A stretch of 64,000 bases of DNA from Lytechinus variegatus (lineage: Eukaryota > Echinodermata > Echinoidea > Temnopleuroida > Toxopneustidae). Of this stretch, positions 1-64,000 are shown one piece after another. The notes under the pieces are model-generated. The model was not told the DNA's origin and did not search any database. It saw only the letters and a program-made list of their open reading frames with translations. Numbering within the stretch: position 1 is the stretch's first letter; each line of letters begins with the position of its first letter. The position numbers and the translations under genes are program-made. The DNA lies in contig NC_054758.1 of NCBI RefSeq assembly GCF_018143015.1, positions 6,683,001 to 6,747,000 on the forward strand, in the 5' to 3' direction.

Positions 1-1404
1 ACACCTCGTAAGTGCCACGAGCCTATTCAGGAGGGCTAAAGATATTCGTTCGACTAAACCCATTACATTTTTTTTAAGTTTGATGTTGTAGACTGACAAA
101 GATGTATAAATATGATTCAAAATCTAACACTTATTCTAGAAATGGTAACTACTGAACTTCCTTCGCCCAAATTGGGAAGATAAATAAGTGACTTGGAACT
201 ATTTTTTTGACTGGCGGACTAATTAGGGCTATTATACTGTTTCAGTTCATGAATTTGATCCATTCATTGTTATCTTCATAAAAGGCGATTTATTTTTAAA
301 ATGAGCTGCATGGCTACGGTACCCTTTCCTGGTCAAATATGGAATGTCAGATATATATCCTATCCAATGGTAGTAAACATTCCACTCTCTAATTTTACAT
401 TTATTTTTTATGAATTTTTCAAAAGTGCCATTTTAGCACACAAGTCTATGGGGAATGTTTTACGCGCGTGACACCCGTAACACTTGGCTTACATTTATAT
501 GAAACTATTATGTCCTCACCGCAGATGGCGCTATCAAGGATATCAAAATATGATTTTGTATCATATATTCTTGTGTTTTGTGGATTTTTATGAAATAATT
601 TCAATATATCAATAGCTAAAAAAAGATACAGTAATCATAATCCATTGCATTCATGATATTTGGTGAGAAGGCAGTTTTAATTGATTAAGTACACATAATC
701 ACTACGCATTGTTTGGCCGCCATTCATGTATTAAAAAAATGCGTATCCTAACGTCGCAAATTAGTACTTAAAAGATTAATGTGGAGAATTCAAGAAATAT
801 TTTGAAATGTGCCGCAAAAACATTGTGCGAAAAAAAATCATTTCAATAAACATATTGCTCATAGGTCCATGCTCATACCAAACACAAACGTCAGTTACTA
901 GTTCACTATCACATGCCTATACACAATGCCAAGGGAGACCAAGGTACAAAGTCGTATGAAAAACATTTTTACTTTTTCAGATTGCCGCCCAAAAATGATT
1001 TTTCATTTTTTTCATATATTTCCATGCGGAACATCAAAAACTGATAAAATCAAAATGGATGTACATAACAACTGTTTAACCCGGATGGAAAGAAAACGCA
1101 CAATTACACAGTGTGTCTCATAATGCGTTGTTGAACACTGCCGATATCGTCTCTAAAAATTATTCGTGTATTTTCAAAGCATTTTCCATTATTGAAGATG
1201 GATCATAATATCTTCATATAGTTCAAAACGGAGGTTAACACAGTCCTAACACTCTCACAGCAGAGTGGCCCACAATGTGCAAGTATGTGACCCGCTATCC
1301 CAAAACGAACGTAAAGTCGCCCCCGAAAAAATGAAATGAATTTTTAGAGATAAATGCACTTTACATTAAAAAAAATTATTCTCAGCTACGAAATGATATA
1401 CCTT
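1..1404. other. Gene-free AT-rich stretch
   Basis: I see no convincing coding sequence, RNA gene or repeat family here. The only open frames are short, lack recognisable motifs and sit in AT-rich sequence. Unremarkable intergenic DNA. Confidence 0.6.
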
Positions 1405-1617
1405 GGGGGTGTTTCACAGAGATTTAAGTATGACTTAGGTCGCACTTAAATGTCGACGCGTACATGATATGCAACGCGCGATCTTATTGATAGAAACGCA
1501 TTAGTGCGCGTCCTCATGACACGATCTGACCAATGCGGTCAAGCCTTTCATACCGTACGCAACTCGGTATTTAAGTGCGACTCTAAGTCATACTTAAATC
1601 TTTGTGAAACACCCCCC
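1405..1617. mobile_element. MITE-like element with ~47-bp inverted ends
   Basis: The left end reads GGGGGTGTTTCAC and continues through a stretch containing ATTTAAGTATGACTTA. The right end is its near-exact reverse complement over about 47 bp. The 213-bp element has no coding capacity, so it is a non-autonomous inverted-repeat element. No clear target-site duplication is visible, so the superfamily is not assigned. The element at 60,367-60,533 has similar terminal sequence (GTTTCAyAAAG) and may be related. Confidence 0.8.
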
Positions 1618-2049
1618 AGGTCGAAATAATCAACAATAACCCACACAAGACACTAAATTGAACGCAGAACAAAAAAATTCAGCGAGAGCTTCAAATTATA
1701 AGGGGGAAGAAAACAATGCATGGAGTTTGAGATTCAAGCACGAGATACGCTTACTATGCCAGTGTGCACTCTCAGTTAAACTTTCAAGCAGTTCGCACAC
1801 TAAAAAAAAAAATGTCAAGGAAACCCTTGTGTTTAGTCAACTTACCACTTCAAATTTTGACAGCACGAAAAAGAAAAATAGTCTCTTCCTCCAATAAACC
1901 GATTTTGGTCTGGTTTTCATTTTTAATATCAAATTAACCCTTAGGCTATTTGCACCAAACGCTTCTTGTCGACTTGCCATGACAAACAAATGATAAACGA
2001 TTTTTCCCCCTCTTCATATCAATCATTTGATAACATTTAATGGACAAGC

Positions 2050-2571
2050 TATGCTTAAAGGGAAAGTTCACCCTGACAAAAAGTTTGTTGTAAAATAGCA
2101 AAAAAAAAGAAGAAATAATGAAGAATTTTGGTGATGGTTGAAGAAAATTCATGACATATTAAGAAAGTTATTGGAATTGAAGTTTTTTTATATGTGAAGT
2201 CATATACAAATGCGCAGCTGTACCATATAAAATCATTAAATTTCAATTTTTAAATGGCTTTTGGTGAATCATGTCTTTATTTCTTTCAGGAACGGATGTA
2301 AAATGATTTGTCTCTTCACATTCTAAAGGCACAATAAAAACTCTTTTCAATTTTCTCAGAAAAAGACATTTCATTTATTGTTGCACGATATGTAGGAAAG
2401 CTGCTAGCATATGACGTCACAAATTAATTAATTAAATTTCTAAAAACTTTGTTTATTCTTTGATCGATTTTCCTGAACTCTTCGACAATATTTTTATTTT
2501 CATTATTATTATTAATTTTTCTGCTATATTTACAACAAAGTTTTGTCAGGGTCAACTTCCCCTTTGAGCAT
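2050..2571. mobile_element. ~520-bp MITE-like family, copy 1 (complete)
   Basis: The inverted ends carry TATGCTTAAAGGG plus AAGTTCACCCTGAC on the left and the complementary arrangement on the right. The interior is AT-rich and non-coding. It contains short blocks such as CATATGACGTCACA that recur in the copies at 42,540-44,300 and 45,563-46,040. It is a non-autonomous family with at least three members in this window, two of them in introns of the adhesion-GPCR gene. Family name unknown. Confidence 0.75.
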
Positions 2572-2692
2572 AACGTGTTGATGGTTGTGTCTAGAATGTA
2601 CTGATACCCTGATCAGGTGAATAGTTGGGACCCTTCCATGTCTTATGTAGTACCGAAATTGCCAACTCAAATATAAATTCGCAGATCAGTCC

Positions 2693-3799
2693 TTAAAAAC
2701 GCCTAGTATCAGTATCGTTTGTAATTGTTGGCAGGTCAATCCTAGGAAGTATTGTATACTTCGCCTTGTGTTTTCTTCCATTTCCTTTCGCGTATCCTTT
2801 AAAGTGAGCAGGAGGCTCGTCGAGGGCAGTTGATGTTTTCCTCTCTCGATAGCGGTATCCTTGCATTTTCCCTGCTTGCTGACCTTCGTTATCATTAATT
2901 GATTCGGTAGAGGGCGCCCCATGACTGTGTTTCTGAACGTGGCAAGATGGTAACTTCGGGAATTTCAGAGAATCGGGGCTGGATTCGGCTATTCGGATGT
3001 GGCGATGTTTTCGTCTACACTCACTGCAATATTTCTGTCCAGCGACATCACAATACAGACAATCTTTCGAGTGGTACTTGTCCAACTGGATCATGGATAT
3101 CGGTTTTTCCTTTGCAGGACCAGGTCGGTCTCCTTTACCTGGGCCGGTCAAGTCGTATTCCTGCACTACGCTCGGCAACGAAATAGAGACAGTCCTGGAA
3201 GGACGTTTCTTGTGAATTGGACTCAACAGGGCACTACTGCGTTGTCGGTAGAATCTAGCAATGTATCTCTTCTCAGTCTTGAACCGTTCATCCACAAGTG
3301 TGACCATTCTTGGAGTATGGTTGATCTCAAAGCCTTTGAAACTGTCCTCGGACCTCGCGGCATACAGACTGGATTTGTCGTGGGAATTCAAGCTTTCTTG
3401 CTGCCTGAACGGGCGTCGACGCTTCCCGTATACTGTACCTTTGGCCAAGCCATTCGTTCTGTCTGCGTGGGGCACCTCTGGTACCTTCGCTTCAAGATTA
3501 GCTTGAACTGCTTTCGGCACCCTCCAGACGGCTTCTTTAAGATCCCTATGCCTTTGCTCTCGTCTCACCCTCATTTTGGAGTTTCCTATGACATTGTACT
3601 TTGTGCATGGTATCCTTGGAAATCGAAAGCTGACTCCTACACCTTGTTTCCCTGCGTTTCCCACATTGACTTGCTCGGCAGTGGCAGAAGTCATGTCTGT
3701 TGATTCTTTGCAGTGGTCTGTTATTACGATCCACACATGGTGTGCTCTGTGCCATAAAGAACAAATGGGTCGAATGATTAATGATTTTATTCGAAACAT
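2693..3799 (-). CDS. Hypothetical basic protein with CxxC-x7-CxxC cluster
   Basis: A 368-codon open frame, by far the longest in the first 15 kb and richer in GC than its surroundings. I do not recognise the family. The product is rich in Lys, Arg, His and Ser, with no signal peptide or convincing membrane segment. The only motif is a paired-cysteine cluster, C247-x2-C250-x7-C258-x2-C261 followed by a basic run (RRKHRH), which could bind a zinc ion; that is inference. The first ATG (position 3,799) lies in an AT-rich pyrimidine run. A sequence resembling a 3' splice site (TTCTTTATGGCACAG) follows inside the frame, so the true exon may begin near 3,746. Met36 (ATG at 3,694-3,692, purine at -3) is a possible start. 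It may therefore be a single-exon gene or the last exon of a longer one. The opposite strand is also open for 234 codons, but only as a shadow. Confidence 0.55.
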   Translation of the reverse strand: MFRIKSLIIRPICSLWHRAHHVWIVITDHCKESTDMTSATAEQVNVGNAGKQGVGVSFRFPRIPCTKYNVIGNSKMRVRREQRHRDLKEAVWRVPKAVQANLEAKVPEVPHADRTNGLAKGTVYGKRRRPFRQQESLNSHDKSSLYAARSEDSFKGFEINHTPRMVTLVDERFKTEKRYIARFYRQRSSALLSPIHKKRPSRTVSISLPSVVQEYDLTGPGKGDRPGPAKEKPISMIQLDKYHSKDCLYCDVAGQKYCSECRRKHRHIRIAESSPDSLKFPKLPSCHVQKHSHGAPSTESINDNEGQQAGKMQGYRYRERKTSTALDEPPAHFKGYAKGNGRKHKAKYTILPRIDLPTITNDTDTRRF

Positions 3800-4859
3800 G
3801 AAAAAAATAAAAAAGAAATGAATAAATTATAAATTACTGATTATTGTTAGCACACGGTTCAGATCAGTGTTATTTATCTGAATGGCACAACTGACTTGTA
3901 AATAATATAGTACAATAGTAAAACCTGACATAAAATCAGGTGTGTGTAGAGCTTGGTCAAAAGTTAGCAGCATAGAGGTAAAAACAAAATGTTGCTAACA
4001 TATTATAACAAGATTCGTGGGGGAGGGGGGGGGGGGGGCGGAACGCCCTTAAACAGTTTTGTTGTTTTTAAATGACGTCATTTCACTCATAGCTTTATGA
4101 ATGCTGTCAGTCGATTTGGGTATCTTACCTTCCTAGCTGCAGGGTGCCCCAAAAATTTAAATGAATTATAAGGTTTATGAATCTTGAGACTTTTTCAGGC
4201 TGGAAACAAAAAATACACGCTAGGATACATAAATTTAAAGGAGCCTGATTAAACAACGTATACATGCCAAATGTTATTGGTTGTTGCAGTTTTCTCTGTT
4301 TTGGGTTTCTTTTTCATTATTAAAGCGAACGATTCGAGGAATAATCATTGAGTAGAGCGTTGACAATATTGTTCCCGATCTCACGCTGAATGCAAAATAA
4401 ATGCGTAAAGCTTATAATTTATTACATATTGTTTTCATATCACACGGTCGATTCCACTATCCGATGCTATTCGGTATTATATACACCGCACTGGTGATAT
4501 CCTTGAAGTCACCCTATCGATGCTAGTCCTATTTGTTTTACTCCCAATTAAAACTAGATACGTTCAGATAAGTAGCAATTTACACAGAAGGTAATCAATA
4601 TTATGATAATGTACTAGGTTACAAGCAAGATAAGATGAAATACGATAGGCCTATAGCCATGACAGCGTAAGATTTATTCAACCCTGTCGACCGCTGTTGG
4701 GAGCAGAAACCACATTAGTTTTAAAATTTTCATACATGCAAAATAAAATGACAGAGTTGATTCCAGTGTACACTCCCGTAATAATTTCACATATGAGTTT
4801 AAAGCGTCAACTAACTGGTTATTACAGGCGATCCTACCGATTGTTGAGAAAATAAGATA
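3800..4859. other. Intergenic, no gene seen
   Basis: The stretch holds a homopolymer G run at about 4,020-4,038, otherwise AT-rich sequence with no motif I can name. Both neighbours are accounted for: the cysteine-cluster ORF on the left and a LINE remnant on the right. Confidence 0.55.
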
Positions 4860-5405
4860 TCATTAGATCATTATATAGCAAATAATTTCATCCGTGTATC
4901 AAATACTCATAGGTACGATACTCGAAATAGTAATTTTAAATTTGTATTACCGAAACGTGAAGGACATACAGGGAATACTTTTTATTTTAATGGCATCCAA
5001 TTTTGGAATGCTCTTCCTAATCAAGTAAAAGCAGATACTAATTTTCCTCACTTTAAGATTGCATTAAAGAAGCACCTAAAACTGGAATATACTCCAGAAC
5101 AGTATTACCAGTTAAAATCACACATTTTGTACAGTTGTTTTTTTTAGTATTGTAGATAATTTAGGGTATGATAAAATGTAATTCTTGTTCTATATTAGGT
5201 AGAGTATTGTTTGCTTCAGGTATTTGCAAATTATTTATTCCAGTACTTGTCGTAGTAATGTATGTTTAATGTTTTATATTAACAATAGGACCCAATGGAA
5301 ATAAGCCTTTCGGCTTTCATGGGCTATCCTGTCATGGTATTCTTCTATTTCATTGTAATCACTTGTGATATTCTTGACGAATACAATCAATCAATTAACC
5401 AACCC
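4860..5405 (+). mobile_element. LINE 3' fragment (C-terminus of reverse-transcriptase ORF plus 3' UTR)
   Basis: Frame starting near 4,863 encodes HRYDTRNS, then about 30 residues on FWNALPNQV, then FPHFKIALKKHLK, ending at a stop near 5,148. This is the pattern that closes ORF2 of Jockey-supergroup LINEs (CR1/L2-like): a Y-x-T-R block, a WN-x-LP block, and an FK-x-x-LK-x-x-L block. It is followed by about 250 bp of 3' UTR ending in a CAAT-type short repeat (ACAATCAATCAATT). The element is 5' truncated, with no catalytic reverse-transcriptase motif left. The fragment at 31,522-32,745 is of the same general type. Confidence 0.8.
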
Positions 5406-5436
5406 ATATGGCAACCAAATCAATCATCTGTTAACC

Positions 5437-5973
5437 TATAAGGGGGTACACCAGGCTGAAGATAATACGATTTAACGAGCTAAAAAAACATGCAAACCAC
5501 CGTGACCAAACACTGAAAGTTTGATCTAAATTGTACAAGGAATAACAAAGTTAGGACATTTCAAAGATTTACATTATTTCGGTGAAACATTTCTATGCAA
5601 GGATTCATGAATATTCAATGAGCAAAAAATAGATTGACAGCTGATTCTAAAGATTAGGTATTCTTTGCTGCAACTTACTTTATTCTGAAGGAGAATAATA
5701 TGACAATAAAATACAAGTATGAACAATGAGATATTACGTTGTGTAATGACATATGAAAAGGGAATGTGGGTTAGGACATCAACCCACCTAATGAATATCC
5801 ATGATTACGTGCATATAACTGTTCACTAAATTTTTGCTGAACTTTAAATTTAATGACTTCGTTATCTGTTATCACATTTTACTCTTTAAATTTCCAGCAT
5901 TTTGCTTTCTAAATTATTTTACTCAATTTATTTATATAATTATTTTAAGTTCGGAGTAGGGTACCCTTTAAGT
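5437..5973. mobile_element. AT-rich inverted-end repeat, second MITE-like family, copy 1
   Basis: The left end (AAGGGGGTACACCAGGCTGA) and the reverse complement of the right end (AAAGGGTACCCTACTCCGAA) are imperfectly matched. The interior shares ordered blocks with sequence at 35,976-36,425 and about 48,335-48,665, including GACATTTCAAA, CAATGAGCAA, TGCAACTTA and AATGAATAT. It has no coding capacity. The boundaries are approximate because the ends are degenerate. Confidence 0.6.
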
Positions 5974-8900
5974 TGAGAGGGTGGAGTGCTTTTTGTCATG
6001 AAAATTATTCCCAAATTAAAGTACATGTTGTACAAACATGACAAAGTGAACCAACGCAATGAAGTACAACTTAACACTTTCATTGCTAACATTCACACTG
6101 GCAAAAGAAAAACAAGTTTTGCAAGCCTTTTTGCAATAAGAATTTAACATGTATTAAGTTATTATTTGCGTGAGTCCAAGCGAGGATGAACCATTTGTTT
6201 TTATTTAGAAATGTTGATCTTTATCAAATTTCTTGTGCATATTTCTTGCTAGCGTCAGAAATCCTCTGACATGCAATATTTTATTAAAATTAATCTACAT
6301 TCAATTTGGAGTATAAATTGGTTACTGTAATCGATAAATTAAGTGATATTTTTTTTCTCTCTCTTATCATGTCATATATTTTGTTAATGTTTCATTTTCT
6401 AATTGCTGAAACGCATTAGTATTAATTTCTAGTATTTTTGAAGTTTGATGTATAATTTGTATAATTATATTTGTAATTGATTTATTGTATAATTTATAAT
6501 TATGTTTCAAATAGTTTGTACAAATTGCTTATAGAATGTGATTGTGTATTTTGATTTGAGAGAATATAATAAAAACATCCTTAAAAAAATCTCAATATTT
6601 ATCAATAGGACACAGAACTGTTGCCTTTGGTTTTTTTTATCAACCGCTTTCTGCTGATTATTTTATTGTTTATCATTAAAATATAGAATTAAAAATATCA
6701 CAATTTACCGACAACTCCAATTTCTTGAAAGAAATGACAACCCCTCCTGCCCCCCTCCTTCACATTAAAATAGGAAACAGTTTTAGCCAATTGTTTACAA
6801 GAGTTAATATAATTGAAATCGTGCAGTCCGAACATAATGGCATATACTAGAATATGGTCATTTTAAGAAGAAGGGGAGTAGATGTATATTTCAAATATTC
6901 TTACCTTGTGATTATTTAATCAGAGCCTGGTCATTCAATATAATGAGATCCAAAAGTTAGCTACCATCTGCCACTTCTTAAGCAAAACGTTCGTCTGTTT
7001 TCAGCTTTTTCACATTTTACCTAAAAAGTGTTCGTTCTTAATCGTCGGCATTTCTATACCTCCAAGCCCAAGGTTCGCTTGACAACTGCGGAATCGTCGA
7101 ACCAATCCCCCTGTCAAGACATGTGATCAGCGTGATTATGTTGACCTGTCGACCTCCGGGAAGGGGCGAATCGAGTGATTGGGAATTAGTCTGTCAAGTT
7201 GAAAGTCACATTAATGTTTTGTTCGAGAATTGTGCAATACGATTCCAATGCGACAACAGTTCGAGCCGAGCAAGTGCTATTCGTAAGGCACATGGATGTT
7301 TATCTCAAGACGTCTGCACAGCCTCTAGTTTTCTTGTGGGCATTGCAGAGCTTGCCTTCATGAGCGGTAGCGAAGTTTATAAAATGGTTATAGACTTAGT
7401 CCATGCGTTCCATTTCTTTCTTAATCATTAAATAAATTCGCGAATGAACGTCGGCTTTGCACATTTCGTGTCAGGAAAAAAAGAGAAAAATATAAAGACC
7501 AACTTCAATATTAGTTTTTTTTTTATAGTAATTGTAGCAAAGATTGAAGTGGTTATTAATTTGCTAGATGCGATTTATATTTACCCTTATTCAGTTATGA
7601 TGCCATTATCGTCACTAACATTAACTCATTACAATTAGTATCATCATTATGTCTTAATATTTTGTAATTCCCCTGTTTTATTGTCATTTCCAGTGGTTGG
7701 GTGAAAGGAGAGAGAGGAGAAGAGATATAGGGATTTGTAACGCTAACAACCTGATATTATGTTTAATATCGAGATGTAGTATAATATACTCTTTATACGC
7801 TTAAGTGATGTTACTTTTTGTGGGTAAGTGGGGTTGAAAATGTCAAATCAATTGTTTCATGATATATTCATTTGAATTTTATATGTTCATATTGCATCAT
7901 TGTTACTAATATTTTGATATACATGCTACCCAAAAAGTGTAAGCTATCACCTTCTATAGTATTAGAGTAAAAGTGTAATGTTAGGATTGTTGCATTCGAA
8001 CGTGTGAATTGCAACATGACCGAAATGTCTTTTTTTTAATCTAACCCTTTTGTGACACTCCGTAAAACGACTAGATAAGAGTCTATATGTCATGTATGTT
8101 GTGCGCGTCTTTATCATCTTAAACTGTGATCGTCCTTGCTCTTCTCTACCAGTCCCGTCTACTGTGCAAAGTTCATCTACACAATTACCAGGTATTGTTA
8201 ACAAGTGGAAAGAAAACAAATACCAAGGGTATTAAATGAAATAATCAAAGACGCACGAGAAAGATTTGCACAACACAAGATAAATATAACGGAACAACGA
8301 GAAAAGAACGAAGAAACCCCTTCAAGTAAATAAAGAAAGAAACAAAAGAGAGTGGGCACGGCGAGGTGGAGGTGGAGAGGGAGAGAGGGAGAGATGGGAA
8401 GAAAGAGAGAGAAGGGGGGGGGTGGAGGTTGGCTGTGAAAGAGGAGGGGGAAGATAAACTCATTGAACATGCTGAAGGGAAAGATGACAACCAAGTTCGA
8501 TATAGAATCTTGTCTACAGTTTTGGTAAAGGACAAACAATACCCGCATGTGGATTCTTAAAACTATAATTTTAACTTTCCAAAATGAAAAAAAGTTAGGA
8601 AACCTTAATGTGATTCTTATTAATTTACTACAGAACACAAGTAGTGTATGAACAGTTTATTGTTTATTACGCTGAAGTACTATTCTAACATTTTCTTTAA
8701 ATTTCATGTTTTGGAATTGTTTTCCCTTCCGCTTCGACAAAAATAACAACAGTTAAAAAAAAATACAACGATTTTTTTTTTCGCGGGCTTAAATATTTGT
8801 GATCTTAGCAACACCTTCGGCAAACCGCGATCTTAGTACTAGGATGCGGAGTTTATTTTTCTTGTCTTTCATTTGGAACCAACCCCTACCTACTTTTACT

Positions 8901-11570
8901 GCTATCCCTTTAAAACCAATATCCACCTGCAATTCTGTGAAAGCAATCCAATTATGCATTTCTTATAAAATAGTTAAGGGCGAGGTTGAGCTGTTTGCGT
9001 TTTTACTTTCTTTCTTACGTCTTCCCGCGAAACCCCCTCCAAACATTCAATTGTACGTTCTTTCTTTATATTATCATCAATACAAACATGACAAAGAAAA
9101 ACAACAAAGACACAAAAGAAAAGGTTCTCTCCGATGTCTCTGGAACTTTGTGTGAATTGTTGTAAATGGGATGAGAAACAAGATGATGTCCGTCGTGGGT
9201 GAATGACAAGTCGGTCATTGGGAGTAAATATTGGATGGTCTTATTAGGAAAAGGGTGCTAATGATTGGGGATCGGACGGTAGGCCCGCATAAGTTTTTTT
9301 TTTCTCTCAGTAGTCTGGTTCTTCTGCACTTAGTGGACGATGACAGGGAAATGGGTAGGCCTAAATATATATCGATAAAGGCAAAAACGATAAGTCAACA
9401 AATATCGGACATCCCTCGCTCAAATATTAAACATAATTATGTATCCACAAGACGTCTCGCCATCGCTGCAATTACGTTCTCTGTTTTAATAGCTTGGTTG
9501 GACAACGATTCTCTTAAAGTGACCCAAGCCGAATAATTCACAAATCTGTTACAAATACTAGATTAATTTCATTGGTTTCCATTCCCGTCCCTTTATCTTT
9601 AATACTGTGCATGTTTTGTTTAATCGAACTCTCTTTCTCTACTAAAAGTCATCCCCCAATCTCACACTCCCTCCTTGTCTGCATTCGCTTACAACAAAAC
9701 CATTAAAACATTCCTTCAAAATGATTGTATTTCTATTTTTGTAACAGTCATCATCTTTTGTACATTAAAACAGCATATCGTCACATATGTTGGTAATGGT
9801 TCTTCGCATTAGTTTTTACTATTATTAATATATTCATTATCATTATTACTATTAGTACTATTACCATTGTTACTAATATTGTTATTAATGTCAATATCCC
9901 ATTCAGCCTCCTATCTTGTGTTCTTCAATCTGATTATCCGTAATGTTTGTTTGGAAATAATCCACAACGTCAGGAAAAGATTATCCGCCATTTGAATATG
10001 TCGAAATTAACTCGCGAATGAGCAATATGCACGTACATGTACCACTTTCTAGATGGCGCAATACTTTAATGATAATCGTTAAACTGTAATAAAAATTCCT
10101 GTATGTGCTTATGTGTCCGACTCCAGAGCACTTTAACGTATGACAACCATAACTTGTGTAGTTTCAAATAAAAACAAGTCTGGAGCACTATCAATTGGTG
10201 ATTCATTGAGGCGGGTAGGTTATTTTGTCTGTGAAAATAGTAAAAAAAAAAAGCTTGAAGGCTGTCCAGTAAAAAAATTCCACTCATAGAAGTCGTATCT
10301 CAAAGTGAACTGGTCTAAATACACCAATTTATTTCAACTTACGGAGCATGCCTTGTTAATTTGGAGAAAGAGCGTTGATCAGGCATTTCTAACTCCATTG
10401 ATATAACTGTATAGGGCTCACATGAGTATTACAGACCCACATTCACTCACGTGTTTATCATAGCTCATCAAAAAATCATTAAAAATCAATCCCTCGATAG
10501 ATTTTGCTTTAATTCACTGAAATTAGTCACAATTAAAAGTACATTAAGACTTGATATATTAATCAGGTACTTGCCCAGCTCGATCAAAAGTTAAATGGCC
10601 TGAAATAAGACTAACCATAATTTCGGCCAGTTCATTGCCAGAAAAACCAAAACTGCATTGTGGGTAATAATAATTAAAATGAAATACAAAAATGCAGTCT
10701 AGCCTCCCCAAACGCCTTAATTATGAAAGAGTATGAACATAGCATTATCTCTATCGTTTTCCTTTTGATATACAAACATTTGATCTATTTTTAATGAATT
10801 TTTTTCATCAATAAAGTCACGTGATTTACGCCTGTCCGGCATGCTTTGCGCGCAGATGAATTACTCTCGTGTGCCCTATAGTGCACGACTGAATACTGCT
10901 CCCTATCGTCAAGATCGTGTTAATCGTCACTGCAACTGATTCAACACGAGATGTGTAGATATTGCTTGTTTAGTCACCAGTTCTATATACCGGTATATAA
11001 CTGAGAGTTAGAACTTTGAATGAATGACATCAACAGAGACATTGTCGTCGAGTCATGAATACTACACATGAAATCTGTCAACTTTCGACAAGAAGATAAC
11101 GGAAACATGTACAGACTGTAAGTATTGTTATCAATGTTCTTTGTGTATAGCAAGATAACCGTTCGTGTTTAGTGTTTAAGTCAGGCAAACGAACATATAA
11201 ATGGAAAACGATGAAATATAATTAGTCTCATTTTGTCTACCCACCAATTATTATTGCTCCTTTGTGAAATCATTGCATGCATCTAATAAGGGGAAGACTT
11301 TTGTTTTCGTAAACAAGTCCGCCCCAAGAAAAAACTCGATTTGAATAACAAAAAAAGCAACCATAACACTTAAAATTTCGGTTAATTTCATACAACAGTT
11401 ATAATGCACATCCTTGTCAATATGCAATTAAGAGGATCGATGATGTCACTATTTATTTTGTACTATATTACATGAAATATCAAATATTCAAATCTTCTCC
11501 CCCCATGTCATGTGAAATGAATTAACATTGCTTAACATCCGGTAGTTGAGTCAAATTTAACTTTAATGTC
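5974..11570. other. Long gene-poor AT-rich region
   Basis: No gene is supported. Notable low-complexity parts are a purine-only stretch at about 8,341-8,453 (GGAGAGGGAGAGAGGGAGAG type), an ATT-rich tract at about 9,820-9,890, and long A/T runs. A 102-codon frame at 7,123-7,431 and frames at 8,799-9,155 and 9,231-9,536 have no recognisable domain, no splice context I could connect, and unremarkable composition, so I do not call them as genes. Confidence 0.55.
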
Positions 11571-12373
11571 AATTGAAGAGTTTAGTTGCAAAAGGGGTTA
11601 GGTCCACTTTTTACCATTCCGAGAAAAATCCTGGGGTTTTTTTATTCTCACTTACTGCAATATTCTTATGAGAAACTAACTTGTCATGATGTACTTCTTT
11701 ATAATGTGAACACAAAATTGGGTATAAAAGAAATCTACCTGCCTTCATTTTTTCCTTATATTCTTTTAAAAAACATAATTGTGGACCTAACCTCTTTTGC
11801 AAGTAAACTGAAATGAGTCCAATCTATTTTGATTAAAAAGGTGATTTTCTTTGCCACTTTTATTCACGTTTTCATAAAAATTTCAAATTGTCTTTGTTTT
11901 CATCAGAGCGACTAAAAATTTTGAGGTCTTTATACAGAAACCCCTTTTGACAAATGAGCTCATCAGAAGAGTTTGTTTGCAAATGGGGTTAGGTCCACTC
12001 AAAGAAAATCATTTTTTTTATTCTCCCATATTGCAATATTCTCATGCAAAACTAAATTTTTCATGATACCTTGCCATGATAACATAAAATTGGGTATAAA
12101 AGAAATCTACTTGCCTTCATATATTTTTTATATTTGTTTTTTTCCAAAAAAATCTTGTGGACCTAACCCCTTTTGCAACTAAACTGAAATGGACCTAACC
12201 CCTTTTTAAAAAAGTGATTTTTCTTTCCATTTTAGTTCATTTTTTAATAGGAATTTCAGTTTTTCTTTGGTATCATCTTACAGTCAGAGCTATTAAAAAT
12301 CTATATATTGAGATATAAAAATCAAATTTGATGAAAAATGAACCTAACCCCTTTTGCAATTGAGCTCTTCAAT
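11571..12373. mobile_element. ~800-bp inverted-repeat element with internal duplicated hairpin units
   Basis: The outer ends are inverted copies of each other: AATTGAAGAG then TTGCAAAAGGGGTTAGGT on the left, and the complement on the right at about 12,340-12,373. Inside, a unit of about 220 bp occurs twice (about 11,586-11,805 and 11,978-12,180). Each unit begins with GGGGTTAGGTCCA and ends with its complement TGGACCTAACC, and the two share AAATTGGGTATAAAAGAAAT. A shorter third piece follows. The element is non-coding and looks like a foldback element built by internal duplication. Confidence 0.75.
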
Positions 12374-12599
12374 TCTGAAAAATTGTGATATTGAATAATT
12401 CAAACAATAAAAAAGGAAGAAATAGTGAGTGATGGACAGATTTGACTCTCTCGTTTGCATATCACTGAATTTTTCAAATGTAATAACTTTCTTTCATTTT
12501 CCTAAAGACAACAACAACAAAAAAGACTTGTCTACCAACACTTGCCCGAGAAAGATACATGGCGTACCGTACAACCTATTACACTAGTCTTCTTTACCA

Positions 12600-13038
12600 T
12601 GGAAACCTCAAAACTGTTTATCCCAAGACACTCGATCTGCACAATCATTAGCAATATTCAAACGTCTTCTGAATTCTTGAAAATAATCCCAACCATTTAT
12701 ATCTTAATTATATCTTATTTGTAATTTGTTTTCGCATATGTCAAATGTAATCATAATGTTGAATTTATGTTACAAGTAAGTCTGCAGAGTGTAATGGGTG
12801 TGTGTGTGTGTGGGTTGGGTGCTTCTGTGTGTTTGTGTGTTTCTGATGAGGTTTGGGACTTTTAAAGGTTTATTTCTTGTATATTTTGCATATTATGTAT
12901 TTTATAATTTGTATGTAATTTGATTAACAGGGCCCAATTGCAAACCAGCTTTTTATCTTTGTTAATGTTTTTTTATCGTGTATAGCTGAATTGGTCACCC
13001 TGTATAAAGATGTGAAATAAATAAATAAAAAAATAAAT
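12600..13038 (+). mobile_element. LINE 3' remnant with AAATAAAT tail
   Basis: One frame contains TRSAQSLAIFKRLL near 12,625-12,690, which resembles the last conserved block of CR1/L2-type reverse-transcriptase ORFs, followed by in-frame stops. About 300 bp of 3' UTR follows, with the block CACCCTGTATAAAGATGTGA, and the copy ends in a short AAATAAAT-type tail. It is an inactive, severely 5'-truncated copy. A GT-rich patch at about 12,800-12,842 lies inside it. Confidence 0.6.
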
Positions 13039-13930
13039 AAAAAGTCAAATAACTTTCTTATTTTGCATGTTTTACATCCGATTTTGACAAAATTTTCAAC
13101 ATTATTTTAGTTTTTCTCTATTGTTTCATATCAACATTTTTCTGGGGTGGACTTGAACTTTCAACGAATTCATGCATGAGCTTTCGATTTACCTCGAGAA
13201 ATACAACCCTTGACCTGTTCCATTTGAGACTTCCTACCAGCATTTCTTTGAAAGTTGACACTTGTTAATGATAGAGTAAAGGTTTTAAAATCTTTTAATT
13301 TCAGGGTAATACCACGGCGTGCAATGCTCCGTTAAAAAGAGGCAAAAAGGGACACAGAAAAGGGGGACCCAAGTAGTGAATGTTCATGGAACTATAAGGA
13401 TCAGGCGCGCGATCCAAGCTTCGCAGATCCAAGCTTTCTCAGGAAAGGGGGCCCAAATTTGACCTGATTTGGCGCCCCTGTGTGTTTTTCGAAAAATGGC
13501 GCCCCCGCAAGACCAGCAAAGATGCTTTCACGCAGAAAACAAATTCCATGAACGTATGTAATACCAATTTAAAAAAAATAGTAAATGCACACGCGCGCGA
13601 AGCGTGGGCGACTTTTTGTTTTCTGTTCAAGCATGTGAGGGTTTCAATTTTGTTTAACTTCTCAAGGCCCAACTGAAATTGTGTGAGCGGGAGCTCTGAT
13701 TTCTTTGCTAGGCGTTTTAGAATGTCCTTCATTAATATCATTGATAACCTCTTGGAAATAGTGTAATCTCGAAGGCAATTGACTCAATATCCTCATCAGT
13801 GACGTAGCTGGGATTTATTCAGCAATGGCACACTGTGTGTGTGTGTGTGTGTGTGTGTAGGGGGGGGGGGGAGTTGCTAGAACTTTTGTATGGGCATCAA
13901 AATAAATAAATATATATGTATATATATATA
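13039..13930. other. Intergenic with short repeats
   Basis: There is no gene. The block at about 13,400-13,435 repeats GATCCAAGCTT twice. The block at about 13,465-13,510 carries GGCGCCCC and TTCGAAAAA in an arrangement reminiscent of the satellite that begins at 15 kb. A (GT)n run at about 13,833-13,858 is followed by a G homopolymer. A frame of 100 codons on the minus strand (13,439-13,741) has no recognisable domain. Confidence 0.5.
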
Positions 13931-14083
13931 TGTGTAAAGTTATACATGTACAACAGCATTTGGCAACTCTTTTTTATTTAAATATTGTAAAGAAATAGAT
14001 GAAGAGAACAATGGTAGGCGTAGCTTAAATCAAGGTCCCCAGAGCTATCTACCCTTTGGAAAAATTGGTGATGCCGAAAAAAT

Positions 14084-14153
14084 GTCTGTGCCAGAATCGA
14101 ACCCGGCCCCCCAGCTTTGAACGCCGGTGCCTTAACCACTAGACCACAGAGAC
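14084..14153 (-). tRNA. tRNA-like sequence, degenerate copy (SINE head or pseudogene)
   Basis: This is the reverse-strand member of the trio. It retains the A box (TGGTCTAGTGG) and B box (GGTTCGATTC). It differs from the plus copies near the 3' side, so the acceptor and T stems contain mismatches. It is more likely a tRNA-derived repeat than a functional tRNA gene. Confidence 0.55.
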
Positions 14154-14332
14154 GGTTAGTAGCTAGGGCGAACCCGAAGCTGTATCGAAGCAATAGCTTT
14201 GATCCAGCTGAGGCATGGCGGCTTGTCATTGTTCAATGCTCACCTTCACCCGACAAAGGAATATATACTTGGTATAGTGTCGAAAATCTGTCTATCTGAC
14301 GGTCAATCGGAGCGGGCTCGCCCTAGCTACGC

Positions 14333-14402
14333 GTCTCTGTGGTCTAGTGGTTAAGGCACCGGCGTTCAAAGCTGGGGCCCGGGTTCGATTCCCGGCAGAG
14401 AC
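14333..14402 (+). tRNA. tRNA-like sequence, fully paired cloverleaf, loop anticodon UCA
   Basis: This 70-nt sequence folds completely. The acceptor is GTCTCTG with CAGAGAC, and the D stem is GTCT with AGGC around an 8-nt loop. The anticodon stem is CCGGC with GCTGG around loop GTTCAAA, and the T stem is CCGGG with CCCGG around TTCGATT. Pol III A and B boxes are intact. Position 33 is U and positions 34-36 read UCA, which would pair with UGA. The variable region is only 3 nt, shorter than usual, and the body resembles a tRNA-Glu backbone. It lies in a duplicated repeat block and is followed by the same 3' flank in each copy, so a tRNA-derived SINE or pseudogene is the likelier reading. Confidence 0.6.
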
Positions 14403-14736
14403 ATTTTTTCGGCATCACCAATTTTTCCAAAGGGTAGATAGCTCTGGGGAACCTTGATTTAAGCTACGCCTACCATTGTTCTCTTCATCCATTTCTTTAC
14501 AATATTTAAATAAAAAAGAGTTGCCAAATGCTGTTGTACATGTATAACTTTACACATTTGTATTTCTTCTCCCATATTGTGTACTGTATCGAAGCAATAG
14601 CTTTGATACAGCTGAGGCATGGCGGCTTGTCATTGTTCAAAACTCACCTTCACCCGACAAAGGAAAATATAATTGGTATAGTGTCGAAAATCTGTCTATC
14701 TGACGGTCAATCGGATCGGGCTCGCCCTAGCTACGC

Positions 14737-14806
14737 GTCTCTGTGGTCTAGTGGTTAAGGCACCGGCGTTCAAAGCTGGGGCCCGGGTTCGATTCCCGGC
14801 AGAGAC
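14737..14806 (+). tRNA. tRNA-like sequence, second intact plus-strand copy
   Basis: The 70-nt core is identical to the unit at 14,333-14,402, including the fully paired stems and loop GTTCAAA. It shares about 100 bp of 3' flank (TTTTTTCGGCATCACCAA and onward) and the upstream block with that copy. It therefore belongs to the direct duplication rather than being an independent gene. Confidence 0.6.
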
Positions 14807-14906
14807 ATTTTTTCGGCATCACCAATTTTTCCAAAGGGTAGATAGCTCTGGGGAACCTTGATTTAAGCTACGCCTACCATTGTTCTCTTCATCCATTTCT
14901 TTACAA

Positions 14907-14907
<1 letters not shown>

Positions 14908-14952
<45 letters not shown>
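14908..14952. repeat. (AT)n microsatellite
   Basis: An uninterrupted TA/AT dinucleotide run of about 40 bp directly follows the duplicated tRNA-like block and precedes a T run and G run at the edge of the satellite. Confidence 0.9.
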
Positions 14953-14953
<1 letters not shown>

Positions 14954-17555
14954 AACTTTTTTTTTTTTGGGGGGGGTATATATACAGATCGAAGTTAAAG
15001 AAAATTTGTGCCCCTAGTTCAAACATCAGCTTGGCGCCCCCTAGTTCCAACATAAATTTTGCGCCCCTAGTTTTAACAACAATTTCGCGCCCGCCTATAG
15101 TTTCAACATCAATTCGGCGTCTCCTAATTCTAACAATTAGGCGCCCCATTGTTCCAACATCAATTTTGCTCCCCCTCCCCCTAGTTTGAACATTGAATTG
15201 AACCCCTACTTCCTGCAAAAAATCGGGACCTCCTAGTTTGAACATCAATTCGACGCCCCAAAATTTGATCATTAGTTTAGTGCCCCTAGCTTGAACAACA
15301 ATTTCGTGCCCGCCTAGTTCTAAAATCAATTCGGCGTCTCCTAATTACAACAACAATTAGACGATCAATCGTTCCAACTTCAATTCAGCGCCCATATGCG
15401 CTCTTAAGTTCGATCGTCAATTGGGCGCCCCCCCCCCCTAGTTCGAACATCAATGGGGTGCCCCCCCTAGTTCGAACATCTATTCAGCTCCCCCTAATTC
15501 GAACATTAATTAAGCACCCCCTTAGTTTGAACATTAGTTTGCCCCCCTAGTTATCAAATTGGCACCCCCTAGTTCGATCATCAATTTGCGGCCCCCTAGT
15601 TCCAACATAAAATTCGGCACTTCCCTAGTACCAACATCAAATCTGCGCTCCCTAGTTCCAACATCAATTGGGCGCACCTAAGGTCGATCAGCAATTAGGC
15701 GTCCCCCTTGTTCGAACATCAATTCGGCGCTCCCTAAATTGAACATTAATTCGGCGCCCCATTAGTTTGAACAACATTTTGGCCCCCCGAAAATCCAATA
15801 TCAGTTTTGTGCCCCTAATTTGAACATTTATTTGCGCCCTTCAAACATCAATTCGGGATCCCCTACTCCAAGCAGTAATTCAGCGACCCCTATATCGAAC
15901 ATTGATTTGGGGCGCCTAAATTCTATCATTTTTGGCACCCCCTATTTCGAACATCAACTTGGCACCCCTTAGTTCGGATATCCATTAGGTGCCGCCTAGT
16001 TTGTACATCGATTTGGCGCCTTCCTAATAGCAACATCAATGCGACACCCCTAGCTATCACATGAATTTGCTACCCACTTGTTTGAACAACCCTTTGCACT
16101 TCGAAAACCAACTTGGTGCCCCCTAGTTCAAACATCAAATCGTGCCCCCCTTGTTCGAATATTAGAACGACGCCCCCTAGTTATCAAATTCGCACCCCCT
16201 AGTTCGAACATCAATTTGGCGCCCCCTAGTTCGAACATCAAATCGCCGCCCCCTAGTTCGAAAATCACTTTGGCGCCCCAAGGTACCAATTTGGCTCCCC
16301 ACTAGTTTGAACATTTTGGCGCCCCTAAATTCCAAGATAAATTTTGCGCCACTAGTTCAAACATCTAATCGGTGCCCGACCTCTAGTTCGAACATCAGTT
16401 CGGCGTCCACTAGCTCAAGCATTAGTTTCGAGCCCCCCCCCCCGCCCTAGTTTAAACATCAATTGGCCCCCCTAGTTCAAACATAAAGTTGTTTCCCCTT
16501 GTTTGAACTTGCACCCCTGGTTTAAAAACCGATTCGATGGCCCCTAGTTCAAACATCAAGTCGTGCCCCCCCCCCTTGTTCGAACATCAGTTCGGCGCCT
16601 CCTAGTTCCAAAATTATTTTTGGACTTCAGACATCAACTTTGTGCCCCTAATTTGAACATCAATTTGTGCCCCTTCTTCAAACATCGATTCGGGACCTCC
16701 TACATGTAGTTCCAACAGCACTTCGGCGCCCCATAGATCGAACATCAATTTAGAGCGCCTAAGTTTGATCATCTTGGCGCCCACTAGTTCGAATATCAAT
16801 TTGGCGCCCTTAGTTCGGATATCCATAAGGTGCCACCTAGTTTGAACATCGATTTGGCGCCTCAGTAGCAACATCAATTTGGCGCACCCTAGTTCTCACA
16901 GAAATTTGCTTTCCTCTTGTTTGAACAACCCTTTGCGCCCCTAGTTCGAAAACAAGCTGGGTGCCCCTTAGTTCAAACATGAAATCGCCCCCCTTGTTCG
17001 AATATTAGTATGGCGCCCCCTAGTTATCAAATTCGCACCCCTTAGTTCGAACATCAAATCGGTGTCCCATCAATTGGGCGTTCCCAAGTTCAAACATCAA
17101 TTTTGTGCCGCCTAGATTGAACATCAATTGGTGCCCAGCCCCCCCCCCCCTCCTAGTTCGAAGATCAATTCTGCACCTCCTAGTTTGAACATCAATTGAT
17201 GCCCCCTTGTTCCAACATCAATTTGACACCTCCTAGTTCAAACATCTTCCCCTCCTAGTTTGAACATCAATTTGCGCCCCTACTTCATGCATCAATTTGG
17301 GAGCCTCTAGATCTCTAGATATGTCTCCTAGGTAGAACATTAGTATGGCGTCCCCTAGTTCGAACATCAAATAGGTGTCCCATCCCCCTAGTTCTAACAT
17401 CAATCCGGCGTTTCGTAGTTCAAACATCAATTTTGCGTGCCACCCCCTAGTTTGAACATCGATTTGGAGCCCCCTTGTTTCCACATCAATTTGTGCCCCT
17501 AAGTTCCAACATCATTTCGGCGCCCCTTACTTTCAACATTAATTTGGCGCCCCCT

Positions 17556-20500
17556 TGTTTGAAAATTAATATGGTTGCCCACTAGCCATTAAATTCGCAC
17601 CCTTAGTTCGAGCGTCTATTTTGCGACCCCTAGTTTGAACATCAATTTGGGACCCCTCGTTCCGACATTTTGCTCCCCCTCCTAGTGTGAACATCAATTT
17701 GTGCCCCTAATTCATGCACCTGTTCGGGAGACTCTACATGTAGTTCTAACATCAAATTAGCGCCCCTAAGTTCCATCATCATTGGGTGCCCCCGAAGTAC
17801 GAACATCAATACGGTGCCCCCGAAGTCCGAACATCAATTTGGCACCCCAGTTCGAATATCAATTCGAAACCCCTTGTTTGAACATTAAAATGGCTCCCCC
17901 TAGGTTGAACATTAGTTTGGCGCTACCCAAGTTATCGATTTGGCACACCCTAGTTTGATATCTCTTCGGTGCGTTATAGTTCGAACATAGTTTCGGCGCC
18001 CTCCTATTTTATATATTAATTTGGAGCCGGCTAGTTTAAACATCAAGTTAGAGCCCCCTATTCAAAACAAGTATTAGGGGCCCCTAGTTCCAACATCAAG
18101 TCAGCGCCCCCTATTCCAACATCGATTCAGCGCCCCCTAGTTCCAACATCAGTTTTGCCTCCCTCCCAGTTCCAACAGCAATTGGCACCCTTATCTTCGA
18201 TCAGAAATATTCGACGCCCCACTAGTTCGAACATCAATCCGCCCCCCCCCCCTTGTTCGACTATGAATTCGACGCCTAGTTCGAACAATAGTTTGGCGCC
18301 CCCTAGTTCACATATCAATTGGGCGCCTCCTAGTTCGAATATCCATTCGGCGTTGCCTAATTTAAATAGTCATCTAGGGGCCCCTAGTTCAAATATGAAT
18401 TTGGTTCCTCGTAATTCCAACATCAATATGGCACCTCTTAGTTCCAACATCAGTGTTGTGCCCCTAATTTGAACATTCATTTGCACCCCTTCAAACATCA
18501 ATTCGGGATCCCCTACTTCAAGCAGTAATTCAGCGCCCCCTATATCGAACATTAATTTGGGGCGCCTAAATTCTATCATTTTTGGCGCCCCCTATTTCGA
18601 ACATCAACTTGGCACCCCCTAGTTCGGATATCCATTAGGTGCCGCCTAGTTTGAACATCGATTTGGCGCCTTCCTAGTAGCAACATCAATGCGACACCCC
18701 CTAGCTATCACATAAATTTGCTACCCTCTTGTTTGAACAACCCTTTGCACATCGAAAACCAACTGGGTGCCCCCTAGTTCAAACATCAAATCGTGCCCCC
18801 CTGTTCGAATATTAGTATGACGCCCCCTAGTTATCAAATTCGCACATCCTAGTTCAAACACCAAATCGTGCCCTCTTGTTCGAACGTCAGTTCGGCGCCT
18901 CCTAGTTCTAACATCAATTCGGCGCCCCACTAGTTCAATTATTAATTAAGCACCCTCTAGTTCCCACATGACTTTACTTCCCCTTGTTTCGACAACCCTT
19001 TGCGCCCCTAGTTCGAGAACAAATTTGGTGCCCGCTAGTTCAAACATCAATTCCGGCGCCCCCACCAGTTCCAACATTATTATGACGCCCCCTATTTTCC
19101 ACATGAAATTAATTCCCCCTTGTTTTAACATTTATTTGCGCCCCTAGTTCAAAAACTAATTCGATGCCCCCTTGTCCAAACATCAAATTGTGTCCCCTTC
19201 CCTTGTTTGAACATTAGTATGGTGCCCCTAGTTATCGAATTCGCACCGCCTAGTTCGAGCGTCAGTTTGGCGCCCCCTAGTTCGGATATCTATTCGGCGC
19301 CTCCTAGATCGAACATCTCTTTGGGGCGCATAAGTTCGATCATCATTTGGTGCCCCATAGTTCGAACATCAATTGGGCGCCCCCTTGTTCTGATATTGAT
19401 TTGGCTTCGCCAAGTTTGAACATCAATTTGGCGCTCCCCTAGTTTTAACATCAATTCGGCGCCCCCTAGTTCCCACATGAATTGACTTCCCCTTGTTTTA
19501 ACAACCCTTTGCGCCCCTAGTTCGAAAACCAATTTGGTGCATCCTAGTTCAAACACCAAATCGTGCCCCTCTTGTTCGAACATCAGTTCGGCGCATCCTA
19601 GTTCTAACATCAATTCGGCGCCCCACTAGTTCAATTATTAATTTGGCGCCCCCTAGTTTGAAAATTAATATGGTTGCCCACGAGCCATCAAATTCGCACC
19701 CTTAGTTCGAGCGTCTATTTTGCACCCCTAGTTTGAACATCAATTTGGGACCCCTCGTTCCGACATATTGCGCCCCCTCCTAGTGTGAACATCAATTTGT
19801 GCCCCTACTTCATGCACCTGTTCGGGAGCCTCTACATGTAGTTCTAACATCAAATTAGCGCCCCTAAGTTCCATCATCATTGGGTGCCCCCGAAGTACGA
19901 ACATCAATACGGCGCCCCGAAGTCCGAACATCAATTTGGCACCCCAGTTCGAATATCAATTCGAAACCCCTTGTTTTGAACATTAAAATGGCTCCCCCTA
20001 GGTTGAACATTAGTTTGGCGCTACCCAAGTTATCGATTTGGCACACCCTAGTTTGATATCCCTTCGGTGCGTTATAGTTCGAACATAGTTTTCGGCCCCC
20101 TCCTATTTTATACAGTTGTATATTAATTTGGAGCCGGCTAGTTTAAACATCAAGTTAGAGCCCCCTATTCCAAACAAGTATTAGGGGCCCCTAGTTCCAA
20201 CATCAAGTCAGCGCCCCCTATTCTAACATCGATTCAGCGCCCCCTAGTTCCAACATCAGTTTTGCCTCCCTCCCAGTTCCAACAGCAATTGGCACCCTTA
20301 TCTTCGATCAGAAATATTCGACGCCCCACTAGTTCGAACATCAATCCGCCCCCCCCCCCCTTGTTCGACTATGAATTCGACGCCTAGTTCGAACAATAGT
20401 TTGGCGCCCCCTAGTTCACATATCAATTGGGCGCCTCTTAGTTCGAATATCCATTTGGCGTTGCCTAATGTAAATAGCTATCTGGGGCCCCTAGTTCAAA

Positions 20501-23500
20501 TATGAATTTGGTTCCTCGTAATTCCAACATCAATATGGCACCTCTTAGTTCCAACATCAGTGTTGTGCCCCTAATTTGTGCACCCCTTCAAACATCAATT
20601 CGGGATCCCCTACTTCAAGCAGTAATTCAGCGCCCCCTATATCGAACATTAATTTCGGGCGCCTATATTCTTTCATTTTTGGCGCCCCCTATTTCGAACA
20701 TCAACTTGGCACCCCCTAGTTCGGATATCCATTAGGTGCCGCCTAGTTTGAACATCGATTTGGCGCCTTCCTAGTAGCAACATTAATGCGACACCCCCTA
20801 GCTATCACATAAATTTGCTACCCTCTTTGTTTGAACAACCCTTTGCACTTCGAAAACCAACTGGGTACCCCCTTGTTCAAACATCAAATCGTGCCCCCCT
20901 TGTTCGAATATTAGTATGACGCCCCCTAGTTATCAAATTCGCACATCCTAGTTCAAACACCAAATCGTGCCCTCTTGTTCGAACATCAGTTCGGCGCTTC
21001 CTAGTTCTAACATCAATTCGGCGCCCCACTAGTTCAATTATTACTTAAGCGCCCTCTAGTTCCCACATGACTTTACTTCCCCTTGTTTCGACAACCCTTT
21101 GCGCCCCTAGTTCGAGAACAAATTTGGTGCCCGCTAGTTAAAACATCAATTCCGGCGCCCCACCAGTTCCAACATTATTATGACGCCCCCTATTTTCCAC
21201 ATGAAATTAATTCCCCCTTGTTTTAACATTTATTTGCGCCCCTAGTTCAAAAACTAATTCGATGCCCCCTTGTCCAAACATCAAATTGTGTCCCCTTCCC
21301 TGTTTGAACATTAGTATGGTGCCCCTAGTTATCGAATTCGCACCGCCTAGTTCGAGCGTCAGTTTGGCGCCCCCTAGTTCGGATATCTATTCGACGCCTC
21401 CTAGATCGAACATCTCTTTGGGGCGCATAAGTTCGATCATCATTTGGTGCCCCATAGTTCAAATATCAATTGGGCGCCCCCTAGTTCTGATATTGATTTG
21501 GCTTCGCCAAGTTTGAACATCAATTTGGCGCTCCCCTAGTTTTAACTTCAATTCGGCGCCCCCTAGTTCCCACATGAATTGACTTCCCCTTGTTTTAACA
21601 ACCCTTTGCGCCCCTAGTTCGAAAACCAATTTGGTGCATCCTAGTTCAAACACCAAATCGTGCCCCTCTTGTTCGAACATCAGTTCGGCGCATCCTAGTT
21701 CTAACATCAATTCGGCGCCCCACTAGTTCAATTATTAATTTGGCGCCCCTAGTTTGAAAATTAATATGGTTGCCCACGAGCCATCAAATTCGCACCCTTA
21801 GTTCGAGCGTCTATTTTGCACCCCTAGTTTGAACATCAATTTGGGACCCCTCGTTCCGACATTTTGCTCCCCCTCCTAGTGTGAACATCAATTTGTGCCC
21901 CTACTTCATGCACCTGTTCGGGAGCCTCTACATGTAGTTCTAACATCAAATTAGCGCCCCTAAGTTCCATCATCATTGGGTGCCCCCGAAGTACGAACAT
22001 CAATACGGCGCCCCCGAAGTCCGAACATCAATTTGGCACCCCAGTTCGAATATCAATTCGAAACCCCTGTTTGAACATTAAAATGGCTCCCCCTAGGTTG
22101 AACATTAGTTTGGCGCTACCCAAGTTATCGATTTGGCACACCCTAGTTTGATATCCCTTCGGTGCGTTATAGTTCGAACATAGTTTCGGCGCCCTCCTAT
22201 TTTATATATTAATTTGGAGCCGGCTAGTTTAAACATCAAGTTAGAGCCCCCTATTCCAAACAAGTATTAGGGGCCCCTAGTTCCAACATCAAGTCAGCGC
22301 GCCCCTATTCTAACATCGATTCAGCGCCCCCTAGTTCCAACATCAGTTTTGCCTCCCTCCCAGTTCCAACAGCAATTGGCACCCTTATCTTCGATCAGAA
22401 ATATTCGACGCCCCACTAGTTCGAACATCAATCCGCCCCCCCCCCTTGTTCGACTATGAATTCGACGCCTAGTTCGAACAATAGTTTGGCGCCCCCTAGT
22501 TCACATATCAATTGGGCGCCTCCTAGTTCGAATATCCATTCGGCGTTGCCTAATTTAAATAGTCATCTATGGGCCCCTAGTTTCAAATATGAATTTGGTT
22601 CGTAATTCCAACATCAATATGGTACCTCTTAGTTCCAACATCAGTGTTGTGCCCCTAATTTGTGCACCCCTTCAAACATCAATTCGGGATCCCCTACTTC
22701 AAGCAGTAATTCAGCGCCCCCTATATCGAACATTAATTTGGGGCGCCTAAATTCTATCATTTTTTGGCGCCCCCTATTTCGAACATCAACTTGGCACCCC
22801 CTAGTTCGGATATCCATTAGGTGCCGCCTAGTTTGAACATCGATTTGGCGCCTTCCTAGTAGCAACATCAATGCGACACCCCCTAGCTATCACATAAATT
22901 TGCTACCCTCTTGTTTGAACAACCCTTTGCACATCGAAAACCAACTGGGTGCCCCCTAGTTCAAACATCAAATCGTGCCCCCCTTGTTCGAATATCAGTA
23001 TGACGCCCCCTAGTTATCAAATTCGCACATCCTAGTTCAAACACCAAATCGTGCCCTCTTGTTCGAACGTCAGTTCGGCGCCTCCTAGTTCTAACATCAA
23101 TTCGGCGCCCCACTAGTTCAATTATTATTTAAGCGCCCTCTAGTTCCCACATGACTTTACTTCCCCCTTGTTTCGACAACCCTTTGCGCCCCTAGTTCGA
23201 GAACAAATTTGGTGCCCGCTAGTTCAAACATCAATTCCGGCGCCCCACCAGTTCCAACATTATTATGACGCCCCCTATTTTCCACATGAAATTAATTCCC
23301 CCTTGTTTTAACATTTATTTGCGCCCCTAGTTCGAAAACTAATTCGATGCCCCCTTGTTCAAACATCAAATCGTGTCCCATCCCCTTGTTTGAACATTAG
23401 TATGGTGCCCCTAGTTATCGAATTCGCACCGCCTAGTTCGAGCGTCAGTTTGGCTCCCCCTAGTTCGATATCTATTCGACGCCTCCTAGATCGAACATCT

Positions 23501-26500
23501 CTTTGGGGCGCATAAGTTCGATCATCATTTGGTGCCCCATAGTTCAAATATCAATTGGGCGCCCCCTAGTTCTGATATTGATTTGGCTTCGCCAAGTTTG
23601 AACATCAATTTGGCGCTCCCCTAGTTTTAACATCAATTCGGCGCCCCCTAGTTCCCACATGAATTGACTTCCCCTTGTTTTAACAACCCTTTGCGCCCCT
23701 AGTTCGAAAACCAATTTGGTGCATCCTAGTTCAAACACCAAATCGTGCCCCTCTTGTTCGAACATCAGTTCGGCGCATCCTAGTTCTAACATCAATTCGG
23801 CGCCCCACTAGTTCAATTATTAATTTGGCGCCCCCTAGTTTGAAAATTAATATGGTTGCCCACGAGCCATCAAATTCGCACCCTTAGTTCGAGCGTCTAT
23901 TTTGCACCCCTAGTTTGAACATCAATTTGGGACCCCTCGTTCCGACATATTGCGCCCCTCCCTAGTGTGAACATCAATTTGTGCCCCTACTTCATGCACC
24001 TGTTCGGGAGCCTCTACATGTAGTTCTAACATCAAATTAGCGCCCCTAAGTTCCATCATCATTGGGTGCCCCCGAAGTACGAACATCAATACGGCGCCCC
24101 CGAAGTCCGAACATCAATTTGGCACCCCAGTTCGAATATCAATTCGAAACCCCTTGTTTGAACATTAAAATGGCTCCCCCTAGGTTGAACATTAGTTTGG
24201 CGCTACCCAAGTTATCGATTTGGCACACCCTAGTTTGATATCCCTTCGGTGCGTTATAGTTCGAACATAGTTTCGGCGCCCTCCTATTTTATACAGTTGT
24301 ATATTAATTTGGAGCCGGCTAGTTTAAACATCAAGTTAGAGCCCCCTATTCCAAACAAGTATTAGGGGCCCCTAGTTCCAACATCAAGTCAGCGCCCCCT
24401 ATTCTAACATCGATTCAGCGCCCCCTAGTTCCAACATCAGTTTTGCCTCCCTCCCAGTTCCAACAGCAATTGGCACCCTTATCTTCGATCAGAAATATTC
24501 GACGCCCCACTAGTTCGAACATCAATCCGCCCCCCCCCCCCTTGTTCGACTATGAATTCGACGCCTAGTTCGAACAATAGTTTGGCGCCCCCTAGTTCAC
24601 ATATCAATTGGGCGCCTCCTAGTTCGAATATCCATTCGGCGTTGCCTAATTTAAATAGTCATCTATGGGCCCCTAGTTCAAATATGAATTTGGTTCGTAA
24701 TTCCAACATCAATATGGTACCTCTTAGTTCAAACATCAGTGTTGTGCCCCTAATTTGTGCACACCCTTCAAACATCAATTCGGGATCCCCTACTTCAAGC
24801 AGTAATTCAGCGCCCCCTATATCGAACATTAATTTGGGGCGCCTAAATTCTATCATTTTTGGCGCCCCCTATTTCGAACATCAACTTGGCACCCCCTAGT
24901 TCGGATATCCATTAGGTGCCGCCTGGTTTGAATTCGATTTGGCGCCTTCCTAGTAGCAACATCAATGCGACACCCCCTAGCTATCACATTAATTTGCTAC
25001 CTCTTGTTTGAACAACCCTTTGCCTTCGAAAACCAACTTATGTTCAAACACATCCCCATGAATTGTTTATCAAATATAGTTTTATACAATTAATTTAGCC
25101 TTCTTTATTACAACCAATTAATATCCTAATTTCAAACTCGTAGCCTTGTTTAAATCATTATGAGTCTCCGTTTATTATATTATGACGCCCCCTAGTTAAC
25201 AAATTTCGCACATCCTAGTTCAAACACCAATCGTGCCCTCTTGTTCGAACGTCAGTTCGGCGCCTCCTAGTTCAAACATCAATTCGGCGCCCCACTAGTT
25301 CAATTATTAATTAAGCACCCTCTAGTTCCCACATGACTTTACTTCCCTCTTGTTTCGACAACCTTTGCGCCCCTAGTTCGAGAACAAATTTGGTGCCCGC
25401 TAGTTCAAACATCAATTCCGGCGCCCCACCAGTTCCAACATTATTATGACGCCCCCTATTTTCCACATGAAATTAATTCCCCCTTGTTTTAACATTTATT
25501 TGCGCCCCTAGTTCAAAAACTAATTCGATGCCCCTTGTCCAAACATCAAATTGTGTCCCCTTCCCTTGTTTGAACATTAGTATGGTGCCCCTAGTTATCG
25601 AATTCGCACCGCCTAGTTCGAGCGTCAGTTTAGCGCCCCCTAGTTCGGATATCTATTCGACGCCTCCTAGATCGAACATCTCTTTGGGCGCATAAGTTCG
25701 ATCATCATTTGGTGCCCCATAGTTCAAATATCAATTGGCGCCCCCCTAGTTCTGATATTGATTTGGCTTCGCCAAGTTTGAACATCAATTTGGCGCTCCC
25801 CTATTTTAACATCAATTCGGCGCCCCCTAGTTCCCACATGAATTGACTTCCCCTTGTTTTAACAACCCTTTGCGCCCCTAAATCGAAAACCGATTTGGTG
25901 CATCCTAGTTCAAACACCAAATCGTGCCCCTCTTGTTCGAACATCAGTTCGGCGCATCCTAGTTCTAACATCAATTCGGCGCCCCACTAGTTCAATTATT
26001 AATTTGGCGCCCCCTAGTTTGAAAATTAATATGGTTGCCCACGAGCCATCAAATTCGCACCCTTAGTTCGAGCGTCTATTTTGCACCCCTAGTATGAACA
26101 TCAATTTGGGACCCCTCGTTCCGACATATTGCGCCCCCTCCTAGTGTGAACATCAATTTGTGCCCCTACTTCAAGCACCAGTTCGGGAGCCTCTACATGT
26201 AGTTCTAACATCAAATTAGCGCCCCTAAGTTCCATCATCATTGGGTGCCCCCGAAGTACGAACATCAATACGGCGCCCCCGAAGTCCGAACATCAATTTG
26301 GCACCCCAGTTCGAATATCAATTCGAAACCCCTTGTTTGAACATTAAAATGGTTCCCCCTAGGTTGAACATTAGTTTGGCGCTACCCAAGTTATCGATTT
26401 GGCACACCCTAGTTTGATATCCCTTCGGTGCGTTATAGTTCGAACATAGTTTCGGCGCCCTCCTATTTTATATATTAATTTGGTGCCGGCTAGTTTAAAC

Positions 26501-28797
26501 ATCAAGTTAGGGCCCCCTATTCCAAACAAGTATTAGGGGCCCTAGTTCCAACATCAAGTCAGCGCCCCCTATTCCAACATCGATTCAGCGCCCCCTAGTT
26601 CCAACATCAGTTTTGCCTCCCTCCCAGTTCCAACAGCAATTGGCATCCTTATCTTCGATCAGAAATTCGACGCCCCACTAGTTCGAACACCAATCCGCCC
26701 CCCTCCTTGTTCGACTATGAATTCGACGCCTAGTTCGAACAATAGTTTGGCGCCCCCTAGTTCACATATCAATTGGGCGCCTCCTAGTTCGAATATCCAT
26801 TCGGCGTTGCCTAATTTAAATAGTCATCTATGGGCCCCTAGTTCAATATGAATTTGGTTCGTAATTCCAACATCAATATGGTACCTCTTAGTTCAAACAT
26901 CAGTGTTGTGCCCTAATTTGTGCACCCCTTCAAACATCAATTCGGGATCCCCTACTTCAAGCAGTAATTCAGCGCCCCCTATATCGAGCATTAATTTGGG
27001 GCGCCTATATTCTATCATTTTTGGCGCCCCCTATTTCGAACATCAACTTGGCACCCCCTAGTTCGGATATCCATTAGGTGCCGCCTGGTTTGAACATCGA
27101 TTTGGCGCCTTCCTAGTAGCAACATCAATGCGACACCCCTAGCTATCACATAAATTTGCTACCCTCTTGTTTGAACAACCCCTTTGCACTTCGAAAACCA
27201 ACTGGGTACCCCCTTGTTCAAACATCAAATCGTGCCCCCCTTGTTCGAATATTAGTATGACGCCCCCTAGTTATCAAATTCGCACATCCTAGTTCAAACA
27301 CCAAATCGTGCCCTCTTGTTCGAACGTCAGTTCGGCGCCTCCTAGTTCTAACATCAATTCGGCGCCCCACTAGTTCAATTATTAATTAAGCACCCTCTAG
27401 TTCCCACATGACTTTACTTCCCTCTTGTTTCGACAACCCTTTGCGCCCCTAGTTCGAGAACAAATTTGGTGCCGCTAGTTCAAACATCAATTCCGGCGCC
27501 CCACCAGTTCCAACATTATTATGACGCCCCTATTTTCCACATGAAATTAATTCCCCTTTTTAACATTTATTTGCGCCCCTGGTTCAAAAACTAATTCGAT
27601 GCCCCTTGTCCAAACATCAAATTGTGTCCCCTTCCCTTGTTTGAACATTAGTATGGTGCCCCTAGTTATCGAATTCGCACCGCCTAGTTCGAGCGTCAGT
27701 TTGGCGCCCCCTAGTTCGGATATCTATTCGACGCCTCCTAGATCGAACATCTCTTGGGGCGCATAAGTTCGATCATCATTTGGTGCCCCATAGTTCAAAT
27801 ATCAATTGGGCGCCCCTAGTTCTGATATTGATTTGGCTTCGCCAAGTTTGAACATCAATTGGCGCTCCCCTAGTTTTAACATCAATTCGGAGCCCCCTAG
27901 TTCCCACATGAATTGACTTCCCTTGTTTTAACAACCCTTTGCGCCCTAGTTCGAAAACCAATTTGGTGCATCCTAGTTCAAACACCAAATCGTGCCCCTC
28001 TTGTTCGAACATCAGTTCGGCGCATCCTAGTTCTAACATCAATTCGGCGCCCCACTATTTCAATTATTAATTTGGCGCCCCCTAGTTTGAAAATTAATAT
28101 GGTTGCCCACGAGCCATCAAATTCGCACCCTTAGTTCGAGCGTCTATTTTGCACCCCTAGTTTGAACATCAATTTGGGACCCCTCGTTCCGACATATTGC
28201 GCCCCCTCCTAGTGTGAACATCAATTTGTGCCCCTACTTCATGCACCTGTTCGGGAGCCTCTACATGTAGTTCTAACATCAAATTAGCGCCCCTAAGTTC
28301 CATCATCATTGGTGCCCCCGAAGTACGAACATCAATACGGCGCCCCCGAAGTCCGAACATCAATTGGCACCCCAGTTCGAATATCAATTCGAAACCCCTT
28401 GTTTGAACATTAAAATGGCTCCCCCTAGGTTGAACATTAGTTTGGCGCTACCCAAGTTATCGATTTGGCACACCCTAGTTTGATATCCCTTCGGTGCGTT
28501 ATAGTTCGAACATAGTTTCGGCGCCCTCCTATTTATACAGTTGTATATTAATTTGGAGCCGGCTAGTTTAAACATCAAGTTAGAGCCCCCTATTCCAAAC
28601 AAGTATTAGGGGCCCCTAGTTCCAACATCAAGTCAGCGCCCCCTATTCTAACATCGATTCAGCGCCCCCTAGTTCCAACATCAGTTTTGCCTCCCTCCCA
28701 GTTCCAACAGCAATTGGCACCCTTATCTTCGATCAGAAATATTCGACGCCCCACTAGTTCGAACATCAATCCGCCCCCCCCCCCTTGTCGACTATGA
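17556..28797. repeat. Higher-order repeat, period ~2.09 kb, five copies plus a partial
   Basis: A distinctive variant unit (GAAAATTAATATGGTTGCCC) marks each copy, at 17,561, 19,660, 21,756, 23,842, 26,021 and 28,089. The spacings are therefore 2,099, 2,096, 2,086, 2,179 and 2,068 bp. Across a copy the order of variant 27-bp units is the same and neighbouring copies look nearly identical by eye, so amplification is recent. The last copy stops near 28,797. Sequence at about 15,830-16,200 and 16,640-16,960 resembles part of the unit but is much more diverged, so it is an older relative. Confidence 0.9.
25037..25181. other. Non-satellite insert inside one higher-order copy
   Basis: Between ACCAACT and TATGACGCCC the fourth copy carries about 143 bp of AT-rich unique sequence (for example TTTATACAATTAATTTAGCC). 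The other copies have about 56 bp of ordinary satellite there. It replaces rather than simply interrupts the satellite. No inverted ends, target duplication or coding sequence are visible. Confidence 0.75.
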
Positions 28798-30103
28798 ATT
28801 CGAACATCAATCCGGTGCCCCCTTGTTTAACTAAAAATTTATCGCCTCCGTAGATCCAACATTAGTTTGGCGCCCCCCAGTTCCAACATAAATTTGTGCC
28901 CTCCTAGTTTGAACATCGATTCGGGTCCCCTTGTTCATACAGTTATTCGGCGCCCCTAGATCGAACATCAATTTGGGACGCCAAAGTTTAATCATCTTTT
29001 GGCGCCTTCTAGTTCGAACATCAATTTTGCGCCCCCTAGTTCTGATATCTATTCGGCGCCTCCTAGATCGAACATCTCTTTGGGGCGCCTAAGTTCGATC
29101 CTCCTTTTGCGCCCCATAATTTGAACATCAATTTGCACCGCCTAGTTTTGATATTGATTTGGCACCGTCAAGTTTTGACATCTATTTGGCGCTCCCCTAG
29201 TTCTAACATCAATTCGGAGCCTGCTAGGTCCCACAATGAATTGACTTCCCCCTTGTTTCAACCACCATTTGCGCCCCTAGTACGAAAACCAATTCGGTGC
29301 CCCTAGTTCAATAATCAAATCGTGCCCCTCTTGTGCGAGCATCAGTTTGGCGCCTCCTGGTTCCAACATCAATTCGGCGCCCCACTAATTCCAACATTAT
29401 TTTGGCGCCCCTAAGTCCCACATGAAGTTAATTCTCCCTTGTTTCAACATTCCTTTGCACCCCTAGCTCGAAAACCAATTCGATGCTTCCTAGTTCAAAC
29501 ATGAAATCATGCCCCCTTGTTTGAACATTAGCATGGTGCCCCTTAGTTATCAAAATCGCACCCCCTAGTTCGAGCGTCAATTTGGCGCCCCCTAGTTTCA
29601 ACATTGATTCGGCGCCCCTTCAAACAATAACCCCCCTAGTTTGAACATTAGTATGGTGCCCCCTAGCTATCAAATTTGCACCCCATAGTTCCAGCTTCAG
29701 TTTGGCGCCCCCTAGTTTGAACATCAATTTGGAGCACCTAGTTCGAACAACAATTCGGCGTCCCCCTAGTTCGAACATCAGTTCAGCGCCCCCTAGTTCC
29801 AACATTAATTCGGCGCCCCTAGTTGTAAAATTAATTTTTGTGCCCCCTATTTTAAACATCAATTTTTGCCCCAATTCCGAACGTCAATTAGGCGCCCTAA
29901 GTTCGATTAACAATTTTATGCCCCCTACTTCGAACATCAATTTGATGCTCCCTAGTTCCAACATCGATTCGGCCCCCTTGATTGGAGGATTAATTTGGTG
30001 CCCAACTTGTTCGAACATCAATTTTTTACCCCCTAATTCGAACATAAATTCGACGCCCAAGTCGGCGCCCGGTCAACATGAAATGGGCGCTTCCACTCAT
30101 TTA

Positions 30104-30405
30104 TTAGATATTCCCCCTCTCTCTCTTCCCCTCTCCTTTTCTCTTTCTTCCCTTTTCTTTCTCTGTATTTTTTCCTCTTACCGCTTCTCATCTGTCTTCT
30201 TTTCCTTTCTTCTTACCTCCCTCTACCTGTCTACCTCTCTCTTTTTTTCTTATCCCCTGACTTAACCCCCTCTTCCTCTCTCTTTTCTTCTCTTCCTTTC
30301 CCCTTTTCATTCCTCTCTTCTCCGCTTTCTTCTTTTTTTCTCTTCCTTCCCCGTCCTCCTCTTTTTAAGGGGAGGGGGGGGGGGGGGCGCAAGCCCCCCC
30401 CCCCA
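30104..30405. repeat. Pyrimidine tract ending in a G-run/C-run hairpin
   Basis: Positions 30,104-30,366 are almost pure C/T (CTCTCTCTTCCCCTCTCC type). They are followed by AAGGGGAGG, a run of about 14 G, the short loop CGCAAG, and about 12 C. The G and C runs can pair as a hairpin, and the G run could form a quadruplex. The tract marks the end of the satellite. Confidence 0.8.
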
Positions 30406-30844
30406 TTGGATCCGTGCCTGATAGGTATAACGTGTATAGTAAGTATGGAGCCTTCAAGGCCAATTTATTTTATTCCAGACATGTCACGGCGTCGGATATC
30501 CGATATGCGTGGCAATGTGATCTTCATGTTATGTGACTGGGGTTTTGAAATTAGGCCTTTCTGGGTTTTCTTTTAACGGGCTACCGAAAATATTCTCAGA
30601 AGCACATCTTTATCGAAACGAGCTTAAATTCATAAAACATAGCTTCATTACTGGTGGGGAGATATTATTCAGCGAGAATGCTGAGGTCACTGTTAACTTA
30701 ATTCGTGTAGTAGTCTATGGGATGATAAGATTAAAGCATTGCTAACATGCTCAAATGTAAGAGTGAAGATAATGTCAGGAATGTGCATGCTCCACATTAT
30801 GATCACACCATGAACACACTCTATCGGATATATTTTGATACAGT

Positions 30845-31156
30845 GGCCTGTATTCGGAAGTCGGGCGTAATTTAAACTCAGATTTAAAGTTGTGGTTTAC
30901 GTATGGAAAGCCAATCGTGACATAAATCGTTAACGGTGGAGATATAATATTCCAGCTCATTTGACCCTCAAATCATTCTCAATTGTCTAGGCCTTTATGA
31001 ATAGATATTTGTCTTCACTATCAACGAACCAGGAAAGAGCAGAGTTAACATAAGAAACATACAATGCAATACAAATTTTGACACTTTTGGCTTCCCATAA
31101 TTTTAGCACAGAGTTGTACCATGGTCTAAGTTAAACCTGACTTCAGAATACGGGCC
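30845..31156. mobile_element. ~310-bp MITE family, copy 1
   Basis: The ends GGCCTGTATTCGGAAGTC and GACTTCAGAATACGGGCC are inverted copies. The interior aligns block by block with 54,060-54,362, sharing TTTAAAGTTGTGGTTTA, CAGCTCATTTG, GACACTTTTGGCTT and ACCATGGTCTAAGTTAAAC. No target-site duplication is evident for this copy. Non-coding, non-autonomous. Confidence 0.85.
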
Positions 31157-31521
31157 CGAGTGTGTTTTTCAAATAGTGATAAGTCGCCAATCTGTGCTCG
31201 ATCTGATCAGAAACAGCGTAATCCCCAAGCCTATTCCATGTTTACTCTCATCCTTGAAACTCATTTGTTAAATATTTATCTCTCTCTCTTCACCTATTTA
31301 CACTTTTTCCTGTTATTAACTTGTAACAGTCTTTATGTTTGCATTAGAAGAATGCCGCCGCACTAATCCCTAATTTATATTCTGCAAATGGCATACCGAA
31401 ATTGTATTGAACCGTTTTGCGGTACAATAAAAAGGTCTTCGTTTGATGTAAAATCCGATATCATATCGATTTTACAAATGTGATTTCATCGAAAAAAAAA
31501 TCTAAAGGTGAAGATCATATG

Positions 31522-32745
31522 TTTGTTTGCTTGTTTGCTTGAAATTTATTTCTGCGTTCAACATGTTCAACATAATACCTCATAATCACTTATTACATAG
31601 ATTTAGACACACGTATCATTTACAATCTCTTTCTGAATATAAAAAAGTATATGAAAATATTATTTAACTCAATTTCAAACGCAGGAGACCGTCGTCATGA
31701 GCGACCTGCTTGATGTTGACGACGGCCTCAAGGTACAAAAAGCGACATGTAAAACTTACACATTTTTTAACAAGAGGTCATGAGGGTGTAGTGCAAGTGC
31801 AAGTGTAGTGCATGTACATTAGAAGAGGAGGGTCAAAATTCATCATTAAAAAAATACAAGTATAGTCAATGGGGCGGATTTGAATACAATGATATTATGT
31901 TGCGCTTCATAGTGGCTTTAAAGGAATAAATTGAGGAACACATTTTTGTAGTTTCGGGTAAATTGTTCCATAAGTCGGGGCCATGGTGTTTAATTGATTT
32001 ATGAGTTATTGATAACTTTGGGTTTGTTAGGTGAAAATTTCCAGAAATACGGGTAGGGTATGTGTGAATTGTACTGTATAGATTAAATAAATTTTGAAAT
32101 GAGGAGGGAAGTTGTTTTTTTTTATTTGAACATAAAAACTGCAGCTTGCATGACATTCAAATCAGAAACCTTCAATGTTTTGAGCTTACAGAATAATGGA
32201 TCAGAATGAGAAAAATAAGACGATCCTGTACAGATATGAAGAGCCCGCTTTTGTAAGGTGAAAATAGGGTTGAGTTTGGTAGTTCCACAATTGGCCCAAA
32301 CAATATTACAATATGTTATGTAAGGAAATACTAGTGTATTGTATAGTAAAAACAGAGTTACTCGTGGTAACATAAACTTTAACTTATTAATAATTCCCAC
32401 GCCTCGAGAAATACATAGTGTAACATGATTTATTTGATTATTCCAAGTTAAATTCTCGTCAATAATGACACCCAGGAATTTCGAACTCTTCTTTTCTTCG
32501 ATTGTATTGTTGTCAATGTTAATATTAAATTGGATTATTATTCAAATGGATATTGTTATGCTTCAAATGTATAAAATGGGGTTTTCTGAATATTGAGAGA
32601 AAGTTTATTGCATTTGAACCATTTCGATTTTTTATTAATTCGGCATTCAAGATATTTTCTAGAGACTTAAGGCTCTTATGAGAATAAAATATGTCATTCG
32701 ACGAGGAATAATGGAGCATGATTAAGACATTTAGTGTCATAGTAA
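31522..32745 (-). mobile_element. 5'-truncated LINE (CR1/L2-like reverse-transcriptase C-terminal half)
   Basis: Read on the minus strand, successive blocks match the second half of a Jockey-supergroup LINE ORF2. They are IFYSHKSLKSLENILN, HFIHLKHNNIHLNN, SKFLGVIIDENLTWNNQI, LLYNTLVFPYITYCNIVW, LQKRALHICT, then TRISGN and GPDLWNNLP. The blocks are spread over three frames, so the copy carries a few small indels and is dead. It loses similarity near the catalytic YADD region at its 5' side. A CAAA-type short tail on the 3' side (about 31,522-31,541) marks the insertion end. Confidence 0.85.
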
Positions 32746-34111
32746 TATTATACCACTAGATTGTAGTCTTTCTATTTTCTATGGTATGTGACCATCTTTG
32801 ATTATAGATCATTTGAAAAAAATAGAGAATTGGTCACTTAAAAAAGGCAATGTAACGAAGTTGTTCTTAAAGCGTTACATACAGGCATTTCAATAAGCGT
32901 TTTATTTTAATTTTTTCTAAAAAGTATAAGAGACGATGTACAAAACCTTATGGAAACCAGGGTCTGTTAAAACGGTCTGGAACTTTTACAGGATTAATTC
33001 TAAACAAAGTCGGATGAATATTCTATCATCGTTATCATTATTGCTTGTATCATTATTATTATTATTATTGTGGTGGTTGTCATTATTTTCTTATGATTAT
33101 CAAAAGCATAGAACTGCTTTATGCGCCATTCAATCGTTAATAAACAAACTACTCCCTGATACAAATATTACAAGACGGGTATCTGATAGAAGTAAGCAGG
33201 AATAACACGTCTGTTTGATGAGATTTTCTCTTTTTATTCTTTTTCAATATGCAGACAGTGGAAGAGACACCCTCATGCTGAACTAGCCACAGACATTCGG
33301 GATTAATTATACAGGATAGTTAGACGTTCAATGCATTCTATCGCGTGAAAAGGGGGAATTAAAACAGCGGGCACATCACACCTCTATCACTGGGCCTCTT
33401 TAATATAAATCATGACGTAAACACTCAGGTGTCATCTCTTAGGTAAACACTGCAACAGACCTGCCATAATTTTTAAGAGCTAATTACCAATTGCATTCGA
33501 GCTCAACGCAAATGGTGACGTTGACCAGCATCAATGGTACCCGAGACGATACAAGCACCAATTACTGATGATTATTTAATAGGATCCCTTTTCGTGAGCT
33601 GTCACTCTTATCAAGTTACGTGCTACTTCTGGGGTTGATGTTACCAACGTTCTTAACAAGCAGAGCCCGATATTAAAGCCGGCAGTTACATATAGAAGTC
33701 ATATTTGGCTGATATTCTACTTGTTATCTGACGAGAGTAAATATCGATAATCATGACCGCGATTCTAGGTAGGCCCGAAAAAATGTCACTCACGTTTCTT
33801 ATTCAAGTTTGTCGTCACACAATGATTATTTTTTTATAGACATGTTAGAGGTGGATATCAGGCATTTCATCGGCAACTGAGAACCAAGAGGACTTTGTAA
33901 CAGGAGAATGGATTTTCATTATGTGTTGAGAGTAAGCAGTTATTATTCTTCAAGTTCTTCGTCAAATTCTAGCTTAAAAATACATTTTGAATGAATGTGT
34001 TCTTTGTCAGTCCAGTGTTACATGAAGGTCACAAATTCGGCACTCGCATGCTTGTGATAAAGTGTTTATTCTGAATCACGTATCCTAAAACAATCGTCGA
34101 ATAGATAAGTC
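32746..34111 (+). other. Upstream region of the class A GPCR
   Basis: There is no other gene here. A short ATT run lies at about 33,050-33,068. A 3' splice-site-like sequence (ATTATTTTTTTATAG) ends at about 33,840, so an untranslated leader exon could run from there into the start codon. I see no clear TATA box or other promoter element that can be assigned. Confidence 0.4.
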
Positions 34112-35335
34112 ATGACGGACTACAACTTTTCAATGTTTGAAAACTTTACTGGTGTTAGCCAAAGCGATTTCTATGAAATTCCACGTTCTGTGCTATGGTA
34201 CGCGACAGTTCCGTTGTTGCTTACCATAATTTCACTTATAACAGTAATCGGAAACGCCTTCGTCATTGCAGCGTTCTTCACGGATAAGAGAATAAGAGAC
34301 AAGCCATCGAATATTCTCATTCTGAATCTCTCATTTACGGATATACTTATCGGATTAATCATTCTGCCAGTTAATATGATATATTCAACCTTGGATGTAT
34401 GGCCCTTTGGTGAAATCGTTTGCAAAGTGTTCTTGGTCTTGGACTACACGCTTTGCATTGTTTCGGTATGGACAGTGGTGTTAATAAGCATGGATAGATA
34501 CTGGTTGGTGAAGAAACAGCTGAAATACGCGAGTTTCCAAACCCATCGTCGCGTAGTCGGATCGCTAGTATGCGTGTGGATTGCGTGCTCAACTTTGTAC
34601 GCATTCGTAGCATTCGGTTGGACCGAAATTGCTAAGGACGTTGCACTTGTTGATTACGCCAAAGACTGCGAACTGCAATTTAGTTATAGTGTTCCGACAA
34701 CACTTTCTGTGAATGCTGTAGAATTTGTTATTCCTTTTGCCATTATAGTTAGCCTTAATGTGGTCCTGTACTTCAACATACGGAAAGGGCCCCAAGGCAT
34801 CGAGAGACGGAGACTGTCAAGAACGAACGGGCAAACGATCCAGTACATCGCGGTTTGTTCGGTGAGGTTACCAAACGATTCTGTCAGGCATCCCCACAGC
34901 ACTGGCACAACCCTGAGGACTTCGGCTTGCGCGACCGAAGAATTCAATACCCCCGATGCCACCGTCACACTGCGTGCGCGCAGTAAGAGAGGTAGATTTA
35001 ACGCCGAGTACAGAAAACAGCTGAACATGCACGCGCAGCACCGGAAAGCTGCGTTCTTCCTTGCCGTTTTCGTCGGAGTGTTCATGTTTTGCTGGCTGCC
35101 GTACCAGTTCACCAGCATCCGGATGGCATTCTGCGGCGAATGTGTTCTGGAGATAACATGGGATCTCACAAATTATCTGCTATGGTGTAACTCTACAATA
35201 AACCCGTTTTTATATGCACTTACGAACCTCAGATTCAGACGGAATTTTCTATATTTATATTATAAATATAATAAACTATGTTGTCCTTGGAAGCGCACAC
35301 TAGAACCCAGTCGACCTGACAGCGAAGGTACCTAG
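34112..35335 (+). CDS. Class A GPCR, biogenic-amine type (histamine H3/muscarinic-like), intronless
   Basis: The 407-residue protein has seven hydrophobic helices and the full set of rhodopsin-family landmarks. These are GN in TM1 (47-48), LNLSFTD in TM2 (D77), Cys104 paired with Cys186, and DRY at 128-130 closing TM3. TM6 has FCWLPY (326-331) and TM7 has NPFLY (364-368). Asp111 in VLDYTLC sits at the position that binds the charged amine in aminergic receptors. The D-Y pair with a following S-V resembles muscarinic and H3 histamine receptors. The third intracellular loop (about 224-310) is basic and shows no conserved motif. N-glycosylation sites occur at N5 and N11. The ORF is continuous from ATG to stop with no intron, common for invertebrate class A receptors. 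The exact ligand cannot be told from sequence. Predicted to act at the plasma membrane through G proteins. Confidence 0.93.
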   Translation: MTDYNFSMFENFTGVSQSDFYEIPRSVLWYATVPLLLTIISLITVIGNAFVIAAFFTDKRIRDKPSNILILNLSFTDILIGLIILPVNMIYSTLDVWPFGEIVCKVFLVLDYTLCIVSVWTVVLISMDRYWLVKKQLKYASFQTHRRVVGSLVCVWIACSTLYAFVAFGWTEIAKDVALVDYAKDCELQFSYSVPTTLSVNAVEFVIPFAIIVSLNVVLYFNIRKGPQGIERRRLSRTNGQTIQYIAVCSVRLPNDSVRHPHSTGTTLRTSACATEEFNTPDATVTLRARSKRGRFNAEYRKQLNMHAQHRKAAFFLAVFVGVFMFCWLPYQFTSIRMAFCGECVLEITWDLTNYLLWCNSTINPFLYALTNLRFRRNFLYLYYKYNKLCCPWKRTLEPSRPDSEGT

Positions 35336-35975
35336 AATTTAAGCTTAAAGCCAAACTTAAATTTTGATCCCCAAATGGGCATATATCACTGTTCTAGTTA
35401 TTTACTACATTGGAATACAATTGTAAATGTATTTTTTAATTTGACATTCAATATTTATTATTGTGCTAAGATGGCAGGGTTGCAACAGAAATTCTGATAT
35501 CTGGATTTGTGTCCCCCCCTCTCTCTCTTTCCTTCTTTAAATGTAAAACAATATCGTTGAAGGGGAATCCTACTTTATTTTCTTTGAGTATTATCATTTT
35601 TTTCTATTATCATTATTATTATAAACGTTAAACTATAAACCATAACTTGTCTTCTGCAATTAACAGCCCTTTGTTTCCTCTGGAAAAAGCGCTATATAAA
35701 TCCAATTATTATTTTTATTATTACGATTATTACTTGGCTTTTCTATGCTTTGTTGACGAAGAGAAGATCGTCCGTTTACTGTTTGATATAAAGAGCGCGT
35801 TGTACTTGTTCCTTTTTTTGGTTGGTTCTGGACGTAAAATGCACAAAGAAAGACTGATGAATGAACATACAACGCATCACTTTAATTATTCAAAATCACG
35901 ATTTGGTAATGTAGAAGGATGGGGTTATAGATACCCCACTTGCCAGTTCACATTGATTGCTACCCATTGCAAGTG
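35336..35975. other. 3' flank of the GPCR with a TATAAAT-(ATT)n repeat
   Basis: The stretch is AT-rich 3' flank. At about 35,683-35,735 the block GAAAAAGCGCTATATAAATC leads into an ATT-type run, an arrangement seen as the end of dispersed repeats in many invertebrate genomes (from memory, not checked). A 110-codon frame (35,647-35,979) crosses this repeat and is not credible as a gene. Confidence 0.45.
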
Positions 35976-36425
35976 TTAAAGGGGTAATCTAGGCTGAAAG
36001 TACATGTAATATGATTTAAACAGACTAAGAAAAATCAGATAAAACACTGACAATGTGATCAAAATCGAAGAAGGAATAAAGAGTTATGACATTTCAAACA
36101 TTTGCATTATTTCATTGAAACGCTTGTATTCAATGAACAAGCTGATGACATCATATCCCCACTTGTTCTTTTGTATTTCATTACATGAAATTATGTTACT
36201 TCAAATGCTTCCTCCAAGAACTAAACAAAATTTTGGATTGACAACGTTTAATACTGCAACTTATTTTATCATAAGTGAGACATAATCGCACATAATATAC
36301 ATAAAATGAAATGATTAAGATTTCATGTAATAACAAAAGACAAACGAAAGTGGGGATGTGACATCATCAACCCATCTAATGAATATTCATAACGACATGC
36401 ATTAATTTGCATGATTGTAATTAGA
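35976..36425. mobile_element. Second MITE-like family, copy 2
   Basis: The start TTAAAGGGGTAATCTAGGCT and internal blocks (GACATTTCAAACATTTGCAT, CAATGAACAAGCTGATGACA, TGCAACTTATTTTAT, CTAATGAATATTCAT) follow the same order as the copy at 5,437-5,973. The right end is not clear. Non-coding. Confidence 0.6.
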
Positions 36426-37715
36426 TCTTTAATTCACGCACACAAACCCTTCGACTCATGCATACATAGGCCACTAAGATGTTTTGCGATACGCATCTCA
36501 CCATTGAACACAACAGTAATTCCTAGCAATAAGCGGCACATAACAGTTGCTAGTAAATTGGCCTATCGTTTATTTCAGTTATTTTCAAAAAAAATCTTAC
36601 CAAAACCCCATTTTTAGGTATACTAGTTTTGAAATGAGCAGATGTGAGATTGCGTTTTCAATCTTATTATGAATTGAAATAAAATTATTTTATATAGATA
36701 TATATTGGCATTTACTATGTCTAAAAATTAATTTCAATCCATTGAGGTATACCATAAGGTGCAGTATAGGAATGGTAATATATCAATGTACTCTGTGAAT
36801 GTACAAAAAAAAACTCGCGTTGAGAGATCAAATGTAAATTATTTAATGTTGCACTAAAACATAAAGCATATTATGTCCTATGGTTCTATATTATTAAAAT
36901 CATTAGTACTGACAAAACCAGAATATGATACCTCGAGCTTATTTGTTACTTGATTTTTATTTATAGTTTATAGAAATATTGTTAAAAGCTGAAAAGTTGA
37001 TATGTTGATCGCCCTTATAAACATGACAAATACTGGTAGACATATCGATGATGTTTAGCCTTCGCAAAGAAGGGCATGAACGTGACGTGCTTTTCGTAAG
37101 ATATATATTTGTACAAGGACTTAACACCCTCTAGTGCAGTGCTGCTCTTGTGCATCATTGAAAGACGGATCTCTTGACGAAAGAAAGTACGAGTAAAAAT
37201 GTGAAAAGTAAATGTTTCGTTAGAATATTGGTAAAGAAAATTAGATTTTTGTTGTGTATCTTTTTGTTTTTGGAGGAATTATGGTGACTTTATTTATCTT
37301 ATTGAACTTGAACATTACCCGATTGATAAAGAAATCTTATATGATCCCCGATGTACTGTCGTTTCACATGACTGAAGTGTGGCTGAGATGTAGAAATCAG
37401 CGCCCTGTCTTACAAAACGTTGCGATCGATCCGATCAACCATAACTATGGATGGCCAGCAACTTCAACATCTAAAATTGAAGTTTGTTCAAAATATTTCC
37501 CCGATATATAGTGTACATTCATATATTTACCAATCTGTGTGATTCTCTTTGTTTACTAGGGAGATTGTGCAAATTTCTTGTACAAAAAAAACTTATGGTA
37601 TGGATGGATTTCCATACAATTGAGATTGATTGGATCAATCGTTACTCTTTGTAAGAAAGGGCCCTGTACTCCCAACTCCCTGCAGAAATTTTGAAATATC
37701 AAACATGTCAAACAG
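36426..37715. other. Intergenic, no gene seen
   Basis: AT-rich sequence with no recognised gene or repeat. An 85-codon frame at 37,254-37,511 begins with a hydrophobic stretch but has no recognisable family and is not called. Confidence 0.5.
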
Positions 37716-37927
37716 AGCGTGTTTCACAGTAAAAAAGCAGCACGTTGTTTAAGCCTGTCACTCTAACAACAGGTTGTTTTGTAATTGTTTAAACTTTTTA
37801 AACAACTTGTTTATAAAGTTTGAACAGTTGTTTAAAAAGTCTAAACATTTGTTTAGAAATTGTAAACAGAAGTTATTAGAGTGACGGGCTTAAACAACGT
37901 GCTTAATATTTTAAACAGCGTTTTTAC
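37716..37927. mobile_element. MITE-like element with GCACGTTGTTTAAGCC ends
   Basis: Left block GCACGTTGTTTAAGCC then GTCACTCTAA is matched by the reverse complement on the right (TTAGAGTGAC then GGCTTAAACAACGTGC). The interior is a series of TTTAAACA-type motifs in both orientations. It is about 210 bp and non-coding. The outer boundaries are fuzzy. Confidence 0.75.
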
Positions 37928-39632
37928 AATATAGAGCAGCTGCAAGACACCACTGTGGGAATAGGCATGGTTGAGTAATAAACCTGGGTTAACTTACACC
38001 ACATTTTTATGGAGTACAAGTTGTAAACTGATTCATCAATAAAATATCATTTTTAATTTCGGTCCAACCAAATGCTTAAATGTTATTACATTGTTGTATT
38101 AAGATGCTATTTTTTTCATTATAATGAGATTACTCATAGAATTCGCTTTTTTGGTGCCCTGTTATAGTAAAAAGATGACGGAGCGCTGTGGAGAAGAAAT
38201 TAATGCATACATAAGTTAAATTAACAAACAAGAATTAATAGTATATTACAAACAAAGAATAGAAAAAATGCAAAAATATGTGTTTATGTGGAATAATAAT
38301 TTAATAGTTAATACAAATGGTAATGAAAAAAAGATTTCACATCAGCAATGGAAACTTTCATCCTTTATTTCAGAAAAGTGAACATGCATGTAAATCAGCA
38401 TTTTGTTGATATCTACATAGTTGAATTGATACATAAGACATATTTGTAAAGGAAAGTTGGCCACTTGAAAAATGTTATTTCTACCACCCTTGTGATTTGC
38501 AACAATACTTTGTGTTTCTTTCTTTCTCGAGGGGGGGGGGGTAAATTCAATAATAAATATCTGATGCGATCATGCGATACAGTCGACGCCATTATCAAAC
38601 AAACCTGCACATTTGTCAGTGTTTGTTATTCCAGTTTTAATTAAAGTATGGCAAACGGAAAAGTCAAAGATAATTTGGAAATTAAAATGGTTTAATTTAT
38701 TCTCGTAAGCCCATCTGAGAAACAATTAGGAGCTACCGTATAATATCCTTGATATGTCAATATATAAAACTTACAAATGTTTGACAGATTTACAAAAAAC
38801 ATAACACAAGGATAACACAAGGGCTGTAATTATGAAATCAATATGACGTACGTAGACAAACAACAGCGTATTATAACACACGCACCCCCTCACACACACA
38901 TACACACACCTCAGGCAAACGTATTTCATTTGTAAATATTTCGTGAATATAACCATATTGCATTAATATAAATAGGCCAGCTATTTACAAACAAGAAATG
39001 ATTCGTACGACTGATGTTCCAAAGAATATTGCAATAAAGAGGCCGTTATATATTTAGGTTGATACATGCTATTGCTTTATACAAACGAAGCCATTGTTAA
39101 TATAAAAGCTTTCAAACTTTTATGATTTTACAAGTGTTACGCGCTCAATTAAACTACATTTCCAATGTACGTAAAAAGACAATGACATGTCTTTAGTTAA
39201 CACCCGAAAACAATGCTTATGAAATAAGACTGAAATTAGTCGGGTTTTTTCTTCTTTTATCTCGCTCTTGAGGAAACAAATATTAATCATGTTGATGCAT
39301 TTAAGATAATTGAAGCTTTAACATCGATTAGACAATAACAAAGATTTGCAGTCAAAGCATCATAAAGTACACTCTATATTAATGAAATAAAATAATAAAC
39401 GGTGGGTCTGTTAGCCACTAATTATGGCTATATAACAAGTTCAGTGTCTCGCGCGCAAAAAAGACGTTCATTGGCTCTTCTATATAATCATGATGATAGT
39501 TTCGTCTTAATTATAAATACAAAAGCGTACACACATCCACCAAAGCATACAGACATATATAAACTGCAGGAATAGACTTGCGGGTTACTGTACCACACTT
39601 CCGAATAAAAAAAAAGATAATTCACGCCATCA
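37928..39632. other. Region downstream of the adhesion GPCR, no gene seen
   Basis: AT-rich sequence with a G run at about 38,531-38,540 and a CA-rich patch at about 38,880-38,910. It probably includes the 3' UTR and polyadenylation region of the minus-strand adhesion GPCR. AATAAA on that strand occurs, but none can be assigned with confidence. Confidence 0.45.
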
Positions 39633-39674
39633 TTAGTCATTATTTTTGTAGCTATGGGAACCGTTGGGCGTGGC
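39633..39674 (-). CDS. Possible alternative last exon (duplicate of exon 16 end)
   Basis: A 42-nt block preceded by a 3' splice-site-like sequence (TTTTTAAATTATAATAG) encodes ATPNGSHSYKNND and TAA in phase 0, the same phase in which exon 15 exits. It is a diverged copy of the last 14 codons of exon 16 (ATPNGSHNNENNN, TAA), 201 bp further downstream. Over 44 aligned bases I count 7 differences. If used, it would replace the 60-residue tail by a 13-residue one. It may equally be an unused duplicate in the 3' UTR. Confidence 0.4.
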   Translation of the reverse strand, partial: ATPNGSHSYKNND

Positions 39675-39833
39675 CTATTATAATTTAAAAATAAACAATA
39701 AGTAAGGTGTAGTATACATCAGCAATATTATGTCACAACACTTTTAAAGCGAATACGAGATAAGAATAGAATCACATAGAAGTAACTGAAAATATGCGAT
39801 AAGGGGCTGGCTAAAGTTTGAGTCAGAATATCT

Positions 39834-40016
39834 TTAGTTATTATTTTCATTGTTATGGGAACCATTGGGCGTGGCAATGGCGGATAGTCTGTTGGTATCG
39901 ACGGTGTTTTGTTTCCTCTTCGAGTCGTCGCTCCGAAACACTTTGAGATTGAACGAACTCCGTCGAGAAAACGAATTCCGCCATTCGACTTTCCTACGCT
40001 TAAAGGTATGGCGTAC
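39834..40016 (-). CDS. Adhesion GPCR exon 16: cytoplasmic tail
   Basis: Encodes residues 948-1007 and the TAA stop at 39,836-39,834. The tail is basic and Ser-rich (HTFKRRKVEWRNSFSRRSSF) and ends TPNGSHNNENNN. RRSS is a plausible basophilic-kinase site by pattern only. Acceptor CCATTAATAG. Confidence 0.88.
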   Translation of the reverse strand, partial: VRHTFKRRKVEWRNSFSRRSSFNLKVFRSDDSKRKQNTVDTNRLSAIATPNGSHNNENNN

Positions 40017-43000
40017 CTATTAATGGCAAAACAGAAACAAGGAAGAAGCAAAGTTAAGAGGAAGACAGAGGTTGTGATACATAAATAGCGACAGAGATAG
40101 AGAATGGCGGGGACATGGAGGACAGTCAATTATAAGTCTAAACGCACTTTTTTCTTGTATTTGACTCTTGTTGAGAAAAAAAAAGATCACTATCGAAATC
40201 GTAACTTTATCGATAGTGATCACAAACATAAGCAATAACTACAATTACTGAGGAATGATTCATGTTATTCATGTCAAACGGGGTTATTTTGTAACAGCTG
40301 CAGTGTACTCTCCGTATTATTGAGGGCAATTAAGGTATTAACGATAAGCAAATATTTGGATACAGTAGACAATATTGACGTAGTCGATTTGAATAATTTG
40401 CATCTTAGCTACCCCCACCTCCCCCCCACACACACACACTCACAAAAGGAAAAGAAGAAAAAGGAGCAGATTTAGTCTGCTACGCAAACCCTTCACTCGA
40501 GTGAGGGATTTGACTGTTTAGTTTATAATGACATGTAAACTGAAATTCTTTGCGCTGAAATGAAAACACCAAGTTTAATAAGTGCTAGTCATGCGTGAAG
40601 ACCCACTTCTTGAACAAAGTTTCGATCAGGGTCTCTGCCTGGAGACTAGATGAGAATAGGGGCAAAGAAAAAAGAAGAAAAGGAACGTGAAATATCAACA
40701 AGGGGAATCCAAACGGAACATACCTCTGAATTTAAGAGACAGTGAAATACGAAAATGAAAAATCCTTGGAGAGAATTGCAGATGAGGAAGAGGTACATAA
40801 AGACGAGCGTTGATTGGTCCTGCCACATTATACCAAATATCCACGTCAAACCCATTACCGGTAGGAGAATCACGCAGGCCTTCACGCCGTGTCTTTAAAA
40901 GTGCAAATATAAAACAATCAAGGATGACTGAACATCAGTAACAATTTTTAGGTGATGATGATTATTAGAAAAATGCATCCTTCCACCACCTTTCACTTTT
41001 TAGTTCTTACTTTACATTTTCTTTTTGAATGCACGTTTTTCTTTATATTGAGTTGCAATATACCACTGTTTTCATTTCATGTGTGCTCTTGTTAACCATA
41101 TTTAAATACTTCTGTGAATGTAAACCTGTGACTGATCACGATTCAGCCGTTTGTCTGCGGACTGCAATAGCAATAAACCGTTTCAATTCAATTCAATTCA
41201 ATAATACATTAAAATATGATTCAGCCAATTAACTCAATGAAATATTGAGTGATAAAATAATTTATACATTTTCTTTATGATATGTATTATATGGACTTTG
41301 AGAGAAAACAGTGAGGTAGACACGTATGTACATGTATATACCTGCCCATGACGCTCTTTTCGAAATGTAAGCGAGAGTGTAGAAGGTTATTATTATTATT
41401 TTTATTATTGCCGTTTCATTATTATTATTAGTATTATTATTATCATTATCATCATTTTTGTTTAAGATCGAACCAACGAAGCAGGGTTGCAGGCGCACTC
41501 TAACACTGAGACCCTACTGCTGTTTGGATGCAATGGACAATTTAAAGGCTCCTGCACTAAAAAAATGCTACTTTATTAGTCAGAGTAACCAATTTCGTCC
41601 GACCGATAAAATGATCAAAGTTCTGGTAGATTTGAAATAACATATTCAGCAACACTTTGGTAAACCTGAAACAAAGACACGTTTACTCACTTTGCCCGGG
41701 TGATCCGGTTATTGACGACCGTAGGTCCACCAGCAAGCTTAATGATCTCGAACACGACTCTTGAAACGAAGTAGACGTTGAGAGCGATGATGGTCAGAAT
41801 CGGGACAACGAAGAACCATATCGAGTCGTCTTCTCTTCTCAAAAAGCATCTGAAAGAATAGAGAATAACATTTTTTTTGCAAACGAAAAGAGAAAAGAAG
41901 AAAACGGTCCGTTTAGTTGAAACCCAATTCGTGAGAATAAGTCTATTTTTCATACTTCTGTTTTTCTGATCGACAACCTAACTTTCCCGGCACCAAAATT
42001 AACACGACATTACATCAGGCATATCATTTTTATTTCACATTTTTGAAATGTCCATATTCAATATTTAAACACGCTATTTGGAAATATTCTCCATATATTT
42101 TGTAAAACTGTAGTCATGTAAGAATTTTTTTAACGTCACTGGCTCATAGCTGACTATGATTTGTTTTAATCATTTTTTTTTGGAAAAAAAAGAAAATGCA
42201 TAGACTTTGGATAATGGTCAAATGTAGGCCGATTGGAATAGGTGCTACGTGTATACTCTGCTTAGTCTATTTAGGCTCTTAGTCTACCGCCCTCTCGTGA
42301 TAAGCAATCGATCTGTAAAACATCATAACCATTACATTCCCGTTTTCGTCATCGCCGTGTGAATGAGAACTGATGTATTTCTTATTGTAAATACATTCCA
42401 ATAATCCAATATTTGTGTTCATACTTACACAGGGTTGTCATGTGTTGTTACGTCATCACCAAGCTTGCATTTATAAAATGCAAGGGTTGCTGACAAAGGA
42501 ATGATCGGGCATACTAGGATGAAGAAAACAGAAGTACATTATGTTAAAGGGGAAATCACCCTGATGGAAAGTTCGGTGACAAAATAGCAACCCCCCCCCA
42601 AAAAAAAAAAACAAGTGGAATGCCTCTGGCCGTCTCACCTGCATCACGCAGTTCAATATAGCAGCAGTGCTGACTTTGAATACTACTCTAACTCGCACAA
42701 GATGTTCAGTGATACATGGTTACTCTTATGTCCACTTTTTATGAACTAGACCAATAAACTAACAGAGATATGATGGTTATTCAACAGATACACCCAATTC
42801 GGCCAAAGTTCATTGACCTTGGTCATGTGACCTGAAACGCGCACAGGATGTTCAGTGATACTTGATTACTCTAATGTCCAAGTTTAACGAACTAGACCAA
42901 TAAACTTTCAAAGTTATGATGGTAATTCAACAGATACCCCCGATTCGGCCAAAGTTCATTGACCTTAAATGACCTTTGACCTTGATCATGTGACCTGAAA

Positions 43001-46000
43001 CTCGAACAGGATGTTCAGTGATACTTGATTACTCTTATGTACAAGTTTCATGAATCAGATCCATAAACTTTCAAAGTTATGATGGTAATTCAACAGATAC
43101 ACCCAATTCGGCCAAAGTTCATTGACCTTTGACCTTGGTCATGTGACCTGAAACGCGCACAGGATGTTCAGTGATACTTGATTACTCTAATGTCCAAGTT
43201 TAATGAACTAGACCAATAAACTTTCAAAGTTATGATGGTAATTCAACAGATACCCCCGATTCGGCCAAAGTTCATTGACCCTAAATGACCTTTGACCTTG
43301 ATCATGTGACCTGAAACTCGAACAGGATGTTCAGTGATACTTGATTACTCTTATGTACAAGTTTCATGAATCAGATCCATAAACTTTCAAAGTTATGATG
43401 GGAATTCAACAGATATCCCCAATTCGGCCAAAGTTCATTGACCCTAAATGACCTTTGACCTTGGTCATGTGACGTGAAACTCATGCAGGATGTTCAGTGA
43501 TACTTGATTAAACTTATGTCCAAGTTTCATGAACTAGGTCCATATATTTTCTAAGTTATGATGACGTTTCAAAAACTTAACCTCAGGTTAAGATTTCGAT
43601 GTTGAATCCTCCAACATGGTCTAAGTTCATTGACCCTAAATGACCTTTGACCTTGGTCATGTGACATGAAACTCTACTAGGATGTTCAGTAATACTTGAT
43701 TAACCTTATGGCCAAGTTTTATTAACTAGGTCCATATACTTTCTAAGTTATGACGTCATTTCAAAAACTTAACCTCAGGTTAAGATTTGATGTTGACGCC
43801 GCCGCCGCCGCCGCCGTCGCCGCCGCCGCCGCCGCCGTCGGAAAAGCGGCGCCTATAGTCTCACTTTGCTTCGCAGGTGAGACGAAAAAATGATCAGGAA
43901 TATCGATGAAGGTTCGAGGAAAATCCATCAAAGATAACAAAAAAAAATATTAGAATTTAAAGTTTTTGACTTGTAACGTCATACGAGCGGCTGCCCCAGA
44001 TGTTATGAAATATAAAATCAATGAATTTCAACTTTTTAATGAATCGTGAATTCAATTATTTTAGCAGGTTTGAATGATTTAATTAATATACCGAAGGCAC
44101 TGTGACAATAAAAACTATCCAATTTCATTGAAAAATACCATAGGATATGTGGGGAAACTGCTCACTCATGATGTCACAAATCAAATAATTAAAATTATAA
44201 TAACTTTTTTATTCGTTTTTTTTCAAACATTCGGCAATATCTTAAATTATTTTCTCCCTATTTTACAATAAATACATTCCTGTCCCCCCATTTTTTGTGA
44301 CACAGTGAGTTACTCTTCGGACCTTAAAGAAAAACGAAACATATTAGGAAATAAATGATACAATAGATGACTGTTTTCGCAAAAAAACCCACAACGTTTT
44401 GTGCAGGTACAGCATTTTCAGTCTGGTCAGAACCTTGTCGGAAGAATATTACCCGACTTAACGCCGTGGGCAAAGCTAAGCTGCATTCTACATCGGAGAT
44501 ACACAGAAAAGGATCATGCAATAGGCGAGAATATGACGGCCTTTTATTTTCATGGATCTCTACTCATCATCACTTCGAACAACTTAGTGCCTATAAAAAA
44601 CGGCAATTATGTGGGGCAACTTATAACTTTGAGCGGAAAGCTAGTTTACGTGAGCCGAATATCTTCCAACCCGATAAACAGTGTCTAGCACTGCGGGGTG
44701 AATGGGGCTAACAAACACGTGCGACGCAAAGCGCCCACAATTTTCCTAACGTAAATAATTGAATTAATAATTGAATTAACAAATATATAAATAGAATAAA
44801 TAACTAAACAAATAAATACATAAATAAATAAAGAGATAAATAAATATGATTGAATCAGTACGTAAGTAAAAGAATAACAAATAAACAAATAAATAAATTA
44901 AAGAAAATACTGAGATGAGAAAGGACGATGGCGTTCCACGTGACTTACGCCAGCCAATCACAAGATATATCTTAATTCTGCTTCCTGGTTTACTGAAGAC
45001 CACAACGGCTTGTAGAAAAAGATTGACGCCCTCTATCAGCATCCAACAAAATGCAGACATGAAGAAGTAGTAGAGCAGAGAAGCTTTGACCGTGCACTGG
45101 ACCTATATGTATCATAAAAATGAAAAAAAAATAAATAAATAAGTAATGGTGATGATGAAAATAATAATACTAATGATGCTAATAATATTATTGGTAATGA
45201 TAAGGACACAATAATGATTACAAATATAAATAATACTAATGATACAATTTAATAATAATAAATACATAATAATAATATAATGATAATGATAATGAATATA
45301 AATAATATAATGATAATAATAAAGTAATGATATATAATAATGATGAATGTATAATGATATAATTGAATAATGAATGTATTGATATATGGATTGATTATTG
45401 TTATTTATGATATAATTAATGTCAATTAGTAATATATTTGATAATAATAGTGATCAATAATAAATGAATTCAAATAAATAATAATTTTGATAATAATAGT
45501 ATCAATAATAAAACATGAAACATTAATGACAATGAAAATGATAAACATAGCGATAATTATATTATTAAAGTTCGCCCTAAATAGATGTTTTTTGTACAAA
45601 TAGCAGAAAAAATATTCAAAGATATTGGTGACGGTGTGAGGAAATCCATCAAAGATTAAAACTGTATTAGAATCTAAAGTTTTTGATTTATTACGTAGTA
45701 GACGAGCAGTTGCCCTGTATGTTATGCAATATAAAATGCACTAATTTCCAATTTCCAATGGTTCGTAATGACTTATTTTTATCAGTTTTAGTAGCAGGGG
45801 TGAAATGATTTGTCTTTTTATATACTAAAGGTTAAAAAAATAATTCTCTGAGAAGTGACATTTCATCGATTCTTTTTCCCATTCGATATTTGGGAAAGCT
45901 CCTCGCATAAGACGTCACATAAAAAATAAGATTATTTTTTTTGTTCTTTCATTTCCACCAAACCTTAACCAATATTTTTAAAACGATTTTGTTGCTATCT

Positions 46001-49000
46001 TCACAGTAACCTTTTTGTCAGTGTGAACTTCCCCTTTCACCCCTTCATTTATCAGAATTCTCTAAGCGCTTTACAGTAATGCAGTATGATTACTCCTCAA
46101 ATTGATTCCGGTAAAATAGAATCAAACAGACCTGATACTTGGTGGGGGTGTCTAAGAACAGGATCATGATCTGACCCAGTCCCACGGCGAGGGCCAAGTT
46201 GATATGGATCATCACTCGGTCTGATTTGAGACTAATAAAGGAAATAAAAAAAAGAGCTATCAGGTTATAGAATGTTAGATAACCCCAAGCATTCGAAATT
46301 CGAGTTCGCTAAACTTTAAAGAGAGTATTGAATACAGTCATGCATCGGAACGTATCGATAAATGTATTTCTGAGGGCTTATATTGTTTTCATTTTTGTAT
46401 TGACGTATCGGAAATTGTATTTATTATGTTCATTTCATTTTTTTTTTCTCATAGCTGCCAAAGTACTTTTTTCGGGAGTAGAGTTTAACCAATTTGCTCA
46501 GTCTTGAGGAGGTCGCATTTTTGTTTTCTTATTCATATTCGTATTTGTAGTCGCCTTCCTCTTAACCCTAAATAGACTGGGCTATTTCGACACCTAAGAA
46601 GACTGGGGGGGGGGGGGGGCTGATTCAGCCCCCCCTTATGATCTCGGCCGTCGATCGCGCGATCGCGACGAAAATTGGCACACATGTTACCCATTGCATT
46701 ATCTAAAAAACTGTAACATCAAATTCTGCAAAAAAAATATCATGTCTCGTTTTAAAAACAAATGTTTTTAAAACGTAATCTTTTAAATAAATCAAGGAAA
46801 TGTTAAAAAAATATGATATTGTTAACAATTTTTCCTCCAAAATTTAATTCTTTGTTAACAAAATATTGATAAACACTTGAAAGAAGACCCTTATTTACCT
46901 AAGGATGATGAATGAGAAGATTGTGAAGAAGGCGCCCGCTATAGACAATCCGCATCCAATTGATGTAATCACGTTTGCTGCGAGTGTATCGGCGGGGGAA
47001 AGCTGCTGACGGTAAAACGGGTGAGGGAATAGTTATTGTATTTGTTGGCAAATTTTGTTTTAAAAATAATCGATACTTTGTATGTTTATGGGTATATTTC
47101 ATGACATGCAAGCAATACTTTACAGAACATCGATTATAATTCATATAAAATTATAGATTAGGCTAAATTAGAGTTTTACATGTATTTCAATACTCTGGTT
47201 GGCCACCTGAGTAACGTCACGTATTATCATGCATCAACATTCTCCATTCTTATTTGAAGGCCACGAAAGATTTCATGTATGACAACTAAATACTTGAAGT
47301 AAAAGTCGAGTATGAAAATACCAATTTCAACGTACTTTATTGCAATGTTGGAAAACGGTTTTTATTCTTGAATGAATGAATTGAACGTGTGTAGATTCAA
47401 TCAGAGGCTGTCGAAGGTGGTTATGGAACATGAAACCCTTTAAACTCCGCATAAGTTTTCATCTACTTTTTAGTCCCCAATATATGTATAAATCTATATA
47501 ATCTCTCTATATAATCCAATATAATATTCAGAAATTGAACACTTCAGCTTAGGTGATATGTTTCATACTTTTGCAAAAGCAACTGGAAAGCACGTTTCAC
47601 CTGTACGTATCTTGGAAAAAAAGGCTGTAAAAACCAGATTGAAAAAAAAACGGAAAAGAGTTCTTACGTGATATTCATTTATTTGCATCAGGACAGCAAA
47701 GTTAGTAAGATGATCGCATGCACACTCGACTACCGACGAGTTGACAAATTCAGGCCAGCATCCTTCTTGAGACCAACCGCTAAAAGAAATGAAAAAAAAT
47801 CATTAATCGTATCGATCATGTGACGTTTTATTCCTTTTTTCCACTTTTCTTGTTTATTGAAATTTAAAGAGTTTCTAATTTTCACAACTTGTAAAATGAT
47901 ACACGTGATCGTGAAGTTTTAATAATTTAAAAACAATTATGGCGTGCACTGAGCAAATAATGAATGACGTAAAACCTGAAAAATTGAGTCGAGATATATT
48001 ATATTACATACCGTGTGTTGCATGCAGATGGATAGAAAGCACAGATAAATAGTACATCTTTGAGTGGTAATGCATTCAGTTCCAACAAAAGTTCATTTCA
48101 AAGTATTATCAAAATTTTCCACGCAAACCTCGCGTCTTCGTCATGGATACAAAACTCACAGTGACAAGATACATGATATAATCACGATTGGTTTGACCAA
48201 ATACCGAAAGTAAGTACGTAAAAATAAGATCGTAGATTTTAACAGGAGCGTAGCTCTCAAAAAGGAAAGGTTAAGTCACACTCTTCGTCAGTGACCATGA
48301 TGTGACCCCCCCCCCCCAAAAAAAAGAAGAGAATTAATACCTTTGTATTTGTTTGAAAATTTATATGCATCCCCTCATGAATATGCAATGAGCAAGCTGA
48401 TTATGTCATATCCCTAATTATGTTGTATATTATTGTATTAAATTATGTGTATTCGATCCATGTCCAGCTGGAGTGAAATGAGATACTGCACGAGATATTA
48501 ATTAATGCAACTTATTTCGTTCAAAAGGGGATCTTTAATACATACATGCATGAAAAAATCAAATAACAAATTGTGATTTCTTGAGAAAAAAAATGAAAGT
48601 ATAGAGACATGACATCAACAGCCAACATAATGAATATTGTCAACGGCATGCATGTACGGTATATGGCACTGTTTTCACAAAAAATTGCTATACTTTAAAA
48701 TTAAATTTGTTATATGTTATCAAAATTTGAAAAAAAATACGTTTTACTCGGCGAATTTTACTCCTTATATTTATATATACATGATAAATTCAGCCCCGCG
48801 TTTTATGAAGGTTTTCTGAATAGGGGTCTTCTGACACATGCAAATTAACTAAAACAAATGCTGGTTATCAATTAACCAATCATAACAAGTGAACATGATC
48901 ATGTATCGGGTAACACTTTTCACACTTCACGGCAAGCACCGCATGACGGAATGATCAGTCCCCTATGTAAGTCTAGGACTCGATGCGTTCCTCGTCAAAA

Positions 49001-52000
49001 TCAGATGTCAATAAACATAGGGGTCTAAGAATAATCAGAGTACTAGAGTTCGTAAGCCGATGTGACACTGTCAAATAAAATTTCAAGAACAAGTCAGCGG
49101 GGTTCTCACCTTCTCCCAACGAATTTATTATTATGAAGAATATCACACTTACCGTAGGGTGTGATTCCAGAACGAACAGAGGGCAAGACCGTCGGCAAAG
49201 CGTGGTGGCTGTTGCCATGGTAACATGATCGTATTACCGAAGAGGAAAGAGTAAAAGAGGTAAATAGCAGATGTGAGACAATTGGAATAAAACCATGAGT
49301 GGAATATCATTGAGAACATGATGATAAATATTATGTTGAAAAATTTAGGCCTATAATTTGTGAGGTGAGGGCGGCCACTGCGTGTGTGTGGGAATGAGGG
49401 TGCACTCGCGCGTGTAATGCGTGTTATATGTATCGGAGTGTGTGCATGTATGATTGTTAGTCAGTATATGCATGCCTGAAGAATATATCAAATACGAAAA
49501 GAGGATAATTGGGTGAGATAGAGTGAGACAACAATTTGGAAATCAAGACAAAATATGAAATATTTTCGAAAACCACGATTTGTGAATTTACTTTGTATAT
49601 AGGCCCAACACATACACGTTAATAATGAGAATCGATTTTTAGGTCGCCTGTCCTTGTTTTTTTTTCGTTGTTGTTGCTGCTGTTGTTTTCTGAAACGTTT
49701 ACATGAATAAAATCCGAAGTTGCATTTAATATTATAGCTATACTGGTTGACAAAAATGCTAGACTTTCGTATTATTACCATAATTGTAGTTTCACATACG
49801 ACAGGGAAGACTTCGTAGTTCCTTAGTGGCAATTTTACAATGCAATCAAACCTTTGTGTTTCGACAGGCATGCACTTATTGGATGTCGTCAGCAAAGTAC
49901 ACTAACTTTCGATTCGTGACTCGACTCTTAAAATAGCAAGTTAAGTTTTAAAGGATAGCTGCACCAATGAAATCATGTTTATGTAAGACATAGAGCATAG
50001 AGTCAAACACTTAGAACTCGATGGTTCCCAAATGAAAAGAGTGAGGATATTCATTTTGGCAACAAGATGACGAAAATTCAAAGAGTTTCATTTGTGGTAT
50101 TGAAGTAGAATATTCCTTACATATTTATATGATGAATAAACCATTCATCATTAACATTTACCAAGTAACATGCAATGGAATATATAATAATGTATGGTCA
50201 GTGTATTATTTGGTCATTATTACCTTTGCCTTTGCCCCAAAGACCCTTTAGGGCCAATAACTTTAGAACATCGTATAAAAATCAATGGGCACTTGTATAT
50301 TTGTACAGCGTATAAGAAATTGATTAAATCATACTTTTTTTTTATTTCTTAGCGGTGAAAAAAGTCAATATATTCAGATAATGCAGGTGATGCACACAGG
50401 TCGCGATAAAAGGTAGCGCTCTCAATGAGTATAGAGGCAATGTTTTTTTTTCTATTTTGTTGTTGGATTTTGCTTTGGGGTTGTTTGTTTTGCTTTGTTG
50501 TTAGTTTGCTTAAGATCTCTCATTAAACATGTTTCTACTCAAGCTTCTATGTTGTACACATTTTAAAAACTGCGGTGTTAAAACTGACACCAGTTGGTGT
50601 TAATAGAGGACCACACCCTGATGTGTTAAAATTACACCCTAGAGATTAAACATAACACCAAAGAGTGTAAATGTAACAACACAAGGTGTTGTAATAACAC
50701 CTACAGGTGTAAAACTAACACCACCAATTTAACACCGGTGTAAAATAACTGGTGTGGTTCTCTATGTACACCGGTTAACACCACAGTTTTTGCTGTGCAT
50801 ATATGTATAATACATATACTCTGGCTGAAAGAAGGTGAGTTTCTAAATGTAAAATTTAAAAATGCAAATTTGATATTTGGGAATATGACAGCAAACCAGG
50901 TATCAAAATTCTGCTTTCTTTATATAAAAGATTGATGGTCGATTTTGCTATATTTAGCGTGGACACATCAGAATAGTGCGTCAATGGCATGTGACAAGGA
51001 GATATTCCTGTTTACACTGTCCAACGGGGATTTTGCACGTGACCTAGAAATATGTGTATGTGACCTGTCTGACCACGATGTAAGGTATACTCTCCTTTCT
51101 AAACATCGTCTGCAAATATTTTTTTTCTCTGACAATTGAATTTAGCCATCGTCACATGCGAATGGTATTCCGCAAAGAAGTCTTGACTAGAGTACAAGTT
51201 GCTTCCTGCCGACAATAATCCGAAACCGGGACCTGCTCGGTTAATGGCTTGTCAAAACTTGTTACTCTACAAACTAGCAGAAGCCGACAACATTCGTGGA
51301 CAAACACCTTCTCATAGCCATGATAAAAATGAGAGCAATGCATACGTGTTTTTTATTGTATCAACATGATCATGGTGACAAGTAACGAGTTGTTTGAAGA
51401 GGTGACGGTGTAAGGGGAAAATGGAAAACGGAGAATTGTCATTTTTTACCCATTCTACTTCAAACGGGGAGGGGGAGAGTAACACAGGATGTCCACACCA
51501 ATTTCAACCAGTGCACCATTTGAATCTGTGATTCACACTTTTAAAATGCTCTAAAATGCTCAAATTGAACCGTGTGAAGATGATTTCGTTATATGCTTCA
51601 CATTGAGGAAAAACCTGTGTACCACATTGTTTTTTCTAGTTTTAAGTTATGGACAGAAACCAGGTGTAGCGATTGACGTGTAAGATGTTTAAAGAGAGGG
51701 AAAGTAACTCTGAATTAGATGCCTACATATCGATAGGGGAAATGAGATTTCTTTGTGAGTTTATTGCATTAGTGTGTTTCTCAGATAAGTTTACATTTGG
51801 TTTTAAGAAATATTTCAATAGAGTTTCAATGGAATGTTATTCTATATATAGCACAACAATAAAAATCACAATAATAAACAACTTAAATTGTGCAGAAATT
51901 GTAATAATAATAATCTCTACTTAGTTTTGCAAATGCAAAGTGAACATTTTGTGTGTGTGTGTGTTGCTCGACCCATTTTTATTTTTTAAAGTTTATTGAT

Positions 52001-53968
52001 GTACACTGTTAGATGAAAAAAAACAGAGTTTACATAGAGAAAAAAAAAACTAACCATTCTGTAAATTGTTATAACAGGAACAATACTGTACATTTTTTCT
52101 ACAATTTTACAGAACAGGTCTGTTTAAAAAAAGGGGAAAGTAGTTATATTACAATACATTTGCAAGGTCACACACGCCAAATACAAATTTTCTGTAATTT
52201 AACACAAATGCATGTGAGTGCAGTAAGATTGCTAGTGTTCTCGAGATTCTGCTGCAGGAATATCTGTCCTTTTTAAGTAGCAATTTTCTAACAGTTTATT
52301 TGACAGGTGAAATAATACTCTCTAAATGCAAAGAGCTATTCCGGTCCCAAATTATTCTCCTCTCTGAGTATGTTTTTAGACATTTTCACTCCAGAAGAAG
52401 CTGTAATGCACTCTCAAGAGATGTAAATCCCACTCCAGAACGACTGGTCCCTCGTCTCAATCTACATGATCTAAGCATGCTAAGAAGAGTGTGATATGGA
52501 ACCAGATTGGCTCTTTTGCATTTGGCATGTAGCATTACTCATTTAGCACGAATTGTGTAATAATTTATACAATATTTACCATCTTTTGCATAGGAAACAC
52601 CATACCGACAGGGGAGGGAAGTTTTAGTTCTGAGGCCACGGAGGGGTATAGGCTTAGGCTAAGAACCTGGCTGCCGACCATCTCCCGAGCACCAGATGGG
52701 TCCAATGCCCTAGATATGAGGAAAAGAAAATGATAATGGACTCGAAAGAGGTACTCGATTGGCGATCGACCCAATATAAATTTGATGGCTTTTCCCCTGA
52801 AAAATATCGCATATTGTTTTAAAAAGAGAAGAAAAAAAAAACTTCTAGTGGACAGCTCGTATAAATTGTCACAAAAATATAGATCATCATTTCCCAAATT
52901 CCATATAACAAATGGGAGTTTATTCCAAATCAACAGAGAAGATCAGGAAATGATATAAAATCAAACTGCCTACTTCTGTCCTCCATCCCACCCCTTCTCC
53001 TTCCCGAAGTTTGGAATTTCGCTAGAATAACAAATAAATTGAAAAAAGATCTCTTTGTTTCATACAGAATGCAATGAGAGACAAATGAAAAAAAAAACGA
53101 TCAAGATCTTGATCAAATCAATAAAAAACTTCAGTTCGTCTCTTTAAAAAGAAGTTGATAGTTTAGAAATTCGAAGCAAAAGAATCATGGCAGAGAGTAT
53201 AGCTCTGACATGAGAAGAAAAACATTATATAGGTTACATAAGGGTGGAAGGAGATTGTACAACTTACTCGGAATCATTAGAAGTCGAACAATTATCGATT
53301 CTTTCCCCGAGATTCCGAAAAACAATTGATATTATTGCCTGGGTTTCCAGTTCTCGAAGAATCCCCATGCTTATTAGACCCCTCGTCTTCGGCTGGGTCG
53401 AGTTGGCGTTGCTTGGTATCGAAATTACTGTAGATGGATCGACACCGGACGAGTTGATCCTTTTGATTTCTATCACTGTTGCACAAACGAAAAAAAAAAC
53501 ACGCTATCACTGAGGCCCCTTATTAATGATATTCTGAAACATGTTTACTTAATCAACAGATAGATACATACATACAAGCATAATCTATTCCTGTTAATGT
53601 AATGTTCAAGGTAACTTTCAGATATTATTTCCCTTTCCGTTAGACATCATTTAGCTCAAGAGTCTGTTCCCTTTAATTATTATCAAGTCTTTCCTTACGT
53701 TTTTTTTCATTGTTACGCTATTGTTTTCTTTTGTTACCGTTGCATGCTTGCTTAGATTGTGTTTTTGTTGCATGCCATCCTTATTTTCGTTTTTATTTGT
53801 TCTGTCCCTCAAACCCTGAGGAGGACCATTTACACATGTCGAAAGATTGCATTAGAGTTGGAAAAAATAATGTTACGTCCCGGAGCCTCTTTCTTTCAAA
53901 GTCACGCACACACACACCCCACACACCCACACGTGTGTGTAGAGTGTGGGTGTATGAGGGAGGGGGCA

Positions 53969-54012
<44 letters not shown>

Positions 54013-57000
54013 TGTACATCCTGCCCCTCCCAATATCAGTTGTACTTATATAACTTATTGGCCCGTATTCTGAAGTCGGGTTTATCTTAAACTCAGGTTT
54101 AAAGTTGTGGTTTAAGTATGGACAGCCAATTGTTACATGAATCACTAACAGTAGGGATATGATATTTCAGCTCATTTGGCTCTCAAATCATTCCTAATTG
54201 CCTGGAAGTATAAGTAGATAATTGTCTTCACCTTCGATGAATCAGGAAAGAGCACAGTAAACATACAACTTAATAAAAAAAAATTGACACTTTTGGCTTT
54301 CCATAAGCTTAGCACAGAGTTAGACCATGGTCTAAGTTAAACTTGACTTCAGAATACGGGCCATTGAATTAAACTTAATCTCGGGTACTCCTATGTTCCA
54401 CGCTATCCTGTTGTTCAGGCGCGAGGCCTTCTTTGAACATTCCACTTTTAATTATTTTTGTTCTCTTTTAAGTAAACATGGCAAACTTTCGGGGCTCAAG
54501 ACATGCTAAGGATTGTATTAAATAAGCATGTTACTCAAAGAATCGGAATTCCCTCTCCCAATATGACATCAAATCCACAAAACCACACATCAACATCTTG
54601 CACTATTCTAAGGTGAGTAATTATTTTTTTTCGTTATATCAAACTGTTTGATTTATTCAATTAAAGTTATCAACATATTTCAAGTATCTTATTACATGGT
54701 CATTGGCATTTCATTTATTTTTCGCCAAAAGTACACTTTCCCTAAGGAATCTATTTATACACACCAACTTCATGAACTATTATGATAAATAATGCTGTAA
54801 TGAACCTGTGCACTATACGTATCTTTAATCATACAGAATCAAGAAAACAGAAAGCCAAGAAGAGCGGGTATAGGTATAAAACAATCAAGAATGTAATATG
54901 ATCTATCGCACCCATGGGGATATTTTGAAAAAATCAATTCACTATATTCGAGGAAAAGTATCTGAAAGAGAATGAATGATTAATGTAATTTAAAACTTAG
55001 ATAGATTAAATGTTAATATGGCAAGAATAAATCATTGTTATCTTACCAAAAAGTCTGGGTGAACTCTTTTAAAAGTTGGTATTTTTAAAATATTTTTTTG
55101 AACAAAAATTGCTTTTCTGATTTTATTTTTTTTTCACTTATCAGTCCACTCTCTTTTCCGTAATTATTTTTTTTTTCTCGAGATTTGACATTCAAGAGTT
55201 GACATGGAGCACATTAAAGAAAACAAAAACCAAAAATACAAAATAAATTCCTCTCTTCATTATTATGTCCCATTCCGTTACAATTGCCTTTTCGATTGAT
55301 AAGGAGAGTATGATTTTGATTTTAGTAGTTAGCTTTTGAGAACAGTGTAATAACTAGAGAACTACAGATTCATGTACATGATGTAGGGGTGGTGAATCAC
55401 GGGGCGACAACCCCTCCCCCACGCCGGAAGCGGGAACAGGGAAGAATAAGATTATTTAAGCAAGAACACTATCAAAAAGAGATGTCCTGGTCGTATAAGG
55501 TCATTTAGAGAAAATGTCATATTTTGGAGGAATAAAAATAACTTATTAACTTTTCACAACATAAAATGAAAGAAACATCTACATGATCTATATAGAAATA
55601 TATATTGATCACGTTAGCAACTTTCTCTCACCTGCAACTCCAAGATCTATATGCACGTCTGGTTCTCCTTGTGCGATCATTTTGGCTGCTAGTTCTACTG
55701 CAAGATGTTCCATTTCCATGGCAATGTTGGCCGGTCGATTAAGAGTCTATACAAGATATATTTTTATATTATATACAAAGAGCTAATACACTGCATTCAT
55801 ATTTTATTATCAACTAAAATTCAACACAATATCATTGCCCGTTCTCACAAAGTTATTTCATTTCCTGTTTGGATCATTAATGTGATCATTTAGCAATCAT
55901 TTTTTAAAGGCATAGTCACACCGCCCGAGCGTTGTTGGAGCGGTCGTGGAGCAGAGAGAGAAAAAAAATCATCACCGCTCGCTACCTTTCACCATTTTTG
56001 ATTTCGATTTTTTTTTTCCGATTTTTTTTTCGTATTTTCCCCCCAATTTTGTGATCGAAATTCGACCCTCTTTCCCTTCCGCTCCACGACCGCTCCAACA
56101 ACGCTCGGGCGGTGTGACCAGGCCTTAAGTTGATAGCGCAAACAATCAGTTCAGACATCGAACGGTCCGAGTTTCAAAGCTCTATCCAGTTCTGAATCGG
56201 CAAAATGAAAATATACAAAAGAAAGAAGAATATATTGAAGCGCATGGTGCGATATTCAAACGATATTCAAGAATCAAACAACGAAAGTCAGAACTTACGG
56301 TATTATTCCCACAGTAATCTTCGTCTTGTAATCCAGCCAATCTTTTCTGAAACTGTATTACAAGAAAAAAAAATTGAATTACTAACATTTATTTTCTTTA
56401 TTATGTGAATTACTAATATTTCTTGATTTTAGCATGTAGAATGAATTACAATATAAATCATTATATAGCTTATTATATAAATCTCCTATTGGAAAGGCAA
56501 TTGACAAAGAAGACGTTAGGAAGACTGCATGTCTGGCTTATGGAAAGGGATTTGAAGGGCTGCAGGTCTGGTATCCTGTCACACACCAATTCAATAGATG
56601 CTGCATTTTGTATAGGAGATTTATCCAGAGACTACAAGTAAATGACTGAAACAAGATAAATAAACAAAAAACATAAGACAATAAAAACAGAAAGGAAGAT
56701 CAGGTAGGTTATACTGTCCTAATTTCCTTCAGCGCTAAAAAAAACAGATTTTGTTTGCAGCTGTTATTAAAATTGCGCAATTGTTGCTTAGCTGGTTGCC
56801 ATGTATCATTTTTCTGTATCGAAAATGGGACACCTTTTCGAAAAATCCAGTGTATCACGGTGTATCAAAGTCGACAGTGTATGCCTATACATCCGGTATA
56901 AAGTAGTCAACATGTTCAATGAATAACAGCGTTTTGCAACGATATTTTCAAATTTGTTTAGTGTTGAAGTTGATACCGACCCTCATTTCTTCCAAATCGT

Positions 57001-60000
57001 TTCGATTTCATGTTCATTTCAATGTCATTCGACAAATCCCTGCACAACCTCCAGTGCTTTATCATAATGAAACACGGTAAACGAAACATGATCTCTCGAT
57101 AATATTGAAAGAAAGGTAACAGAAGAAACATGAAAATGAAAAAGAGTACTTTGCTTCTAGGAGACGAACTCTGCATTGGCGGCGGAAGCGGGGGAGACGT
57201 GTCCCCCCCCCTAAATTTGAGGAGGGGGGGACGGTCCCCCCTAAATTTGTTGTTGATGACCTTTTTTTTTGCTTGTCAATTTATTTTCCTACGTCCCCCC
57301 TAAAATTTTTTGGTTGAGACCTTTTTTTTTTGGCTTGTCAAAAATTTTTTGGTTGTCCCCTCCTAAAATTTTTTGCTTCCGCCGCCAATGGAACTCTGAC
57401 GGATAAGAACAAACAAACAAGCAGTTTGTTTTCCATTTCCCGTAGTACGTAAAACACCATATCATATTTTAATCCTGCATCCTGTTTAGATCTTTCCTTT
57501 TTCTATGATTCCACGAAAAGAAACAAGCATTTAGTAAAACAAATCAAACAGTCTGTATCCGAAAGGTGCTTTAGTATGATTGTGTTGAAAATCTTTTTTT
57601 TAATGAACACGACTGAATCAAAGAGGGTCAAAACTGAATAAAAATCAATAAATGTTTGTTACCCCAAAAATTAGACATTAGATGTGACCTAATAAATGTT
57701 TAAAGGTGACACATCTCCGTCGAATATTTGTTGAATAGCAATGCCCGTGATCTCAGTGATATGCCTATTTAAAAGACAATGCTGTTCATTGATGAATTTT
57801 CTATTGCCGGTGTATGTAATACATGGAATTAAAGGAATAGAAAATGAAAATACTTTACCTGGATATCTGGGGAACTTTCTGTGAGGAAAGAGGGAGGTAT
57901 AAAATATTAATACAAAATCAAGTTAAAATTAGATAAAAATAATTAGATATCTACCATCAAAATAACAAATGAAATGCTAACTGCAATATCGTCAAAAAGT
58001 AAAAACAACATCATCGACTGTGAGAAAAAATGTGACAATAATCATAATAATTCCTGCTAATTTAAGCAAATGTATGATTTTTAACGGAAAGGCGAAGGGA
58101 GCATTTAAATGAAATTGTTAAAAACCTCAGTGTGTAAATGGACATGATTATAGGTTATTAGAATGTTTCAAATATGAAGAGTTAAAGTCTGAGTATGAAA
58201 TCCAAATCGATTGATTTGTGACGTATCTTAACATTACATTTTGATAACCCTTATTCGTCGGGTTGGTCTTGAAGGCTACGCAGGAGACTTCAATCCAAGT
58301 TCAACTATACCCCCGTGTATCGTATCATTACAAATTTATGGCATTTTAAAGGATCCTAGAAGCTTGGGTTCTTTCTTACGGCTATATGGAAAACATGCTC
58401 GAATGAGTTTCGTTCGACTATTAAATATGAGTTGCCCAACCTCGGTATATTTTGCTTATATTGTCAGTCGACATAGCAACGCAACATTGGCATGATCATT
58501 ACGATAATATCCACTTTGTTATTTCGCCGACAGCCATCATAATCGTAAAATTATTACAGTTATTATAATCTTGCGATTTTTTTCATAAAGCAAACCACCA
58601 TAAGAATATATATACATGTATATTATAATTGTGAAAAATTACATGTACAACAACTTTGACAACTATTTCTAGGCCTATTTACTTATGCTGTGAATGTGGT
58701 CAAACCATTTCTGTTTAAAGGGAAGAGAGCTCTGGGAACTTCAATCAATCAACTTATAATGCAATAGTACAAATTATTACCGTATATAATCCCACTTTAT
58801 CTATTAGGCGATGCGTATATGTGCTATTAAACACTCGCATAAATAGGCCTATATGATATGCAATACATTTAAAGCACTATAATCGATTTGGATGAAGGGC
58901 TTTTAAAGTATTTCCGGATTCAAATTAATACTGCCATTCTACGCAAGCCATTAGATGTAATTAACAGAAGGCCTATAAGTGTATATGTCAATATACATGA
59001 GAAGGTCAAGTCCGTTATACTGGAATAGATTAATATTCAAGGTACCTATATTAATAGAAGTGTGAATTGTTGTACGGTACATTGTGTGAGTGTGTGTATT
59101 CAACCCGTCTATTCATTTTCCAAGAATACTATTGGTATTAGGAATTTTGTGTTATTACTTTAAGTTTATTTTTTCTGTTTTTATTGTATTTTGAATAATG
59201 TTTGATAATGTTATTATGGGCCTACATGTTTCGTGATTGAAACAGTTAAACGTCGTTCGATGTGTAACCATGCTTTTATTCGCATTATGCAAGTGTTCAG
59301 AAATTTGAAGAAAGAGGCTTGATAAAAAAAATGGCGAAATTTATTATTTATTTATTTTGTTTTATTTATTTCATACTGCCTGTTCAGTTCTTAAAACTGC
59401 TTTACAAAGGCGCCCTGCAGTTTAAAATACATGTCAAGATAACTATAAAATATATCATAAAAAAACAATCAACGTCAAAAATACAAAATACAAACTATTT
59501 AACATCAGAAACAATTAACACCAAAAAAAAAATATAGAGTGGGAAGTGACAATTTAAACATACAAGTACATAGCATTGTAAATCAATGGAATATTAAATT
59601 GACACTTAATGATCAAACCAAATGGAAAATCAACTGATCATTATACAATATTATGATAAACTTGAGTACTTTATCATTGCAAATAGTAAAGGTGGTTTTA
59701 TAGAAGAAATAGTATTAGTAGTTGTAGTAGCAGCAGCAGTAGTAAGCGTAGTAGTAGTAGTAGCAACAGCAGCAGCAGTACACTCTTAAAACAAATCAGT
59801 CAAATTGACCAGACCAGTAGTCAGCTGGGAGCAACTGATATGGTATTCACTGATATTCACATTTCTGACATATTCTAGTCAGAAATAACTCTTTTCTAGT
59901 AAAATATGACTAGAAAATAGTCAAATATGACTAGAATAACAGTTACACCCACCCGACCCTATTAACTAATCATTTTTGACCGATTTGTTTTTAGAGTGTA

Positions 60001-62916
60001 GCAGTACAGAGTTAGTAATAGTATAACTGTCATTACAGCAATTTCTGCTATTATCATATCATTATTATTATTACTATAGATATTATTATTATTAATATCA
60101 TTATCATTAATATTATTATCATTGGTATTATCACTACTATTACTCCTATCATATCATTACTGTAACCCTACTTAACATTATTACCATTATCATATCAAAA
60201 ACTTTTATCGAAGTAAGGATCTTTTGCAAAAGATGAGAGACGAATTCTTCTGATGGAGATAGTACTGCCTTGAATTTAAACATATTGATAATCTGACTTT
60301 GCATTCGTTTTTTTATTTGCCTCTCGTTTTTCAGTTCATGAAAATACAAGGTCATGATTTTTAGCCTGGTGGGTGTTTCATAAAGTTGTTCGTATTGACT
60401 ATAAGAACGACAGGTGATCCTTTCTTGTGGTAAATGGTATAGTCATTGGCGATGGGTTAGCACGTAATAAAGGATCACCAGTCGCTCTTAAAGTTGTTCT
60501 TAACTTATGAACAGCTTTGTGAAACAGCCCCCTGGACTGAAACAACTGTTTAACATTTAAGCAAAACTCAACATTCAAGACGAAATACTGCTTTTATAAA
60601 TTGCATCAGCAGATTATGCTGCCAAGAACCTTGCCAACTTTAGATTATACACAAAGTGTATTTATTTCATTTTTAGAGGAAGAATAAGAAGAGTGACATC
60701 TTGTTTGAATACCTATTGAACTCCAGAATATCTCAATTATACAACCGTTGTATCCTAAAGCGTGCAATTTTGATATCGAAGATTGAAAACCTACCTGTGG
60801 CGGGCAGGCATGTTGGGTATTTTGCAGGCACATCCAATGCAGCTTCCATGGCATACGCATTCGAACCATTTTTACCCATTTTCCAAGAATATAGTGCAAC
60901 TTGAAAAGAGGCCTCTGGGTTCTTGTGTGACACGCAGTGCAGACCCGGCTCAAGTTCGTAAGAGAGGGCGCAATAGGTCGTTCCATTTACCATTGATATT
61001 ACACGGCTATCTTTCAGTTCACTTCCATTTACCAGGAACCCTTGGATATCCCTGCAATTTATGATGACATCCACGATGTTTTCGTTCTCGAAGGGAAGCA
61101 CATCAACGAGAAGATTTTGCTTAGATTCGTTTAGAGGAGGAACGTTAAACATACTTGGATCGCTTCGGATGTTCTTAGCATTACTCTCATTGGAACCAAT
61201 CATATATTTCACGATTGAAATGGACTCATTTGCAGTAATCTCAATAACCTGATCGAACGCTCTTTGGTCATCAAATGATGAATGTTGACCATGAACTGTG
61301 AACCAATTTGCCCAGTCAAGACCACTAACCGAAACGTTTGCGACTGCTCCTTCCGGTGCAAAAATCTTGAGTAGGTAGTTGAACCTGTCGATTCTGGCGA
61401 AAGGCGCAACAGCAAAGTGGTTTCCCCAAAACCTTTGTGGAACCATTTGCTCCATGATATATCCCCCTGTCCCCTTCTCGAAAAAGCTAGTCATCCCACC
61501 TGCAATGACGGACACATTCTTCTCAGATTTCACAAATGTTCCTGTCAGGTCCACCTTCTTGCCTTTACAGAACATTGATTCAAACCTCCGCAACACAACA
61601 GAAGCGTTGTCAGTGCTAGTTCTTTCTAATGGATCACATTTAAATTGATTCCCCCATGGGTTGTAGATATGAATAGAGTTATTATCTTCTAAGGACGTTA
61701 TAGTAAAAAGAGTGAGTTTGTTTTCATTATGCGCTATGACATGGCGGGTCCCTGTGGATTCTGATGGTATGACATGGAAGGCAGCAACTGGCCGAAGGAA
61801 CTCCAAGTACGCTACGACACCAATCCTTCTTGTAGAATTGACAATTACGGTGGCGTTTTTGTAGTCGGGAAGTTGATGGGTCCCAAGGCTCAGATTCACC
61901 CGTTCTACATGCCCTGGTGGTAGAATAAACGTTCTCTCGAAATTTGTTCTGGGAATGGCTACATGAATTGATGAATTCTTGAGATCCCCGGAGATAACAT
62001 CAATCACACAGGGTTTATTCTCTTTTTGCCTGGATTTGCGGTCTGCCAGGAAGCTGAAGGCGAAGAGCTTACCCCCGTAATTTGGTCCTATTTCAGCTCC
62101 AACTAAACAGAGTAGGCATACACAAAGGACCTGTAGGGCAATTAAGAGAAGACAAAGACACAATTGAGCATTGTATTACAGCGAACACTGATGATCCTAC
62201 TTTCTTAACAAAACTAGTCAATTTTCAAAACAATAATAATGAAGATTACACTGTTTCAAGTAGTATTGTGTCATACCCATAACATTGTGTATGTCTCATG
62301 TATTTGTTCCTACTAGCTAAATTGGGCATTTACGATGATAATTTTCTGTATAATTGACAACTCAACTAACTACTTGAAAACACGGAGGGAACGTATATTG
62401 AGATGAGCTAGTGAGGTTGCTCTATATTCTGTATTCTTCCCCTCTATACACACCGTTGTCAGGATTGTTAGAAGCAGAAACAATACATTATATTTTACAA
62501 CGCTATATGAAATAGCCATCCTGGACAAACTGGACGCACAAATCTGAACGAAGCCTACATGTACGCTGTTAATTCTTGAGTGTTTAAACTAACTCCAGTC
62601 CTAGAGATTAGATATAACTTTCAGTGTCAAGTATAAACGTAATAAACATTCATGTTTTCTGGAAGCCAAACATGTCAACATATTTCACGTTCATTGTATG
62701 TTATGTTTACTGAGCTATTTTCCTAATTCTTTAGTGGTGTAGACATTGTGAGTGCTAAATTACCACTTAATTTTTTACGGCGTAACTCTCTCTATTTCTT
62801 GTCCTCTTTGTGAAGCATAGCTTGATTCAGATAAATAGATCAAGCATAGATGGGAATAAAATATAGCCTATCCTTACCAGTGTGAAGGAAACGACAAAAT
62901 GTAAAAGCTTTTCCAT
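39834..62916 (-). CDS. Adhesion GPCR with IgGFc-binding ectodomain (16 coding exons, 1,007 aa)
   Basis: The exons run from 62,916 down to 39,834; every junction is GT-AG and all phases close, giving 3,024 nt including the stop. Order of parts: signal peptide 1-25; IgGFc-binding-type N-terminal domain about 26-440 with many N-glycosylation sites; short Cys-containing linker; GAIN domain about 480-685 with GPS; seven helices about 697-941; basic Ser-rich tail 948-1007. The GPS keeps C645, W648, W655, C660, C672, C674 and the H676-L677/T678 cleavage triplet, so self-cleavage is predicted and the tethered agonist would begin TNFAVLM. TM6 has LLPVMGLTWIFG, typical of adhesion GPCRs; C761 and C839 form the expected loop disulfide. 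Known family role: cell-surface receptor sensing matrix or cell contacts. IgGFc-binding-type domains occur in mucus and matrix proteins, so such a partner is plausible but inferred. The start lies in a strong Kozak context (CACCATGG). Confidence 0.93.
40017..40723 (-). other. Intron 15 with a 12-bp perfect hairpin
   Basis: GATCACTATCGA at 40,185-40,196 and its complement TCGATAGTGATC at 40,210-40,221 form a 12-bp stem with a 13-nt loop. A CA-rich patch lies at about 40,418-40,440, and TCACTCGAGTGA at about 40,494-40,505 is a short palindrome. No coding sequence. Confidence 0.7.
40724..40892 (-). CDS. Adhesion GPCR exon 15: TM6 and TM7
   Basis: Encodes residues 891-947. TM6 contains LLPVMGLTWIFG and TM7 contains LICNSLQGFFIFVFHC, both signatures of adhesion GPCRs. 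Ends LLNSE in phase 0 with donor GTATGT. Confidence 0.95.
40893..41690 (-). repeat. Intron 14 with (TTCAA)n and (ATT)n tracts
   Basis: ATAAACCGTTTCAATTCAAT at about 41,170 leads into a TTCAA run, which looks like the tail of an old retroposon. A run of ATT units lies at about 41,388-41,455. No exon is seen in this intron. Confidence 0.6.
41691..41849 (-). CDS. Adhesion GPCR exon 14: second loop cysteine and TM5
   Basis: Encodes residues 838-890. VCFL supplies C839, the partner of C761. TM5 includes IWFFVVPILTIIALNVYFV. The exon ends in the third intracellular loop (NNRITRA). Acceptor CTTTCAG, donor GTGAGT, phase 2 exit. Confidence 0.95.
42429..42513 (-). CDS. Adhesion GPCR exon 13: TM4 and second extracellular loop
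   Basis: The short 85-nt exon encodes residues 810-837, LCPIIPLSATLAF then a charged loop (KCKLGDDVTTHDNP). It was placed because exon 12 exits in phase 1 and exon 14 enters in phase 2, and this exon bridges them with good splice sites (CATCCTAG, GTAAGT). Confidence 0.88.
42540..44300. mobile_element. ~520-bp MITE-like family, copy 2, split by a later insertion
   Basis: The left part (42,540-42,610, TTAAAGGGGAAATCACCCTG) and the right part (43,885-44,300, with ATGATGTCACAAATCAAATA) are the two halves of the family seen whole at 2,050-2,571. They are separated by the tandem-repeat element at 42,611-43,884. The right terminus is eroded. It lies in intron 12 of the adhesion GPCR. Confidence 0.7.
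42611..43884. mobile_element. Composite element: ~160-bp tandem units, GCC run, short inverted ends
   Basis: The ends carry CGTCTCACCTGC (42,631) and its complement GCAGGTGAGACG (ending 43,884). Between them a unit containing GGATGTTCAGTGATACTTGA and AAAGTTCATTGACC is repeated about seven times. The marker positions are near 42,700, 42,846, 43,009, 43,160, 43,323, 43,489 and 43,681. A GCC trinucleotide run follows at about 43,797-43,840. It is non-coding. The combination of tandem core, microsatellite and conserved ends suggests a non-autonomous mobile element; the class is not certain. Confidence 0.75.
44301..44948. other. Intron 12 remainder
   Basis: Two overlapping plus-strand frames (44,367-44,711 and 44,401-44,688) have no recognisable domain and are opposite to the host gene. 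I do not call them. An AAATAAAT-rich patch lies at about 44,760-44,910. Confidence 0.45.
44949..45102 (-). CDS. Adhesion GPCR exon 12: TM3 and start of TM4
   Basis: Encodes residues 759-809. It contains C761 (extracellular disulfide), SAFCWMLIEGVNLF in TM3, and KIYLVIGW opening TM4, all diagnostic for this class. Acceptor ACATATAG, donor GTAAGT, phase 1 exit. Confidence 0.95.
45103..45562. repeat. Intron 11 AT-rich trinucleotide tract
   Basis: About 430 bp consist of degenerate AAT, ATA and TGA units (AATAATAATACTAATGATG type). Low-complexity sequence with no coding content. Confidence 0.8.
45563..46040. mobile_element. ~520-bp MITE-like family, copy 3
   Basis: The ends TTAAAGTTCGCCCT and GTGTGAACTTCCCCTTT are inverted counterparts. 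Internal blocks such as CATCAAAGATTAAAA, TGAAATGATTTGTCTTTTTA and GACGTCACATAAAA match copies 1 and 2 in order. It lies in intron 11 of the adhesion GPCR. Confidence 0.72.
46132..46231 (-). CDS. Adhesion GPCR exon 11: TM2
   Basis: Encodes residues 725-758 with the TM2 core VMIHINLALAVGLGQIMILF. The donor is GTCTGT, weaker than the others in this gene; the phase 0 exit nevertheless fits the next exon exactly. Confidence 0.92.
46560..46700. repeat. Intron 10 repeat with G-run/C-run hairpin and CG palindrome
   Basis: CCCTAAATAGACTGGGC leads to a run of about 16 G, then CTGATTCAG, then CCCCCC, which can pair back. It is followed by GATCTCGGCCGTCGAT and the perfect 14-bp palindrome CGATCGCGCGATCG. 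The sharp structure and higher GC content than the intron suggest an inserted repeat; the full ends are not defined. Confidence 0.6.
46899..47002 (-). CDS. Adhesion GPCR exon 10: TM1
   Basis: Encodes residues 691-724. The helix runs from about 698 to 724 and includes ITSIGCGLSIAGAFFTIFSF, typical of adhesion-GPCR TM1. The acceptor could be used three bases upstream (CAGCAG), adding one Gln. Donor GTAAAT, phase 2 exit. Confidence 0.93.
47668..47779 (-). CDS. Adhesion GPCR exon 9: GPS cleavage site and tethered agonist
   Basis: Encodes residues 653-690. GWSQEGCWPEF and VECACDHLTNF give W655, C660, C672, C674 and the cleavage triplet H676-L677-T678. The released agonist would start TNFAVLMQINEYH. 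All key residues for self-cleavage are present. Acceptor TTCTTTTAG, donor GTAAGA, phase 0 exit. Confidence 0.95.
47780..49152. mobile_element. Intron 8 with second MITE-like family, copy 3 (about 48,335-48,665)
   Basis: Blocks CATGAATATGCAATGAGCAA, GATTATGTCATATCCCTAAT, TGCAACTTATTTCGTT and ATAATGAATATTGTC follow the order seen in the copies at 5,437 and 35,976. Ends are eroded. The rest of the intron shows no exon or further repeat. Confidence 0.5.
49153..49208 (-). CDS. Adhesion GPCR exon 8: first half of GPS
   Basis: The 56-nt exon encodes residues 635-652 and ends in phase 2. It contains LCSFWNHTL, the first GPS cysteine (C645) and tryptophan (W648). Acceptor GGCAACAG, donor GTAAGT. Confidence 0.92.
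49209..52579. other. Intron 7 (3.4 kb)
   Basis: Apart from the inverted-repeat element at 50,563-50,792, this intron holds only AT-rich sequence and a short poly-CAG/GTT patch near 49,662-49,685. A 135-codon minus-strand frame there (49,488-49,895) owes its length partly to that patch, has no recognisable domain and is not called. Confidence 0.5.
50563..50792. mobile_element. MITE-like element rich in GGTGT/ACACC motifs
   Basis: The left end AAAAACTGCGGTGTTAA and the complement of the right end (GCAAAAACTGTGGTGTTAAC) match. GGTGT and ACACC recur about twenty times inside in both orientations (for example ACACCAGTTGGTGT and ACACCGGTGT), so the element can fold in many registers. It is non-coding and lies in intron 7 of the adhesion GPCR. 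Confidence 0.75.
52580..52709 (-). CDS. Adhesion GPCR exon 7: GAIN domain, VLSLSL strand
   Basis: Encodes residues 591-634, including SQVLSLSLYPSVASELK and the PVGMVF strand, which are hallmark GAIN segments just before the GPS. Acceptor ATATCTAG, donor GTAAAT, phase 0 exit. Confidence 0.92.
53268..53475 (-). CDS. Adhesion GPCR exon 6: GAIN domain, central part
   Basis: Encodes residues 522-590. It contains VIEIKRINSSG, then GLISMGILRELE and AIISIVFRNLG, which are the expected beta-strand blocks of the GAIN sandwich. N-glycosylation sites occur near N546 and N583. Acceptor GCAACAG, donor GTAAGT, phase 2 exit. Confidence 0.92.
53969..54010. repeat. (GT)n microsatellite
   Basis: A GT dinucleotide run of about 40 bp in intron 5 of the adhesion GPCR, just left of a MITE copy. 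Shorter CA-rich sequence lies at about 53,905-53,930. Confidence 0.92.
54060..54362. mobile_element. ~310-bp MITE family, copy 2 (intron 5)
   Basis: The ends GGCCCGTATTCTGAAGTC and GACTTCAGAATACGGGCC are perfect inverted repeats over 18 bp and imperfect further in. ATT flanks both sides and could be a 3-bp target duplication. It aligns along its whole length with 30,845-31,156. Confidence 0.87.
54363..55631. other. Remainder of intron 5
   Basis: AT-rich intronic sequence with T runs at about 55,120-55,175. No exon, gene or repeat family recognised. Confidence 0.5.
55632..55746 (-). CDS. Adhesion GPCR exon 5: start of GAIN domain
   Basis: Encodes residues 484-521, including NRPANIAMEMEHLAVELAAK, an amphipathic helix typical of the helical half of GAIN. 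Acceptor TTGTATAG, donor GTGAGA, phase 1 exit. Confidence 0.9.
55908..56124. mobile_element. MITE with TTAA flanks (intron 4)
   Basis: The ends share CACACCGCCCGAGCGTTG and then TTGGAGCGGTCGTGGAGC in inverted orientation, about 44 bp per arm. TTAA lies immediately outside on both sides (55,904-55,907 and 56,125-56,128). TTAA target duplication is typical of the piggyBac superfamily, so a piggyBac-type MITE is likely. The interior is T-rich and non-coding. Confidence 0.82.
56299..56352 (-). CDS. Adhesion GPCR exon 4: linker before GAIN domain
   Basis: The 54-nt exon has phase 0 at both ends and encodes residues 466-483, FQKRLAGLQDEDYCGNNT. Because it is symmetric it could be skipped without shifting the frame. 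Acceptor AATACAG, donor GTAAGT. Confidence 0.83.
57174..57390. mobile_element. hAT-like MITE with perfect 8-bp target duplication (intron 3)
   Basis: The ends CATTGGCGGCGGAAGC and GCTTCCGCCGCCAATG are perfect 16-bp inverted repeats. GAACTCTG flanks both sides exactly (57,166-57,173 and 57,391-57,398). An 8-bp duplication is the hallmark of hAT elements. The interior contains repeated blocks of CCCCCCTAAATTTG and GACCTTTTTTTT. Non-coding. Confidence 0.88.
57859..57878 (-). CDS. Adhesion GPCR exon 3: 20-nt microexon
   Basis: Acceptor CTCACAG and donor GTAAAG enclose just 20 nt. They convert the phase 1 exit of exon 2 to phase 0 and add residues 459-465, ESSPDIQ. The next exon requires phase 0, so the frame only closes with this exon included. 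Confidence 0.78.
57879..59708. other. Intron 2, left part
   Basis: No exon or repeat family recognised in about 1.8 kb of AT-rich sequence. An 84-codon plus-strand frame (58,241-58,495) has no recognisable domain. Confidence 0.5.
59709..59780. repeat. (AGT/AGC)n microsatellite
   Basis: A degenerate trinucleotide run (GTAGTAGCAGCAGCAGTAG type) into which the neighbouring TA-flanked element appears to have inserted: the run resumes as GCAGTACAG on its far side. Confidence 0.85.
59781..59998. mobile_element. Tc1/mariner-like MITE with TA flanks (intron 2)
   Basis: The ends CACTCTTAAAACAAATCAGT and the complement of ACCGATTTGTTTTTAGAGTG match as inverted repeats with few differences. TA lies on each side (59,779-59,780 and 59,999-60,000), as expected for Tc1/mariner insertion. 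The interior has several TGACTAGAA motifs. Non-coding. Confidence 0.82.
60055..60160. repeat. (ATT)n-type low-complexity tract
   Basis: TATTATTATTACTATAG and similar ATT/ATC units continue for about 100 bp in intron 2. Confidence 0.8.
60367..60533. mobile_element. Short MITE, GGGTGTTTCAyAAAG ends (intron 2)
   Basis: The left end TGGTGGGTGTTTCATAAAGT and the right end (complement AGGGGGCTGTTTCACAAAGC) are inverted copies continuing to GTTC. The interior also has inverted GGATCACC/GGTGATCC blocks. At 167 bp it is non-coding. The terminal GTTTCAyAAAG resembles the element at 1,405. Confidence 0.72.
60795..62130 (-). CDS. Adhesion GPCR exon 2: IgGFc-binding-type domain
   Basis: This large exon of 1,336 nt (residues 14-458 plus one base) encodes almost the whole ectodomain. 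It begins VLCVCLLCLVGA, completing the signal peptide, then IGPNYGGKLFAFSFL. The family pattern includes RRIGVVAYLEFLRPVAAFHV, a C-rich turn (MFCKGKK) and about a dozen N-x-S/T sites. Acceptor TTGCCCTACAG, donor GTAGGT, phase 1 exit. Confidence 0.9.
62131..62877. other. Intron 1 of the adhesion GPCR
   Basis: AT-rich intronic sequence without a recognised repeat or exon. Confidence 0.6.
62878..62916 (-). CDS. Adhesion GPCR exon 1: signal peptide, first half
   Basis: This exon encodes residues 1-13, MEKLLHFVVSFTL, and ends in phase 0 at a GTAAGG donor. Joined to exon 2 it gives one continuous hydrophobic core, which is why I chose this ATG rather than an in-frame TTG next to exon 2. The intron splits the signal peptide. 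Confidence 0.88.
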
Positions 62917-64000
62917 GGTGAAACCTTCCTGGCCTTTCTATGGTTCAGTAGGAAGTTTCCGGGAAAATGACAGCAGTATAGCTCCAGATTTTAGGAAGTC
63001 ACTTTAAATCATGTGCCACTGTTACGTGAAATGTCTTGTTGGCTTGGAAACAAATCACTTCAGGAAATCAGGAAATATCCCATACGGACGCCCATCATTG
63101 CACAATGATGTAGAACATGCTTATTTGTGAGTAATAGGCTAATCGAAAGCACAAAAAAAAATTGATGTTCATCCTTTACTTGTGCACTTGGTCACTGGTA
63201 GCGCAGTCAACCTTATCCGCCGCGTTACAACTCTCATTTAGGCATTTTTTGTTGAATTATTCTCAAGATCAAAGAAAATTTCCACAACCTTATGATTATG
63301 ATACACCAAAACACAGGCACACCGCAATAGCCTTTTGAAAATCCATGAGTCAAGTCAATCATAATACGCGAAATATAATCCGCGACTGGTGGTGGGAGAG
63401 GTGGAAGAGCAAATGCCGGATGTACTACCACTTGGATTCGAATTGTCCAATGAAACAGTTAACAACAAACATGAGCAGCTGCACCAACATATCTCCAAAC
63501 CCACCACCATGTCAATCGCAGAATGAGGGATGTGAACTTCAAGTATCATAGAAATAATTATTCGAGGCGTTAATCATAAATCAAAAATAAGACAAAATAT
63601 TCCTCCCGCCATGAGAAACATCAAACTCGGCGTCAAGTGCTAATTTGATAGTAGAGCTCACAATGAAAAAGTGGCATTGCTTACAGTCGTTCTGTATTAC
63701 GCCGGATGACGTCTGCATTTGATAACCAGGTTTTGTTCAGTATCCTGTATTTAGAAAGCGCGTACTAAACCGGTACATCAGAATTGACATTCAGGTAAGG
63801 TCCGTTTTTAGTTGAAAAGATTTAGGACATGAACTTTGCTTTGGAGACAAGAAATCCACACTTTGAAATATAAGTGGAATTGAATATCGTAACTACCCGT
63901 AACTTTACCGTCAAGTTGCTAGCTTTCGTTGTAGGCTATAACTCATAGGTTAGTCGTGTTCATTCAAGACCTACTATTGGTTGGGTTACAAGACACTATA
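62917..64000. other. 5' flank of the adhesion GPCR
   Basis: It should contain the 5' UTR and promoter of the minus-strand gene, but no TATA box or initiator can be assigned. Small frames on both strands at about 63,234-63,551 overlap one another; the plus-strand one is Cys-rich but has no recognised family. Not called as a gene. Confidence 0.45.

What the first reader, a model, noticed from the sequence alone, without database searches (positions are those of the whole stretch)
39834..62916. Adhesion GPCR whose ectodomain is an IgGFc-binding-type domain
Sixteen exons with matching phases join an IgGFc-binding-type region (known from secreted mucus and matrix proteins such as FCGBP) to a GAIN/GPS and a seven-helix adhesion-GPCR core. 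I do not recall this architecture among the standard vertebrate adhesion-GPCR subfamilies. It suggests a receptor lineage particular to some invertebrate deuterostomes, perhaps sensing mucus or a matrix partner. Domain naming is by pattern recognition and the function is inference.
Basis: partly seen in the sequence, partly recalled or inferred. Interest (0 to 1): 0.8.

Follow-up and report, generated by a model that had tools for sequence, protein, structure and literature searches.

The report
Adhesion receptor with mucus-protein ectodomain
A gene in what is probably a sea urchin genome most likely joins the head domain of the mucus protein FCGBP to an adhesion G-protein-coupled receptor, and diverged relatives with the same layout in the same genome suggest a small receptor family that could sense mucus or matrix; transcripts and function remain untested.

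Summary
On the minus strand of 39834-62916, 13 exons join in phase (945 aa) and score as IgGFc_binding (98.3 bits), GPS (44.1 bits, cleavage triad H-L-T present) and a full 7tm_2 core (145.8 bits). Chance adjacency is unlikely: of 37 IgGFc and 69 GPS matches scored, six pairs lie within 20 kb, all in receptor order and strand, 0.03 expected by a uniform model (two of the six are probably allelic copies). Two paralogues on the same contig have a strong phase-1 donor at the IgGFc exit, like the window, and one adds a SUEL lectin. The core is nearest ADGRD1 among solved structures. Most likely a self-cleaved, tethered-agonist receptor whose ectodomain grips mucus- or matrix-like ligands; cleavage, agonism and ligand are inference. 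New variant of a known kind. No transcript and no other animal genome could be tested.

The parts
62878..62916 (-). exon 1: start codon and first half of the signal peptide (MEKLLHFVVSFTL), phase out 0
   Evidence: donor ACTG|gtaagga scores 6.9; joined with exon 2 it gives a signal-peptide-like start (by inspection). The chainer kept this donor but began further upstream at all three settings, so the start is my choice
60795..62130 (-). exon 2: rest of the signal peptide and the whole IgGFc_binding (FCGBP head-type) domain, phase 0 to 1
   Evidence: PF17517 101.7 bits in the genome scan, 98.3 bits in the joined protein; acceptor 7.2, donor 7.7; chosen by the chainer at all three settings
53268..53475 (-). 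exon 3 of the supported chain: start of GAIN subdomain B, phase 1 to 2
   Evidence: second-best distinct candidate in 52500-60900; phases as the matching exon of paralogue C; domain named by inspection, no profile match
52580..52709 (-). exon 4: GAIN subdomain B strands, phase 2 to 0
   Evidence: best-scoring candidate in 52500-60900; phases as in paralogue C; weak tblastn to C's exon, E 0.92
49153..49208 (-). exon 5: upstream part of the GPS region (LCSFWNHTL), phase 0 to 2
   Evidence: 53-base exons with the same phases in B and C; best tblastn hit of C's exon, E 0.04; weak acceptor, 2.2
47668..47779 (-). exon 6: GPS motif with cleavage triad HL|T and tethered agonist TNFAVLM, phase 2 to 0
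   Evidence: PF01825 40.8 bits genome scan, 44.1 bits joined
46899..47005 (-). exon 7: TM1, phase 0 to 2
   Evidence: inside the 7tm_2 match of the joined protein; tblastn to A, its copy A' and C
46132..46231 (-). exon 8: TM2, phase 2 to 0
   Evidence: inside the 7tm_2 match; tblastn to B and C
44949..45102 (-). exon 9: TM3 and start of TM4, phase 0 to 1
   Evidence: inside the 7tm_2 match; tblastn to A, A', B, C and E
42429..42513 (-). exon 10: TM4 and second extracellular loop, phase 1 to 2
   Evidence: open frame with the needed phases between exons 9 and 11; acceptor 5.3, donor 3.5. The strictest chainer run used an acceptor 24 bases further in; this one is my choice
41691..41849 (-). exon 11: TM5, phase 2 to 2
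   Evidence: tblastn to B and C; inside the 7tm_2 match
40724..40892 (-). exon 12: TM6-TM7, phase 2 to 0
   Evidence: 7tm_2 match in the genome scan; 54% identity with paralogue C; weak acceptor, 2.3
39834..40016 (-). exon 13: cytoplasmic tail and stop codon
   Evidence: resembles the tail exon of paralogue C (VRHTFKRR / VRHAVKRR; 44% over 25 residues, E 0.002). The stricter chainer runs reached the same stop from an acceptor at 39993; 40016 is my choice

Best explanation
The locus encodes one adhesion GPCR (class B2): signal peptide, one complete FCGBP-head-type IgGFc_binding domain carried on a single exon, a GAIN-B-like/GPS module, seven helices nearest ADGRD1 and ADGRL3 among solved chains, and a short tail. 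Expected working: the GAIN module cuts itself at HL|T, the two fragments stay together, the IgGFc domain holds a ligand fixed in mucus, egg jelly, cuticle or matrix, and pull or displacement exposes the tethered agonist TNFAVLM, which enters the seven-helix bundle and activates a G protein. Shown here: the IgGFc, GPS and 7TM domains, their order, a phase-compatible exon chain and the recurrence of the layout in paralogues. Inferred from adhesion-GPCR biology: cleavage, tethered agonism and force sensing. Inferred only from what FCGBP does: the kind of ligand.
For: Pfam scores far above cut-off on the joined protein. Within 20 kb, six IgGFc-GPS pairs of six are in the receptor order and strand, 0.03 expected (inputs, which are lower bounds). 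Hand-joined exon translations of paralogues A, B, C and D give IgGFc, GPS and 7tm_2 in the same order (D's 7tm_2 is weak, 46.2 bits). A strong phase-1 donor at the IgGFc exit in window, B and C (7.7, 7.9, 8.0). Around the cleavage site the sequence aligns with ADGRD1 (CTHLTNFAILMQ against CDHLTNFAVLMQ). No Pfam domain above its cut-off in ten of the larger open frames that I chose between exons 2 and 3.
Against: No transcript, no protein, no orthologue from another species. Widening the distance adds mixed pairs: within 60 kb seven in receptor order and two not, within 120 kb nine and two. The intron after exon 2 would be 7.3 kb, without the GAIN-A exons that B and C have. The GAIN profile from B and C also failed to find the window's own GAIN-B exons, so GAIN is named by inspection. 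For C the chainer ran the IgGFc exon on past the donor named above, to 22365, same phase. Exon 2 can be read on for 20 codons to a stop, with AATAAA about 70 bases later; such hexamers occur 2.6 times per kb here. The nearest TM6-TM7 exon elsewhere in the genome (C17) has no significant IgGFc match upstream. A single-sequence fold of exon 2 was unusable (mean pLDDT 32.6).
Confidence: 0.83

Rival explanations
1. Two neighbouring genes: a small secreted IgGFc protein (exons 1-2, ending by read-through) and a separate adhesion GPCR downstream.
For: Read-through of exon 2 meets a stop after 20 codons and an AATAAA about 70 bases on; the gap to the next supported exon is 7.3 kb and no GAIN-A exons were seen in it.
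Against: The same two parts stand in the same order and strand at four further loci plus one near-identical copy, with no other arrangement within 20 kb; phase-1 donors at the IgGFc exit in window, B and C; phases of exon 2 and exon 3 match. An alternative first exon for the receptor was not sought systematically.
Confidence: 0.08
2. One gene with two products: the full receptor and a soluble IgGFc decoy made by intron retention and early polyadenylation after exon 2.
For: Same read-through stop and AATAAA; paralogue C has such hexamers 162 and 195 bases after its read-through stop.
Against: Hexamer density of 2.6 per kb makes this likely by chance; B has none within 300 bases.
Confidence: 0.12
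3. A decaying paralogue: GAIN-A exons lost, leaving a receptor that cannot fold or cleave.
For: GAIN-A not found although the chainer picked out such exons in B and C.
Against: The GAIN profile also missed the window's GAIN-B exons, so the absence may be divergence; the exons used are open and in phase with a complete 7tm_2 core and an HL|T site; subdomain A naturally varies, two to six helices in the D and G subfamilies (PMC11697300, passages).
Confidence: 0.06

Closest known systems
ADGRD1 (GPR133), vertebrate adhesion GPCR
   Same: closest solved chain for the GPS-7TM part, 186.6 bits; near-identical tethered agonist; tail starts alike after TM7 (LLNSEVR)
   Different: ADGRD1 carries a pentraxin-like ectodomain (recalled); here it is IgGFc_binding. 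The TM5-TM7 tree leaves ADGRD1, the window receptor and others in an open fork
FCGBP (IgGFc-binding protein), head domain
   Same: PF17517 domain; the FCGBP H domain is 450 residues (PMC9354016, passage), exon 2 encodes 445
   Different: FCGBP goes on with vWD-C8-TIL repeats and is secreted mucus; no such repeat was found in the joined protein, which goes on to a 7TM core
Paralogue C (C19:21.54-21.57 Mb, same genome)
   Same: IgGFc, GPS and 7tm_2 in the same order; same exon phases from GAIN-B to TM7
   Different: a SUEL lectin in front (62.9 bits; 69.6 bits in the genome scan) and recognisable GAIN-A exons
Paralogues A (C1) and D (C14), same genome
   Same: IgGFc, GPS, 7tm_2 in the same order
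   Different: different exon layout of the 7TM part, a piece resembling GPR128_N between IgGFc and GAIN (14.9 and 24.1 bits, both under Pfam's cut-off of 27.2), and a separate branch in both trees
Sponge receptor repertoire of Halichondria panicea
   Same: a figure of immune receptors including GPS-bearing GPCRs lists IgGFc-binding among the domains drawn (PMC8242945, legend)
   Different: the text does not say which receptor carries it; the figure is not held

Membership tests
Adhesion GPCR (class B2) | 7tm_2 seven-helix core | tested here: met
   145.8 bits, profile 3-250 of 250
Adhesion GPCR (class B2) | GPS with H-X-S/T cleavage triad next to TM1 | tested here: met
   PF01825 44.1 bits, cut-off 22.5; sequence CACDHLTNFAVLM
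Adhesion GPCR (class B2) | GAIN domain, subdomain B and helical subdomain A | tested here: inconclusive
   subdomain B-like exons in phase, named by inspection; subdomain A not found; the profile used missed the B exons too; Pfam named no GAIN domain in any of the five proteins scanned
Adhesion GPCR (class B2) | self-cleavage and tethered agonism | not testable with these tools
   needs cells
IgGFc_binding domain (PF17517) | profile match over the curated cut-off | tested here: met
   101.7 bits, 98.3 bits, cut-off 25.6
FCGBP protein | vWD-C8-TIL repeats after the head domain | tested here: not met
   no such domain in the joined protein
ADGRD subfamily | 7TM core grouping with ADGRD | tested here: inconclusive
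   best solved hit ADGRD1 186.6 bits, ADGRL3 175.6; tree fork open
ADGRD subfamily | pentraxin/laminin-G-like ectodomain (recalled) | tested here: not met
   no such Pfam match in the joined protein; none of the 17 Laminin_G_3 matches in the genome is on contig C19; the Pentaxin family itself was not searched genome-wide

The most novel reading that the evidence does not exclude
Echinoderms hold a family of mucus- or matrix-gripping adhesion GPCRs built by shuffling the FCGBP head domain as a one-exon module onto at least two different receptor cores, one of them perhaps working with a GAIN domain reduced to subdomain B.
Probability: 0.25. Interest if true: 0.6.

Novelty: new variant of a known kind. 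Interest (0 to 1): 0.45.

Why it matters
The head domain of FCGBP is poorly understood: no solved chain resembles this copy by sequence at E up to 1, and even its tie to mucin is disputed (PMC9354016, passage). A copy set on a receptor gives a handle on what it binds, because the receptor's own signal could report it. It would also add an ectodomain type to adhesion GPCRs, and its presence in two receptor branches of one genome makes the question of domain shuffling testable.

Tried and rejected
Chance adjacency: unlikely from order and strand counts within 20 kb; the expectation of 0.03 assumes uniform, independent placement, the matches are lower bounds, three of the 37 IgGFc rows are neighbouring pieces on C11, and B and C may be one tandem duplication. 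Locus E (C11: IgGFc at 1.041 Mb, GPS at 1.095 Mb, 54 kb apart): fibronectin-III-like, sushi-like and single-TM-like exons lie between (by inspection), so it is not counted as a receptor of this layout. Pentraxin replaced by IgGFc: no Laminin_G_3 match lies beside the receptors discussed; not decidable without other genomes. One origin or several: in the tree of 14 IgGFc domains the receptor label needs three changes, with the window on a long branch flagged as unsure; in the tree of 12 TM5-TM7 pieces (five IgGFc receptors, locus E, four nearest genome hits without IgGFc, two human pieces; several rows half empty) a single group is neither shown nor rejected, 67/80. Structure: exon 2 alone folded at mean pLDDT 32.6, so no fold search was made. 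Pfam scan of ten chosen open frames between exons 2 and 3: nothing above cut-off, one frame with two sub-threshold matches. Print: in searches I saw no paper described as showing this pairing, but I judged most by title and abstract. Listed were 20 of 49, 4 of 4, 15 of 126, 15 of 118, 8 of 8, 12 of 1,957 and 8 of 82; of the 12 papers I opened two (PMC8242945, PMC6092800), passages or a section only. A 2014 paper compares the full sea urchin receptor set; in the passages seen (PMC4302439) most sea urchin adhesion receptors cluster apart from human ones and their N-terminal domains are not given. In the 2026 adhesion-GPCR review only the passages were seen, and the held text is cut at 300,000 characters.

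Full report
What is there. The window is C19:6683001-6747000 of an 869.6 Mb assembly in 33 contigs. Size and contig number fit the sea urchin Lytechinus variegatus; this is recalled, and the genome paper I asked for is not held. On the minus strand PF17517 matches 60889-61782 at 101.7 bits, GPS 47689-47781 at 40.8 bits and 7tm_2 40754-40894 at 31.1 bits. A simple exon chainer of my own (codon scores plus generic splice-site matrices, with a bonus for seven known stretches) followed by hand choices gives 13 exons from ATG 62916 to stop 39834, all in phase, 945 aa. The hand choices are the start of exon 1, the acceptors of the TM4 and tail exons, and the dropping of small extra exons that the chainer added at all three settings. 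The joined protein scores IgGFc_binding 98.3, GPS 44.1 and 7tm_2 145.8 bits, the last over the whole profile.

Sixteen exons and 1,007 residues are not reproduced. Candidates between 60795 and 53475 are short with little coding signal; one of them, 57859-57878, has good splice scores, so a tiny exon there is possible. In paralogues B and C the chainer picks out GAIN-A exons of about 200, 75 and 121 bases. A profile made from the GAIN regions of B and C finds nothing significant in 47600-60800. That negative is weak: the same profile also missed the exons I call GAIN-B in the window. Phases allow exon 2 to join 53475 directly, and loss of the linker and GAIN-A block (phase 1 in, 1 out in C) would keep the frame. 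Subdomain A is lost, or too diverged to see. Subdomain A is known to vary from two to six helices in the D and G subfamilies (PMC11697300, passages).

Is the join real? Three tests. First, order: of 37 IgGFc and 69 GPS matches scored in the genome (lower bounds), six pairs lie within 20 kb, all with IgGFc upstream on the same strand, none in another arrangement; 0.03 are expected if placed uniformly. Within 60 kb there are seven in this order and two not; within 120 kb nine and two. The six are the window, B and C on C19, D on C14, and A with a near copy 5.7 Mb away on C1. The two C1 copies share blocks of 4.1, 2.7, 2.3 and 2.2 kb at 96-98% identity, with a repeat array between that is less alike, and look like an uncollapsed haplotype, so five distinct loci remain; B and C lie 54 kb apart and may be one tandem duplication. 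Second, splicing: at the IgGFc exit window, B and C each have a strong donor in phase 1 (7.7, 7.9, 8.0), although their IgGFc domains are only 23-27% identical to the window's; for C the chainer itself ran on to a later donor of the same phase. Third, hand-joined translations of the paralogues show the same domain order: C with an extra SUEL lectin, A and D with a GPR128_N-like piece below cut-off. Against: exon 2 can also be read on to a stop at 60733 with AATAAA about 70 bases on; hexamers of this kind occur 2.6 times per kb here.

What kind of receptor. The GPS-7TM part is nearest ADGRD1 among solved chains (186.6 bits), then ADGRL3 (175.6). The HL|T site and tethered agonist are present. 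Within the genome the nearest TM6-TM7 exon outside the window is on C17 (53% identity), then paralogue C (49%), a C15 gene (44%) and B (39%). The C17 gene has no significant IgGFc match: none near it in the genome scan and none in the 9.7 kb upstream of its GPS that I fetched. So the pairing is patchy within this receptor group. In a tree of 14 IgGFc domains (window, A, B, C, D, E and the eight best genome hits) A and D group with E and C11:23.87 at 100/99, B and C pair at 100/99, and the window joins B and C at 83/89 on a long branch flagged as unsure. In a TM5-TM7 tree of 12 rows A, D and E stand apart (99/98); whether the pairing arose once or more is open.

How it probably works. From the literature: cleavage at the GPS leaves two fragments associated, and the new N-terminus of the 7TM part is a tethered agonist (PMC12488864, passages). 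The FCGBP head domain is 450 residues (PMC9354016, passage) and exon 2 codes for 445, so one complete head domain appears to sit on one exon. FCGBP is a mucus protein described with MUC2 and trefoil factors (PMC9354016, abstract, passages, which also report that a covalent MUC2 link was not confirmed), and limpet adhesive proteins resemble IgGFc-binding protein among others (PMC7333891, passages). From this I infer a receptor held by a mucus, jelly or matrix ligand. The ligand is a guess; an immunoglobulin is unlikely in an animal that, as far as I recall, has no IgG.

Verdict. A well-supported gene architecture, a new variant of a known kind, with recurrence in the genome as its main strength and lack of transcripts and of other species as its main weakness.

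Noticed in passing
window 34112-35332 (+): A single-exon rhodopsin-class GPCR (7tm_1, 174.1 bits) lies 4.5 kb from the end of the adhesion receptor; it looks like an amine-type receptor by inspection.
   Followed up: partly
window 15434-30058: Several arrays of a degenerate 27-base tandem repeat (unit like GCCCCCTAGTTCGAACATCAATTTGGC) spread over about 14.6 kb, with C over G skew near -0.3 from 16 to 28 kb.
   Followed up: partly
window 42690-43796: Tandem repeat with 163-, 192- and 316-base periods in the intron before the TM4 exon; related pieces occur near paralogues B and C.
   Followed up: no
G000 C1 58.7-62.7 and 64.2-68.3 Mb, also C4 and C12: Family matches come in pairs of equal or near-equal score, at a roughly steady offset on C1 and in opposite orientation on C4, as if haplotypes were left uncollapsed in the assembly (one pair compared).
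   Followed up: partly
L022, L028-L031, L023-L024 (C11:1036001-1102000): An IgGFc gene with fibronectin-III-like exons, then sushi-like exons and a single-TM-like exon, then an adhesion GPCR 54 kb away: one giant receptor or several genes.
   Followed up: partly
window 2696-3826 (-): A 377-residue open frame without any Pfam match above cut-off.
   Followed up: no
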